Source of the DNA: Trametes villosa
Lineage: Eukaryota > Basidiomycota > Agaricomycetes > Polyporales > Polyporaceae
Direction: 5' to 3'
NCBI GenBank assembly: GCA_002964805.2
Contig: PUDQ02000003.1
Span: forward strand, 558,001 to 622,000
Length of the DNA: 64,000 nucleotides
Shown: positions 1 to 64,000 of the stretch, piece by piece
How positions within the stretch are numbered: position 1 is the stretch's first letter
How the letters are laid out: each line of letters begins with the position of its first letter
The notes under the pieces: model-generated
What the model was told of the DNA's origin: nothing
Seen by the model: the letters and a program-made list of their open reading frames with translations, nothing else
Databases searched by the model: none
Made by a program: the position numbers and the translations under genes

Positions 1-2
1 GG

Positions 3-575
3 ACCCACATCAACCGTGAACGGACCCGACGCGCTGCGCTGCGACACTGCAACGGGGGCGACGCGCCGGCACCGACCTCGGACGACTCGCTCGCGCATCC
101 TGCGCCCACCAGGGAGCCCGACGCGCTTTTTGCGACGCGCACGGCCGCCGACGTCCTGCGGCTCTGCGACCCCGCGGTGCGCACACAGATCATCGCGGAG
201 CGCAACCCGGCCGCCGAGCAGTTCCTCCGCTGGGAGCGCGTCGCGGGCGTCCCCGCGGTCGAGCTCTTTTGGGCGTGGCAAGCTACGCATCGGGTGGCTA
301 CGGCGAGGACGGCGCTGCAGAATACGGTCGAGATGGTACGTGCACGAGGGCCTGAATTCGACGTGCGGCTCTGACCACGTCTTGCGCCGCCGTTCTTTGT
401 ACAGACGGCGGACTCGGACGTCGCGCGGGAGCTCGTCGCGTCCGGCTTGGCCTCACCGAGCCCCGGGCCTTTCGACGGCCAGCCGCCCTTCGCTGCTTCA
501 TTTGGCGGCTGGCCTGGGGACGTGCAGGACGACCATTTCCTCGACTACCAGAATGCCTCCTCTTCGTTCATATGA
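3..575 (+). CDS. 3' end of an unrecognised protein-coding gene (5' end outside window)
   Basis: An open frame enters from the left edge (codons start at base 3), runs to base 335, and continues after a 69 nt intron (336-404, GTACGT...TTGTACAG, phase 0) to TGA at 573-575. The splice restores a frame with strong C/G third positions on both sides, which supports it. About 167 residues are visible. The first part is basic (RERTRR), followed by a Ser/Pro/acidic linker, then a helical-looking stretch with WERVAGVPAVELFWAWQ and many alanines. The tail is rich in Gly/Ser/Phe and ends NASSSFI. No domain is recognised. A regulatory or nuclear protein is possible from composition only. The gene must start to the left of the window. 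Confidence 0.7.
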
Positions 576-1866
576 TCAGCACGCCCCTTCTTGATACATC
601 CGCCTCTTGCTCTGCCACTGCCTTGTACAAACCAACCTCATCCCCATCCGCCTCATACATCAAGCGCGTCCCCCCTCCTCTCGTTTACATAGCAATTCTT
701 GTACTACATGCACCACTATCATCGGAGTCCGGTACCATCCGCTCATGCACGTCCACGCCCCACAGCGCCGTCCCCACACGCCCCGGCTGAGACGACTCGG
801 AGCGCGCCCGAGCCGCACATACCTCCAGTCGTTATCCCGCGGTGCGTCCGCCCGTCATTCCCCTCTCCATGTTTCCGCCTACACATGGCATCCGGGCCCT
901 CCTACACATTCCCTCTCCTACACATTCCCTCTCCGCCTCCCGGGCCGCGCCGTGCGAGAGTGCGCTCGCCGCCGTTTCCTCGCTCGTCCGCAGCGCCGGC
1001 GGCGATGCACGCCCTCGCTCAGTGCCCGCCGACACGCACGGACGTACGTCGTCACGCACTAGGCCCCGCCGGCGAGCGCAAGCGCGCCCGGGCCTGCGGC
1101 AAACGTCGGCGCTGGCAGGTGCGAGCCTGAGCAGCTTGCGGTGTTTGCGCGAGCGGGGGACTTTGGTTCGTGGTTCTACAAGCGGCGGAACCGGGTGGCG
1201 CGTCGGGCGCGTCCCGGGCTCCGCGCATACGATCTACTTGCCCATCGTCTTCAAGCTTCAAGCTTCAAGTCCCGGCGGACGTGCTTGTATTCCAAGCTCC
1301 CAGTCTCTCGACGGCCGTCCGAGTTGTCGAGCAGCAGAAGCCGCGGCAAGCGGCGCGCGGTCCACGCGGATACAGACGGCGGGGACGCGGGCGACGACTT
1401 CCAGTGACCGCGTGCGTATACGTACCGCGCTCGGTCCCGGGTCTATCGCAGCGCGTGCAGATGGGCGTCGCTTGAGCGTACGCCGTGAGCGTCGAGGCCC
1501 GAGTGCGAGCCAGTAACGCGCCGATGGAAGCGGCGCGTCGTGCAAGTCTGGTGCACTCCAGGACGAGGACGGGCGACTGTGCCCATGCGGGGCCGCTGAA
1601 TATGGGCCCCGCACTCCGAGTCTCAGCTGATAGGTGCAACGCCCGCCGTGCCGGGATATGCTAGGCTCGCGGGTCGAAACGTCCGCGTCGGATGGCGCGG
1701 CGCGCCCTAACTATGCGGCCAACCCGAGGTAGCGCATCCCGACGTTTGTGCATTGTGCGCATGTAAGTATCAGTTCGGGGCGACATGCGCCGCGCGGCAT
1801 CGTACATTATATCTACTCCTACACATTTGATACGAAAATGTCCTGTGAATACGCATATTTGAGCTC
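576..1866. other. No gene recognised; two short local duplications
   Basis: Overlapping open frames exist on both strands, but none shows consistent codon bias or a domain. A 16 bp unit (CCTACACATTCCCTCT) occurs twice in tandem at 901-932, and the unit TTCAAGC repeats near 1251-1268. Presumed 3' flank shared by the gene ending at 575 and the gene ending at 1867. Confidence 0.5.
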
Positions 1867-2533
1867 CTACTCCTTGCGGTGCGAGTCTGCGCCGTCCTGC
1901 TGCTCCGGGGGTGGCCACGGGGCTTCGCCCTTGCGGATTTCAACGCCATGGTCCTTCGTCTCGGGCTAACAGTGCGTGTAGCCGTTAGGATTGGTCGAGG
2001 CTGCGTGAGCGTGCGTGCACTACTAACCTTGTGCAGAATCTAATGCACGAGAATCGCGTCAGTAGCGAAGAGAGTCAGAGGTCCGTTCAGACTTACCGTG
2101 CCTCGGATCTCCTGCACGCCGGGAATCCCGTCCGAGTGAGCATATATCCGCGCGATATCATACAATTGGACGTTACCTTGGCGTATCCTGTATCATTACA
2201 TATGTGAGCAGACGGTATATACCCTCCAGGAGCGCACGGAACACGTACCAACGACCTGCTGCGGGAACGAGGGCTTGTCCGCGGCGGCGTGCTTCACGCC
2301 GCCCGCGCCGGGCTGCGTCGCGGCTACCGCAACGTCGCACTCCTTCAGCTCGGCCATAAAATGCAGGACATATCAACGCGCGTACCTTGCTGAGTGGGCG
2401 TCGTGACCTGCGTCGCCGGCGCGGTCTCCGTTGGGGGCGCGGGCTGGAAGTCAGTGGTGGGGCGGTGCGCGGCGGCGTCGGCTTTGCCGTCGAGAGGGAT
2501 GTGCGTGGACGGGCGATCTTGCGAGGACGACAT
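1867..2533 (-). CDS. Small conserved-looking protein assembled from six exons, three of them microexons
   Basis: Reading the minus strand, exons are 2533-2386, 2323-2249, 2187-2177, 2111-2097, 2039-2028 and 1965-1867. The introns (52-65 nt) all have GT...AG ends, and phases are consistent throughout (1,1,0,0,0). The product is 119 residues: a Ser/Thr/Pro/Ala-rich N-terminus (start MSSSQDRPS), then a tighter C-terminal core reading PSFPQQVVGYAKEIRGT, ILHKPETKDHG and a charged end DSHRKE. Exons 3, 4 and 5 encode only YAK, EIRGT and ILHK. The core looks like a small fungal family I have seen as hypothetical protein, but I cannot name it. The first intron's acceptor (2324) was chosen because the nearer AGs give the wrong phase. 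No signal peptide or membrane segment is seen. Confidence 0.65.
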
Positions 2534-3966
2534 GGCGAGCGTGATGGCAGTTAGTCGTCAAGAGATGTGTGAGTGCTGTCCGCCCATGGCGCGGTCGCGT
2601 TTAAGTACGCACTGGGTGGTGGTGCCGGCTGGCTATGACATCATAGCAGCCCGAAAGAGCAGAGGCGTGCAAATAGGCGCTAGACGAACGAACTTCAGAT
2701 CTTGAGACGCCCGGGCGACGCGTGTCCCTGCCATCCTTGCCAGCTTGCGCTTACATGGCGACGACAACGGCGACAGACGGTTTATGTCATGCACTCCCCC
2801 CAATGATGGTCTGCCAACGAGCATGACTGGAGGCGCGTTTGCAGTGGCATATCAACCCAAGTTACCAGCTCGTCTAGCTTTCAGACGGCGGCTTTGCGAC
2901 GACCGCTAGTTCATGTCCAGCCCACCCCGTATCACCGGTGAGTGTTCGATATATGCCTTCCTACTGACATACTCTGGCCCTCTTTTCACGATGCAACTCG
3001 CCTTCGCAGAGCAAGATATATGCGATGTTTCATCTTCACAACCAACGACGACGATTTGGATGGCATATTTCTGCCTTTAGGCTATTGTCGACGGCAGTCC
3101 GGGCCCAGCGGTGGCTTCGCCGCCATCGCTGGTGCTCTGCGCACCGGGGCCATGACGTGGGGCAGTCACTTGGATTACCAGTGGCTACCCCTGTCGCCAG
3201 TACCACGATGCTGCCCGGCCTCCGTTTTTCGCGTCCACACCGTATCGCGTCGTTGCGCCGCGAATCATCCTCAACTGCTGCCAAAGGGCGGCTCATAGCC
3301 GTCCCTCGAAATCGAGCTTACGCCTCGGCGGCAAGTCCTGTCGCATAGTCCTCATTGCAGTAGCGTCTCGTTGCGCACCGGGCGCACTGCTTTCTGCGCC
3401 ATTGTGCCGCTACCGGTGCGACTCCAAGGCGCGCACACAACTCAGGCCTGCTTATATGCGCGTTGTTCGTGCGAAATCGCGGGCGATGCGTCGAGAGTGA
3501 AGCGCTGTCCCGCCGGTCTACCCACACGCTGCATTCGGCGGCGAATAGTGCGCTAGGAGGTGCTTGGTCGGACCCTCGCCTGGGTAGGAGCCTTACCCGG
3601 CGGCGGCGGCGGCCAGGAGAGCCAGGACGGTCGACGATGGGAGGGTGTGCAAGGCTTGGGCAAGGTTGCGGGCGGATCGTAGACATGCATGAAGTGACTT
3701 ACGGTTGCTCGTACGTTAACGAGCGAAGAGCTCGCCCGGTAAGAAGCTGTGGACCTATCCCTTGACGTCGCCGCAGTGCTGACGCAAACGCAAATACATA
3801 TACAGGTATAATGATGATGGTGATGTATGGGATAAATACGATAAATACTGCCCGGGGTATAGACTTTGCACGGAGGGGAATCGAGGTAGAAGAAGTGGGG
3901 GTATAGTAGAGAGTCTGGCCAAGCGTCCGCCCTGGAGCACCTGCCCAGCCATCGTCCCGCCGCCGC
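2534..3966. other. No gene recognised
   Basis: Divergent spacer upstream of the minus-strand gene starting at 2533, and 3' flank of GHGH copy 1. Open frames of up to about 120 codons occur on both strands (for example 2942-3298 plus), but without codon bias, introns or motifs that I can defend. Confidence 0.4.
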
Positions 3967-4512
3967 TCATGCAGCGCCGAACACGGCCAAGCCCTCGTCG
4001 TCGGACGCGTCCCCCGCGCCCTCCGGTCCCGCCCTCGACACATCCACATCCGCATCCACAGCGTGCGCGCCCTCCTCGGCCGCGTGCAGCATCTCCTCGT
4101 GCTCCATCGGCGGCATCAGCGCACCGTTGCCGACGAGCGCATGCCCATCCTCTGCCCCATCCTCGTCCTCGTCGTCCTCCACGGCGGAGGAGAACAAGCC
4201 GCTCCTGCGCGTCGCGCGCGCGGACATGCGCAGGCACGTCGGCGTCGCGGGCGAGTCGCGGCCGGGGAGCAGCACGGCGGGGTGCCCGTGCCCGGGCGTG
4301 AGCTCCGGCCGTGCGATCGCGATATGGCCGTGGCCGGCGGTGGTGGTCGGCGTCGCGATGCGCGCGAGCGTCTGCGCGGAGGGGATGACGACGTGGATCG
4401 CGGGGTGGGCGCTGTGCAGGGCGGGCCGGCGTGTGGTGGTGGTGGATGAGGAGGGGACGGGAGCGGGGGTGGTGAACGGGCCCGCGGCGGTGGAAGTAAT
4501 AGGAGAAGACAT
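3967..4512 (-). CDS. GHGH family, copy 1 (orphan low-complexity protein, 181 aa)
   Basis: Single exon from ATG 4512 to TGA at 3967-3969. The N-terminus (1-30) is Ser/Thr/Pro-rich, followed by the family segment IHVVIPSA (39-46). Gly-His-Gly-His boxes lie at residues 60-63 (TTAGHGHIA) and 74-77 (TPGHGHPA). The basic/serine block SARATRRSGLFSSA is at about 97-110, followed by an acidic Asp/Glu-rich half and an MPPMEHEE motif. No signal peptide, transmembrane helix or known domain is seen. The longer open frame reaching 4677 is not used because TATA-to-ATG spacing and family alignment favour MSSPITST. A TATA box (TATAAGAA) lies at 4640-4647, 128 bp upstream. Function unknown. His boxes could bind metal and RRS could be a kinase site, but both are guesses. 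Confidence 0.75.
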   Translation of the reverse strand: MSSPITSTAAGPFTTPAPVPSSSTTTTRRPALHSAHPAIHVVIPSAQTLARIATPTTTAGHGHIAIARPELTPGHGHPAVLLPGRDSPATPTCLRMSARATRRSGLFSSAVEDDEDEDGAEDGHALVGNGALMPPMEHEEMLHAAEEGAHAVDADVDVSRAGPEGAGDASDDEGLAVFGAA

Positions 4513-4639
4513 CGGGGCGATGGTCGATTCAGTGGAGAGGTGGAGGGTTGGTCGGTGAGGTTGAGTGCGGGTGGTTTGAGTGGCTGGATGTGGAGGTGTT
4601 GTGGTGAGTGAAGTCCGTGACGGTACTCGTCCGACCACA

Positions 4640-4647
4640 TTCTTATA
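4640..4647 (-). promoter_or_regulatory. TATA box of GHGH copy 1
   Basis: TATAAGAA on the minus strand, 128 bp before the ATG, matching the spacing in the other eight copies. Confidence 0.5.
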
Positions 4648-4679
4648 CAAGTTGCGATACACCTGCAGGCGAGCCACAG

Positions 4680-5532
4680 TCGCTCACTTTGACTGGCAGG
4701 CCAGGCCTCACTCGATTCCGGCCACAGCTTCCCCAGGGCGCGCCAGGGCCATAACGCGGCGTGATATCCAACGCACAGCGGGCGCGACGCCACCCGCCCG
4801 TACCTCCACTCGCAAGCCCCGGCCAGCAGTGACCACAGTCCCAAGTGCGCGTTCGCGCACGTCTATCTATCTTCCTCTCGCCCTAACGCAGATGGGCCTG
4901 TCCAACGCACCACGGCCTCGCGATCCCAACGAACTGTTCAGAAGTTCGCGAGCGGATGGCGCACCGCCGCCGTGTCAAGCTCGTCGGCGGCCGCGCGATG
5001 ATCTGGATCTTGCACAGCTTGCAGTCATTGTTGGACTGGGCTGGTCGACAGATATGGCGCGGATCGGGGGACTGTGTTGAGTTCTCCACGCGGGCGCACT
5101 CAGTGTGCCAGGTACCGGGTACCTGCAGTACTATGTCGGGCGGGCGTGAGGGCACTCGCAGGATAGAAGGCGAATGTTGGCCGATGTTCAACTTTGTACC
5201 GGTCGACCAATACGGAACAGAGCCCTCACTCAGCGCTGCTTTCGCCGTGGACGTGGAACAGAAGCCGTCTTGGCACGACATATCCGGCAGGAGCGACCGT
5301 AGGATTCGCGCTTACAGCGATATATCGGCGGCACGGTCGATGGGGCGAAGGCGCGACTCGCTCACGAACACGGACAGGCACGCTTGGATAGAAGCCTGGG
5401 ACGTCGGGGTAAACATTGCACGACCAATGGCTACATCACGGAATGTTTCTAAGTCCTGACTCGTACCAGCGAGTGACCCATGGCTGAAAATAGCCCGCTA
5501 CCGCACCCGCACTCGCGTTCGCCGCCCGTCCC
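4680..5532. other. No gene recognised between GHGH copies 1 and 2
   Basis: Holds an open frame on plus (4956-5459) and one on minus (4883-5281), neither with a recognisable domain. The Cys/Trp content is odd for chance, but no splice-supported model could be built. A GGTACC-centred palindrome sits near 5110-5122. Confidence 0.4.
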
Positions 5533-6042
5533 TCAAGCCGCCCTCAAGAGAGCTACGGCGCCGTCCTCGGGCTCCACCGGGGACCCCGTCCGGGAGCTCT
5601 CGACGCTCGCCGAATGCCGGTGCTCCTCTTCATCGCCGCCCTGAGCCCCCTGCGGGAGCGTGTCCTTGTCTTGCTCGGCCATCGTGTCAAGGTGTGCATC
5701 CGCGTCGCCCGCGGCAGAGGTGGGGGTGGAGGTGGAGAAGCGGCTTCTCAATGCCATCGCGCGGGCGGACCTGCTCGGCGCTGTCGGCGTGACGGGAGAG
5801 TCGCCGTACGTGGCGGGGGATGCGCACGCGCACGCGCCGTTCCCTAGCCCAGCCGTGCGCACTGGCGGCGGGGTTGAGAGTATGTTGGACTGTGGGCCGG
5901 CGATAGCGGGATGTCCCTTGTTCAATGTGCTGTTGTGCGCGGGGGCCGGGATCACGACGTGGATGGGGTGTGCGATGAGGCCGTGGCAGCGCGTGGTGGA
6001 CGTGGCGGGGACGGTGGCGGGGACAGTAGGGATGGTCGACAT
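5533..6042 (-). CDS. GHGH family, copy 2, with the GHGH box lost (169 aa)
   Basis: Single exon, ATG 6042 (MSTIPTV), TGA at 5533. Closest relative is copy 5 at 20717: shared IHVVIP/IHVIIP, TLNKGHPA, SPATYG, the Ser/Arg block and the acidic ASVESSR tail. Where copy 5 has TPGHGHGAC, this copy reads TAGLGNGAC (residues 65-68), so both histidines of the hallmark box are gone. The Ser block reads RAMALRSRFSTS, also degraded from RRSSLFS. The frame is intact with no stop, so this may be a diverging gene rather than a pseudogene. A TATA box TATAAATA sits 124 bp upstream, the same distance as in copy 5. Confidence 0.7.
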   Translation of the reverse strand: MSTIPTVPATVPATSTTRCHGLIAHPIHVVIPAPAHNSTLNKGHPAIAGPQSNILSTPPPVRTAGLGNGACACASPATYGDSPVTPTAPSRSARAMALRSRFSTSTPTSAAGDADAHLDTMAEQDKDTLPQGAQGGDEEEHRHSASVESSRTGSPVEPEDGAVALLRAA

Positions 6043-6165
6043 CTTTGAAGGGTGGGTTGGTTGTAGTATGAGATAGAAGAGTACTGGATATGTGAGGTCG
6101 CTTCGGCTGCGCCTGAATGAGTACTGAGTGCTGCGTTGAATGCCGTTCAGCGTCGCCCACATCCG

Positions 6166-6173
6166 TATTTATA
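6166..6173 (-). promoter_or_regulatory. TATA box of GHGH copy 2
   Basis: TATAAATA inside a block shared with the copy 5 promoter (TCGAGGTACGTCGTA then TATAAATACGG, GTGGGCGA, GCTGAACG). Distance to the ATG is 124 bp in both copies. Confidence 0.6.
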
Positions 6174-6199
6174 CGCAGTACGACGTACCTCGAGAATAG

Positions 6200-7306
6200 C
6201 TCCGCGTGAGGCATATGCTTGTAAATACTACCGAACAGGCAGCAGCGCAACGGCGTTGTTCGCCACGGGCGCGTCGCGCCGTGCGCAGGCTCTTGTGCTA
6301 ATCTTTGACGAATCGCCGCGTGGGCCAGTGTTGGGAGCACCGGGAGGAAGTCATGCATCTTTCGGCTTGATGTCGAACATAGTAGACATATCCATGGTTT
6401 GCGACGGTGTTCCGGTGTTTGTTCGATGATGGGCCGACGGCGAAGGTCGAGCGATCAAGAGTCCCTCCGCAGTGGCATGCTTGACGGAATCTGCAGGGTA
6501 GCGAGTCCTGCGAACAGTAACCTCAAGCAATCTCTGGGAGCACAATCAGAGCTTACAAGTATATGTGGAAACTCGCGGCCAGCCGGGACAACGCAAACGC
6601 CGCCACCCGGGAAGACGCTGCTCGCCCGAATTCTACGGTGACTGCAACACGGTGTTCATGCCGCCGAGTGTTGCCGTGCACACCGACACGGACGGAGTTG
6701 GCGTGCTGTTACGGATGTACGTCGACTTGTCAACGCCTAGGTAGCGGATGATTGAGATGATTAGCATTGTGCTGCCATGTATCTATCTTCGGAGTGCGGA
6801 CTCGCGTCCGTGAACAAGATGGGCTTACGGAGGGGGTGACGGCCTGATCGGTGCTCCATTGACGAGATGCTATCAGCAACTACGTTTGTCGCTACAGGCT
6901 GTGAGGTGTTGTATCCGGCAGCATCGAAGATGCGAAACGAGGACAAGTCGAGGTAGGCCGAGCATAGCCACCCGATACTGAACACCTCGGCAAAGGCCGG
7001 GATCTTGAGGCAGTACCGCAAGGACTCGGGGCGGCAGAGCAGGGACTCGAGCAAACGCAGATTGAATATAAGATTAAGCGGACCAGAATACAGTAATTGG
7101 CGGTAGGCAGAGTACCGATGACAGGGCTACAGTGTAAACATAGGTGATACATAGTAAGTTAGATAGGCTTATGAAGAGGCACTGGCGAGGAAGGCTCGGA
7201 ATAATGATAGCGGAAGGGAACGTGTCGTGTATCGTATGTATGCGCTCCCAGTACCAGCCGGGAGGGACCCTAGGGAGAAGGGGATGTGGGGGATGTGTGT
7301 CGTCGC
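6200..7306. other. Spacer between GHGH copies 2 and 3; no clear gene
   Basis: The part next to copy 3 (about 7140-7300) is homologous to the 3' flank of copy 4 (about 19380-19460), sharing CGGCTGGYACTGGGAG and CACGACAC followed by a Ct-rich run. It therefore belongs to the inverted duplication. The remainder holds short open frames only. Confidence 0.4.
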
Positions 7307-7831
7307 TCAGGCCATGCTGAAGCTGATACTAGGGACGTCTTGAGAATCGTCGGACGCCTCCACAGCGGACCCCGCCCTCGAGCTCTCGGCGCTCTCCGAG
7401 CGGCCATCTTCATCGGTACGCAAGGAAGCTTCGTCCTCCTCCAGGGGCGGTGTCATGGCACCGGACTGGGGCGCCTGCGCGTCGCCCACGTTGGAGGCTG
7501 AGAACGGGTTGTTCATCCGCATCGCCTGCGCGGACAAGCGCAGGTGCGTCATCGTTGCGGGGGAGTGGTGGGCAAAAGGGAGCGCGAAGAACGTCTCCTT
7601 AGCCGGGTGGCCGTGTCCGGGCGTGTCGAGGGTGCTCATGATCGCGTCGGGCGAGGGAAGGACCTCGGCGGGGTGGCCGTGGCCGCCTGTGACGGTGGGG
7701 GTGGCGATGTGCGCAAGCATCTGTGCGGAGGGGATGATGACCCTGTGAAGGGAGGCCCGGCGCGTCGCGGATGAGGAGGGGACGGAATTATTCGACTCGG
7801 CGGGGACGGCGGAAGGGATGATAGACGCCAT
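7307..7831 (-). CDS. GHGH family, copy 3 (174 aa)
   Basis: Single exon, ATG 7831 (MASIIPSAVP), stop at 7307. N-terminus is Ser/Ala/Pro-rich, then SATRRASLHRVIIPSA (21-36). GHGH boxes lie at 50-53 (TVTGGHGHPA) and 72-75 (TPGHGHPA). The Ser-block position reads QAMRMNNPFSAS, then a GAMTPPLEEDEAS motif and an acidic tail with SAESSRAGS. It is the mirror partner of copy 4, with which it shares the start MASI, SATRR-SLH-VIIPSA, RMNN-FSAS and MTPPLEE. No signal peptide or known domain. Function unknown. Confidence 0.78.
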   Translation of the reverse strand: MASIIPSAVPAESNNSVPSSSATRRASLHRVIIPSAQMLAHIATPTVTGGHGHPAEVLPSPDAIMSTLDTPGHGHPAKETFFALPFAHHSPATMTHLRLSAQAMRMNNPFSASNVGDAQAPQSGAMTPPLEEDEASLRTDEDGRSESAESSRAGSAVEASDDSQDVPSISFSMA

Positions 7832-7945
7832 CGGGAGTGGGTTGGCAGAGGAGATGGCGAATAAGGTTGGTAGCGAGTGGCAGGAGGCGAATTGGCTCTG
7901 GCTGGGAGTGGAGTTGGTGAGAGACGTTCGAAGCCATCAGCCCGA

Positions 7946-7953
7946 CTATTATA
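7946..7953 (-). promoter_or_regulatory. TATA box of GHGH copy 3
   Basis: TATAATAG on the minus strand, 115 bp upstream of the ATG. The partner copy 4 has TATAAGAG at 118 bp. Confidence 0.5.
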
Positions 7954-8231
7954 CTGGACACGGCCGCGACGCACCCCTAAGGCAAGCCGATTTGATAAGC
8001 CCAGTGAACAGCAGCTCACGCTGGCCACAGCGTCGAGTCGTGAGCACATCACGCCAAATGCAACGCGGGGCACTGCGCCTGGAACGTGGTATTGCAGCGT
8101 AAAGCGGCCCCACCAGATGACTCCTGTTGGAAACCACGGCTCGTCAATCCGCACTTCGCCCTCGAGAACGCGTACCTGAGTGATTCTTGTAGGCACGAAC
8201 GGCCCGGGCCTGTAACACGGCGAGGCGGGCG

Positions 8232-10300
8232 CCGAATCGTCCTCGCTGCGGTGCAACGTGCTGTAGGGGAGTTCGTGAGAACCCGAGGAAGACGGTGTGG
8301 TGGACGCTCATGTCCGCCTTCATTTCATTCTGAATCGCTGATCTGTACCGTCATGCGTTTACCCTTGACGTTAAGCGAGATTGCAGGCCGAACAGATCTG
8401 GGATCGTACTGCCAGTGGACCGCCTCATCGCGTCGGACGTGGTCAGCGGACCGCGGATGAGACACCTATGACCATGCCCGGAGTGCGCGACCTGGAGTAC
8501 ATGCGCAAGGACTTTCGGATGGGAACGCCGGCAAAGATCTGCGCGAATGCGACGTTAGGCGTATCGCCGGACAACGCATTCGAAGCAACAGGCGTACCTC
8601 TATTGTATTGCCTTCGAGAACGTATATTCGGCCTCTGGGGGCTTGAATAAGAACCATCAGAGTGAATTCCGGGTGCCCACTCCGGGCCGATGAAGCTCGT
8701 GAGCTGAACGTTCCGCCGTTTTGCCGTTTGAACAAGTCCTCAGGGGCATTCGTGCGTCGTTCACGAATGTACTTGACCCATGAGGTTTGGTGCCCGCCTC
8801 CCCACTACCGTGCTCTTCCATAATGTGAGGTCATGTCCGCTTGCAAGGCCAAGGGCAATCGCGCACCTAGGCAGCACGCACCCAGTTGCAGGTGGAGCTC
8901 GCGCAGCCCAAACAGGACATCAGCCACATTTCTCCTCGCACTGCGGCTGTGCATTCGCGATCGTCGCGAAGTCCAAGTAGGCTAGGATCGCACGGCCGTG
9001 ACCTACATGGGCGACGGGGTAAGGAGGACAGGAGCCAACCACGCATCAGTCTGGTCGGGCCCACCGCGGTCTGTATGACTAGTCGTAGATATAAGGCGTG
9101 TCAGGGGATTTGCGTGCAGGAACTCACCTGGTGGAAAGCGCAGCGGGTGGACGCCGTGTCCTTCTGTTCGGCGATATGGGCAGCCTGCAGCTGACTTCGA
9201 CCTTCTGCGAATCTGGAGATGATCGATCTGCGGCAGGGGCAATAAAACGCTTGAGCTCTCCCACAGGCCGGCTTTCACGAACGTGCAGGCCGGCAGAACG
9301 TCATACATTCGTCTCCGCGACGTGAGGACGAGACATGTGCGGGGAGATGATGCATCTCACCTCTGACTGCCCCGCGAAAGAGGTCCCAGCCTTCTCGAGG
9401 CAATCTGACTGCGCCTCCGAGGGATGTAGTACCAACGCGGACGTCGGCGGCGTCCTGGAGCACCCCCATGGTAGCGCGCCGCCGCGCGGTACATGACAAG
9501 CCAGCCAGGCGGGTCGAGATGTATTACGAGGCCTCACTGTGCATGCAATCGCGCCTTCGGTCGTCACCGCGACACAGGGGCAGGTATCGGCGCGGGGCGG
9601 GGCAGGCGACGCTGCTGGCAGCCTCATTTGCACCTTGAAGTTTCGGCCTTGTTGCCTATCATCGGAACCTGCGGGTACGCCAAACATCAGTTGCATCCTG
9701 CGCAGTCGGCTTGGGGTGTGGCTTTTCACCAAAAGATTCCTCGCGATCGTCGGCGTATCCACTTGGTAGCGGAGACGCGAGTCCGACCTGCGCGCAGCCG
9801 TTAGCCCCTCAAGTCATATCGCAGCACCACAACGCAACCTCTCACCTGCCTATAGTGTACCTTACCCATGCCCCCAGGCCTCGCAAAGAGGGGCCGGGTT
9901 TCACGAGCTGTCGTCGCCGTCAGTGCGGAGACAGGGTCAGCATAATATTCAACATTCGACACGTGTGGGCGCTGTGGTGGACTCCGCAGTACATCTCATT
10001 CGCTCATCTGGGACCGGGCGACTTAGCGAGGTAAAGAGCCAGCAAAGGCGTGTCGTCGGGGCGAAGGTTCGGTCGAGAGGGAAACGACGCGTATGCGCTG
10101 CGCATTTGCGGTCTAAAGACTCCGGGCAGCTGGACCCTGGAGAATCAGAAGGCTGGAATCCGGGCGTGGTTCTCGCACACCAACGCCCGGGGAATGCGCA
10201 CAGCGCGAAGCGCACCCTAACGGCGTTGACGCGGTCCATTGCAGGCGTGCTACAGTAGATCCTGAGCACAAACAAGTGGTCAACAAACTACGCACTGCTC
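8232..10300 (-). pseudogene. Possible decayed multi-exon gene, no product recognised
   Basis: The minus strand has several short protein-like stretches in shifting frames, each ending at a donor-like GTACG or GTGAG. Examples are a segment reading GRIYVLEGNTIE before GTACGC at about 8568, one reading AQIFAGVPIRKS nearby, and one with MQLMFGVPAGSDDRQQG at about 9680. I could not join them into one phase-consistent model. They may be remnants of a gene, or chance in GC-rich DNA. No clean gene is present in this 2 kb. Confidence 0.2.
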
Positions 10301-10705
10301 GATATAGGTCTGTCGATCTTGGAATCCATCACATTGGACGGCCGGGCCGGGCGGGGATACAAGCAAGTATATGTTTGCATCGCCAAACTGCGAAGACGTG
10401 CGTGCGGGCACATGAGCTGCGTTCCGCAGATAGGATTGACATGGTTTGGGATGAGTGTGAGAGGATGCGAGACGAGGCGAACATAAGTATAGACAGCGAT
10501 GCAGGGTCCGTGCAGCGTGCGTGCGACAGGACAGCAGAACGAGGGAGGAGGGAGATGAGCCAAGAGACGATGTGAGCGGAGGCCCCGGGCCTCGGTGACC
10601 AAGCGAGAGAGAGGGGGGTAAGCAAGCAGCGAGAAGCATGTACAGCGAAGGCGAGCAGAGCGACAGGAGGACGGGGTGCAAGATGGAAGAAGTCGGACAC
10701 GGGGA

Positions 10706-12141
10706 CTATGGGGACGAGTTCTGGGGGAGAACGGCCATGCTCTTCCGCCGGAACTTTTTCGTCAAGTCCTTCGCCTTCGCCACCCACCCCGCCGCCGATA
10801 GCCGCCGCTCCTGCCCCGCCGGCGCGCCCTCTACCGGCGCCGCCGTCCCCGGCATGCTCACCGTCGACCTCCGCGAGCGCAGCCCGCCGTCCGCCTGCGC
10901 GTACACCACCGTCGTCCCGTTCGGCGTCCGCGGCATCTCCTCCTGCGCGCCGTCCTCCCCGTGCTCCGCCTCCGTCGTCGCCTCCTCGACCGACACCCCG
11001 ATCAGCAGCCCGCTCGGCGTCGCGAGGATGTCGCGCGACCGCGTGCGCGAGCGCGAGAGCCGCCGCGCGATGAGCGTGCCGACCGCCTTCCCGATGCTCG
11101 CCTTGCCCGCGATCGTCTCCATCTGCGTAACCTGCTCCTCGTCGCGCACGTCCTCCGCGCCGTCGCCGTGCGAGGACGCGAACGAGTCCGCGCTGCCCGC
11201 GTACTTCTGCGCCTGGTAGAACGCGCCCGTCTTGCCCGCGTTGATGATTACGGAGTTTGTGCGCGAGGGCAGCGCGCTCGGGGTTTCCGCTGTTTGCAAG
11301 GAGAGGTCTGTGGCCTGTGGTGAAGGATGCCGTTAGACTCGAATGTAGCTAATAGACTATCGCCGTACAACTGGGGAATCGGGTAATGCCCGATCTGACC
11401 ACAGCGCGCACGTCGGGCGCGTGCCTGAGACTGTCAACGCGTCCGAACAGTGGCACCGGGCGCGCGTCATGGCGCACGCAGTGCGGGCGCGCTGTGCTCA
11501 TCACACGTAGCATGTGCTACCTGCGCACCCAGCCGCCCACGCCCGAGGAGCCGTGCCTTGCGCCCTACCCAGGGCCAGGCGTACTTGGCGGCCCTGGATG
11601 GGGAGTAAGAAATGGCCGGGGAGCAGGAGCTGTGTAGACACACGGGAGGTACATATGGTCCTTCGGCGTCCAAATAGACGTGCCTTACGCCTGGCGCATC
11701 GCCAGGAACACTGGCAATCGAGCAGAGCGTATAGGCGGGAGGGGATGTGGCGGACGGCGCGGAGCTCGCTGTACCAAGAGCGGCGAAGACAGAAAGGAGA
11801 GCGTGGACACACCTGACCGAACCGCGACACGGATATGCTCCCTCGTCTCCTATCCCGGGGGCCGTCGCGCACGACGGAGACCGCAGCGGGCGCGGCGGGG
11901 GGTGCTGGAGATGCGACGCGGCTGTACGCGTTCCCGTTCTGAGGGGCGGCTGCGGCGTCCTCGTACTGGGACTGCTCTTGTGCGCGCCGCTCGTTCTCCT
12001 CCTCGACCTTTTGGAAGATCTGCGGGGTGGGCGTCACTGGACGCGTACTTGGGATACCGCGACGTGGCGTACCTGTTCGATGAAGTTCGTGCGTGCGTCG
12101 GGGACCGCGTCGGGGGCGGTGATGGGCTCTAATATGGTCAT
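10706..12141 (-). CDS. Unknown basic/Ser-rich protein, three exons (about 294 aa)
   Basis: Exons on the minus strand: 12141-12073, 12019-11813 and 11314-10706, all joining in phase 0. The product starts MTILEPITAPDAV. Exon 2 gives a Glu/Arg-rich helix (QKVEEENERRAQEQ) and an RDRRRGSISVSRFG segment. Exon 3 opens with ATDLSLQTAETPSA, then SVIINAGKTGAFYQAQKYAG, an SRSRTRSRD stretch, and ends with a basic helix, AKDLTKKFRRKS. The second intron is 498 nt, about nine times the local norm, so a further small exon may lie inside it. No catalytic motif, signal peptide or membrane segment is seen. Arg-Ser stretches suggest a phosphorylated regulatory or cytoskeletal protein, but I do not recognise it. 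Confidence 0.6.
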
Positions 12142-13445
12142 GGTGTCCGGTGAGCACGACTCGGGGGTCGGTGTCGGGAGTCGATGTGGGGTGTACAGCT
12201 CAGAGCGTTCGGGGAGGAATCAGACGGGGAGGGCGAGGAAGAGGTGGCCGTGAGAGGTCATGGTGTTATAAACGGATGATTGATGTTCTCGAAGCGGGCG
12301 AAGCAGCAGCTTCGACGCTGGACCTGGCCGCTGGTGATGCACTCGTCCCCCCCTTCACTGCCACGCGACGCCCCGCCTCCGCCCCCCGCCCCGCCGCACA
12401 TCACACCACGCCCCCACCACGTTTCCGTCCTCTTCTGACCGTCGCGACTGTCGACACGCCTCACACACCTCAGCGTACGCGGCTCGAGGACACGTAGGAC
12501 GCTGGCAGTGGCGCAGCCATCCAAACAGATGGCCCCGGAGTCTAGACGAACAGAAAAACAGAAACCAGAAACACAAACAGAAATCACGCCCGTTTCCGAT
12601 GATCCCTCCCCATTCAAGATTAAGATCCTGCGCTAAGCCCGCGTCTTCAGGCGACTTCCGCGAATTTGCTGCCCGTCCGTCGCGGCAGAAAACGAGAATC
12701 GAGCCCCGCGCGCGCGAGAAGCCTAAAGGCAATTAGCTCCGGCCTTCCATGCTGGGAAATAAGTAAATTCCGGGGCGCGTTGCGGTCGCGCGCGCGGGGC
12801 GGACCAGAAATTCCGCGCGATCGCGGGGTGGTCTTCCGTCTCTCACCCTCGTCTTCACGCGGGAGAACGTCTGCGTGGAGGGGACCTTCGGCCGAGTTCT
12901 GGGAGAGTAAAAGGGTGTCCTACCCTTGCACGCGAGAGGTAGATGGGCGTGTCCTGAGAAGCCGTCGCGGAATTTCTGCAAGTAACTTAGGCGCTCATAG
13001 TATGTACACCGTGAAGCGATTGAGAAACAGAAGTGGGAAGTGCAGCAAAAACTCGCGTTGATAGACCAGATTTACGATTACTCTACTCTGATGCACTCCT
13101 GCTGGTCTACTTGAATCGCTGGCTACCAGTGATACTTCAGAAATACACCTGAAGGAACGAGCGCGAGCCTGTGGGACGGGCGAAGCGCCCGTGTGCAATC
13201 CACGCGCGAGCCTGATGCGCTTGCCGAACCGCGTTCTCTCTTCGCTCTCACCCCCACCTTCCCCTCGTCGCGTGTGCCGACCAGCTGCCCTCCTCCTCGC
13301 GCCCGTAGCGGCCCCGCGACTGCCCCGTCCCCGAACAATCTCCCCCTTCCCAGCATCCTCCGTGCCCACCTCCTCACAGTGCCATCGAATTTCTCGAATC
13401 CCAGCACCCTCGCCCTCAGAACTGACAACGGAGAACGCGCGCGCG
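12142..13445. other. Divergent promoter spacer; no gene recognised
   Basis: Lies between the minus gene starting at 12141 and the plus gene starting at 13446. Contains a GC-skewed pyrimidine/purine segment at 12340-12420 and no defensible open frame. The plus-strand open frame that begins at 13191 has an Arg/Pro/Ser-rich leader with no start context, so it was not used to extend the next gene. Confidence 0.45.
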
Positions 13446-13955
13446 ATGGCGCTCCTCGCATACCTGCCGCACCTGCTCTACTCGACCGCGCTCACCTCGC
13501 TCGCGATGCACCACCTCTTCCAGCGCAAGGCGCTCGAGGCGGACCGCGCGCACGTCGCCGCGCAGCTCTCCATCCTCGGCGACCTCCGCGCGCGCCTCGC
13601 CGGCGGCGAGCGCGTGCCCGAGCGCGAATTTGAGAGGCTGTGGCGCCTGGCGCGCAGCCATGATGTGTGGGCGATGCGCGAGGAGCGCAGGCGGGCGGAG
13701 GCGGAGGCAGCGAGTGGGAGTGGGGGAGGGGGAGGGGGAGGGAAGGGAGGGAAGGAGGAGATTGGCTGGAGGGAGGTGTTGCTGGGGCGGCGGTTCGATG
13801 CGGGGAGCGCGAGTCGGTCCGAGGAGTTGGATAGGAAGGACCTCGAGCGGGGTGCGTTGCGATTTCTCTGCTTTGTGCTGCGTATGTCCATCGCTACTCA
13901 CGCTGATGCCATGCGGTTTGCAGTACGCAAGGAGGTGGAGGAGTCGAGCGCGTGA
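13446..13955 (+). CDS. Small protein with N-terminal hydrophobic helix and Glu/Arg-rich C-terminus (145 aa)
   Basis: ATG 13446 (MALLAYLPHLLYS). One intron at 13852-13923 (72 nt, GTGCGT...TTTGCAG, phase 1) is removed; it is a multiple of three, so retention would not break the frame. Splicing joins KDLER to VRKEVEESSA, a continuous charged helix. Residues 1-25 are hydrophobic and could be a membrane anchor or organelle-targeting helix. Residues 30-70 are rich in Arg/Glu/Ala. A Gly-run linker lies at about 93-102, then IGWREVLLGRRFDAG. Strong C/G third positions support coding. I do not recognise the family. The ATG is the first one before the hydrophobic helix. Confidence 0.65.
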   Translation: MALLAYLPHLLYSTALTSLAMHHLFQRKALEADRAHVAAQLSILGDLRARLAGGERVPEREFERLWRLARSHDVWAMREERRRAEAEAASGSGGGGGGGKGGKEEIGWREVLLGRRFDAGSASRSEELDRKDLERGALRFLCFVLRMSIATHADAMRFAVRKEVEESSA

Positions 13956-15150
13956 CGATACGTCGGCCGTAGGCTGCCCAACACGGGTACAAGGCAACGC
14001 ACCACCGTAGATGAAAGCACCAGCGATATGGGTGTTCGCTTCACACTACCTTCACCACGCCCCTTCAAGTCGCGAAGGCGAGTTGAAGTGTGGTCGCGAG
14101 AGTGCACCCGTACCTGTCGCGTTGTTCTTCGGGCTCCGCAGCGGGCCGTCCAGGATTGCTCGGGGGTGATACGAGAAGGGGGTACGATCCTCGGATGATG
14201 TTGCTACGAGAGAGATTATGAAGGACTCGAAAGTACTCGACGGGCCCCAGACCATGGTGAGTGCCGGCATGCATGCGCGCATATACGTGAAGTCGCTGAA
14301 GTCCGCTCGGTGCAGTAGATATATGCGTCACATCTACAACCCACGCTCACAATAAGACGTGTCTTAGCTACGACACTACCGACTCGCTCTGGTAGCACGC
14401 GTATTGCCAAAATATCCGACCGTAAGTTAACCACCGCCCGCAACATCCGTGTTTGCTCTCCTTTGCAGCATATCCCTTTCTGGACTCCCGCTTGACCCAG
14501 GCAGAAAGCCCCCTCGTCGTGCGCATCACACTGGCATCGTAGAAGACGTTCAGTATATCAAATAGCGGAATGGGCCGAGCCGCTGCCCGACTCTCAAAGT
14601 TCACTGCTGCGCGCCCTTCAATTCGCACGTCCCCCTCAACACCCAATCTCTGCTTCGCCGCTCTTCCCTTTAGAGCTTGCCCGCCGTCAGAGTGCGGGAA
14701 CGTGGTGGACCTGTTCCGGTGAGTCACCGCCTCATCACACAAAGTATCTCACAGTACCCACCACGCTGACACCAGGTGGACGCGCGCAGCGCACTTCGTG
14801 CACCGACCGCAGTCCAAATGCGGAAGCCGATTCGCCGGTTTTGGATCCCGCGCGACGTTTTGGGACCGTCCTCAATCGTGCGCGCCTCCCATTCCACGGT
14901 GTGTGCGCGAGCGCGTCCTATTGGCCGCCCTGCTATCGGCTGTGTTTCATGAGCTCGAAATCCACGGTTTTTCGCTGTCATTGGATGCGGATACGGTGCT
15001 CACCTGATAGTCCTGGCGGCTGAGCGTCCCGCCCGCCTCATACGCTTGCTCACTTGCCCGCCAAAGCTATACGGGACCCTAGGATCTTGCGCCATATAAG
15101 GGGCGCCGTCCTCGCTGCTACGACATGCAGCAGCTCACCCGCGCCGTATC
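13956..15150. other. No gene recognised
   Basis: A minus-strand open frame (14368-14742) and its neighbour (14724-14981) look weakly protein-like but have no domain. They could be decayed sequence. A TATA-like TATAAGG at 15093 precedes the gene at 15151. Confidence 0.4.
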
Positions 15151-15996
15151 ATGAACATGCCGACTTCCATGGACCACCACCCGACCTCCCAGGCCCCACA
15201 CCCGCACCAGCCACCACCGACCGTCTACATGCCAGTCTTCGTCTCCCCGCTCACCTCCGCGCGCCACCCCGCGCCCCCCGACTCGCGCACCGCCATCTAC
15301 ACCGTCCCCGTGCTCCCGCCACGCACGCTCGCGATCGGCCTCGCCGTGCACCTCCACCTCCTCGTCTCCCCGCTCGCGCCCGGCCCGCACACGCTCGAGA
15401 ACGCAGTCGTCGTCCCGCTCGCCATCTCCGGCCGCCTTGCGGGCCCGCGCGCGTGGGACGCGGCGACGGGCGTCATCGAGTTCGTGCTCGTGAACGAGGA
15501 CAGGGAGGCGTACGTCCGGCGCGCGGTGCTCCGCGTGCGCGCCATTCCTGGGGTGTCGGTGGATCTGGACATGGGGGGTGACCTTTCGCGGCGGCTTGAG
15601 GGCGTTGCTCCTCCCGCGCCTGTGCCTCCGCCGCCTACGCAGATGCATACACTGCGGTCCTTCCTCGCGCAGGCGCAGGCTGGAAGCTCGTACATTGGAA
15701 GTTCCTCGTTGAACTCGGGAGCGTACAGTCCATCCTCTTCCTCGAGCACGATGATACCGACAACGTCGTTCTGGGAGGCAGGGCCATCCCGTTCGATGCC
15801 GCCACCTCCGCCACCCCGAACGCGCCCGCCGTCTCCCCCATGGCTTGCCGCACCGAAGTCGGGTGTTGCCGGCAATGCACCGGTACCGCAGGGCCTCCTG
15901 CGACCAGTGGAGTGGGGAGTACCGCAGACGGACGTAGGGCGGGAAGACGGGGCGCCCGCCGTGGGCACTTCTCCAGTAGAAGGCGCAAGCAGCTGA
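15151..15996 (+). CDS. Orphan family B, member 1 (281 aa)
   Basis: Single exon, ATG 15151 (MNMPTSMDHH), TGA at 15994. An N-terminal Pro/His-rich segment is followed by a conserved core at about residues 25-160: PVFVSPLTSARHPAPPDSRT, then alternating hydrophobic strands, GRLAGPRAW, EFVLVNEDREAYVRRAVLRV and RAIPGVSVDLDM. The C-terminal 120 residues are Pro/Ser low complexity (PPPPPPRTRPPSPPW). The paralogue at 25510 conserves the core (RHPAPPDSRT, R-A-VRVR-IPGVS) but not the tail. The core looks like a small beta-sandwich, which is inference only. No signal peptide. A TATA-like TATAAGG sits about 50 bp upstream. Confidence 0.72.
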   Translation: MNMPTSMDHHPTSQAPHPHQPPPTVYMPVFVSPLTSARHPAPPDSRTAIYTVPVLPPRTLAIGLAVHLHLLVSPLAPGPHTLENAVVVPLAISGRLAGPRAWDAATGVIEFVLVNEDREAYVRRAVLRVRAIPGVSVDLDMGGDLSRRLEGVAPPAPVPPPPTQMHTLRSFLAQAQAGSSYIGSSSLNSGAYSPSSSSSTMIPTTSFWEAGPSRSMPPPPPPRTRPPSPPWLAAPKSGVAGNAPVPQGLLRPVEWGVPQTDVGREDGAPAVGTSPVEGASS

Positions 15997-17436
15997 TAAT
16001 GTCCTCTGCGTGCAGCTCTTGTGTGCGTGTTTGTGACTTCTGTGCAATCTGTGAGAGACACGCTCATGAATGTTTGTACTTGTATCTCCAGATTCATGTT
16101 TGTCATATGTTGGCGTAACGGCAATCATAGAGGAGGTTGAGCCTCAACGTGCTGAGAGCGTGTACGGGCGGCCCGCGGCGTTGAGAAGCAAGCCTTGTTC
16201 CACGCCTCGCCTCAGCCTGCAGTACGTCAATCAGGCTCTGTGTACCACACGGATCTCACACTAATCTAATCATCGCCCAGATTACTCACCATGGGAGGTC
16301 TGCATGAGCAACGCTTCTACCAGTTGCAGCCTTGCCTCTGCTAGGTCTTCCCCGCAGATAGCGTCATGGCCATTGCTCCGCGGCCTTTCTTCGGCCACTA
16401 TCGCACTCGCCGTTGCCGGCCCGCTGCGAGGACAGCACGCTTGCCAGGCGGATGCTGCGGGTGTCCTGGTGTGCTTCTCCTCGGGTTTGCGCGCAGCGTC
16501 TCTGGCCACCGGGTAGGTTACTACGTGCCGTCTCTGTTGTCCGGGTCATAGCAATAAGCTGACAAACATGTGGTCAGGCTCCCCGAAAGGACGGGTTGAG
16601 CGTGTGGGCTTACGCGTCGCCGCGCTTGATGCTCGTGGGCACGCAATCCTGGTAAACGTCCTGACCGTCCTGGATTCATACCGGCGGTCAACGCTGTGGG
16701 GTAGGTTCTCCTCGGGGACGCGCGGTCGGGGACTTGCTGATTGGGGTATATTGCGTAGGTGCGCGGTTGGCCTACAAGCGAACAGGGTCTCGCACCTCGG
16801 GGGATCATCCAAGAGGTGTTCTGGTAAAGCGGTGCGGTGATGGCGAGGCCGACACTTAAGCCCCGTCATGGGTCAAGGGCGACTCCTGAACGACGCACGT
16901 ACGCCGCCGCGCGAATCTGCGGTTCAATGGCTGCTATTCGCGCATCTCCTTCCAGCAGAGTGGCCGTGAGATCCTTGTACCCGGCAGGTTATCTGTGATC
17001 GTCACAGCGGGACGCTCAACAGCGAGCTTCTTCCTCTTGAGACAGGGATCCAGCCATCACTCCGATTGTCGTTAGTCAAGTCCGAAACAGCGCAAAGAGT
17101 GTTCTCGGGGACAATGTCGTCTCAGGTACGCCCGTCGCTGCACACTTAGGTTGTCCGGTAATATGTCTGACGTCGGATTCGCATGCCTCCCTAGCGGCGT
17201 GTGCATTCTCAAATCTTTTGCAACTCGCCGAGGTGCCCTACAGGATTGGACGGAGTAGGAGCCTACTCTCGGGCATGCTGACGGCGTTCAGCTCGAATTC
17301 TGTGAAACGGTCCACCACATGCCCAAATCCGCAGGCGATGCGGGGAGAAGGCGGCCACGCTGCCACGGCCGCACCCTCTCACGGACTCCCCGGCAGAACA
17401 CTGCGGTGCGGCAGGGCATGGCTTGGATAGTTGCAT

Positions 17437-17530
17437 CCACGGATATCCGCGGATAGTATCCGTTTCCCAGGCATCCGTTCGCACAAAAAGTCATCCGTTT
17501 GCACTTGCGGATTTCTCACGGATGGTGTGG
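17437..17530. repeat. GGAT/ATCC-rich palindromic cluster
   Basis: ATCC and GGAT alternate about ten times in 95 bp, with the core CGGATATCCGCGGATA and repeats of CATCCGTT separated by GCAC. A second cluster of the same style is at 18335-18405. Such short palindromic clusters occur in subterminal regions of some fungal DNA transposons, but no transposase is visible here. Confidence 0.45.
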
Positions 17531-18334
17531 TCACCAACGGTCACGGACCTGTAACAACCGTGTCATGGCTGATCGCGCGGTGGCGCGACATGTCCCCTCA
17601 TCTCGTTTCTCGCTGGGGACTCTTGCTATCCCATTGTGCAGGTACGCGAGCATCTCAAGTTGTGCGAGCTACGTGCGAGCGGGCCCGGGGATGCTGACGC
17701 GCGGGTCGCGATGGCGGGCTCTCGTGCGCTGCACCAGCGCTCGCGAACACCGTCAAGCCCGGGGCGAAGGAGATTACTCCTGGGCAATTGAGCTCCTCGT
17801 GCGCGCGCGCGCGAGTACACCGGGACAAGATATAGCCAGGCCTTGGGTGCGGTCCCTGTTAGGGCGCGCGCGACGAGCATCTCCTCCTTCGCCGCTGCCG
17901 GGCGCAGTGGGCCTGCTCCGCGCTCCCCAGCCCTCCGGTAGTCGAGCCGCCTGGACGATAGAACAGAACGAGCCTCGAGCCGCTCGCAAACGAAAAAGGG
18001 CAAGCTGCACTCCGATCAAGGAGAACAAGAGTCCATGTCCTCGCAAACATTCTTTGCGAAGATGCCTGCCGGCGCGTGGGCGCGCGCGACATCTTATGGA
18101 GACGGCCGCGAACGTCTTCACCATTCGCGACCTATTCTGACCGCCTGAGAGCGCACTTCTCATATCAATCACATCCATTGTATGCATACAGGCCATACTC
18201 TGCCCTTCGTTCTCGTGGGTGTTAGCGTATTCTTCTGTTAGCACCTCAGGTCGCTGTCTGGCCTCCCCGCCACCGTGACTTCGCGCTGATGACTCGCATT
18301 GCTGATGTCATGTCACCTCGAGAGCCGTGGGGAC

Positions 18335-18405
18335 GGATATGAACGGATGCATGCATCCGCGGATGTTGTTCCCACGGATGCACGGATTATCTCGGATATA
18401 TCCAA
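18335..18405. repeat. Second GGAT-rich cluster
   Basis: GGATG and its complement recur six to seven times (GGATGCATGCATCC, then CGGATG twice, GGATTATC, GGATATATCC). It lies directly before the duplicated block upstream of GHGH copy 4. Confidence 0.4.
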
Positions 18406-18691
18406 GCCATCCCCTGCGGTGCGGTCGACACGAATCTGCGCTCGCCCGGCCGTTTGACTCACAGGCCCGGGCCGGTGGTGTCTACGGGAATAACTCAGGT
18501 ACGCGTGCTCGAGGACAATATGGAGGCTGTGGCTTCCCAGGCTGACGTGGCGTTACGCCGCATCGTTGCGTTTCACTCCGCAGTGCCCCCCGTTATGGCC
18601 GCGGTATGCCCAGGAGAAGCTATGGCCGGCGTCGACTGGCCCCTGGCCTGGTCAAATTCACCTCGTGTTGGTGTTGCCTCGCGCATAGTAG

Positions 18692-18699
18692 TATAAGAG
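18692..18699 (+). promoter_or_regulatory. TATA box of GHGH copy 4
   Basis: TATAAGAG, 118 bp upstream of the ATG at 18817. Confidence 0.5.
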
Positions 18700-18816
18700 A
18701 ACGAGTGGGCGGCTGTGGTCATTTTATCACCTCCACAGCTGGCAGCCACAGCCGGTCGGCCTCTATCACTCGTTCTTAACCTCGTTCACCGCCTCTCCTT
18801 CCAGCCCACTCCCCTG

Positions 18817-19311
18817 ATGGCGTCTATCGTCCCCTCCACCACTTCCTCAGAGCCGAGCACCCCCGTTTCCCCGTCATCCGCGACGCGCCGGCCCTCCCTC
18901 CACAAGGTCATCATCCCCTCCGCGGAGATCATTGCGCGCAACGCGACCCCTACCACCACAGGCGGCCACGGCCACACTGCCACTCCCCCGCCGGAAACCA
19001 CCGAGGACACGCCCGGACACGGTCACCCGGCAGGAGGCTCCCAGGCTCCTGCGCTCCTCGTCTGGCACGCTTCTCCCTACCACTCCGCCGCGTCGCCGAC
19101 GCACCCGCGCATGTCGGCGCGCGCTACGCGGATGAACAACTCGTTCTCCGCCTCGAGCGTGGCCAGCGCTGAAGCGCCGCCCGCGGGCGTGATGACGCCT
19201 CCCCTGGAGGAGCAGAGTGAGGGGCCCTCGTCTTCCGATGAAGATGACCGCCTGGAGAGCGCGGAGAGCTCGAGGGCGTCGTCCGTCGTGGACGCGCCCG
19301 AGGGCTTTTAG
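18817..19311 (+). CDS. GHGH family, copy 4 (164 aa)
   Basis: Single exon, ATG 18817 (MASIVPSTTS), TAG at 19309. SATRRPSLHKVIIPSA spans 21-36. GHGH boxes lie at 50-53 (TTTGGHGHTA) and 67-70 (TPGHGHPA). RATRMNNSFSAS is followed by MTPPLEEQ and an acidic tail SAESSRASS. It is the mirror paralogue of copy 3 and keeps every family block, so it is a good reference sequence for the family. No signal peptide or membrane segment. Function unknown. Confidence 0.8.
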   Translation: MASIVPSTTSSEPSTPVSPSSATRRPSLHKVIIPSAEIIARNATPTTTGGHGHTATPPPETTEDTPGHGHPAGGSQAPALLVWHASPYHSAASPTHPRMSARATRMNNSFSASSVASAEAPPAGVMTPPLEEQSEGPSSSDEDDRLESAESSRASSVVDAPEGF

Positions 19312-20575
19312 GAAGACGCCACCCTGTTCGGTACGGCGTGGGCGACTCGGATGCATACTCCCCGCAAACCCTCGTTACGCACACCCCTCTCGGCTGGCAC
19401 TGGGAGGTGCATGCAGGCTCCACGACACATGTTTCCTTCTCCTATCTTTATTCGTCGTTTGTGCTTCTAAACCTATGTCTCCTACTCGATAATGCTTATG
19501 TTCCTATCTGTAGCATGTATGACTTATTCGCCTATCGCTAAGTAGTACTGTATTGTGTATTGTTCATTCCTATAGTCTTTCTACATCTGTTTGACTATAT
19601 CCTCTGCTCTGCCTGATCTTGTCGTCACCACTTCCGCCGGCCTTTGCCGAGGCGTTGAGTAGCAGGCGGCTAATCGCCTTGCCACTGGTCTTACACGCTA
19701 CTCACTCGGACACTGTCCTCACGCTCCCATTCGCAATGATATCCTGGTACATCGACGAAATGACAGGCAAGCGTTTAGGTTATCCAGACGGGCAATCGAC
19801 GCGGTCCATCTGCAGACCACGGTATGGCGCTCTAGCGCTAGATTCGACCTACGTTGGCCACACAGTATAAGCTGGTTCAGCGCTCACGGTGAGTCTCCGT
19901 ACGTTTATCGAGAACATGCCCCTCTTTCCTGTGTTTGAGAACCAGAATGAGTCTTTAAACTCTAGCCACCCAGGGGGGACTCACCGGCCGCCTCTGAACT
20001 TCCGATTTCAGGTACATCGGTCGGCCAAAGTCAAAAAGCCCCGAAACGCTATCCGGTTCATAGAAATGCCTGCTATGTCCGCCGCCTCCCACATAGTACA
20101 TCACTACCTACCGGTATAGCGGCAAGAAGGAGCGGTACATAGCTTTTCGCCCGTGTTTCCGACCCAGGCTCCCGCCGCCGCTCACCATACGTGGGCACAA
20201 GAACACAGCGTCTAGAGGGAGGCGGGCGACCACGAGGGCGGATCCGCACCAGACCTTCGCGAATGGGGTGGCGGACTTCCAGGTACGTACTGGTACCACT
20301 ACGTAGGGCGCAGTGCGGCGCAGACACGCGCGCCCACCCTGAGAATCCCTACTCTCGTAGCCGGCGCGGACCTCCGGCCCCCTCCGCGCTTTCGTTGAGA
20401 ACAAGGGCTTGCGGCTGCCACGGATTGTTTTACGCGAACAGCGGCGTCACGTTATTGCGTTTTAGGTACCATTGTCCGGTGTTACCACCGGCGTATGTGT
20501 CGCGCACAGCAATGACCGGCGCTGACGGACTCGGCATCAATAAAGACGCTCCTCTGTCGGGTGCCTCGAGGTACG
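19312..20575. other. Spacer between GHGH copies 4 and 5; no gene recognised
   Basis: The first 150 bp are homologous to the 3' flank of copy 3. The rest is AT-richer than the genes (19480-19620) and holds only short frames. Confidence 0.4.
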
Positions 20576-20585
20576 TCGTATCGCG

Positions 20586-20593
20586 TATAAATA
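20586..20593 (+). promoter_or_regulatory. TATA box of GHGH copy 5
   Basis: TATAAATA, 124 bp before ATG 20717, in a roughly 70 bp block shared with copy 2. Confidence 0.6.
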
Positions 20594-20716
20594 CGGGCGT
20601 GGGCGATGCTGAACGACATCCAACCCAGTTCTCGATTCTCCTCTCGCCGCATCCGAAGCGACACTCAAGTACCAGTACTTCTCCCTTTAATACTTCTCCC
20701 TTCCCGCCTTTCAACA

Positions 20717-21244
20717 ATGTCCGCCGTCTCCGCGTCTTCCACCACCACCGCGCCCTCCGCGTACACCACCGCGCGCCGCTCTTCTCTCGCCGCGCAGCCC
20801 ATTCACGTCATCATTCCCACTGCGGTGGTCCCCATGCATTCCGACACGCTGAACAAGGGCCACCCCGCTGTCGCCACAGCCGCCTACGCCTCAGCCTCAG
20901 ACGCGCTCCTGAGCCCCCAGACGGCGTGCACCCCCGGACACGGCCACGGCGCATGCGTCTCCCCCGCCACGTACGGCTCCCCCTTGTCGCCGCGCACGTC
21001 CGCACGCGCCATGCGGAGGAGCAGCCTGTTCTCTACCTCCATCGCGAACGACGCCGACGCGAACGCGCACCCTCTCGCAACAGGTCTCATGACCCCGCCG
21101 ATGGAACAGGACGTCGAGGTGCTCCCGCAGGAGGCTCACGGCGACGATGAGGAGGAGGGCTCGCACCCCGAGTTCGCGAGCGTAGAGAGCTCGAGGGCGG
21201 GGTCCCCGGCGGCGCGGGCGGACGACGACGACGTCGCGTTGTGA
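20717..21244 (+). CDS. GHGH family, copy 5 (175 aa)
   Basis: Single exon, ATG 20717 (MSAVSASST), TGA at 21242. IHVIIPTA is at 29-36. The first box is replaced by TLNKGHPAVA. The single GHGH box lies at 74-77 (CTPGHGHGAC), followed by SPATYG, the complete Ser block SARAMRRSSLFSTS, MTPPMEQD, and an acidic tail with ASVESSRAGS. Mirror partner of copy 2, which has lost the histidines. No signal peptide. Unknown function. Confidence 0.78.
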   Translation: MSAVSASSTTTAPSAYTTARRSSLAAQPIHVIIPTAVVPMHSDTLNKGHPAVATAAYASASDALLSPQTACTPGHGHGACVSPATYGSPLSPRTSARAMRRSSLFSTSIANDADANAHPLATGLMTPPMEQDVEVLPQEAHGDDEEEGSHPEFASVESSRAGSPAARADDDDVAL

Positions 21245-21791
21245 GCATGGCTGGAAGAGCGACCAGCGGGCGCGGGCGCAGGCGGTGGTCAGGGACTTTG
21301 AGTTGTGTTCCGGGCAGAACCCTTTGTTTTGTGCGAACTCATACCATATTCTATCTTATTACTCAACCAAGTCCTCCAGACGTCTTGTCCTGATCTCTAC
21401 TGTACATCGCACTGTATAATCGCATATCGTCGCACTGTTCGTGCATATTAATCATCGCGAGCGCAACATCCCTGTGGACAGGCTTGCGCGCTTTTCTGGA
21501 CAGTACATATCGCGCGCATGTACTGCCTGCTGCAGTTGGACGCACTCGGTGAATATCGACATCGCATTGTTGCGTATGTATGGCCTACAGGGTCTGAGGG
21601 CACCGACTTCGTTGCAGGTACCTCCCACGAAAATTCACTACACTAATGAACGTACGGTGCGCATGCCATGTGGAATTGATAAAGGACATCGAAGGAGGTA
21701 ACAGAAAGTGCGAGGAGGGCCTGGCTAGAAGGATTCAAGGGTACGCGCCCGGGAACACTACACTACCCATCATAAAGCTGGCTATGCCTTC
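21245..21791. other. Convergent 3' spacer, no gene
   Basis: Between copy 5 (plus) and the F-box gene ending at 21792 (minus). AT-rich for this window; it presumably holds both polyadenylation regions. Confidence 0.4.
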
Positions 21792-23783
21792 TTAGTGACC
21801 GAACATGACGCGCGGCGGCTCACAGGACGGTCCCCCTTCCGAATCACTGTAGGTATCATACGGGCTCGGGCGGCGGGGAATTGGCGACTCGGAGTGCGTG
21901 GGCGGGGGTGGTATAATAAACGACCTTGGAAAACCGGGCATGGGTGGCCCTTCCCACGGCGCGGGGGGAGGGGGTATTAACCCAGTGGTGTAGGGCGACC
22001 TCTGCGCGGCACGTCCTTGCGAGACGAGCCGCATACCAGATACCGCAACCCGCTCGATGCCGACCTCCGACTCGCGCGCCTCGGGCGTGTGGGCATTGAC
22101 GGACTCCCGTCCGGCTTGCAACGCGGCCAGCAACAGGCGCAGCTCGTCCGCCCGGTCGCTGGGCTGCCGAGTCCCATATGCCACCAACACAACCGTCCGC
22201 GCGTCCGCGACGTCCAAGCGCGGAAACAGCCTGTCGAGCACGCGCGCGTACTCGAACAGGGGCACGCCCGCCTCCAGCGTGGACAACCCTATGTGGCGCA
22301 GCCCGTGCGCGAGGAAGGGCACGCTCGCGAGGTCCGGCAGCGCGTCGAGGTCAATGGACGGCACGGCCAATCGCTCCAGTCGCGGATGGTGCTCTGCGAA
22401 CGCGGCGAGCGTCTTCAGGGTTGGATGGTCGTGCGGAGTCTTCTTTGCGGGCTCGCTGTGGCCCGACCGGCCTGCCCAGATCATGTTGTCGCGCTCGCGG
22501 CTCTTGATCTCGAACTCGACCAGGTCGGGCCACGCGTCCTCGAGCGCGTGCAGGTGTGCGTCTGAGAGGTGGAAGCCCGCGTTGTCGAATGCGAACACAA
22601 TGCTGCGGAGGCCGGACAGCTTGCAGATGGGCGCGAGTAGCTTGCCGCCCTCGGGGAAGAAGTATTCTGAGGTGGTGGGCGGCACGACGAGCGTCATGCG
22701 GAGGCGTTGCAAGGTTGATGACAATGCCGCGTAGAGTGTATCCAAGCTCTCTGCGCGTTTGCTCTTGAATCTCCTCTCGTGACCCACGTTTGGGATATCT
22801 ATGGTCAGGGTTTCCACATTTGGGGGAGCGGTTGCGGCTAGGAAGGCGGTGACGTCGTCGAGGCTCCCGGAGAGCGAGAGATCGCGCAAGCGCAGGAACC
22901 CCGCGGTCCGATCGGCCTCTGGTACCTGTGGCACGCCTTTGATTCGTAGACTGAGGGATCGGAGGTTCGACAAGGATGCGAGAGACCGTATCGCAGCAGT
23001 AGATACCACGGCCTCGTGCGCCACATGGAGAACATGCAATTGCGCTAGAGTCCAGAACTGTACGTGTTGCGATTGACCGCCGGAGGAAACCTGTGACTCG
23101 TCGTTGATGTAGAGACCGCGAAGCGACTCGAGCATCGGCTGGGCTGCGAAGATAACCATGCGAATGGCTGCGGCCTCTGCCCTCTGGTCGACCTTCAGCT
23201 CGAGATGCTTGACCGTTGGCGAGAACAGGGAGGTGTAGCAAGGGCTCGAAGAGTCGATAGTGAACCCCGCGAGTCGCTCCAGGCGAGGAAGTAGCGGCTC
23301 ATGCGGGCTCAGTCGGGCCAGAGTAATCCACACCGCAGCGTGCACGCGGTTGATCTCGCCGAGGTGTAGCCCCCGCACTCGCAGGGCGTATCCTTGAAAT
23401 TTGCGCCATTCTGCGTCAGTAATCACGTCACCAAACATCTGTGCACGATCCGTCAGCTCGGCATGGGCAAAAAATGCGAGCAGGATGCGTTGGATGAGGC
23501 TTACGTGTGTCGTCCTGTCGTAGGCGTTGAAGACGAACAGCGTGTGCCGGAAATCATCGACGTAACGCCACAGCACGTCCAGGGCTACATTGGAGAGCGA
23601 GCGGGAGGTTCTTGCCAATATTGCCAGAGCCTTCTGGCGTTCTCGCCGATCTTGGGTGGCAACGGAAGGAGCCAACGTTTCTAGTGGGATGTTGTCAGGC
23701 AGAGGACCCGGAGACAGTTGCTCGAGTATCGTGAATACGATCTTAGCGTCCTGGAATATCTTCGCTGCCGCTATGGGATCCAT
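21792..23783 (-). CDS. F-box protein, paralogue 1 (about 641 aa after splicing)
   Basis: ATG 23783 (MDPIAAAKIF). A 66 nt intron (23439-23504, GTAAGC...GTGCACAG, branch GCTGACG) is inferred because the two paralogues break at the same point and continue with MF-D-TEA-W. It is a multiple of three, so the genomic frame stays open. Residues 10-95 carry an F-box-like helical region (ILEQLSPGPLPDN, RRERQKALAILARTSRSLS, ALDVLWRYVDDF). The rest shows degenerate leucine-rich repeats (LESLRGLYIND, LRDLSLSGSLDD, LRSIVFAFDNAGFHL) and ends in a Pro-rich tail. F-box proteins recruit substrates to SCF ubiquitin ligases via Skp1. The substrate is unknown. Paralogues follow at 28426 and 30964 on the same strand. 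Confidence 0.8.
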   Translation of the reverse strand: MDPIAAAKIFQDAKIVFTILEQLSPGPLPDNIPLETLAPSVATQDRRERQKALAILARTSRSLSNVALDVLWRYVDDFRHTLFVFNAYDRTTHVSLIQRILLAFFAHAELTDRAQMFGDVITDAEWRKFQGYALRVRGLHLGEINRVHAAVWITLARLSPHEPLLPRLERLAGFTIDSSSPCYTSLFSPTVKHLELKVDQRAEAAAIRMVIFAAQPMLESLRGLYINDESQVSSGGQSQHVQFWTLAQLHVLHVAHEAVVSTAAIRSLASLSNLRSLSLRIKGVPQVPEADRTAGFLRLRDLSLSGSLDDVTAFLAATAPPNVETLTIDIPNVGHERRFKSKRAESLDTLYAALSSTLQRLRMTLVVPPTTSEYFFPEGGKLLAPICKLSGLRSIVFAFDNAGFHLSDAHLHALEDAWPDLVEFEIKSRERDNMIWAGRSGHSEPAKKTPHDHPTLKTLAAFAEHHPRLERLAVPSIDLDALPDLASVPFLAHGLRHIGLSTLEAGVPLFEYARVLDRLFPRLDVADARTVVLVAYGTRQPSDRADELRLLLAALQAGRESVNAHTPEARESEVGIERVAVSGMRLVSQGRAAQRSPYTTGLIPPPPAPWEGPPMPGFPRSFIIPPPPTHSESPIPRRPSPYDTYSDSEGGPSCEPPRVMFGH

Positions 23784-24264
23784 GGTGGTTGGAGAACAAG
23801 ACGTATTAGGATCGATGGTGATGGTCGCTTACATTCTTATAGCCTCCGAGTTCTCAGTGTGGGCGCCTTCTCCTGCGTGATCCACATGTTATCCTACTGT
23901 GCGCGTGGTGTGCGCGTGGGATACCCTTGCTTTTGAGCCTCAACATATGACGTTGTGCTTCCTCGTCGTTCTTTGCGGAGTAGAAACGCGAGAAGTGTCG
24001 TTTCGTGCAGAGAGTCACCTGCCAGTGTAGTACGTACCGTTGAAACAAATAATCTGAGGTTCTGCCTTATTAACCAATTATGCTTAGCCAGTTCCATCGC
24101 ATTTCAGAGGACAATGCTTCTGAAGCGACGGCAGGTCCTCAGCCTGAACGTCGTAAATTAGTAAAAGCGGTGAGAGATGCGCGAAGGGAGGAAGAGAAAG
24201 TACTACAATGATGTGAGCCGCGCCTAGCGCTAGCCAAGAGGGGCTCACCGGAAGATGCCGAGAC

Positions 24265-24310
24265 CCGGGGTGGGGGGAGGGGGGGGGGTCCCGGGGGGCT
24301 TATGTCGATA
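24265..24310 (+). repeat. G-rich tract with CTTATGTCGAT tail, unit 1
   Basis: A long G tract interrupted by T, A and CCC, ending in GGGGGGCTTATGTCGATA. Unit 2 at 24701-24748 has the same structure and tail in direct orientation, 438 bp away. Both have quadruplex-forming potential. Confidence 0.6.
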
Positions 24311-24483
24311 GGTGTATGCCGTCTGGCCCCACGCAATATACGGGTTCGCGAGGGTGTCCGGACCAAGTGTTTATCCCTAAACATCCTCGAGGACTACTCC
24401 ACGTATATGTAGAGTGGAAATAACCAGTGAGTGTCTCAAAGTCGCCCGAACCGCTCGGAGTCTCGCGTCTGGGATGGGTCATA

Positions 24484-24500
24484 GGTTAGGGTTAGGGTTG
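24484..24500 (+). repeat. Interstitial telomere-like repeat
   Basis: GGTTAGGGTTAGGGTTG, about 2.5 units of TTAGGG, the telomere repeat of most filamentous fungi, located between the two G-rich units. Confidence 0.6.
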
Positions 24501-24700
24501 TCTATGCGGGAGGTTGTTGCTCGACGACAAGTCGGGAACTCGGGGATTACCGTCAGAACACTGCAAAGACAATATTGGGTGAATCCCGCAGCTGCATATC
24601 GATTTCTACTGCGTATGTACCGTATGTCTGTCAAGATTAGGGCGCTTACAGCTCCCATTTCAAGACACATGTCGAGAACATATGCGGAAAATTACCCGAT

Positions 24701-24748
24701 TTGGGGGGAGGGGGGGGAGGGGGGTGCCGGCCGGGGGCTTATGTCGAT
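24701..24748 (+). repeat. G-rich tract with CTTATGTCGAT tail, unit 2
   Basis: TTGGGGGGAGG-type tract ending GGGGGCTTATGTCGATT. Direct copy of unit 1 at 24265. Confidence 0.6.
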
Positions 24749-25509
24749 TGCACGACCCCGGTCACCGACTCAATTCCTGGACCCCTCTTGGCGCTAGCTA
24801 GCGCGCCTGTTGCCGGCAACTGCCGAGGCGTTCAGTATCGCGCTCCTGCGCCTCCCAATGCCATCCACTGTCCTTTGACTACTTCTTACTCACTCGCTTA
24901 TACTACCATCATCTTCTCGCACTGCGCATTTACGTGAAGTATGGAACTCGGAAATACAGCTCAAGAATCTTCACAACATACGTAGGCGCTCTGACCGCCA
25001 AAAGTCCTGGTACCGCCTCAAGCTTCCCGAATCCCCAAGAGCCAGCCCAGTGTCATAAAGCAGTCAGCGATCCCCGAGTCCGGCGAATCCTGGAAGGACT
25101 TCGATATGACTTCAGGCTCGCGTTTATTCGGAATCGCCTATGATCATCTTAATGGATCTGCGGAGCTGGGCCCCTCTCTCCGCTTCCTCGTTCAGTGATT
25201 CATTTCGTGTGCCGGCTATCTGCTCGTCTCACTGGCGCGGACCACGCCAACCTCTAGCGTGGCGAGTGGACCAGTAACGGCGTGAACGTTCGTCGATCTT
25301 GAATTAACTCGTGCACCTTCGGCACGGAATGTCGCCCCTCATCACATGAAGGCTGTGACAGGTGAATGCCCCCTACCAAACACCTGGTTCGCTTAACCTT
25401 TAGGTAACGTTGCAGGAAGCTCCGGCATGCATCACTTATATACGTGACTCGACACAGGTGAAGGAAATACAGCAACACCCAGCGTTGATTCCCGCCAACA
25501 CCGAACCTC

Positions 25510-26322
25510 ATGGATCAGCGTCCCATTATCCCCCTACGTCCGTGCTCCTATGTACCGATCTACGTTTCTCTCCTTACCTCCGAGCGACATCCAGCACCGC
25601 CGGACTCGCGGACCGCACTTTTCATCCTGCCTGATATCCCCCGGCATCCCCTTGAAGTCGGCCTTCGCGTTCGCTTGTACCTCCATCTACCCCAGCCCGG
25701 ACGTGGACCGTGCCCGCCCGGGGCGAACTCTTCCACCGCCGAACTCGACGTTGCGGGATCCATCGTCGGGCAACGCGCGTGCGAGAGGGACGAGGTTGAG
25801 TTCGTCGTCAGGAATGACGACCGTGGCGGACGCATCCAGCGCGCGTTCGTGCGGGTGCGTGTAATTCCTGGCGTGTCCGCGAATCTCGATATCGGCAGGA
25901 GCCTCGCGCGACGCCTGGAGAGTCTGCCTTCGCAAGCGCAACTGCTAGTTTCTGACACGCTCCCTCTGGATCCCCTCATGCCGTCGCCGCAACCGTCATA
26001 CGCACCCGAGCTCCAACGAGTGGCACCGCCAGACTTGAGGATGCGCTCTCACACCGGTTGTGACTCCCTTGTCCCTGCGACTCGCTACCACCCCGAGTTG
26101 TCGAGCCTTGCGCGCGCCACATACCCGCCGGAGGAGCCCCAGACGATCCCACCACCTCCGCGACTCCCGTACCGCGTACCCACTCCACCGTGGCGTGCCA
26201 CGCCGCCATCTCCTGCCTGCGGTAGCGTCGTCTCTGGTAGTTTGCTGAGACTGGGAGATGAAGTGGGCGGCGTAAAGACGGGCGAACGGGGCGCCCGCGA
26301 TGGACCGTCACGCTTCTCGTGA
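25510..26322 (+). CDS. Orphan family B, member 2 (270 aa)
   Basis: Single exon, ATG 25510 (MDQRPIIPLR), TGA at 26320. The core aligns with the protein at 15151: VPIYVSLLTSERHPAPPDSRT (both copies keep RHPAPPDSRT), strand-like VGLRVRLYLHL, EFVVRNDDRGGRIQRAFVRV and RVIPGVSANLDI. The C-terminal half is Pro-rich and unrelated in detail, although both contain an RTRPPSPPW or RVPTPPWRA motif. No signal peptide, membrane segment or known domain. Same strand as member 1 and, like it, near GHGH genes. Confidence 0.72.
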   Translation: MDQRPIIPLRPCSYVPIYVSLLTSERHPAPPDSRTALFILPDIPRHPLEVGLRVRLYLHLPQPGRGPCPPGANSSTAELDVAGSIVGQRACERDEVEFVVRNDDRGGRIQRAFVRVRVIPGVSANLDIGRSLARRLESLPSQAQLLVSDTLPLDPLMPSPQPSYAPELQRVAPPDLRMRSHTGCDSLVPATRYHPELSSLARATYPPEEPQTIPPPPRLPYRVPTPPWRATPPSPACGSVVSGSLLRLGDEVGGVKTGERGARDGPSRFS

Positions 26323-27470
26323 GGGGATAGAACGAGGCCATTTAGTTTGTACGAAACCTTCTCAACGCGATCCGCATTGAAGTTGCTCATGCTTCTTTCC
26401 AGACTCATTCCTGTGATATCGATTCTCAAGAGACAGTGTTTAGACCCGCCAAGTTATCATCGTTCACGCGTGCACTGTTACGTCTTCTAGTGGTGCTTAG
26501 GGAGTAAGAACCATCCTCTGCATTGATGCAATTGGCCAGCGCTCGTGAAAGATCCACGGAGACGAGTTACGAGAGATGCACGGCGTGTGCGTCGGAGTGC
26601 GCTCCTCTCGGAATACAGTACGTACCTACGCATTGCGCGTGTCACTTAGGCTTTGAAATGCGCACGGATCTCGCACTGACTCACTGGCAACTGCCGTATA
26701 GCCTACTACCCAACGACCATGCGACCTCCCCGGGCAATGCATGCGCAACAGTCAGCGACCTGTATCGCCCTGTCCGAGGAAAGGATATTGGCTTCTCCAA
26801 CGCGCATATCCAGTCACCCAAGAAGACGCCTGCGCTGCTCGTTGTCCACTCGGCTGTGAGTATTAGTAATACTATTCGTGGCCCTTTGCCATACGCTTGA
26901 CAACGCTGGGCACTGCTTGCGTGAACGTCTAGGTTTCCCTCATGCGCACTGCGCTGGACGTAGTGCATATTCAGGCGTCAGAGACGACGGGATCGAGATG
27001 CCCATGCCGTCCTCAGTGCGCCCGTCCTGCTGGGTGCAGGGGTAAAGAAAGCACCCTAAGGCAGACGGGCATCCGTTCGCTCGCAAACGGAATCTTAAGG
27101 TAGCTCTGCGCCGCGGGCGCCGGCGGTGCGGATCCTAACTTACATAGGTGTCAGGCCCGAGCGACGGCACCGGCTGGTTAGTGATATAGGGGCACTGCAC
27201 TGCACTCATGTTGACGAACAGCGACGACGCGCTGACTGACTCGTCCATGGTATCTTGTATTGGTAGGCATTCCACCTTTTCGGGCTCGAGTTGCGAGGCC
27301 GTGCGCTGATGGCAACGCACCGCTAGGAGCAGCTTGTGCTACTCCGAACCCAGTGTCTATCGTATTCAGCAGGTATCAGGCCTCGCTTTGCTAGAAGCTG
27401 CCATATGTGTAACCATGGGCTGGAGATTGAGTTTGAGAATGATCTTCCTTCAGCACAGGGGTGAGTAAGG
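26323..27470. other. No confident gene; a possible minus-strand exon near 27138-27307
   Basis: On the minus strand a protein-like stretch (LEPEKVECLPIQDTMDES ... NMSAVQCPYITNQPVP) runs from an acceptor-like CATCAG at about 27308 to a donor-like GTAAGT at about 27143. I found no convincing neighbouring exons, so it may be a remnant. The rest is unassigned. Confidence 0.25.
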
Positions 27471-27478
27471 TATAAGAC
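27471..27478 (+). promoter_or_regulatory. TATA box of GHGH copy 6
   Basis: TATAAGAC, 132 bp upstream of ATG 27610. Confidence 0.45.
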
Positions 27479-27609
27479 CGTGAGACGAGCGGCGATAAAT
27501 GCTTACTATCTTTCTACAGACACCCCATCGAGGAAACTCCGTCCACTCTCGTCGAACGTCTAAGGTTGGTGCACACCCTCAGAAACCCCTTTACCTCCAC
27601 CTATCGATC

Positions 27610-28092
27610 ATGACATACTCAGTTCCGGGGCACGGTCACGCTGCCTTTGCCACCCCCTCCGAGCACTCCACCGACCCCGCGGAGGATGAGCCCAAAGGGT
27701 GTCCTCCGCGGATGGCAGTAATCTGTCAGGTCCTTCTCATGCTCCGGAAGCTGTCACACAGCAAGGGGCCCATTACCCCCGGACACGGGCACCCCGCTCG
27801 CGTTGTAAACCCCGAGGCCCTCGCCCTAGCCGAGGCAGATTCACCCAGCACTCCTGAGCGCGGACGCGATGTTCTCGAGCTCGTCGTTCTCTCCACAAAG
27901 AACTCCCTGAAAGGCCCGACCACTGCCGGTCGACGCATGTCTGCGTGCGCGGCGCGCCGAAGCAGCCTCCTCTCCACTGCGGCCGACGTCGACGAAGCTC
28001 CGCCTTCCACTATGGAGGAGGACGCACAGCTGATGGGCGTTGCGGAGCTCGCCGATTTCGCATCCGTTTTGGTGGAGGAGCCGGCGGAGTAG
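27610..28092 (+). CDS. GHGH family, copy 6 (160 aa, N-terminal box type)
   Basis: Single exon, ATG 27610 (MTYSVPGHGHAAF), TAG at 28090. Here the first GHGH box is at residues 7-10, directly after the start, and the second at 58-61 (TPGHGHPARVV). The SACAARRSSLLSTA block and the acidic C-terminus are kept. The segment between the boxes contains MAVICQVLLMLRKL, a hydrophobic stretch absent from other copies and too short and interrupted to call a membrane helix. With copies 7-9 it shares the start pattern SVxGHxH. Function unknown. Confidence 0.72.
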   Translation: MTYSVPGHGHAAFATPSEHSTDPAEDEPKGCPPRMAVICQVLLMLRKLSHSKGPITPGHGHPARVVNPEALALAEADSPSTPERGRDVLELVVLSTKNSLKGPTTAGRRMSACAARRSSLLSTAADVDEAPPSTMEEDAQLMGVAELADFASVLVEEPAE

Positions 28093-28425
28093 GGTGCATA
28101 GAGGTTGGGCGGCCGTTCATTGTTTGCGCCGTCGGTTACCTTCCGACGCATTCCGATCACAACGTCCTCGGGACTACGGTACTCGACGAGACAGCTTGAA
28201 TATGTACATAGTTTGAACACGATCTTGCCACATCGGAGTACTTCTGGTTTTGTAGGCTGCGCAAGCCGAGCATGGGATTTCACTTCATCGTACGGATATA
28301 TATAAACCCTGTAGATCTGGTTGCACTAAAAACCTACATCCATGTCCACTATCGCTAAGCGCGAGTAACATCGTGCTGCTGGTCGTATTGTAATCCCTAT
28401 AGGCTCAGGCCGGCGGTATACTTCA
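28093..28425. other. Convergent 3' spacer between GHGH copy 6 and F-box 2
   Basis: No gene. AT-rich near 28290-28340 (ATATATATAAAC). The tail of F-box 2 could extend here if a strong donor at about 28541 is used. Confidence 0.4.
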
Positions 28426-30321
28426 TCATCGATCGAAGGATGGGCTCCGACCCCGTGGGTATCCGTATTCATCTTCATCGTATGGCTGCGACTGTGATCG
28501 CGCGTATGGATCGGAAGTACGAGCAGGGGGTGGGTACTTACCCTGGGGAATGAGTCGGATCGCGGACGGGCCTCCAGCGTCAGGAGCCGTCGGCGCATCC
28601 CCAGAGACGTTACGCGCGCGATACGCGCCCACGCGCCCAGTCTGCAGCGCGAGGAGCAGCAGTCGCAGCTGAGCGCCGCGGTCAGCCTCGTCCGCGACAA
28701 TCGCGTCCGCGGCGTCCGCAAGATTGAGGCGCGGAAAGAGCATGTCGAGGGCGCATGCGTAGGGGAACAGCGCGACGCCACTGTCAAGCGTGCAGACGCG
28801 CAGCTGCCGGAGCCCGTGGTCGAGAAGAGGCACGGAGTCGAGGGCGGGCAGTGCATCCAGATCGATGGAGGGGAGGCTGAGTGTGGTGAGATGCGGGTGG
28901 GCGCGGGCGAAGATAGCAAGTGTCTTTATGGTGGGGTGGTCGGTCCGCGCCTGCGGCGTCCGCCTAGAGCTTACACTGCGCCTTCCTCCTCCATGCCTGA
29001 TGCCCACGTACCCGTAGGGGCTGGGAGATCGGTCACGGGACCGGGGCGTGCGCTTGCGCCTCGAGATGTTGAGCTCCTCGAGTTCGGGCCACGCGTCTTC
29101 GAACGCAACGAGGCGGGCGTCCGCAAGGTGAAATTGTGTGCCTTCGAATATGAAAGCGACGGTGCGTAGGCCGGGCAATGCTCGCAGGGGATCAAAGAGT
29201 GTGCTGCTATCGGAGGAGTGAGACGAGTACGAGCAAGTACATCGAAGCGTGGCTCGGAAGTGGCGGAGCGTGAGCGTGAGCACTGCATAAATCGCCGCGA
29301 GTCTGCGGACCGTGCTGCTCCCAGACTGTGCATGCGGGTCTTCGTAAATCTCCGTTTCGCACGGTCGCAATGCACTGATTGTGAAGGACTCCAGCGAAGG
29401 GGGCGCGGTCGCGACGAGGAAGGCGCTGATGTCTTCCAGTTGTCCGGAGAGCTCGAGCTCGCGAAGGTGGGGAAAGTTTGCGTTGACTGTTTCCTTCTGT
29501 ATCTCCGGCGATCTCCTGATATGCAGCCGGAGAACCCGGAGGTGGGGGAACGAGGCGAGAGACTGCAGTGCTGGAGTAGTGAGAGTCGTCCCATGCACTA
29601 CTTGCAGGGTATGCAGCTGGGTTAAGGTCCAGAACGGAACCGCCTCGTCCTTCCCTGAGCCTTCTGCAGCCTGGTCGTCAATAGCGAGATCAAGGACGGA
29701 CCGAAGAGCGGGCTGCGCTGCCTGGATGGTCATCCGCACGGCGCTCCTTTCCGAGGAATCCAACACCATCAGATCGAGGCTCTTGAGGGAGGCCGAGAGC
29801 AGCGTGGTGTAGCATACGCTCAGCGTGCCGATCTTGAAGCCGGTGAGGTGCTCGAGTCGCGGTAGAAGAGGCTCACGGGGACACCATCGCGCCAACAGGA
29901 CCCACGCCGTAGCATGGACCTTCGTGGCGTCGCCTAGGTGTAGTCCGCGCACGCGAGTCGCATATCCTTGGTAACGCGCCCAGTCTGCTTCTGTGAGGTC
30001 GTCTATAAACATCTGACGCAGCTTTGTCATGCCCTGACCAGATGCGCTATGGAGACGAATACCTACATGTTTTTCTGCGTTGTAGGGCTTCAGCGCGAAG
30101 AGAACATGGTCGAAATCATCGATATGTCGCCACAACTCATCGAGCGCTGCACTGGAGACGGCGCGAGATACAGTCGCAAGCCGGGCGAGCGCGCTCTGGC
30201 ACTCGCGCCGCTGCTTCGCCGTGGGCGGTTCCTTCGAGTCGTCCGGTAATGGTCCTGGGGAGAGGTGCCTCAGCACTGTCGACACGATCTTGGGCGATGT
30301 GAGGATCTCTGCAACGGCCAT
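28426..30321 (-). CDS. F-box protein, paralogue 2 (about 613 aa after splicing)
   Basis: ATG 30321 (MAVAEILTSP), one 54 nt intron at 30013-30066 (GTAGGT...CTGCGTCAG, phase 0, multiple of three) at the same site as in paralogues 1 and 3. N-terminal region: VLRHLSPGPLPDD, RRECQSALARLATVSRAVS, ALDELWRHIDDF. Later segments resemble leucine-rich repeats (LRELELSGQLED, LRTVAFIFEGTQFHL, ELEELNISRR). A donor-like GTAAGT occurs in frame at about 28541 after RLIPQG, so the last roughly 38 codons, which read as a charged Ser/Tyr tail, may be replaced by a downstream exon. Expected role is SCF substrate recognition; the substrate is unknown. Confidence 0.78.
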   Translation of the reverse strand: MAVAEILTSPKIVSTVLRHLSPGPLPDDSKEPPTAKQRRECQSALARLATVSRAVSSAALDELWRHIDDFDHVLFALKPYNAEKHVGIRLHSASGQGMTKLRQMFIDDLTEADWARYQGYATRVRGLHLGDATKVHATAWVLLARWCPREPLLPRLEHLTGFKIGTLSVCYTTLLSASLKSLDLMVLDSSERSAVRMTIQAAQPALRSVLDLAIDDQAAEGSGKDEAVPFWTLTQLHTLQVVHGTTLTTPALQSLASFPHLRVLRLHIRRSPEIQKETVNANFPHLRELELSGQLEDISAFLVATAPPSLESFTISALRPCETEIYEDPHAQSGSSTVRRLAAIYAVLTLTLRHFRATLRCTCSYSSHSSDSSTLFDPLRALPGLRTVAFIFEGTQFHLADARLVAFEDAWPELEELNISRRKRTPRSRDRSPSPYGYVGIRHGGGRRSVSSRRTPQARTDHPTIKTLAIFARAHPHLTTLSLPSIDLDALPALDSVPLLDHGLRQLRVCTLDSGVALFPYACALDMLFPRLNLADAADAIVADEADRGAQLRLLLLALQTGRVGAYRARNVSGDAPTAPDAGGPSAIRLIPQGKYPPPARTSDPYARSQSQPYDEDEYGYPRGRSPSFDR

Positions 30322-30963
30322 CTGTAGCTATTTGTTAAGAATTTGCAGGTTATGAACCACGGCTCGTGAGGTTTTCGGTATAACAGATAAATGAACTGGC
30401 ACTTACCAGTGAACTCGAACTTGGACGGCGACGGATGTACGCAATCAACATGTATAGCGCGATTGTCTTCCGGAGCCGCTGTTGGTCCGTGCGTGAGTAA
30501 GCCTGAGAACACGAGGATGATGAGGATCAGCTCGAGCCTCGGAGACCGCGCGCACTCCGAGTCGGCAAGTTCACGCATAGCATGTACTTACTGCGCAAGT
30601 TCCGAATTCTACGACAAGTAGTGCAGACAGCGCGTTCGAGGCGAACATCATTTCAGCTGCATTTGAAAGTACTGCTCTGCCAGGCGGCGGTCATCGGAGT
30701 GCATGATGGTTGGAAGAGAGGCGGACCGCCTATAAGCGCTGTGAACGGGCAGCTTCTCGTCTGTGACACTTCCAAGTTAACGACCACATAGCTAACGTGG
30801 TCCGACTAGTAGAACATTCTGACGCAGATCTAAACGTACAAACGATCCCTATGCGCGGTTTCTACAGACCGGGATAAACTAGCTCGTTTGCATGCTTCGC
30901 AGGGGGCTTATGCTAGGTACCGACACTAGGCGATCAAAAGAGCACGCTCGTATTAACCTAACG
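30322..30963. other. Spacer between F-box 2 and F-box 3, no gene recognised
   Basis: Holds the promoter of F-box 2 and the 3' flank of F-box 3. The short GGGGGCTTATG at 30902 resembles the tail of the G-rich repeats at 24.3 and 24.7 kb. Confidence 0.4.
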
Positions 30964-32882
30964 CTAGTAGCGTAAATTCATGGGCGGTGGTGAAGGCATA
31001 ATTACGATTTGATGCCCATAGTCCTCATATGAATTCCGACTCCGGGGCGAATACGATCGACTACGGGACCGCGACCGCGAGACTGAACGGCGGGAAGACT
31101 GGCGGGGTCGCGGAACCTCGGTATGCCATCCCTCCAACCTCAGCGTAATCTCAGCTGGGTCGCCGCGGTCCATCGTAGCCCGCGCGCGGTACTGCCCCAG
31201 CCTGCCCACCTGAAGGGCGAGGAGCAGCAGCTGCAGCTCGGCGTTCCGCCCTGTGCTCGCCTGAGCATCGCGCGCTTCAGCAACGTCCAGATTCGGGAAC
31301 AGCATGTCGAGCGCTATGGCAAAATCCAGCAGGCCCCTAGTGCGCTCAATGCTGTCGATGTGGAGCTCGCGGAGACCGTGTTCGAGGATGGGGACGGTCT
31401 CGAGTTCGGGAACCGCGTCAAGGTCGAAAGAGGGGATCTTCAGGCGTGCGAGGTGCGAGTGCGCATGGGCGAATGCAGCGATTGTCTTGATCGTTGGGTG
31501 ATCGCGTTTTGCAGGCGGAGGTTCCGGTATGACAACACTAGGGCCAATCGGATAGATGCCGTCGTAGTAAGTCGTCGCAGGCCGTGGTGGAGGGGCTCTC
31601 TTTGCGACCTCAAACTCGACCAAGTCGGGCCAGGCGTCCGCGAGCGCACTAAGTGTATCGTCCGCGAGATGGAACTTGATGCCCTCGAATCGGAATGAGA
31701 TAGTTCGCAGGCCCTGTGCGACACCGGCACGCAACGGCTCGAACAGTTTCCTGCTGTCTGGAAAGTGTCCCTCGGAATCGCAGCGGCATTGGAACGTAGC
31801 GCGGAGTCGGCGAAGAGGAGGTGCCAATGCCGCCAGTAAGGGCTCGACGTTCCGCCTCGCGCGGGTGTATGACGTCGTCCCTTGCGAGGAGCGTTCCCCG
31901 TCGCACAAGCCCTTTGCCTCGATGGAGAGATCTATGAGGTTAGGGGGTGCCGTGCAGGCGACAAAGTTGCAGATGTAGCCAAGAGGACCGGTGAGCGACA
32001 GCTCGCGCAAGCTAGCGAAGCCCGCTTTGCTCTCCAACAGGGGCGTGTCGAGCTTGAAGTTGAGCTGGAGAATCCGCAGATTAGGGAAGCCCGCCAACGC
32101 GCGGACCTGGGTCGGAGTAAGAGTAGCCTCGTGCAAAACTGTGAGCGTGTGTAGCCGCGTGAGGTCCCAGAACGGGACTTGCGCCCGAGGTAGACGAGGG
32201 TCGTTTGTCGCATGATGTTCGGAATTTGGTGTCCGGTCATTGATTGAGAGATGGAGGGTGGATGCCAAAGCTAACTGCGCCGCTTGTAAGACCATACGCA
32301 GGACGCCGGATTCGGTGTCCGAGGCGATGGTGAGGTCGAGGTTTCGAATGGACGGAGAGAAGAGCATGGTGTAGCAGAGACTGTTCGAGTTGACGGTCAA
32401 GCCAGAAACGCGCTCTAGACGCGGGAGAAGGGGTCCCGGCGAGCACCGCTGCATCAGTACGATCCACACGGCGATGTGGACCTTGCCGATGTCGGTGAGG
32501 TGTAGGCTTCGCACCCGCGTGGCGTACTGTAGAAACCTCGCCCAATGCGCCTCGGTAACCACATCGTCGAACATCTAGAACAAGGATCAGAGATCGATAC
32601 CGGAAAACGAATGAATTGAGTAGGACTGACGAATTTCTCCTTGTTGTAGGTAGGGAAAACATAGAGAAGATGTCGAAAATCATCTATATCCCGCCACAGG
32701 GCGTCAAGGGCAGGGGTGGACACGGCGCGACCGACACAGGCTACTTGTGCCAACGCTTGCCGGCATTCCAGCCGGTAACCCCGTTCTGTGTTGTCAAGAC
32801 CTGCCAGAGGACCCGGGGCGAGCTTACACAGGATCCTCGAGACGATCTTCGGCGACGATAACACTTCTGCTGAAGCTGACAT
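30964..32882 (-). CDS. F-box protein, paralogue 3 (about 620 aa)
   Basis: Exon 1 32882-32631 (MSASAEVLSS), intron 32575-32630 (56 nt, GTCAGT...GTTCTAG, phase 0), exon 2 32574-30964. The intron is required here because exon 1 otherwise runs into another frame. Exon 1 supplies the F-box region (ILCKLAPGPLAGL, RLECRQALAQVACVGRAVS, ALDALWRDIDDF). Exon 2 starts MFDDVVTEAHWARF and carries LRR-like repeats (LRELSLTGPLGY, LRTISFRFEGIKFHL) and a C-terminal Arg-Ser tail (RSVSRSRSRSRS). The 28426 and 30964 genes are head-to-tail neighbours, consistent with tandem duplication. Confidence 0.8.
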
Positions 32883-34092
32883 CCTTCGCAGTTTGTTCGC
32901 AGTCCAGGCGATTCTATCGTAAATCTGATGTTACAAACGGTGAGTATCTCGAACGCCGTGTCGCCCGTAACGACAGAGAATACATACCTGGAGCTTGAGA
33001 GGAATTCGGGTGGATATCACCGGGGCGCAGCTGCGTATGTTCAAGGTTTGTTGCAAGCTGCAGCCGGCAGCAATAACTCCTTAGGCGCACGAAGATCATG
33101 TTGTTGATTGTCATGCGCGTGATTCTCCGCTGCGCTAACTTGTCGCCAACGTATGTGATTCCCAGAGAGCGCAGGGCTATATATCAGAGTAGCAATATTG
33201 AGATTGACTGGGGATATATCTATCAGCCCGCAGGAGCGTAAAGGTCAGAGACTGGTGAGGCTGGGACAAAGTGGACGAGAAAGAGGAGGGTTTCGTTAGG
33301 CGCCCTCTCTCTCGCCGCTTGTCGCCTACCATCACTGTGCTCGAATTCAAGAACCTCTCCTCGCCATGGTTCGCGGTCGCCGACGAAAGAGTTTGGAAGC
33401 AATAACGCGATACAGATGGAAGGGTGGTACGGCAACGCTACGCACTCGCATTGGCAGCACATCCGCACTTTGCATCGACTTTGCACCGCCCGGCCTGAGT
33501 TCGTGCGCCATGGGGGAAATCTCCTCCTCGACTCGCTAGGTACTCAAGTCTCTGAATGAGTTGTATCTGCCAGTGCTAACGTACGATACAGCCTCAACCA
33601 TGATGGAATTTGAGGAGTGCTCAGCATCAACGCACTGCTCTCAGTTCTTTGATATCCATGATATCTTGCCGACTCCGTAGAGAACGGGCCATGAATAGCG
33701 CGTGGCCCAGCGCAGCCAACAACGGCAGAAGCATTTGCACAACCCCAGATTCCTTCGCCATCTCCTGATTTGCACGTCGCTGGCATCTCCGGCGGTGCAA
33801 ATGCCAACATGTTGCGATGGGCGCTGGCGAAGTGCCTTCAAGGTTGACATGACGGCGGTGCGTCAATGATTACGTGCCAGCGCGCCGATGTGCATTGCAC
33901 AGTGATGCTTCATTGAATGTACACGGCCACAAGGGCTACTGGACATTGGTCTCTAACACACGTGGGCGTCGGCGTCCGCAGGTTTCGTCTAACGACCGAG
34001 ACGGTCGTCTCTAGACATATCCGAGATGGCGAAGTTGCACTGCCGACTTCAGGTCTCCACAGCGCCGTAAGACGATCCGAAGGCTGGTCGCG
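32883..34092. other. No gene recognised
   Basis: Divergent spacer between F-box 3 (minus) and GHGH copy 7 (plus). Open frames of 60-99 codons exist on the minus strand, without motifs. Confidence 0.4.
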
Positions 34093-34100
34093 TATATAAC
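34093..34100 (+). promoter_or_regulatory. TATA box of GHGH copy 7
   Basis: TATATAAC, 133 bp upstream of ATG 34233. Confidence 0.5.
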
Positions 34101-34232
34101 TCGCCCACCCTAGACCGAGAGCGCTACCAACTCCTCCTACCATCGTAGCGCAGCACATCCACCTTACGCTGTCTCGCCCTTCAGCTACACACTCCTTATC
34201 CGACCCCATTCAACCCTTCCCCCTAATCCACC

Positions 34233-34811
34233 ATGGGCGGTTCCGTCTCCGGTCACGGCCACGGAGCCTTCCTCGACCCTCGAGAGGTCGGAGACTTTGC
34301 CTCGTCTCAGGCGGATGACTCGCAGGACACTACTTCCAACCAAACTCCCCCGAACACGCCTACCGCGCCCGGCCACCGGCGCCAGCTCGCTAAGCTCAGC
34401 ATCCCACCCACCTCCAAACACCTACTAGGGTCCCCTGGCACATTCGCGGTGGCCGGGCACGGACATGCGGCGCAAGCGCACCCTAGCCCACTATCCTCGA
34501 CCAGCGCGCCGCCGACACCGTCGCTTCCTCGCCCATCCGCACGTGCGTCGCGCAGGAGCAGCTTGTTCTCCAGTGCAGCCGACTCCGGGAGGGATCCCGC
34601 ATCGGAGAGCGCGTCCCCCGAGGATCCATCCTCTGACGTCGCTCGCGATGGTCTGATGCCGTCAATCGCCGACGCGCAGGAGGAGCTGTCGGACGGCGAG
34701 CACGACGGCCACGTCGACCCCGTTGGCACAGGCGTAGGCGGTGCTTCCAGAGATGGTGGCGTTGAGCGCGAAAGCCCGTCGGCGTCCCTCCCTCCGTCGA
34801 CGCTGCATTGA
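34233..34811 (+). CDS. GHGH family, copy 7 (192 aa, N-terminal box type)
   Basis: Single exon, ATG 34233 in a CCACCATGG context (MGGSVSGHGHGAF), TGA at 34809. GHGH boxes lie at 7-10 and 75-78 (AVAGHGHAAQA). A third site reads APGHRRQ, possibly a decayed box. The Ser block is complete (SARASRRSSLFSSA), followed by an acidic segment and DGLMPSIADAQEE. No signal peptide or known domain. Unknown function. Confidence 0.75.
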   Translation: MGGSVSGHGHGAFLDPREVGDFASSQADDSQDTTSNQTPPNTPTAPGHRRQLAKLSIPPTSKHLLGSPGTFAVAGHGHAAQAHPSPLSSTSAPPTPSLPRPSARASRRSSLFSSAADSGRDPASESASPEDPSSDVARDGLMPSIADAQEELSDGEHDGHVDPVGTGVGGASRDGGVERESPSASLPPSTLH

Positions 34812-36173
34812 CGGAGAAAGCGTCCGTAACTCACTAGCGGGCGCGTGTGTATGGACCTCCGCATCTTCGTGTATTTGTATCACAACCGACTAGCTAGTGG
34901 CCCGTACCGATGTATACCCCCTATTTATTCCCTATTTATCTTGTACTATCGACTTGTTGTACCCCATATATATTGTACTTCCTAGCAACTGCGTCAGCGT
35001 GGAAGGTTTGGTACTTGACGTGCACACATCATCTGCACAACGCAAACGAGGCGGAGAAGGTTTTAAACCTACAAAGTTCGGCATGCCTGCTTGCAGCTCT
35101 GGTTCAATCGATTCTCGTTCATTCGCAGCGATCCGCGCGCCCGCCCCTGGCAGACTGTAGAACCCGAAAGTGCATTTCCAACTCACTGCTAGGCGGTGCG
35201 TCCCCCTAAATCCCCAAGGCTCGAAGGGACAACCTCCTACCAGGCACGTTGTCCGTTCAAATTCACAAGAGCAGGGCCGCCTTGCCATGTGCTGCCGCGG
35301 CTACTGCCCAGGAGCTACAGAGATCTCGGGGAGATGCCCACCGAGCGAAGCTTTGCGTAGAGCCTTGGATAGAACGGTACCGAAACGATCGAGAGTGGTG
35401 GTGCCTCACTTGAGGCCCTTGGCCGCCCTGTTTGTCGAGGCTCAGCAGGGCGCAATGGAGAGATGTTGCATTCAATCAGCGCCGGGGCGATATCGGCGCA
35501 GAACCGCCATCCCGACGCATCAAATCCCGGACTCCGCGTCCGTTGTGCTTGTTCGGGGATCTGCGGAAGAGTGCCTGCCACGTGCGGTTAGTGTTCAGAA
35601 GGAATAACCAAACGACGCTCGCCGCTCACAATCCCTGAGAGACACACGTAGCGCATAACGCCGACGAACTTTGACGTTGCGAGTCAGCAGGCAGTGCCCC
35701 ACCTAACTCCTGCGCGTCTTCGAGTGACTCGGGTCCGACAAGGAGCAGGAACAGACGACTCATCGTGATGGATAATGCACGGTCTGGCTTCAGGTACTGT
35801 GAACTCGAGAGCTTCGGCGATTTGAAGACGCACAGCCTGCGACCGCGGCGGTGCAAAACTCGCATGCCCTGATTACGGGCGGGCGCCACGCACGGAGACG
35901 ACATCGCGGCAGTGCGCCGAGTGCTCCGTGCCCTTTGATGCACCGTTTCAATGCTGATATCCTCGCCGCGCCCAAGATGCGACGCAGGAGAGACGATCTC
36001 GGGGCAGGAGTCCGTGTCGCGACTCCGCTCCGTTGCGTTTCAGAGGGCGGTGCCCGGCGCCACGAGCGCGACGCGAGAGGGACAGACGCGCGTGCAAGGG
36101 AGAGGGGCAGCGCATGTTTGATGATGTTGAAGATACACGCGTGAGGGTTCTGGCCGCGAGAGGCCTAGAGGGG
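34812..36173. other. No gene recognised; distal part is a duplicated promoter
   Basis: 34812-35780 has only short frames. From about 35840 to 36010 the sequence is homologous to the upstream region of GHGH copy 9 (see separate entry). Confidence 0.4.
35840..36010 (+). promoter_or_regulatory. Conserved upstream block of GHGH copy 8
   Basis: Shared with 41850-42010 on the minus strand: CCGCGGCGGTGCA, GACATCGCGGC, TTTCAATGCTGATATCCTC, AAGATGCG then CAGGAGAGACGATCTCGG, and GTTGCGTTTCAG. The order and spacing are kept, so this is a duplicated promoter, possibly with conserved regulatory sites. Confidence 0.6.
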
Positions 36174-36181
36174 TATAAGTA
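36174..36181 (+). promoter_or_regulatory. TATA box of GHGH copy 8
   Basis: TATAAGTA, 125 bp upstream of ATG 36306. Copy 9 has the same octamer. Confidence 0.55.
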
Positions 36182-36305
36182 CGAGAATGGAATGGCGAGG
36201 ACCGCATCGACTCACTGAGACTGAGAGAGAGCAGCACTTGCATCTTCACCTCCAACCTCCTCATCCACACCGTTCTCGCACTCTCGCACGCCTACCTCTC
36301 ACAAC

Positions 36306-36857
36306 ATGTCCGTCATCGGCCACACCCACATCAGCGTAGTCTCCGGCTCACAGGCACCCGCCACCGGATCTGCCACCAACGCCTCCTCCTCTTCCGGCCA
36401 CGAGCTGCACGTCGCCATCGCGCCCACAGCTGCACGCGCGCCTTCGAGCATGACCACCCCGGTCACCCCTGGACATGGGCACGGCGCAAAAATCGCCATC
36501 CCCTACGTCGATGCGCGTCGCCCGACCGCCAACGACTCTCCCGTCACACCGGGACACGGACACGGCGCGCGATACGTCTCGTCATCGCCCGTGCAGCCAC
36601 GGCCTTCGGCCCGTGTTGCACGTCGGAACAGCCTGTTCGCTACCGGAGGCGGATCGCTCGAGGAGGGTGGAGACCAGGAGGACGCGACGCCCGGGCACCC
36701 ACTCTTCGACGTGGCGCACAATGGGACTCTCCCACCTCACTCGGAGACGGAAGAGCCGCATAGCGCGGAAGTCGACGGTCGCTTCAACCAGCCCGCGCAC
36801 GGACAAGGCGGTTCTTCGCAGGAAGAGGACCCCTCGAGACCATTTGGGAGTGCCTAA
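36306..36857 (+). CDS. GHGH family, copy 8 (183 aa)
   Basis: Single exon, ATG 36306 (MSVIGHTHISVV), TAA at 36855. GHTH box at 5-8, LHVAIAPTAAR at 34-44, GHGH boxes at 56-59 (TPGHGHGAK) and 83-86 (TPGHGHGARYV). The Ser block reads SARVARRNSLFATG. A segment shared only with copy 9 follows: GHPLFDVAHNGTLPP and GRFNQPAHG. The acidic/Ser tail ends SRPFGSA. No signal peptide. The near-parallel with copy 9, including the promoter, shows a duplication of the whole transcription unit. Confidence 0.8.
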   Translation: MSVIGHTHISVVSGSQAPATGSATNASSSSGHELHVAIAPTAARAPSSMTTPVTPGHGHGAKIAIPYVDARRPTANDSPVTPGHGHGARYVSSSPVQPRPSARVARRNSLFATGGGSLEEGGDQEDATPGHPLFDVAHNGTLPPHSETEEPHSAEVDGRFNQPAHGQGGSSQEEDPSRPFGSA

Positions 36858-37645
36858 ACGCCTGGTTTGGGACCGAGTATCCGCGGATATGTTCGAGCTA
36901 TCATTATTCTGGACTTGGTGAACGCCTCGAAGGCGTTGTGTATCCCTGTAGCGCATCACTGTACACTCGAACACTCATGGCTCCGTATTGTTATACTTAT
37001 CACTTATATTTATCACGCGCATTCTTGAATCCTAGCGAGCGGGACGCCACGTTCATAGTGACGCCACTGCGGATTCTATGAAAACATGCTGCCAGTGAGC
37101 TTGTATGCATGCGGTTTCAAAGGGAAAAAAGCCCACAAACAGATTTGGGATGTCGATATGATATGTTCTAGTACGCCATGGTACCAGCACAAGACGCTCA
37201 GCGCTCAGGCATGGAGAGTACCAAGTCGCAAACGGGACGTGGTGGTAGATGAAAGAGAGCCGTGGGAAACCGTATGCACCCCGACCCCGACGGGAAGTAC
37301 GAACATTGGCACTCTGCTTGAAGCTTTCGATGTCGTCGTCTTCATGATGCACGGCGAGGAAGACTTCGAAAATGCCAATGACAAAACACATGCATAGAGA
37401 GCGACGCGCAGCGTAGTACAGACAACAGTGCAACAAGAGAGTCAGTTCGGAGCGCACAACCGTGGTTAGGGGCGGGAGACCATCCGAGGTATACTACAAG
37501 TACAACACACAACACTTCCAACCAGTCCGTAGGTACGCAGGTACAAAGCCCCAAGCCAAGCGCAACGAGCAGGTCATACCCAGTACGCAGAACAACGTTT
37601 ACAGCTCGATCAGACTCTCCTGCTCCGGGGGAGCGCCAGCCGGCC
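36858..37645. other. Convergent 3' spacer, no gene
   Basis: Between copy 8 and the BTB gene on the minus strand. Open frames at 37053-37457 (minus) and 37086-37397 (plus) overlap each other and have no motif. Confidence 0.4.
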
Positions 37646-40119
37646 CTACAGACCAAAGCCCCAGGCGTTGTCATCGGCATCGACGCTGTCTGAAGACTGA
37701 GCGATCGTCGTACCTGCGGCCGAATCAGATCCGCCAGCAGCATTTGCAGTGTCCTCCTCGTCCGGAGGAGGCGGGGGAAGCGCCTTGTCGGCGCTGGCCG
37801 TCTTCTCGCCTGCTCCCTCGGCGGGGGCATCGCCGGCGAGGACGGGGACGACGTTGGCCTCGGACGTAACGCCATCCTTCGAAGAGGCATCCCCCACGCT
37901 CAGAGTCGAAGCCGGTTCGCCCGTAGGAGCAGCTTCTTCCCCAATGCTCACCTTCGTGGAGTCCACTTGCGCCTCGGTCTCCTGGGGCTTCACGTCGACC
38001 GCCTCACCTGCTGGCGCGTTCAGGGCCGTCGAGGCATTGGCTGCGTCCTTCGGCGAAGCGTCTGACTTCGAACTGTCGGCGCTGGGTTGTGCAGAGGATG
38101 CCTCCTGGCTGTTTGCCGAAGCCTCGTTCTGGGGCCCACCCGCCTGCGAGGTGATTGTCGCCTGAGGAGGTGAAGATGATTCGGGTTCGGCCTCACGTTC
38201 GCCCTGCTGCCCTGTCGCGAGACGCTCACCCTCCCCTGTTCCTCCCGACCGCTCGTCCTCGCCGCCAGCAGGCGCAGGTCCTTCGGCGTCGGCAGGGGGT
38301 TCTGTGGTCGGCGTAGACTCCGTAGCATCCGTGTTCTGGCCCGCGCCGAGGGAGGCAGAGTCCGTGGTGACAACAACACCGGTGCCAGCACCGCCAATCG
38401 TATTCGTGAGTTCCGTAGAGTCCGTAGGGTCGTTAACAGCGTTCGTATCATCCTGCGGATCCCCATCCCCATCCGCCTCCACCACCTGTTCACCGCTGCT
38501 TCTTGCCAGCTTTGGTTTTGTTCTTCTTGCCTGGGGTGCTGAACCCGCCTTCGTCGCCGGTTTCTGCGCCTTCGTCGGTGGCGGCCTTTCCATCGGCTGC
38601 CTTGAGGGCGGCGAGGGGATCTTTGGCGTCGCCGGCGGGGGTGGCTGGCTCCTTGGCGTCGCCGGAGGGTTTGGCCACGGTCGGGGAGTCCTTGTTCCCG
38701 TCTTTGGCGTCTTTCCCGGCGGTGGCAGGTTCTGCGTTTCCAGCGGTGCCAAGGGGGGCGCCTGCGTTTGAGAAACGGCCGTCAGTCGGGGTGGCAACGT
38801 GGACGCGGAAGAGGAGAGCGCTTGACCTGAGGCAGCGGGCGTCGCAGAGGAAGACGTCGTCGTCGTCGGCTTGTCCCCGGCCGTGGGCGTCGCGGGCGCT
38901 GGCGCGTTGGTGCCTGCGGGCGTGTTAGCGGCCGGCTGCGAGGGCGACGTGGGGGTGAGGGTAGAGGGGGCGGACGTGCCGAGGAGCTCGCCGGCGACGC
39001 TTCCGACCAGGGAGCTGAACGCACCGAAGCTGGAGGAGAACGAGGTCGTGGGCGGGGGTGAGCGCGCTCGGGCAGCACTCGCAGACGCCGTCAACGAAGG
39101 ATGAGGCGCCGCAGGCTTTGCGATAGTGGGCACCGACGCGGGCGTCGTCGTCGTGTTAGCCGTCGAGGGCTTCGTCGGCGACTCAGGCGGGGCTGGCTTC
39201 GCACCGCCGGACTCCCTAATCGCCAGGCCCCCCGTCGCGCCGATCCCCTTCCGGGGAGAGGTAGTGGGTGTAGGAGCGGTGCCAGTGAACGTCGCCACAC
39301 CTGTACCTTTGTCGAGGGGGGTTAAGGAGGGAGAAGGGGGGCCGGCTGTGAGCCCAAAAATCTCCTTGATGATCGACACCATGTCGTCCTCCTCGAGCTC
39401 CGCAGCGGTCGGGCTACGCGCGCCGTTGGCGAGAGGCTTTCCGCGCGCGCACTCGCGCGCCGTCGCGAGCAGAAGGGCGGTCTCGAGGCCGAGGTGTCGA
39501 CCCTCCTTGAGCGACAGCGGTTCGGCGCGCAAGCAGAGGGCGGTGTATGAGGGGATGAGGAGCTTCTTGTCGAGCTCGTACGTCTGGTAGAGCTCGATCT
39601 TGGGCACCGGTGCGATCTCGAACTTCTCCAGCTCGCGGCTGCAGAGCTTCTTGACCTCGCCGAAGCGCCAGTCGAAGGCGAGCTTGAGGATCGCCGTCCA
39701 GTCCTCGAGCGTTGCGTCGTATATTGAGTATTTGCTGCGATAGATAAGCCAATGCTGAGGTGGAGATCAAACGCTACTCACGGGTTATAGAACACCCAAA
39801 GGAACTTCGAAAAGTCGTCCGAGGCGACGTCGTCCAGCGGGAAGGGATTCGCATCCGACGAACCCTTGGGAGCCTGCCCGGCGGGCGCCGGCGCCCCAAG
39901 CTTTTCACGGAACCATGCCGACTCGCGCTCGAAGAAGTATCGGTGGACGCGATAGATGAAGTTCTCGACCTACACGTCGACGGCGATTAGGACGCGCGAC
40001 GACGATGAATGTGGGAAACTAACCAAGAAGTGAACGTCACCACCGTTGAGGTAGTACTTCGGATGCCTCTTGATCTGCTCGACGGCCGACTGAGAGCCAA
40101 AGTAGTTGCTGTGGGCCAT
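37646..40119 (-). CDS. BTB/POZ-domain protein with long low-complexity tail
   Basis: Exons 40119-40024, 39969-39782 and from 39734 onward, with introns of 54 and 47 nt. Start MAHSNYFGSQ. The BTB/POZ fold covers about residues 15-150: YYLNGGDVHFLVENFIYRV, HRYFFERESAWFREKL, FPLDDVASDDFSKFLWVFY, YSIYDATLEDWTAILKLA. A second helical block follows (VKKLCSRELEKFEIAPV, ALCLRAEPLSLKEGRHLGLE). After about residue 220 the protein is Ser/Thr/Pro/Ala low complexity. The tail is uncertain: a 65 nt intron at 38762-38826 (branch CTGAC) leads to a frame with strong C-ending codons that stops at 38490 (487 aa, end KAGKKQR). If it is retained, the frame stays open to 37646 (790 aa, end DDNAWGFGL). BTB proteins often act as CUL3 adaptors or oligomerisation modules. 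Confidence 0.75.
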
Positions 40120-40965
40120 GATGGGGGAGTGGACTGTGTGGACGGAAGTCAAGGGGGAAAGGCGGGCGGCGCCAGAGATTTATGCGGGCGATCTCGTCAA
40201 CGCTCGGCTATTCTACACGTGTTGGCCGCATGTCGTCCAGGAACCTCGAGCACGTTGACTCTGCTTGTACGTCTTGGGGTTGCATCTGCGACTCCTGCTT
40301 GATTGTTCGGACACACACTCGACATTATGCGATGACTGGGAAAAGTGCGCGTTGTTTTTGTTGGTGGTGATGGTGGAAGACAAGATGCGTGCCGACGCGC
40401 GTCTACACAAATCTCCGTCTTTTCCGAGTACGTCCATCATCGTCAAGCACGCCTCTTGCCTGACGCTTTGTACCGCCCAGTTTACGAACAACAACGAACC
40501 AGGATGACATGTCAGCCGGCTAATATTGTTGACAGGGAAGAAGAGCAGAGTAATGCGTCGACATACTAAGGCCGCATCCAGTTACGATTAGGCGTTAGAC
40601 CACCACCGCACGCCGTGCGGCAATGCAACTTTGTACCAGAACAAGAGACCTAGGAACGAGAAGGAGTACGGTGAGTTGTGCCACGCTTGTCCAGTTTGCC
40701 TCAGATACTGACGTACAAGGACAGTCTGTCACTACGTGCAACGCTGCCCCGAGCGTAGTCGCCCGCCCGACTTGCAGGTTTTGTTAAAATACGCAACATA
40801 AATAAGCAGGTCGAGCGTAACAATACATGACGGTCTGCGGTCGAAACCCTCAAACATATCAGGCTACACCGGTATAGGGCAACATCTGCCGAAGTCTGTC
40901 TGTCTAACCAAGAAAAAACTTGAACCCCGCCGTCTCCTACACCTCTAGGTCACGAACGCTGAAGC
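40120..40965. other. Spacer upstream of the BTB gene and 3' of GHGH copy 9; no gene
   Basis: Holds the BTB promoter. Short frames only. AT-rich around 40780-40920. Confidence 0.4.
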
Positions 40966-41550
40966 CTAAGCTCCGCCGACCGGCCTCGAGGAAGCGTCCG
41001 CTTCAGTCTCCGGATTCTCGTCCAGGCCGCGCGCGGGCTGGTTGAACCGGCCGTGGATATCCCCGTCAGTCGGCTCATCCACCTCCATGGTCGGCGGAAG
41101 GGCTCCGGTACGCGCGACGTCGAAGAGGGGATGCCCCAACGATGTAGCCCCAGCCTCCTCCTCGCCCGACCCGTCGTGCACCTCGTCCGCGGTGGTGAAC
41201 TGGCCGCTCTGGCGCGTGACGCGCGCAGAAGGGCGCGGCTGGGCGGGCACCGACGGAGCATCGCTGTGCGTGGGCGGAAACACGAAGCGCGCGCCGTGTC
41301 CGTGCCCGGGCGTGCTAGCAGAGCTGTCGGCACTCGGGAGGCGCTCCTCAGTGTCGGGGATGACGAACGCCGCGTGCCCGTGTCCAGGCGTCAACAAAGT
41401 GGCCAAGCTCGAGGGCACTCGAGTGCTCGTGGGAGCGATGATGACGTGCAGGCCGTCTCTGGGGGAGTTGCTAGCGGGCTCGCCGGTGCTCGTCTGGGCA
41501 GGGGAGGCCTCGGCGATGTGGGAGTGGCCGATGACGCTGTTGGAAGACAT
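40966..41550 (-). CDS. GHGH family, copy 9 (194 aa)
   Basis: Single exon, ATG 41550 (MSSNSVIGHSHIAEA), TAG at 40966. GHSH at 8-11, LHVIIAPTSTR at 34-44, GHGH boxes at 56-59 (TPGHGHAAF) and 82-85 (TPGHGHGARFV). The Ser block is weakened (SARVTRQSGQFTTA). GHPLFDVARTGALPP and GRFNQPARG are shared with copy 8. The open frame extends upstream to 41970, but TATA position, family alignment and the duplicated promoter place the start at 41550. Unknown function. Confidence 0.8.
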   Translation of the reverse strand: MSSNSVIGHSHIAEASPAQTSTGEPASNSPRDGLHVIIAPTSTRVPSSLATLLTPGHGHAAFVIPDTEERLPSADSSASTPGHGHGARFVFPPTHSDAPSVPAQPRPSARVTRQSGQFTTADEVHDGSGEEEAGATSLGHPLFDVARTGALPPTMEVDEPTDGDIHGRFNQPARGLDENPETEADASSRPVGGA

Positions 41551-41686
41551 GGGTAGAGGTGGTAGAGGCGGGCGAGGATGTGAATGTGAATGTGAAGTTG
41601 ACGAAGACGGGGCTGTCTCTTGAAGCTTCGAGTGCCGTGTAGCTCGGTGAGTTTGAATTGGTGCAGACACCGTCCCTCCACAGTCG

Positions 41687-41694
41687 TACTTATA
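41687..41694 (-). promoter_or_regulatory. TATA box of GHGH copy 9
   Basis: TATAAGTA on the minus strand, 137 bp upstream of the ATG. Confidence 0.55.
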
Positions 41695-41849
41695 GCCCGC
41701 CTCGATTCCAGGGCGCTCGCTCAAATTCAGTATGAACATCAACCGTGCCCTGCACTTCGCTCGCGCATGCGCCTCCACTGTGTTGCGCTCGGAGCGCTGA
41801 ACATCGCTACCTGAAACGCGACGGAACCAAGGGGACAACATAATAATCT

Positions 41850-42010
41850 GCTCCGAGATCGCCTCTCCTGTGCCGCATCTGGGTGAGGACATCAGCAATG
41901 GAACACGACGTCGCAGGGAACTGGGTACTCGACGCATCGCCGCGATGTGGTCTCCATGGAAGACGCCCATCGGCTTCCAGCGCGTGGCGAGTCCTGCATC
42001 GCCGCGGTGT
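41850..42010 (-). promoter_or_regulatory. Conserved upstream block of GHGH copy 9
   Basis: Minus-strand counterpart of 35840-36010. Shared strings include CACCGCGGCGATGCA, CACATCGCGGCGATGCG, CCATTGCTGATGTCCTC and CAGATGCG-CACAGGAGAG. Confidence 0.6.
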
Positions 42011-43411
42011 TGGGCGCAACACTGTTAGATCTCGTGAGATCCGACTTTGCGCAACCGTTTTGTTGTCTTGGATGGGTCGCGTACCTACCTCCGGGGCCTT
42101 TCCTCCTCCTATCCCTCGGCAAGCTGGTAACCTGAGCGCGCTGTTGTTTGCGAGCGCCGTGTGTTGAGCAACGCGCCCGACATCCACCGGCGCCCTGTGT
42201 TCAGCGGGACTTCCCTATTGTTACCGACTGAAGGTGAGCGCCATCTTGTTGATGTCCTTCCGAAGACTCATAGCACGTGGCATGTCCCCCCACCCAGCAG
42301 GAACCGACGCGAGTCCGGGGAAATGATGCTGCGACATGGCGGTCCTGCGGCGCCGGCGGTACTCCTAGTGTTCAACGAGGTTCAACGATACCATCATCTC
42401 GCCAAATCGACCTCCTCAACAGCAATAATGAGAAGACAAGGGCCTCAGGTGAGGCAACAGGACCAGAAACCCGTATCACTTCCATTCTCTGAACGGACGT
42501 TGCGCACAGCTTTTCCCGACGAACATCTCGCCGAGATCTGTACGCGCCCCCTGAATGGTCAACCACTCAGGCAGCACCTGGGGCGATCATCCCTTGTTCT
42601 TCTGAATTTGAATGCGTGTATATTCCCTGATATCGCCCGAGCCTCGAGACAAGCGGTAAACGTACCTTCGAGCCCGCGCCCCGGCGGGTGAGCGCCCCGC
42701 TCACCTGCAAATATCCAGTGTGAGTATGTTTCCCATATCCTCGCCACGCTGCAACTCACAATAATTGCAGGCGTCCGGCGCTGCTCCCTCGTGATGAACA
42801 GTCCAGGTGTGCATTGAGGCGGCTGGCGAGCCATCGAGACCCCTGCCTCGTACTTCCATACAACCCCACGACATGATCCTTGGATCTTAATTATGTCGAT
42901 GTGCGCCCACAACACGCCGATACCCGCCGGGCCCGACTTGCGGTCCTCCAGAACAGGCAAACAGCGGCTTCCAGCTGTTCGCTGCCTGCAAATGTCTAGC
43001 TCACGTCTCCAGTAGACTGAAAGCGTTCTCCATGTCCTTAGTTTGGATCCGCATGAATGACGACTGTTGACTGTAACTGTCTACAGAGATCGAGGCCAGC
43101 CGCATTTCGACTGGAGGCGCAAATGCTGGCCACCCTCAAAGCACCGCTGAAGCGGGCCGAGCGCGGACGGCTCCTGAGCACTGTAACTTTGTGGACATGT
43201 GTGCAGGAGTCGGCGGTAGCAAGCTCTTGCCCCACCGGCATCGTCCTGTCGTATCTCTTGGCTCTCCGTCCTGTAACAGTCTCATCCGCCGCCACCAATC
43301 CGAAGCAGGTCAAGCCTACGTCAGTCTCCAAGCACGCATATATAGTGATAAATACTGCGGCCAGCGCCCTACGTATGCCAATCGTCTCCGAGAGCTCTGA
43401 AGCGCACTCAC
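42011..43411. other. No gene recognised
   Basis: Short frames on both strands (42161-42691 plus, 42559-42960 minus) without motifs. 3' flank of the next BTB gene at its right end. Confidence 0.4.
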
Positions 43412-44455
43412 TTAAGCCAGCTTGATGCCAAAAGCTTCGGCGACCAGCCGCGCAGTCCCCGGGATGGCTGTCGGTGGTGCCCTGCCACCCGCCTTACGCT
43501 GCTCAACGCGCGCCGGCGGCGGCACCTCGCCCTGCGCCATGTAGCTCTTCGGAATACTCCACTGCACGCGCTCAGCCGGAGCCCTCAGGCTCGCAGGCGG
43601 CCTCGCAACTCCTCCGGCCCCCGCACCGGCAGCCGACCCTGCCGCTGCCCCCTGGCGCACGGCGGCGCTCCGCGTCAGCGCATGGTACCCGCCCAGATGC
43701 GCGGACCTGTGCGTGCGCGCGCGGATCTGCTCGCGCACCTGCGCGACGAGCGTCGCGGTCTCGAGCCCGAGCCGGCCGGCCTCCGCGAGCGAGAGGGGCG
43801 CGGGGCGCTCGCACAGCGCGGTGTACGCGGCGAGCGCCCAGCGCCCGCCGAGGTCGAACTCCTGTGCGAGGAGGACGCGCTCGACGGGGGGCAGGTCGAG
43901 CGCTTGCAGCTGGCGGAGCGCGAGCGCGCGCACGTCGGTGAACTCCCAGCGCGTCGCGAGACTGAGGATAGAGTGCCACTCGTCGGCTGACGTGGCTTTG
44001 TAGGTGCCGAAGTTCCTGGGGAGAAATAGGGCGTGGTGAGCAATGAGGTCGCTTGGAGCAACTGGAGCCCGAGTCCTGGGAGGGGGGCTTACGGTGGATA
44101 GAGGACCCAGAGGAGCCGTTCGAAGTCAGTTGCCGAGATTCCGGAGAAGGTCAGAGGGTTTGAGTCGTCGTGGCCTTCTGTGGGCTCTCCATTCTGGCCA
44201 GTAGGAAGGCTGAATAGGTCCTTGAATACGACAGAGTGTCTGGTGAAAGTAGAGCGAAATAGTCTGAAGAGCGTGTGCTCGACCTGAGCGGCGTTAAGCT
44301 GTCATTGATGCGTTCCGCGTGGCATCACTTACGAGTATGACCAAGTTCCCATCCTCGAAGTAATATTCTGGGTGGGGGATTGGGAATATCGGTGCAGTGT
44401 TGACTAGTGAGCCGGACGGGCGGCGTTGAGCAGTGACGGAGGGGCCGCTGAACAT
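43412..44455 (-). CDS. BTB/POZ-domain protein, compact (305 aa)
   Basis: Exons 44455-44333, 44283-44093 and 44015-43412, with introns of 49 and 77 nt in phases 0 and 2. The start MFSGPSVTAQ is at the only in-frame ATG. BTB region at about residues 30-170: PEYYFEDGNLVILVEHTLFRL, FRSTFTRHSVVFKDLF, LTFSGISATDFERLLWVLYPP, YKATSADEWHSILSLATRW. Then the same second helical block as the gene at 37646 (VRALALRQLQALDLPPVERV, ALCERPAPLSLAEAGRLGLE). The C-terminus is Ala/Pro-rich. Intron positions match those of the 37646 gene (after the strand ending VIL/HFL, and inside LYPP/FYNP), so the two are paralogues. Possible cullin-3 adaptor; substrate unknown. Confidence 0.82.
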
Positions 44456-44694
44456 CTTGGAAATCCACCACAGCTCGGTTGCTGGAGGCTAGTGCAGCGG
44501 CACCGGGTATAAGAGAGCTCGACGGAGACTGCGCAGACATGCACAAACCGTGCGGGAGAGGTGAGCATAACATGTATTGCAGATCGTGCATCAGTGAGCT
44601 ACATGTTGACCTGCGTAAATGCATACGTCAGTGAAGGTAACTAGAACAGATGCGCAAGGGACACTTACCCCAGATCCCGTCTGAACGAGTACAA

Positions 44695-45603
44695 TCAATC
44701 GACTGTCAGTCCACGACTTGTGAAAACCGCCTTGAACTCCTCGAAAGTATCCTTGCCCAAGATCGCGAAGACGACGTGGTCGAACGAGTCCTTGAACCTA
44801 GCGCCCTCTCCCATCAAGAGGTCCGCCCATATCCTCGCCACAGTGTTGACGTTGTTCCTGAACACCCCCGTCCCGAAGCTCCCGAGCACGAGGCTCTTCA
44901 CCCCTTTCGTCTCGAACAGGAATAAGATCCGGGCCATCCGCTCGCGCATCGCGTCCTCGATCTTGCCCTCCACCCCTGGGCCAGCGACGCGCCCATGCAA
45001 AGTGCTCCGCGCGACGCCCGCGTTCACCGCCGGACTCGTCAGGATGTCGACCAGCCCCGGCTCGACCCAGTCACCAGCGTCGTCGCGGAAGACAGTGACC
45101 CCAGGAGAGTAGATCATCGCGTGCGAGTAGTATCCGCCCTTCGGGTCGCGGTTGTGTAGGGTGTAGAAGGCCTGCGCGGTGCGCGTCATGAGGGTGGGGT
45201 ACAGCGTCGACGACCGCGCGATCGACTCCTCTTGCGCCTGCGCGCCGGACAGGAAGCCGCCCCCGGGCTTCTTCGCCGATGCAAAGTTGAGCACCCCGAT
45301 TTTGGGCGTGGGTGCGCCCGGGCCGTCTGGGCGCAGCGCGTCGTGCAGGAGCCGCACGCCTTCGAGCGTGGACACCTCGAGGACGGAGAAGTTCGTTGAG
45401 TCGTTGTTTGAGCGTGTGGGATGTGGCGCGGTTGACCACGTGGATAGGAGGGAATCGGGCGCGTAGTACTGGGTCTGTTGTTTGGAGATGGTTATGGGCA
45501 CGCGGAGGTCGTAGGTGTTGCCGTTGAGGCTGTAGTGTCCGGCCTCAATCGCATCTAGGGTACCCTGAGTGATGCCTTTTAGGCGTGTACGGCGATCGCT
45601 CAT
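44695..45603 (-). CDS. Microbial-type poly(ADP-ribose) glycohydrolase (TIGR02452/DUF2263-like), 302 aa
   Basis: Single coding exon, ATG 45603 (MSDRRTRLKG), TGA at 44695. The signature GGG-x7-QEE is present: KKPGGGFLSGAQAQEES, at about residues 111-127. In PARG the glycines bind the diphosphate and the glutamates are catalytic. The N-terminal segment with TLDAIEAGHY and the later LVDILTSPAVNAGVAR, MARILFLFETKGVKSLVLGS and FGTGVFRNN fit the macrodomain-like fold of this family. Function by family: removes ADP-ribose polymers from proteins by splitting ribose-ribose bonds. An acceptor-like CTGCCTAG lies just before the ATG and a donor-like GTGAGT at about 45666, suggesting a 5'UTR intron. Confidence 0.88.
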   Translation of the reverse strand: MSDRRTRLKGITQGTLDAIEAGHYSLNGNTYDLRVPITISKQQTQYYAPDSLLSTWSTAPHPTRSNNDSTNFSVLEVSTLEGVRLLHDALRPDGPGAPTPKIGVLNFASAKKPGGGFLSGAQAQEESIARSSTLYPTLMTRTAQAFYTLHNRDPKGGYYSHAMIYSPGVTVFRDDAGDWVEPGLVDILTSPAVNAGVARSTLHGRVAGPGVEGKIEDAMRERMARILFLFETKGVKSLVLGSFGTGVFRNNVNTVARIWADLLMGEGARFKDSFDHVVFAILGKDTFEEFKAVFTSRGLTVD

Positions 45604-46253
45604 CTTCTAGGCAGCGTACGTGGTAGATGAGGTTCCATTACTTCTGAAAGTTGATCTCGCGGCACTCACGGAAAGAACCTCTGAATTGGAGTAGGCGCGG
45701 TTGCGAAGTACGTGCTGGAGAGCCCTGTTCAAGTTGTTTGGCGTGTTCAGGGTGAAGTGGCTAAGGAGGGCGACGTGTGGCTGAGCTCGAGATTCTTCAG
45801 CTATATACACACACCGGTAGAGAGGCTCTTCGAGTCAAAGATTTGTGCGAGTCAAGCTGGTGGATGAGCGACACAGGCCGCAGTGGGCAGATGACAGGCT
45901 GGGGCTATACACCGACGGTACCGGCGCGTCTTCAAATTGTCCTTTAAGGCGTCGGTATGGTATCTTAGATTTTCTGAATATTGCTAACGGATATGGTGGG
46001 ATGTTTTGGAAGAATATTGTACACCGCCTTCTGCGAACTCACGGATATATATAGCCGCGGTAAAGGTGGAGGAGAGTGAAAGCTCGTTGAGGACGCGGCG
46101 AACTGCATTTTCCGTTTCGTTCGGGCTGGGCGGTCGGAGATTGCCGAGTGCCGTATTTCCCTCCAGATCTCAGATCTCATCGCTACCAGACGTCTTTTGC
46201 ACCATTGCCATCAGTGGCGGACCACGCCGCAACGTCCTCGCACAAGTAGCAAA
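45604..46253. promoter_or_regulatory. Divergent promoter region between the PARG and DPH5 genes
   Basis: 650 bp between two start codons on opposite strands, including the presumed 5'UTR intron of the PARG gene (about 45604-45666). No other gene seen. TATATA-like sequences occur near 45800 and 46044. Confidence 0.5.
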
Positions 46254-47339
46254 ATGTTCTACATCGTTGGACTCGGATTGTGTGATGAGAAAGACATCAC
46301 AGTGCGAGGTTTGGAGGTGAGATACTTCAGCGCTTTGTACTGCGCCAAATTACTGATGCGCATTTTGCAGGCCGTGAAAGGATCTACGCGAGTATATCTG
46401 GAGGCCTATACTAGCATCCTGATGGTTCAAAAAGAACGGCTGGTATGCTTCCAGCTCCTATCGCCGTTTCAAAATGCTGATCAGCTGTGTAAGGAAGCGT
46501 TTTACGGGAAGGAGCTGATCATCGCGGATCGCGACATGGTCGAGACGCAGAGCGACGATATCCTCGCAAACGCCGATAAGGAGGATGTCTCCCTACTCGT
46601 AGTGGGAGATCCGTATGGGCAAGCGTATCTTACCGTCCTTCGATTGCGCCGCCGCTGACGTACCCACGCAGTGCAACGACCCATACGGACATCGTCCTGC
46701 GCGCACGCGCACTCAATATCCCGACCCGCGTCATCCACAATGCGTCGATCATGAATGCGGTCGGCGCATGCGGGCTGCAGCTGTACAACTTCGGACAGAC
46801 CGTCTCGCTCGTCTTCTTCACGGAGTCCTGGCGGCCGGACAGCTTCTACGACCGCATCAAGGAAAACTCAGATCTCGGGATGCATACGCTCGTCCTGCTC
46901 GACATCAAGGTCAAGGAGCAGAGCGAAGAGAACCTTGCAAGGTCAGTATAGTATCCGCGGTACTATCAGCTGTTACTGACCTATCGCCGCTAGGGGTCGG
47001 AAAATCTACGAGCCGCCACGGTACATGTCCATTCCGACCGCGGTCTCGCAGCTCGTCGAGGTCGAGGAAAAGCGGCAGAGCGGGACGCTCAAGCCCGACG
47101 AAACCCTGGCAATAGGCCTCTCGCGCGTCGGCGGTGGTGCCGAGGAGCGCGTCGTCGCAGGGACGCTCACCGAACTGCTCTCTCAGCCGGCAGAGGTGTT
47201 TGGGGAGCCGCTGCACAGTCTGGTCATCGTCGGGAAGCGTCTGCACCACCTCGAGGTCGAGTACGCGGAGAGCTTCGCGGTGAACAAGGAGTCGTGGAGG
47301 GACGTCGCGAGGCGCGTGTACGGATGCTCTCTGGACTAG
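46254..47339 (+). CDS. DPH5: Diphthine methyl ester synthase (291 aa)
   Basis: Five exons: 46254-46316, 46371-46442, 46494-46618, 46672-46941 and 46994-47339. The product starts [16 protein letters not shown], the usual DPH5 opening. It keeps [77 protein letters not shown] and the C-terminal AIGLSRVGG. The enzyme transfers methyl groups from S-adenosylmethionine to the modified histidine of elongation factor 2 in diphthamide synthesis (cytosol). Length matches the family. Intron 3 (46619-46671) begins with GC rather than GT: only that donor preserves the conserved DPYGATTHTD, while the nearby GTATGG would delete two residues. Branch sequence GCTGACG is present. Confidence 0.95.
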
Positions 47340-48585
47340 AAGATGCGGAAACAACGCGGGAATGGGGGCTTATCTGCTCGTGGGTAGTTCTCTCAAGAAG
47401 TTCTGTGTTCTCATATGCCGATGGCGCTGGGATTCGAAGGGTTTGCCGCAGAATTGCCTGCGCGACTCGAACATGTGGTAGGCGTTACATTGAAGCAGAA
47501 GGTCCGAGTTCTGCCGGCTTGCATAGAACGTGCATTCGATCCGGCGTGCAGTATACATCATTGCAGCGGTGGATTGTGCCCGGGATGGCCGAGAAGGCCG
47601 CATTCGCCGAACGCCTACGGGCATTTGGTGAGTCTTTGGCCAACATAACCTGCGTATCACTGATAGAATCACTGAGCCGCATTCCGACAAAGTTTGACTT
47701 CCCACCTTAGCGGTCGCGGTATACAAATGCGCTTGCCTAACGCGCATTCTCTCCGACGTGCGCAGAGGGCTCGAGGCCGTCCGTCTGACGTCGCCTAATT
47801 ATCGTGCATCAGTCTGGAGCCCTATCGTCAGTTCCGAAGTCGCAGCATCGACATCTATGTGTGTTGCAACGATGAAGCTGCCAGTGCATTTCGGCTAGCT
47901 CGGTGCCTCTCATAATGCGTTGCATAGATGTGCTTCATTGAGCTTCTGCACTCTGCGAGATGTGGGGGCGATCAAGTGCAAGTTGCGTTTCCGGAAAGTC
48001 ATGCGAGCTACGCAAGTCACGCGACTCGTCCGAGCCTCGTCGAGGTTGGTTGCGTACCACCACCACCATCACCGCCGTTCTGCCTCAAACTCTCATCCCG
48101 TAGCGTACGTACGGGGTACCAGGAACAGGGAGACTAAGGCAGCACCACTGGCACATCCCATTACGTCCAGGAACGCCAGGAACAGCGGGAAGGGACGACC
48201 GCGCGCAGCCGCGCGCACCCCCGCCGCCGGCTGAGTTCCCCTTCCGATCCGACAGATCTCAGCCAGATCGCACGGACATCGCGGCCAAGAACGCAGCCAG
48301 GGGCGCGCAGATACGTACGTGCTGACGCTGACGCCTGCGAACGCGAGCTTATAAAGGTGGGCGGGTGACCTTCGTCGGAGCCGGAGTCTTCTTGTTCTTG
48401 TTCTTGTCTGATTGCCACCCCGCACAGGCCTCGCCCACATATCTACCCCAGCCTCGAGCGTGCTGCACACAGCATTGTGAAGCCTAGAGCGTTCTGTGGG
48501 TCCCGATGTGCAGGATGTCGCGATGATGTAGGCTAATTTGAGTTTACAGAGCCTGTTCTTGGATAGCCGCCCTGACATCGGCGAA
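47340..48585. other. 1.2 kb without a recognisable gene
   Basis: 3' flank of DPH5 and promoter of the F-box gene. Short overlapping frames only. A (CAC/CAT)n run at 48058-48075. Confidence 0.45.
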
Positions 48586-50265
48586 ATGGCCTTGCCAAAA
48601 CTCATAGCGGCGGAGTACCTGCCGCTGGATGTCCTCCCCCTCATTCTGGAACACCTTACCGATAGGCGAGACTTGCATACGTGCGCGCAGCTCTCGAAGG
48701 CGTTCCACCACGCGGCTACCCCGCTCCTCTACCGCACGCTCGACGTCCGTGTGTCGGAGTTCAACAAATTGCGGGTGGGAGACGTCTACAATGCTATCAA
48801 CCAATGCTTACTTGACTTTATAACACCAGCGACCAGTGGTATTACACCCCTCGGCTACTATCCTGAAAAGGCCGGAATATGCAAGATATGTGCGGCACGT
48901 CCGCGAGAACGGTTTGGAATTCGGCTCGAATTGCGCGCCTTGCCTGGGCTGACCTCAGCGCACAGGTGCCGTTGGATTCCACCGTCCCGACCTGATGGTC
49001 CAATGTAGAAAGGCTCTCCGGCTGTACGTCAACCTTGAGGGGTTCACCTGGAGCGACGACAGCGCGGAGGGCATGGACGAGGGCGACTTCATCGCCTACC
49101 TCGACATCCTCCAGAAACTGCCCCTCCGCGAGCTCGTCATCCGCACGTTCTACGGCCTGAGCGACACCGTGTGGGCGCGGCTGCAAGACTTCACCGCGCT
49201 CACGAAGGTCTCGATCTGGTGCATGGAGGGCAAGCCGCGCATCCTCCAGGGCTGGTCCGAGAAGCTCGGCGCGAGCCTCACGCACCTCGAGTTGGGCGTC
49301 AGTTCCCTTTCCCGCGCGCCTCCGCTCCACTGTACGTGTCCTGACTCCTGGTCGTGTGCCCGCGCGGCGTCGTGCAGCGCTGTTCAGGCGTGCCCGCCTC
49401 GATTCTCATTGCAGTCCTCGCCCACCTCCCGCGCCTCCGCGCGCTCCGCCTCAAGGGCGCGCCCTCGGCCGCCATCCTCGAGATCCTCACCTTCCTCCCG
49501 CACCTCGAGACGCTCGACACCGAGTACTTTGGCGCGGCTGCGCTCTCGCGCTACGACGACGTGCCCGCCGCGAGCCTCCGCGAGCTCACCGTGCGCACGA
49601 GCTCGGTGCACATCCAGGGCTTCCAGCAGCTGTGGCCGTGGATCCGCCGCCTGACGCCGCGCACGAGCCTCGAGTCGTTCACGCTCAACGCGTTCTCGAC
49701 CCAGGGCGAGGCGTTCGTCCCGCGCGCGTTCCTGCTCGACATGGCGCAGACACACGGCACGACGCTCAAGCACCTCAACGCGGACTCGACGCAGATGACG
49801 CTCAAGGACCTCGAGTGCGTCTGCACGGTGTTTCCGCAGCTGGAGACGCTGTCGTGCTCGGCCATGTTCAGCGCGGAGATTGTACGTCTAGTCCTATGTT
49901 GTTGTCCGGCGACGCTGCTGAAGTGTAGTGCAGGAGAGCTACGAGGACGCCGTGCGGAACGCGGACAACTTGCGCGAGCTGCGAATGAATATCAACAACT
50001 GGGCGCACATCCGCATGGAGAGTCTCGAGAAAACCGCCGTCGAAAAGACTGTGAAGAACATGATGCTCCGGGAGGGCTCGGTTCTGCGAGTGATCGGGAT
50101 GGGCTCCATCGTATATCGGGTACGTCTCGCGCTCTCCCTCCGCACACGACAATATCGCTGATTCCGCGAATCTAGGGGCAGTGGGCATGCCGGAAAGCGA
50201 AGGACGGGTCAGATACCCTCGAGTTTGAGATCACGTCTAACGTGGTGCAGGATAGATGGGACTAG
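48586..50265 (+). CDS. F-box protein with degenerate leucine-rich repeats (460 aa, six exons)
   Basis: Exons 48586-48774, 48830-48911, 48966-49297, 49378-49881, 49934-50119 and 50176-50265. All junctions are GT-AG and phase-consistent. The F-box is at residues 10-50: EYLPLDVLPLILEHL, DLHTCAQLSKAFHHAA, PLLYRTLDVRV. Exon 2 supplies VVLHPSATILKRPEYARYVR, a segment common after the F-box in basidiomycete proteins. LRR-like repeats follow (LPLRELVIRTFYGL, LRALRLKGAPSAAI, LPHLETLDTEYFG, LKDLECVCTVFPQLETL). A TTG-started longer frame at 48538 was rejected in favour of the first ATG. Different subtype from the three F-box genes at 21.8-32.9 kb. Likely an SCF substrate receptor. Confidence 0.85.
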
Positions 50266-50491
50266 GGTTTGTGCTTTCGATGTATTTGTTTCGGACTGGG
50301 TCCATTGCTGCTGTCGGGTGACCGTATATATGCGTAGGTCGCGCTCGACGCCCTGTAGTGTAAAAATATATGCTGTACAAGAGGCGGGTGACGAGCGTGT
50401 CCGATAGGAAGTGGTATTCTCACGAGAGAATGCAAGAGTTGCCTGCGAGGGAGGCACCTGGAAGCGGTAGGACGATGTTCGTTTAGAGGTG

Positions 50492-51252
50492 TTACATGCC
50501 CCTGCCTCGGCCGCGTCCTCCCCGGATCGGACCGCCGCGTGGTGCGCCGCGACCTGAAATAATAGCATCAGGTTCACACAAACTTCAAGAAGGGAGGAGA
50601 TTGAGGGCATACCCCGGGGAGGTCCACCACGCCCCCTGGGTCCTGCTCCGGATACATGGGCGCCTCGTGCACTTCGGCCTGCTTCTCTTGCACGGTTCTG
50701 TTCGTCTTTAACGGCATCCAGAAGGGTGTCTGGTACGCGCAGATACTTGATCTAGGGGTGCCCAAACACATATAGTCAGTCGTCTTGTCTACCATCGCTC
50801 ACCGCCACTTCCAAATATGCTGATCGAGACGCGTCCTCCCCGGATGCGCATATTCTCGCACAGACATCGCAAACCGAATTCGCGCATACTCCGGCACAGA
50901 GAAAGAGTAAGAGACGCACCGTGCTGCCTCGGATATAGCATTCCTTCAGCTTCCAGAACCGATCTCCCTCTGCGCTCGTCTGGTAGACCTCCCGGAGGGT
51001 GATGTTCATGAAGTTATCGCAGTTGACGAGGTGGCCGTTGAACGTCTCTCCGTTCTTCAGCTCGACGAGCTAGGGAGCGTCGGGGGTGCAGTCAGCCCTT
51101 GTGGGTTCAGCCCGACGCGATGGCCCAATGTTTCGGGAGTTGTGGCTCACCATAGGTTTGTTCTGGGCCGCATTCAACAAGGATAGCGGCAACTAGAGGA
51201 TTTCGGCATGTCAATCTCATGCATGCGTTGGTTTAGACGGTAAGTATACCAT
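50492..51252 (-). CDS. LSM4: U6 snRNA-associated Sm-like protein LSm4 (131 aa)
   Basis: Exons 51252-51250 (only the ATG), 51192-51151, 51069-50920, 50751-50613 and 50553-50492. The protein reads [35 protein letters not shown] (Sm1 motif), [36 protein letters not shown] (Sm2 motif), then a C-terminal RGG-rich tail ending GGRGRGRGM. LSm4 is part of the LSm1-7 (mRNA decapping, cytoplasm) and LSm2-8 (U6 snRNA, nucleus) rings. RGG tails of LSm4 are linked to P-body assembly in yeast. The first coding exon is the bare start codon: ATG is followed at once by GTATAC, and the next exon begins TTGCCGCTATCC after CTCTAG. Intron 3 is 168 nt, longer than the others. Confidence 0.93.
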
Positions 51253-51903
51253 GGTTGCGATATTGAGCGGATGTTGGGAACGCGATGGTGGAGGTACGGG
51301 GACACGAGGCGACGATCCGACGCGTGCTGCAGCAACTGCACGATCCCGCGCGCCGCCGCGTACTGAGCTCGCCCGTCTGCTCACACTTGCCTTCCGACAT
51401 CCATGTTCTCCCTCTCCCTCGCTGCTCAGTAACGCTGTCTAGCAACGACAATTCCATATTGCATTATGAAGCATGCGCAACTGCGAGTACTCCCGGTCCA
51501 GGGCCTCCTACTTCCCGCGCCTGTCGGTAAACACCTGCGACCGCGCGGCTGCTGCGCGCGCAACAGACGACTACGCGACTCCCACATGCGGTCTGCACCA
51601 CGCGCGACGACGTCGAAGAACTCCTCCGAACCATCCTCGGGGACTTTTAGTGAGTCAAGCAGGCACCGGCGCAGCGATCGCGCAGCGTGCGCAGCTGCGC
51701 CGGGCATCATGTGGCTCGACGCACTATCGCTGCTTGGAGTCGATGGCGAAACGCCCGAGCCGAGAGCGCGATTGATGCAAATTGGGCTCTCGCCGCAGGG
51801 CTCGCGTTGAAAGTGTTCTTTCTTCTCGACGTCCACTACCAGGCTCAGCTGAAGCTCACTTGTCCTCTCGCACTGCGCTCTGTCTTGGAACTGCGCCTGA
51901 GCG
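51253..51903. promoter_or_regulatory. Divergent promoter region between LSM4 and the membrane-protein gene
   Basis: 650 bp between opposite start codons. Open frames here overlap on both strands without support. Confidence 0.4.
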
Positions 51904-53589
51904 ATGATTCTCCCCGACGACACCCCTGAGTCTCCGACAAAATCTCGCGCGGGCCCGCCGTCCGAGGTGCCGTCCGAGGAGTACGCCGCGCCGCCTCCTG
52001 CGTACCCAGGACGCAGCGCACCGGCGCGGCCATATGACGTAGAGGCACATGCAAGCTCGTCTGGCGAACCCCTCCTCCAGCCGCAGCACCACGTCGAGCA
52101 AGTCGAGCATGCACCGCAGCGGTTCTTCAAAGCTTTCGGCCTTGCCGTCCTCATCTGGATAGTGGTTGGGTCCTTCGCTCGCAGCGCATACTCTGTCTCG
52201 CATCCAGGCCGGGTAAGCGATGCCCCATGTACTGCGCGCGATCGCGTCTGACCAATTTCTGTCGTCCGAAGGGTCATGGTCATGGCGGAGGCGACCTCCC
52301 AGCCATTCTCCCAAGACCTACGGATGGCAAAGTCCAACAATGCATCCCGGCGTGGACACTCATACAGCCCGAGAACGCCCACATTGCGCGAAGCGTCTCC
52401 TTCCAACTGCCTCTCTCCGCCGATGTACTCTACATCTTCGGCCGGGGGTCCCTCAGCCAGGGCTCCATTACGCTGGAGTCAACATCGGATCACTCCTTGC
52501 CGCGAGACACGCTGCAGGTCGATATTACCATCGCCTATGAGTCGCCGCTGTCTCTGAACAATGTCAACTTCTGCCGTCTGGAGCGTGCACCAGGAGAGAT
52601 GGGAATAGGCATCCTGGTGAGACACCTCTTCCCCTCTGTTCGCCGCATTTATGGCTAAACGTGCCCAAACAGACACCTGAGCGTGCGTCGGTAGTGGGCC
52701 TACTAGAGATCGCAATCAATGTGCGGTTCCCCATCACACCGGACGGGCTTCAGCAAGTCAAGGCATTCGAGACGGATCTGGCGCTGTTCAGCCACCATCT
52801 GCAACGCTTGCAAGGGAAGGTCCGCTTCGAGTCGATATCACTTTCGTCAAAGCATATGCCCATACACAGCGATGTGAGCGTGTATATCGCTCAGTTCCCT
52901 GCTGGCTGTCGCTCACAAGCCTCTGATACATAGTACCTCGACGCGGATGAGGCCGCCATGACCACCACCAACGCAAAAATCACCGGCAGCTACCACGCAA
53001 CGCGTGCATTATACCTCAAGACGGCCAACAGCGACCTCAGCACGGATGTCACGCTCTACCACGACGACTCCTCGTCATCCTACTCGAACATAACCATCCT
53101 GAACTCAAACGCGTTAGTCTCCTCTCCCTGCCCCATCTAACGCCCCAGCTAACATCCCCCTCCCACCCCAGCGCGATCGACGCCCGCCTCAAACTCATCT
53201 CGACCGCGCTCTCCAGCACGGGCGGCGCCTTCGACGTGCTCGCACACACCTCGAACGGGCGGCTCGACCTGCGCGTGCCGCAGCAGCCGCTCGACAGCAC
53301 GCTCGCGCTCGACGCGCGCACGAGCAACGCGTTCGCCGCCGTGCACCTCGCGCCCGCGTACGAGGGCGCGGTCGTCGCCGAGACCGCGCTTGCGCGCGCC
53401 GAGGTCGAGTGCAGCCCCGGCGCGGTCGACCCCGCGGGGCGCGGCCGCGCGCGCGTGTGCAAGCTCCCGCGGGCGAGTACGCATCATGTGGAGGGCTGGA
53501 CGGCGTGGAGCGAGGGCGGGCGCACGCCGCATGGGACGGGGAACGTGAGGGTCGCGAGCTCGAATGGCGCGGTGAAGTTGTCGTTGTGA
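51904..53589 (+). CDS. Single-pass membrane protein, family C member 1 (483 aa)
   Basis: Exons 51904-52212, 52272-52616, 52673-52873, 52934-53112 and 53172-53589 (phases 0,0,0,2). A Pro/Ser-rich N-terminus (about 1-70) precedes one hydrophobic helix, FFKAFGLAVLIWIVVGSFA (about 73-91). The rest is probably the opposite-side domain, made of short beta-strand-like repeats with Ser/Thr/Asn: FQLPLSADVLYIFGRGSLSQ, VRFESISLSSKHMPIHSD, NAKITGSYHATRALYLKT, SNGRLDLRV, GNVRVASSNGAVKLSL. This pattern is typical of DUF4097-like adhesin beta-helices, although I cannot confirm it. A paralogue with the same exon phases lies at 58140. The acceptor after GTCCGAAG gives GHGHGGG at the exon 2 start, which is unrelated to the GHGH family. 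Confidence 0.78.
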
Positions 53590-53663
53590 GAGGGGAGGTG
53601 CTTGTGTGCGTGTGCTCTGGACCTTGGGCAGCGCTGTGTGGTGTACGAGTGGTGTTTATCTAG

Positions 53664-55601
53664 TTAGTATTGGCTCGGCTGTAGATAGTTGTTTTCGTAG
53701 TTTCTCTCGCTGTAATTGTACATTGATCTGTGAGGCATACACGCAGAAGTATACCAGCGGTGCTGCACTTGCTCTCGTACTGAATATCCCCCACATACTA
53801 ATCCGGTGGTCGAACACGTCCCAAAAAGCGACGCAGCATCCCCGCTGAGCGCGACATTTTGGCACGAGAATTTCGCCGCGCCGTACTTGGAGGGCGGCCT
53901 GTGAACAATCCAGGACGGCAGTCAGTATCGCGGCGGCCATACTGTATAAACGACTACGCACGTTACGGAGATATCGTTGACGTTAACATTGCTGCATCGG
54001 CCGTCAGGAGAGCATGAGAGGCTCGCGACGACGGCCTTCTCCTTGCCCGAGGAGGTGCCCGAGATACTGAGAGTATAGAAAGCGATCGTCAATGGAGCTG
54101 CTAGGCCCTAGGGAGATGGCAGAGTGTAACTCACTTGTTGAACCAGACGTCCTGGATGTACGTGTTCGACGGGTACTTCGCGCAGTCATCCGCGCTGGTC
54201 ATGTAGCACTACCGAAATCAACGGAGAGGCGCAACCTTAGCATGCACAACGCGTTAAGAGAAAAGAAGACAACCGCGTCGAACGCACCTGATCGATAACG
54301 ACGGGGTTATCGACGTTGCTCTCGACGAAGCCGTCGAAGGTGATGTTCTTGACGAGGCCCGCGCCGACGCCCTTGCCCGCCCACGCCTTGATGCGTGCGC
54401 CGTTCTGTGCGTTCGACATGCGGATGTTCCTGGACAGCGCGGAGCCAGTGTGGTTCAGCCGGGGTTCACAGGACGTGGGGGAGAGAGGACGTACGTAGCG
54501 AGGACGTTCTGGACGATGTCGTACTCTCCGGCGTACTGGCCGAGCGAACCAACGGAGATGCCGCTATAAACATGTTGAGAGAAGCGGGAAGGGTACGTTC
54601 CGAAAGATCACCTACTGGGAGCCATTGCACGAGAGGTTTGAAACGAGGATGTTGGTCGCATCTACGAGTCATGTCTGGTCAATACACGATCCCTGCGACA
54701 GTCGGAAGGAGCCAGACGTACTGGGCTTGAAGCTGACGCAGTCATCGCCGTTGTTGATGTTCGAGTCCGCGATGACGACGTTGTCGCTCCTGAAGATGTC
54801 CCACCCGTCCGTGTTCTTCGCCGCGTTCTTCGACGTCGAGACCGCGGAGATGGTGATGTTGCGGAAGGTGATGTCCTGCCCTTCGTTCACCTGTAGGGTG
54901 TAAGGAGCGCATGTCAGCGACGCTCGTGAGGCTTGCTAGCGACATGGGTGAGGCGTACGAAGTTTATCCACTCGGGGCCGTTGATCATGCGGATGTTCTG
55001 CACTGTGACGTTCGTGGCTTGGAAGATTGTGAGCAGGATAGGCCGAACAGTCGAGCTGTGTTTCGCGCTACGCGAAGCACATAGACCACATTTCAGTGGT
55101 CGTTTCGCACCTCGCAATACGACATGCACTTACAACGCGTCATACCACGCCTGGCCAGAGCCGTCGAGGGTGCCGCCGCCCTCAAGGACGACGTTCTTTC
55201 CGCCGAGAAGCCAGAACGCAGCCTGGTCCTGGAAGTCGAACGAGAACGAGTTGTCGGACCAATAGTCGATGTCAGGGTTAAACTTGACGGTCCCTTGCAC
55301 ATTCTAAGATAAGAGGGTGTTAGTACGTGCTTGGTTACCCACACATGGTCGGTACTGCACTCACGATGTGCTTGTTCAGAGTGCCGGTCATATTCAGCTT
55401 GCTTTGGATGGAGAGGGTCGTCCCGGTAGGAATCGTTACAGTCGAGCAAGACGAGTCTGCGACCGCCTTCAAGAACGCCGGGGCATCATCCGAGCCACTA
55501 GCTTTGAGAGTACATGTCCCCGAAGCCTGGGGTGATGTGGTAGTCGCGAGCAGCGCCGGAAGGTAGGCAGAAAGGAGGACAGTTGCAACAAACCGCAACA
55601 T
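53664..55601 (-). CDS. Exopolygalacturonase, glycoside hydrolase family 28
   Basis: About ten exons: 55601-55365, 55303-55134, 55055-54959, 54890-54722, 54661-54616, 54563-54495, 54429-54288, 54208-54135, 54066-53962, 53898-53664. The start MLRFVATVLLSAYLPALLA is a signal peptide. GH28 hallmarks are all present: NTDGWD (about 194-199), GDD (216-218), GSHG (238-241, split by an intron) and ARIK (274-277), plus EGGGTLDGSGQAW and GISVGSLG. GH28 enzymes hydrolyse alpha-1,4-galacturonan in pectin; the GSHGISVGS form fits the exo-acting branch. The C-terminus is uncertain: after FGTCSTTG a donor-like GTATGT occurs, so the last roughly 30 codons to 53664 may be wrong. Convergent with the gene ending at 53589. 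Confidence 0.88.
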
Positions 55602-56471
55602 TATGCGAAACCGGTCCTCAGAGAGTGGCTATGTGGCATTGTGGGGCTTGCACAACTGTCGCGCTTTTATACATCCCGAGATGAGTGCATCCAGTGCAGC
55701 GAGCCATGCGCTCCACGTTCTTCTGACCTATTCCCGCTTGACGTCGTTCGTCTTCCTGGCGGTCCGGCGGAGGAAGCGATGCCATTAGAGCCTAGAACTT
55801 CCGATATTAGGCCCGAACGTGGTACACACTCCCTTCTATCGATTCTCGCGGGCCTCATTCATCGGTACCGCGAGACCCCATGATCCTCTGCGTGCCGTGC
55901 GTCGGGGTAACTGCCGACAGTCCATCGGGAGCTTGCTGGTCAGCCCGTCGCTGTTCTCCTTGACAGAACTTGCGCAGTTTCGGGCCCAGCGGGGTATGCA
56001 GGGTAAGGTAGCGATGGAATAGAGCCTACTATGTAGATCGCCTACACTACGGAGATCTAGGGCTTTCATTCCCCTTACGTCGGTGTAAGATACCGGCGGA
56101 AGACACTCTCGTATCTTGTCGTTGCTCACCTCCAATGTCTTCGTGAACTACCTGATTTTTCGTGGGTTTCACAGCAGCCACCATGCATTGACCTGAGCGA
56201 CAGAGCCGGCTGAGACGGAGGCAGGAGGAGGCAGGAGGCAAGGACCGCGACCGTGACCCTCGGGAACTTGCACAACGTTGTAGTGCGGCAAGCGGTCCGA
56301 TGGCGGACCGGAGATGCCGTTGAGTTCCTGCGGCGTCGAAGCGCCCGTTCCTCGACGTCTGCCTTGTCGTTGGCCACCGCTCTGCCGGCCCTTCCCTCCT
56401 CCCTGTCTTCGGGGAACTCTCCCCACTCTGCGCCTTAGCTTCTCGCGGACCATCGGGGTTTTCTTGGTGGG
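55602..56471. other. Divergent spacer; no confident gene
   Basis: Promoters of the GH28 gene (minus) and the two-helix membrane protein (plus). A minus-strand stretch at 56170-56453 reads partly protein-like (PQELNGISGPPSDRLPHYN), but no start, splice frame or domain can be defended. Confidence 0.35.
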
Positions 56472-57278
56472 ATGTCAGGTATCTTTGCGCTGTTGAAGGG
56501 CTTCCGGCCACCCCGTGTCGGCCTCCGATCCCTCAAAGCTCAAGGCGTGAACTTGGACCACGTTCGGCCGGTCTACGACTGCGGGAAACTGCCCTGGTGG
56601 GCGCGGTGGACGTACTTTCTGGTTATTGCGGACCTGGTTGTAACGTGAGTGGGCTCGCATGCATCCAGTGCAAACAATCTCTTACGGCCGCGCACCAGGG
56701 CATCAGCATGCGAGCTCACGCTAAACCACTGGTCCATGTGGGAGGAGCTTCCCCAAGAAGAAAACGCGGCCTCAACTCCCGATGAACCACCTACAAACCC
56801 AGACAATGTCGTTGGACACTACGTCCCCCGACCGCTCTGGCAAAGAGGGCTCTTCACGCTTGCCAACCTCGCCGGCGGCGTCGGGCTCGCAGCTGTGCTC
56901 TTGGGTGGCCGTTCCAGAGTCGTTCGCAAGATGTTCATCATTCCCCCCGCCGCCTCTCAAAATACCTCCGCTGCGACAGCAGGACTACCCCCCTCGGAGC
57001 GCCTGCTTGTCATCCAGTCCCCGCTGCATACAAAAGGACAGGGCGTCGTCATGCCCCTCCGCCGGACGCGTCTGGTACACAGCTCGGAGAAGACGGAGAT
57101 GCTCATCGGGCTCAAGGACCGTCGGGGACACTACTCGCTGGGGCTACAGGGCGCGGAGATCGATGGACAGAAGCTGTCAATATGGGACGGGCGGAAACAC
57201 CTCTTCGTGAGGTGGTACGGCGAGAAGAAGGGCATGCAGATGTTCTTGGCCAGCGCAAAGGTCAAGGAGGAGACGTGA
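56472..57278 (+). CDS. Two-helix membrane protein of unknown function (250 aa)
   Basis: Exon 1 56472-56644 (MSGIFALLKGFRPPR), intron 56645-56698 (54 nt, GTGAGT...GCACCAG, phase 2), exon 2 56699-57278. Two hydrophobic segments are visible: WARWTYFLVIADLVVTASA (about 43-61) and FTLANLAGGVGLAAVLLGG (about 105-123). Between them is an acidic loop (EELPQEENAASTPDEPP). After helix 2 comes a roughly 120 residue domain with RSRVVRKMFIIPP, LLVIQSPLHTKGQGVVMPL, LKDRRGHYSLGL and a basic end KVKEET. The layout (two helices, then a small beta domain) resembles small mitochondrial inner-membrane assembly proteins, but this is only a shape comparison. The first exon's frame and phase fix the start. Confidence 0.75.
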
Positions 57279-58139
57279 CCCATGCCGTGGTCGCTCGGGG
57301 ACACGTCTGTGTCTGCGGCATGCCTGCGGCGTGCCAAACCGCGATGGGCAGCCGGGGCTCTTCGTCGATGCTGCGGCAATCCGGCATCTGAGAAGACGCT
57401 GTCGTGAATCTCTGAAACACCGGGGATTATCTGTAAGTCGACTTCTCCGTTCAGAATGCCGCTGAACCTGAGAGAGTTCCCAGACATCTATACTATCGCA
57501 GCTACCCGCTCTAATCGAACACATAACCTAACTCTCACCTTTTCGATGATATGCACACCTCAACACGCCGCACAACCGATGAGCACCCCCGGAACGACGA
57601 GGATTCTCCACGTACGTATTACCAGCTGCGGACGAAGCGACCATGCGTTCCGCACCCACCAGCCCCGTAATTCGGCAGCATCCAGGCGGCACCGAAGTCA
57701 TCGAGGTCGGGGTGCGCAGCCAGGAGTTCCGTATACTTCGGGAAGTACTCGAAGTGCAATTGATCGCAGCCTTGGCGCTCGGGCGCTTCCGCTGAGACAA
57801 CGCCATTCATCTCGGAGCCATCGCTGCGCGCACATGCAGCTCCAGGAACCACGCATGAATGCACCAGCTGCGGCGGCGGTGCGCAGGTACATCGTGCCCT
57901 AGCTTCCGTGCCCGCTCGAGTGCGTGTCGAACCTGCGCAGGCGGCTGCGGACGGCATTCCTCACTTGCGCAACTGATTGCGCCGCTTAGCGCCCAGCTGT
58001 GAGTGACGCCGCCATCTGGACCGCTGGTGGCACTCTGTCATGGTGGATCGTGGGTCAGCAGCCCGGCGCGGCCCCACGCGGATATATAACCCTCGGGGTG
58101 GGTACGCCAAATCCGCCACCAATCAATCCTCCTTTCACG
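57279..58139. other. Spacer with one doubtful small minus-strand frame
   Basis: Besides the fragment at 57619-57810, I see nothing supportable. The plus-strand gene at 58140 has a TATA box TATATAAC at 58083-58090, about 50 bp before its ATG. Confidence 0.4.
57619..57810 (-). CDS. Doubtful small frame or orphan exon (63 aa)
   Basis: Minus strand, ATG 57810 (MNGVVSAEAPERQG) to TAA at 57619. The sequence FEYFPKYTELLAAHPDLDD, GAAWMLPNYGAGGCGTHG is protein-like with mixed aromatic content. A donor-like GTAATA overlaps the stop, so it could instead be an exon of a longer or decayed gene. No family recognised, and no partner exon found. Confidence 0.3.
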   Translation of the reverse strand: MNGVVSAEAPERQGCDQLHFEYFPKYTELLAAHPDLDDFGAAWMLPNYGAGGCGTHGRFVRSW

Positions 58140-59772
58140 ATGAATCCTAACCTTCAGAACCTTGCCCCTGAGGCTGCTGCAGCTCGCCCCGTGGACCCGG
58201 AGAAGGCCCCCCTGGCGCAACCCGTTCCCCCGAGCTACTATGCCGTCTACCAGCCGGTCGACGCAGTCGCCCTACCGCAGGAGCGTGTGCGGAACACGCG
58301 CAGGCGCCGGTTCTGGCACTTCACCACCTGCGCAGTCCTCCTTCTCATGTTCTGGCGGCCCCTGTCAAACTTTGTGGCCGACTTCGCATACTGGGTGTGT
58401 ACATATATCGCGTCCCTTGCCCGTGCACAGCGTTCTAACCATCAGCCTCGGCTACAGCACTTCGGCTCGCACCCAGACGTCAGGCCCATCGGGGAACACA
58501 GGAGCGGCACCATGACCGGCCCAGAGTACTGCTCGGACTCCGTCAACTGGAAGCTGGACCCCATCGAGGGCCACACCGAATGGCCATTCCACGCGCACGC
58601 ATCCCTCGCGCTCCCGATTGACGCGGAGCTGTTCTTCAAGGCCGAGGGCTCGCGCGCGCACGGGTCGTTCGAGGTCTCGCAGTCGCGCGACGTCGGCTCG
58701 GACGCGGTCGTCGACATCGACGTCGCGTACAAGACCGAGGACGCGCTCGAGCGCGCTCGGGTGTGCCACCTGCGCCCGGACGCGTCCAGGCACGGCCTTG
58801 GGATCTTCGTGAGTGTTGCACGCCCCACCAATCTCGCACAGCTGCTTATGGAGGCGCGATGTACAGACGGAGCGCTGGCAGCACCCTCGGCACCACGAGC
58901 AGATCCGCTTCCACGTCCATGTGCGTCTCCCCGCGACGGAGGATGGGGAGCCGCGCACGATCAACGAGTTCAACACCGACTTGCCGACGTTTTCGCACCA
59001 TCTCACTGAGCTTGCCGACACCGTCCTCTTTAAGCGTATTAGCCTTCAGACGACGAACGCCGGGATACATGCCGATGTACGTTGCTTGCCTGATATCTCA
59101 GCGGCTGCCTTGACTGACATTGGTTTCGGTACAGTCGTTGAAGGCCGTGTTCGCCAAGGTCAAGTCGTCGAACGGCAAAATCGAGGGCACCTTCAACACC
59201 TCGAACACCCTCGAGCTCCACACGACCAACGCGCCGATTCACGTCACCGCCAACCTGCTCAACGCGGATGCCAACTCGACCACCGCTCTCATCGCCGAGA
59301 CGAGCAACGGGTACGCGTTCTTTGTCACCCCTTACCCCGACAACCCAGCTAACGCCTCTATAGCGGGATTCAGGCCCACGTCGGGCTGTTCGCCGACAAG
59401 GTCGACGGCGCGTTCCGCGTGAACGCGCGCACGGACAACGCGCCCGCGCACGTCACCGTCAGCGACGCGCCCGCGAACTCCCTCCTGACCGCGCACGCGA
59501 GCTCGTCGAACGCCCCCGTCACCTTCGAGGCGCACCCGGCCTTCGAGGGCACGTTCGAGCTGCACTCGACGTGGTTCACCGCGCCGAAGGTCGAGGAGCC
59601 GCACCCGGTCGAGGACCCGCTCGGCAAGGGCCGGCACCGGAACGTGCAGCTGAACAGCGTGAACCGCGGCGCGCTCCGCGGCGAGGTCGGCTGGGAGCCG
59701 AAGCACAAGAAGGCGAAGAGCGGGCACATCGGGCTCGAGACGTCGAACGCGCGCGCGACTCTGGTTCTTTAA
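58140..59772 (+). CDS. Single-pass membrane protein, family C member 2 (466 aa)
   Basis: Exons 58140-58394, 58458-58808, 58867-59076, 59135-59310 and 59364-59772, with phases 0,0,0,2 exactly as in the paralogue at 51904. The N-terminal 55 residues are Pro/Ala-rich and end in a positive patch (RVRNTRRRRFWHF), followed by one helix TTCAVLLLMFWRPLSNFVA (about 61-79). The large remainder has repeated beta-strand motifs: FHAHASLALPIDAELFFKAE, TDLPTFSHHLTELADTVLFK, RISLQTTNAGIHAD, TSNTLELHTTNAPIHV and a C-terminal GHIGLETSNARATLVL. Likely a membrane-anchored beta-helix-type protein. The arginines before the helix suggest an N-in orientation with the repeats outside or in the lumen. Function unknown. 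Confidence 0.78.
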
Positions 59773-60170
59773 GCGGTGGTGTGGCGGGGGAGGTGGTACG
59801 GAGTTGCAGGTGGTTTTATTTCTTCCCTTGATGTATAGGTGAAAAGAGGGACGCGCTGCTCGTGATCGTGCAGCTGAGCGCGTCCTTGCTCCGTTTTCGT
59901 CTGCTTTTTGTACAACAAGCTTTTGCATCATACGCGTGTGCGTCATATCTCGTCGTCCAAATACGACTCTGTCACTCCTTCAAACTTGCCAGAACTAGGC
60001 CTGGCTGTGACCCACAAGCTACTCGGGTAATGGCTCGCCCGCTTCCGTGAGGTGGTACAGCCACCACCCACATCTACGTGCGTGGATGGTCACTTCCTTT
60101 CTTGTCTTTGACCTCCACCACCACCACCACCTATATTTCTCGTGTACACCCGTCACACAATATCACCAAG
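59773..60170. other. Intergenic spacer and GH71 promoter
   Basis: No gene. A (CCA)n run and CTATATTT occur shortly before the ATG at 60171. Confidence 0.4.
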
Positions 60171-62133
60171 ATGTCAGCTAGCCAAACATCAGGGCACGAA
60201 AAGCTCGTCGTTGCACAGTTCAGTGCATTTGACTCTACAATGAGAAGGATGCTTGTATAACCTGCTCGACCATCTGCAATCCACAGTTTCATGGTCGGAA
60301 ACACCTATGTGAGTCTCCGCACGAACACATATCAAGCTGAGGACATCAGCCGTTAGCTCACCGCTGCAAACTATCGCAGCCCTACACCACGGATGACTGG
60401 AAAGAAGATATCGAGCTGGCGAGTGCCCACGGAATGTCAGTCTTCAATGCAGAGCACAACGCGCTCGATGTGCATCAAAAACGCTGATAAACATCTCCCC
60501 CAAGAGACGCGTTTGCGCTCAATGTGGGCGTTGAGTCCTGGCAAAAGGACTCCGTATCTAGATGCTACGCGGCCGCCCTCGAAGTCGAACGCCCGTTTCG
60601 CCTTTTCGTCAGCTTCGATATGTCGTAAGTGCTCCTTGAGCCGAGTCCGTACCACTCCATTCGTTCGCTCATCTGTCGAATAATTGGCAGGTCTATACCC
60701 GGTGCATGCCATCAGGATGTCTGCCTTCTCCGGGACTACGTTGCGGCATTTGCACATCACCCACGACAACTCCTGTACAAGGGCGCAGCGCTCGTCTCTT
60801 CGTTCGCTGGCCAGGATAGACTTTTCGGCCACACCAGCTTGGAAGAAGTATGGCAATACATCAAGGACGTTCTGCAAGAGATAGCCCCGGTACGAGCGTT
60901 GTCCATATGATCTGACAGTCTCTTACTACGTCTAATCTCTCCCGCCCGTATCGAAGGTCCACTTAACTCCCTCGTTCTTCATCAACCCTCAGCGGTACCC
61001 CACCGTCACAGCTATGGATGGTTACTTCAACGTCAGCACCCAACTTGTGTTCTCTGATCGCTATGATAGCTAACATACCTCCTCCCCTGTAGTGGAACGG
61101 CAGCTGGCCGATCCACCTCACCCTTGACTCACCAAGGCAAGATGTTGAGCATGCAGTACTCGACACCGACAGGCACCACATCCACCATCTAGGAGGGCGC
61201 ACGTTCATGGCGGCCGTTTCACCCTGGTTCTTCACGGTACGCTTCTCTCTCGACCCTCCCCAATTATTGCGGCTGAATGCGCTTCAGCACTACGGGAAGG
61301 ATTCCTGGAACAAGAACGTAAGCCACCGCGTCCCATACACACCCTCCTACTAACGCTATGCGGCCTGATACCCGTATTTCTCGGGCTCAACAGTGGATTT
61401 ACCGCGGAGAGGACTGGTTGTACGTCCGTCGGTGGGAGCAGCTCATCGATATGCGCGACCAGGTAGACATCGTGCAGGTCATCTCATGGAACGGTGCGCC
61501 GTCCCTCTGCTCGCTCCCTCCACCCCTTACTCTCCTTACTCATAGGTGTATACCGCCCGCAGACTACGGCGAGTCGCACTACATCGGGCCCATCAGAGGC
61601 GCACAGCCGAACTCTCAAGCCTGGGTCGACGGTTTCCCGCACATCGCGTGGCTCGACCTCACGCGCTACTTCGCGCGCGCGTTCAAGGAGGGCGCGTACC
61701 CACCCATCGAACGGGACAGGATCTACATGTGGTCCCGCCCTCACTTGAAGGCCGCAGAAGCAACCGACGATCCTGTCGGACGTCCAGACAAATGGCAGCT
61801 GGTAGGTTTGGCCTCTGATCCTGGCACGTGTAGGAAGCGACACTGAGTGGCTTCGGTGCGTAGGTGGACGACGTGTTCTGGATCGTGGTCTTCACGACAG
61901 GCCCTGCGCTCGTTCGCGTGTGTACACGTGAAGATCTCCCCGCTCGGATGTGGACTGTAGGCAGGGGTGTACACAAGCTGTCGCATCCCATGGTGCCCGG
62001 CGGTGTCATGAATGCGCAGGTTGTCCGCGGAGACGCCGTTGTGGCGGAGTGCGCGCCGGACAAGGACGAGTTTGTCGTTCAAGAGCGGCCGCAGACGTAC
62101 AACTTCAACGCTTTTGTAGCTATGTCTCCGTGA
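60171..62133 (+). CDS. Alpha-1,3-glucanase (mutanase), glycoside hydrolase family 71 (433 aa)
   Basis: Eleven exons: 60171-60217, 60287-60308, 60380-60435, 60505-60624, 60691-60889, 60957-61031, 61093-61236, 61288-61317, 61394-61493, 61563-61801, 61864-62133, all phase-consistent. GH71 landmarks: AHFMVGNTYPYTTDDWKEDI, GIDAFALNVGVESWQKD, LFVSFDMSSIPGA, PSFFINPQRY, AVSPWFFTHYGKDSWNKNW, IYRGEDWLYVRRWEQL, DIVQVISWNDYGESHYIGP, HIAWLDLTRYFARAFKEG. The family hydrolyses alpha-1,3-glucan of fungal walls or biofilms. Oddly, the predicted start MSASQTSGHEKLVVA has no signal peptide and runs straight into the catalytic domain. Either the enzyme is intracellular or an upstream exon is missing. No carbohydrate-binding module is present. 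Confidence 0.9.
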
Positions 62134-62269
62134 CTGTGGATGTTAGCTAGCGTCCTTCAGAGGAAAGAAGCTGATAGATCCGACGCGGTTGCGGCACCGC
62201 AATGACCATAGTATCGCCCGAGTCTATTACAACACCTAGAGTACATCTCTGTTCTTGCATCTTTCCTCT
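62134..62269. terminator. Short convergent 3' region between GH71 and AsnRS
   Basis: 136 bp between opposite stop codons. It must contain or overlap both polyadenylation regions. No clear AATAAA seen. Confidence 0.3.
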
Positions 62270-64000
62270 TCACGGCGTCGCACGGCCCGGCCACCTGAAC
62301 GAACTGTAAGTTGGCTGAACTCGAGTATCTGACGCAAGTAACGCACCTCGGGTAGAGCGAACACTCGCGCACGGTGTATCGCTTGCCGAGCCAGGCCAGG
62401 AAACGCTACAAAGAGCTGTCAGTATCGTTTACAACGCATACAAGACAGTACTCGCCTCAACACCAAGCCCATACCCGCCGTGTTCGCAAGTACCGTACTT
62501 GCGCTGGTCCGTAAACCAGTAGTACGGCGCAGGATCGATGCCCTCGCGCTTGTACGCCGCGAGCAGCTCCTCCTCGTCTGCAATCCTCATCGACCCGCCC
62601 ACGATCTCGCCCACGCCGGGCATGAGGAGATCGCAGCTCTCCGTAAACGTGGGGCCATCCGCGCCGTCCTTCGGCACCTTCTTCATGTAGAACGCCTTCA
62701 GCTCCGCCGGGAAGCCGTGGAGGAAGATCGGGCGGCCGAGGATGTCCGTCATCCTGCGCTCGGCGGCCTCCGCGATGTCGTCGCCGACCTTGTGCTCGAC
62801 CATGACGGGGTTGCCCTTCTCGTCCTTCACGACGTTCCCGTCCGCGTCCTCCTCCTCGTGCTTGATGTCGTGCTCGTTCAGCCACTTGATCGCGTCGACG
62901 TATGAGAGGCGCAGGAACGGCCGCTCGGGCGCGGTAAACGTCGGGTTGAGCTGCTTGATGAGCGCCGCGGACGTCGGCGACTGAAGCAGCTTGTTGACCG
63001 TCTCGCAGATGATCGCCTCGATGTGGTCCATGAGGTCCGTGAAGTTGATGAACGCGAGTTCAGCCTCGAGATGCGTGTACTCGCTCAGATGCCGGCGCGT
63101 GTGCGAGTTCTCCGCGCGGAAGGACTCTTGCACGCAGAACACGTCGCCAAGGGACGGTAGGCACGTCTCGAGGTAGAGCTGCGAGCTCTGCGTGAGGAAC
63201 GCGGGCTGGTTGTAGTAGTCGAGCTTGAAGAGCGTCGCGCCGCCCTCGACCTGGGTCTGCACGAGACAGGGCGGGGTGACTTCGAGCAGATCGTGCTCGA
63301 TCAGCGTTTGGCGGAAGGAGGTGAGGAGCGCGGCGCGCAGCTTGAGCACGGCGGACGCGGTCTCGCCGCGGAGGACAAGATGCCTAAGGTCGGCCTGGAT
63401 AGAGGGATCCGATTTCTGCGCGCGCCGTGTCAGATGCGCGCGGGAAATGGATAAGATCGCATATACGCACTTCGTTCAACCTGTTGGTGAACGCATCCTC
63501 GCCACCGGGGGACGCGCCGAGGACGCGCCAGTAGTCAACCACGAGTTCATGCCCTCCAGGCGCGGTCTGTCCCTCCGGAACCGTCTTGAGGGTGCCGACA
63601 ACCTCGATCGTGGACTCGAGCGTGAGCGTGAGAGCCTCGTATGTCTGCGCGACCTGACCCGACAGAACACACTGGAGGTAGCCAGTGCCGTCTCGGAGCA
63701 CGACGAAGATGATCTCCTTCTGGTCGCGCAGGCGATGGACCCATCCGGATGTGCGAATCCGTTTTGACCGCAGAGGCGTGAGGTTCCCGATCTTGCTCTG
63801 CCGCGAGATGAGCAGGTCGTGTGCGCGCCGGTTGACGTACTGTGCGTACCTTGGTCGCGGCGGGAAGGCTCGCGTCCTCCTGGAGGACGATCTTCTTGCT
63901 GTCCTCGAGCCGCTTCTCCTTGCGCGCGCCCGCCTCCGCCTTCTCCTTCGCCTCGCGCTCCGCGAGCTCCTCCGCCTTCTTGCGTTTCTTCTCGATCCCG
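62270..64000 (-). CDS. Cytosolic asparaginyl-tRNA synthetase, 3' part (5' end outside window)
   Basis: Exons in window: 64000-63850 (partial), 63797-63471, 63415-62456, 62405-62347, 62294-62270. The visible N-terminal part is a Lys/Glu/Arg-rich helix ([16 protein letters not shown]). Then come the OB-fold anticodon-binding domain ([34 protein letters not shown]) and the class II catalytic core: motif 2 [36 protein letters not shown], motif 3 [14 protein letters not shown], end [10 protein letters not shown]. The [20 protein letters not shown] segment fits AsnRS rather than AspRS. The enzyme charges tRNA-Asn with asparagine. The intron inside motif 3 (62406-62455) starts with GC; the alternative GT would destroy ER, the conserved arginine pair-end of motif 3. 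Confidence 0.94.

Follow-up and report, generated by a model that had tools for sequence, protein, structure and literature searches.

Disordered proteins that are regulated by PKA through RRxS sites form a general class, and histatin 5 is a short and cationic salivary peptide. Histatin 5 and other histidine-rich peptides are described as disordered (PMC13071868), and in high-molecular-weight kininogen the histidine- and glycine-rich domain 5 carries GHGH repeats, zinc-dependent binding being named in a title that is cited there (PMC3173955). Here we describe a cluster of nine related genes from the wood-decaying bracket fungus Trametes villosa, the proteins of which for the most part combine GHGH modules with a basic block resembling a PKA-type phosphorylation site and with an acidic tail. 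The stretch of DNA that was analysed, termed the window, comprises 64,000 nucleotides (positions 558001-622000 of contig C3) of a genome of 46.7 Mb in 140 contigs, and the cluster is situated 0.56–0.62 Mb along this contig of 4.68 Mb.

The nine-gene cluster

All nine frames of the original prediction were present in the ORF list of the window, uninterrupted from the proposed start codons and on the proposed strands, with products of 160–194 residues (Table 1). For copies 2, 5, 6 and 9, the list gives a longer frame from an upstream ATG. A profile of the nine members retrieved all of them at E ≤ 5.4e-40, with the next of 1705 six-frame segments of the window at E 0.47; as the profile was built from its own targets, this comparison shows the absence of a visible tenth member and not kinship. 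No tenth member or relic was found among these segments or within 20 kb on each side of the window. Elsewhere in the genome, searches with copies 3, 5, 6, 7 and 8 revealed no further members among the best candidates scored: no match outside the cluster had an E value better than 0.01, and a profile of 50 family proteins failed to confirm the loci retrieved for these matches (best value outside the cluster 0.31). A pattern search with GGNCAYGGNCAYGSNGC gave 27 places in the genome, as compared with 10 for the reversed pattern used as a control; eight of these are inside the cluster, and none of the 19 outside it is a family member by the 50-protein profile. With five of the nine copies used as genome queries, the family members found in the genome appear to be confined to this cluster.

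Table 1 Members of the GHGH family and their duplicated units in the window (window positions; distance of TATAA from the start codon in bp)
Feature	Position	Strand or orientation	Description	TATAA
Copy 1	3967..4512	-	181 aa, class B; two GHGH; core SARATRRSGLFS	4647 minus, -135
Copy 2	5533..6042	-	169 aa, class B; partner of copy 5	6173 minus, -131
Copy 3	7307..7831	-	174 aa, class B; two GHGH; N-terminal RRASL; partner of copy 4	7953 minus, -122
Copy 4	18817..19311	+	164 aa, class B; two GHGH; N-terminal RRPSL; partner of copy 3	18692, -125
Copy 5	20717..21244	+	175 aa, class B; one GHGH; RRSSL twice; partner of copy 2	20586, -131
Copy 6	27610..28092	+	160 aa, divergent; two GHGH; SACAARRSSLLS	27471, -139
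Copy 7	34233..34811	+	192 aa, divergent; two GHGH; SARASRRSSLFS	34095, -138
Copy 8	36306..36857	+	183 aa, class A; GHTH and two GHGH; SARVARRNSLFA; partner of copy 9	36174, -132
Copy 9	40966..41550	-	194 aa, class A; GHSH and two GHGH; kinase consensus lost; includes the stretch TPGHGHGARFVFP	41694 minus, -144
Duplicated unit, promoter and gene (3/4)	7199..8240 vs 18430-19453	inverted	blastn 67.6% over 1082, E 4e-88	
Duplicated unit (8/9)	35842..36802 vs 41027-42008	inverted	blastn 62.5% over 1028, E 2e-23	
Duplicated unit (2/5)	5556..6194 vs 20565-21230	inverted	blastn 65.0% over 691, E 5e-36	

The highest pairwise amino-acid identities were those of copies 3/4 (60%), 2/5 (55%) and 8/9 (51%), and blastn within the window paired the same copies (Table 1); together, pairwise identity and blastn constitute evidence of kinship that is independent of the profile. 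Upstream of the start codons, identities over -150..0 and -400..-150, respectively, were 63 and 62% for pair 3/4, 72 and 38% for 2/5, 57 and 63% for 8/9 and 51 and 48% for 1/4, with coding identities in this comparison of 65–70%; further out (-800..-400), the values were 41, 37, 48 and 39% in the same order. The random baseline, derived from 40 pairs of unrelated 250-mers, had a mean of 34% and a maximum of 44%. From these values, promoter sharing in pair 2/5 is limited to the last 150 bp, and in the outer interval the identity of pair 8/9 still exceeds the random maximum by a small margin. An open frame, the TATA box and the tail remain in copy 2, from which both GHGH boxes and the kinase consensus (see below) have gone; this copy is possibly a decaying paralogue.

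Promoters and coding constraint

Judged by their sequence, the nine frames look like real genes of a tandemly amplified family. The word TATAA was found 122–144 bp before the named ATG in all nine, once in each within 400 bp; in the interval -170..-90, which was picked after the promoters had been seen, its background frequency is 2.4–2.6% (436 of 18172 sampled positions and 46 of 1794 ATGs). Apart from TATA, no convincing shared upstream 8-mer was detected, the best being present in four of the nine (p 0.0008, uncorrected for 5367 words). In copies 2, 5 and 6, the ATG of the longer frame lies 11–28 bp past TATAA and at or before the likely start of transcription; that of copy 9 is upstream of TATAA. 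The TATA positions would therefore favour the start codons of the original prediction over the longer upstream ATGs. These putative promoters argue for the expression of the nine genes. Of 23 scored pairs, 22 had their lowest conservation at the third codon position and one showed a tie (the other 13 pairs of the 36, with amino-acid identities of 33% or less, were left out, and the alignments were protein-guided, which biases them towards conserved positions 1 and 2). The dN/dS ratios were 0.57 (3/4), 0.48 (2/5) and 0.41 (8/9), and values near 0.5 would mean weak constraint.

Frames that are untranslated and merely held open by base composition might be expected in a window with 60% GC and many overlapping ORFs. 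However, the codon-position pattern, the TATA box at a nearly fixed distance and the conservation at the protein level across genera all speak against this explanation, which we find hardly credible.

Relatives and classes

Three successive profile searches yielded 27, a further 4 and a further 10 public relatives, that is, at least 41, each search scoring approximately 8000 candidates that shared most words, so that more may exist, other families included. Thirty of these relatives, which carry a source name (11 others do not), belong to Trametes, Cubamyces, Lenzites, Pilatotrama, Cerioporus and Ganoderma. A taxonomy look-up of three of the species placed all of them in the Polyporaceae, and we take the remaining named genera to be members of the same family. 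Homologues with conserved boxes were expected in related fungi, and all the named relatives indeed come from related bracket fungi. They have been deposited as hypothetical or uncharacterized proteins, and none of the at least 41 looks identical to the proteins of the window, the end branches of which are 0.36 or longer. In seven species, two or three members seem to be located on one contig (in Lenzites betulinus and in T. polyzona, for example, three each), so that these species, too, may have clusters; of the two T. pubescens members found, each has a small contig of its own, and the contig of a fourth Lenzites member is likewise a different one.

In a tree of 50 proteins, copies 8 and 9 were placed together with the Ganoderma and Cerioporus relatives in class A (22 rows, support 88/92) and copies 1–5 in class B (18 rows, support 92/97), with both supports below the starred level and the root set by midpoint only. 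Copies 6 and 7 have long branches and an uncertain placement. Class A, being more widely spread, would seem to be the older one, and class B may represent an expansion within the Trametes group.

Domains and predicted structure

None of the nine members had a Pfam-A match above the curated cut-off (the best sub-threshold match was NPP in copy 8, with 18.8 vs 21 bits), only one member of a 13-sequence family set had weak Pfam matches, and the 13-sequence profile gave no match in PDB at E ≤ 1. These searches agree with the proposal of an orphan family with no known domain, and neither homology to a characterised family nor a lack of conservation came to light. The predicted absence of signal peptides and membrane helices also held in a simple hydropathy scan, in which the highest 19-residue mean was 1.23. 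The AlphaFold model of copy 5 had a mean pLDDT of 53.5, a pTM of 0.16 and zero secondary structure, and was based on a shallow alignment of 32 rows, for which low confidence need not equal disorder. By the charge-hydropathy rule, two of the nine proteins are on the disordered side and seven on the folded side, by 0.006–0.042 of mean hydropathy. The proteins would appear to be disordered.

Histidine modules

The reported numbers of boxes, 15 exact GHGH together with the variants GHTH (copy 8) and GHSH (copy 9), were correct, with 2, 0, 2, 2, 1, 2, 2, 2 and 2 GHGH in copies 1 to 9; as a common feature, the box holds for eight copies and fails for copy 2, the sole HxH of which is EHRH and not a true module. 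Six-frame translation of the window contained 17 GHGH, as compared with a mean of 0.85 and a maximum of 4 in 60 first-order Markov sequences; the two outside the family are at 52272+ and 8479-. Across the 50 family proteins, we counted 141 HxH (shuffled mean 35), 81 GHGH (0.25) and 87 [ST]PxHxH (0.76), counts that are not independent events, since the proteins share descent. HxH is present in each of the 50 and occurs at least twice in 45 (range 1–6), and its number differs between close relatives. The commonest residues around it are, in percent, T69 P68 G70 H G73 H G39 L33 F27. A 32-protein alignment shows the last module with T in 31, P in 29, H in 29, G in 32 and H in 30; since T and P are as conserved here as both histidines, the conserved unit appears to be wider than GHGH, namely [ST]P-x-HxH-G-hydrophobic. 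In the Ganoderma and Cerioporus relatives, GHGH is replaced by GHSH, SHSH, THGH or THPH.

The buffering or carriage of metal as the main function would assign to paired HxH the binding of Zn2+, Cu2+ or Ni2+, with two pairs forming a four-His site and with genes induced by metal. The presence of HxH in every protein, and of two or more in nearly all, is consistent with this, as is the first module, which in the same alignment keeps G-H-G-H (25, 28, 29 and 29 of 32) with no preceding Pro reaching 75%; in several class B proteins, TP of the first module has changed to TGG or TAG, while GHGH stayed. On the other hand, the Thr-Pro of the last module is as conserved as the His pair, and plain chelation needs no Thr-Pro; furthermore, 39 of the 50 members have no Cys, and copies 2 and 5 possess fewer than two HxH. 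We regard metal handling as a rather unlikely main function.

Basic block, kinase consensus and acidic tail

Family alignments revealed a basic block, SARxxRRxSLF, followed by an acidic tail, the latter being general, as proposed: the net charge after the basic block is -10 to -17 in all nine copies. Within the 22 rows of class A, the block has S in 22, R in 22, R in 22 and R in 21, then S in 20, L in 21 and F in 21, and a further conserved string, PPTxEAEEPxSAELDGxF, is present in the tail; the conservation of core block and tail in this class extends from Trametes to Ganoderma. A loose pattern, [SA][AGV]RxxR, matches 42 of the 50 proteins and misses eight. The exact strings of the original prediction have a narrower distribution. 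LHxVIIP is shared in exact form by copies 3 and 4 and by no other copy, MTPPLEE, stated to be frequent, is seen as MTPPLE in the same two copies only (copy 5 has MTPPME), ESSRA of the ESSRAGS tail is limited to copies 3, 4 and 5, and SARAxRRSSLFS is exact in copies 5 and 7 only. Such blocks are family tendencies and not constants.

The consensus RRx[ST]-hydrophobic is found in 35 of the 50 proteins (20/22 in class A, 11/18 in class B and 4/10 of the others), with 38 occurrences vs 0.94 in shuffles. A basophilic-kinase site, previously suggested for the RRS blocks, may thus exist in the six of nine window members that have the consensus, which is absent from copies 1, 2 and 9. In copies 3 and 4 and in T. 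versicolor proteins, an RRx[ST] site is present near the N-terminus and the core has changed to RRSG or RMNN; this position of the site in some class B proteins could be the result of site turnover or of chance.

Proposed function

The function that we tentatively infer for the family, at somewhat short of an even chance, is that of kinase-regulated, inducible, disordered multivalent adaptors, with HxH as docking motifs that are possibly metal-bridged. The adaptors, presumably intracellular and presumably induced, would carry the HxH modules as short linear docking motifs in several copies on a flexible chain; these would become competent for docking through a bound divalent metal, or through phosphorylation of the Ser/Thr-Pro before the module. 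A PKA-type kinase would phosphorylate RRx[ST]-hydrophobic, and this would switch the contact of the basic block with the acidic tail or with a partner such as 14-3-3. The excess of [ST]PxHxH, the conserved last module, the kinase consensus in most of class A (20/22) and the missing fold of copy 5 are in favour of such adaptors; against them are the lack of the kinase consensus in 15 of the 50 proteins, including three of the nine window members, the shallow alignment behind the copy 5 model and the charge-hydropathy values, which are slightly on the folded side for seven of the nine. More doubtful is the broader proposal that [ST]P-x-HxH-G-hydrophobic is an undescribed docking motif, for an unknown conserved partner or a metal-bridged complex, and that the cluster encodes Polyporaceae-specific, PKA-controlled disordered scaffolds which diversify by module number.

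Genomic neighbourhood

Three LRR-like loci are situated between copies 5 and 7 (21792-23783 -, 28426-30321 - and 30964-32574 with 32454-32882 -). Their LRR_14 matches are weak and below the Pfam cut-off, and no F-box match was found in them with Pfam; by eye, the three loci are alike and also resemble a frame pair in the flank (7375-9222 minus, in flank coordinates). A true F-box match occurs at 48586-49008 +.

The presence of these loci is compatible with a fast-evolving family associated with species or conflict, the modules of which would be recognised by another fast-evolving system, e.g. by the interleaved LRR-like genes, and so are the lineage-specific duplication and the changing number of HxH. 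The neighbourhood alone says little, since these fungi commonly possess large F-box/LRR families, and the conservation of the class A core block and tail from Trametes to Ganoderma, together with dN/dS below 1 in the closest pairs, points in the opposite direction. We consider this explanation improbable.

Other ORFs in the window include two paralogues (15151-15996 + and 25510-26322 +) that are 40% identical, have no Pfam match and belong to a family with 31 genome-wide matches at E ≤ 0.01, and, between copies 8 and 9, an ORF of 578 aa rich in Pro, Thr, Ser and Ala, also with no Pfam match (37646-39382 -). A microbial-type PARG catalytic domain (E 8e-44) is encoded at 44695-45603 -, and at the right end of the window we detected pieces of Glycosyl hydrolase 71 (61358-61846 +) and of a class II tRNA synthetase (62429-63031 -).

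A mating-type locus was rejected at the contig level, as all STE3 matches are on contig C10 and the single Homeobox_KN match is on C49. The STE3 pheromone-receptor cluster at C10:124824-167349 is probably the MAT-B locus. Groups of UstYa-family matches at C9:29308-83191, C4:34680-52392 and C3:3671709-3700112 are candidate clusters for peptide natural products.

Some relatives (e.g. P0022 and P0023) have repeated modules of similar length, as a precursor of processed peptides would, whether of a dikaritin-type fungal RiPP or of a pheromone. Both types were rejected: hydropathy shows no signal peptide, dibasic sites number 0–3 per protein and do not flank every module, the contig has no UstYa-family match nearer than approximately 3 Mb, all nine proteins lack the C-terminal Cys for prenylation (no CaaX) and the pheromone-receptor matches are all on C10. 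A processed peptide is accordingly scarcely probable, and even when it is taken together with untranslated frames, the two account for a very small share of the probability; what remains beyond the explanations given here belongs to functions that we have not thought of.

Comparison with known systems

In the titles and abstract starts of the openly licensed PMC literature, we found no description of the family, and none of the locus tags TRAVEDRAFT_74347, TRAPUB_9656, TRAPUB_11742, GSI_12532, LXA43DRAFT_1136548 and V8D89_009680 was found in that literature. In kind, the GHGH family is a lineage-restricted disordered family, and no Pfam or PDB entry or paper that we found describes these proteins. 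Lineage-restricted disordered families are common and seldom have an interpretable anatomy; here, the modules can be counted, the kinase-type site is conserved, the core promoter is uniform and the paralogues form a clean set, so that the gain and retention of function in an orphan disordered family become testable. Should the module prove to bind metal or to serve in docking, a new short linear motif would be added to those known, and joint induction of the genes would make them markers of a response peculiar to these polypores.

The likeness to kininogen domain 5 consists in a stretch of GHGH repeats, as in the Trametes villosa proteins. Kininogen is a secreted animal plasma protein and has no Ser/Thr-Pro context, RRxS block or comparable acidic tail, and we know of no sequence kinship between the two. 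Histatin 5 is likewise rich in histidine, whereas the GHGH proteins are acidic and by hydropathy have no signal peptide. With the PKA substrates the family may share the RRx[ST]-hydrophobic consensus, most consistently in class A, and no homology to any described PKA substrate was found. The hypothetical proteins of six polypore genera (such as TRAVEDRAFT_74347 and GSI_12532) have the same architecture and are relatives by profile search; among the matches listed, their species have fewer copies each than the nine of the window.
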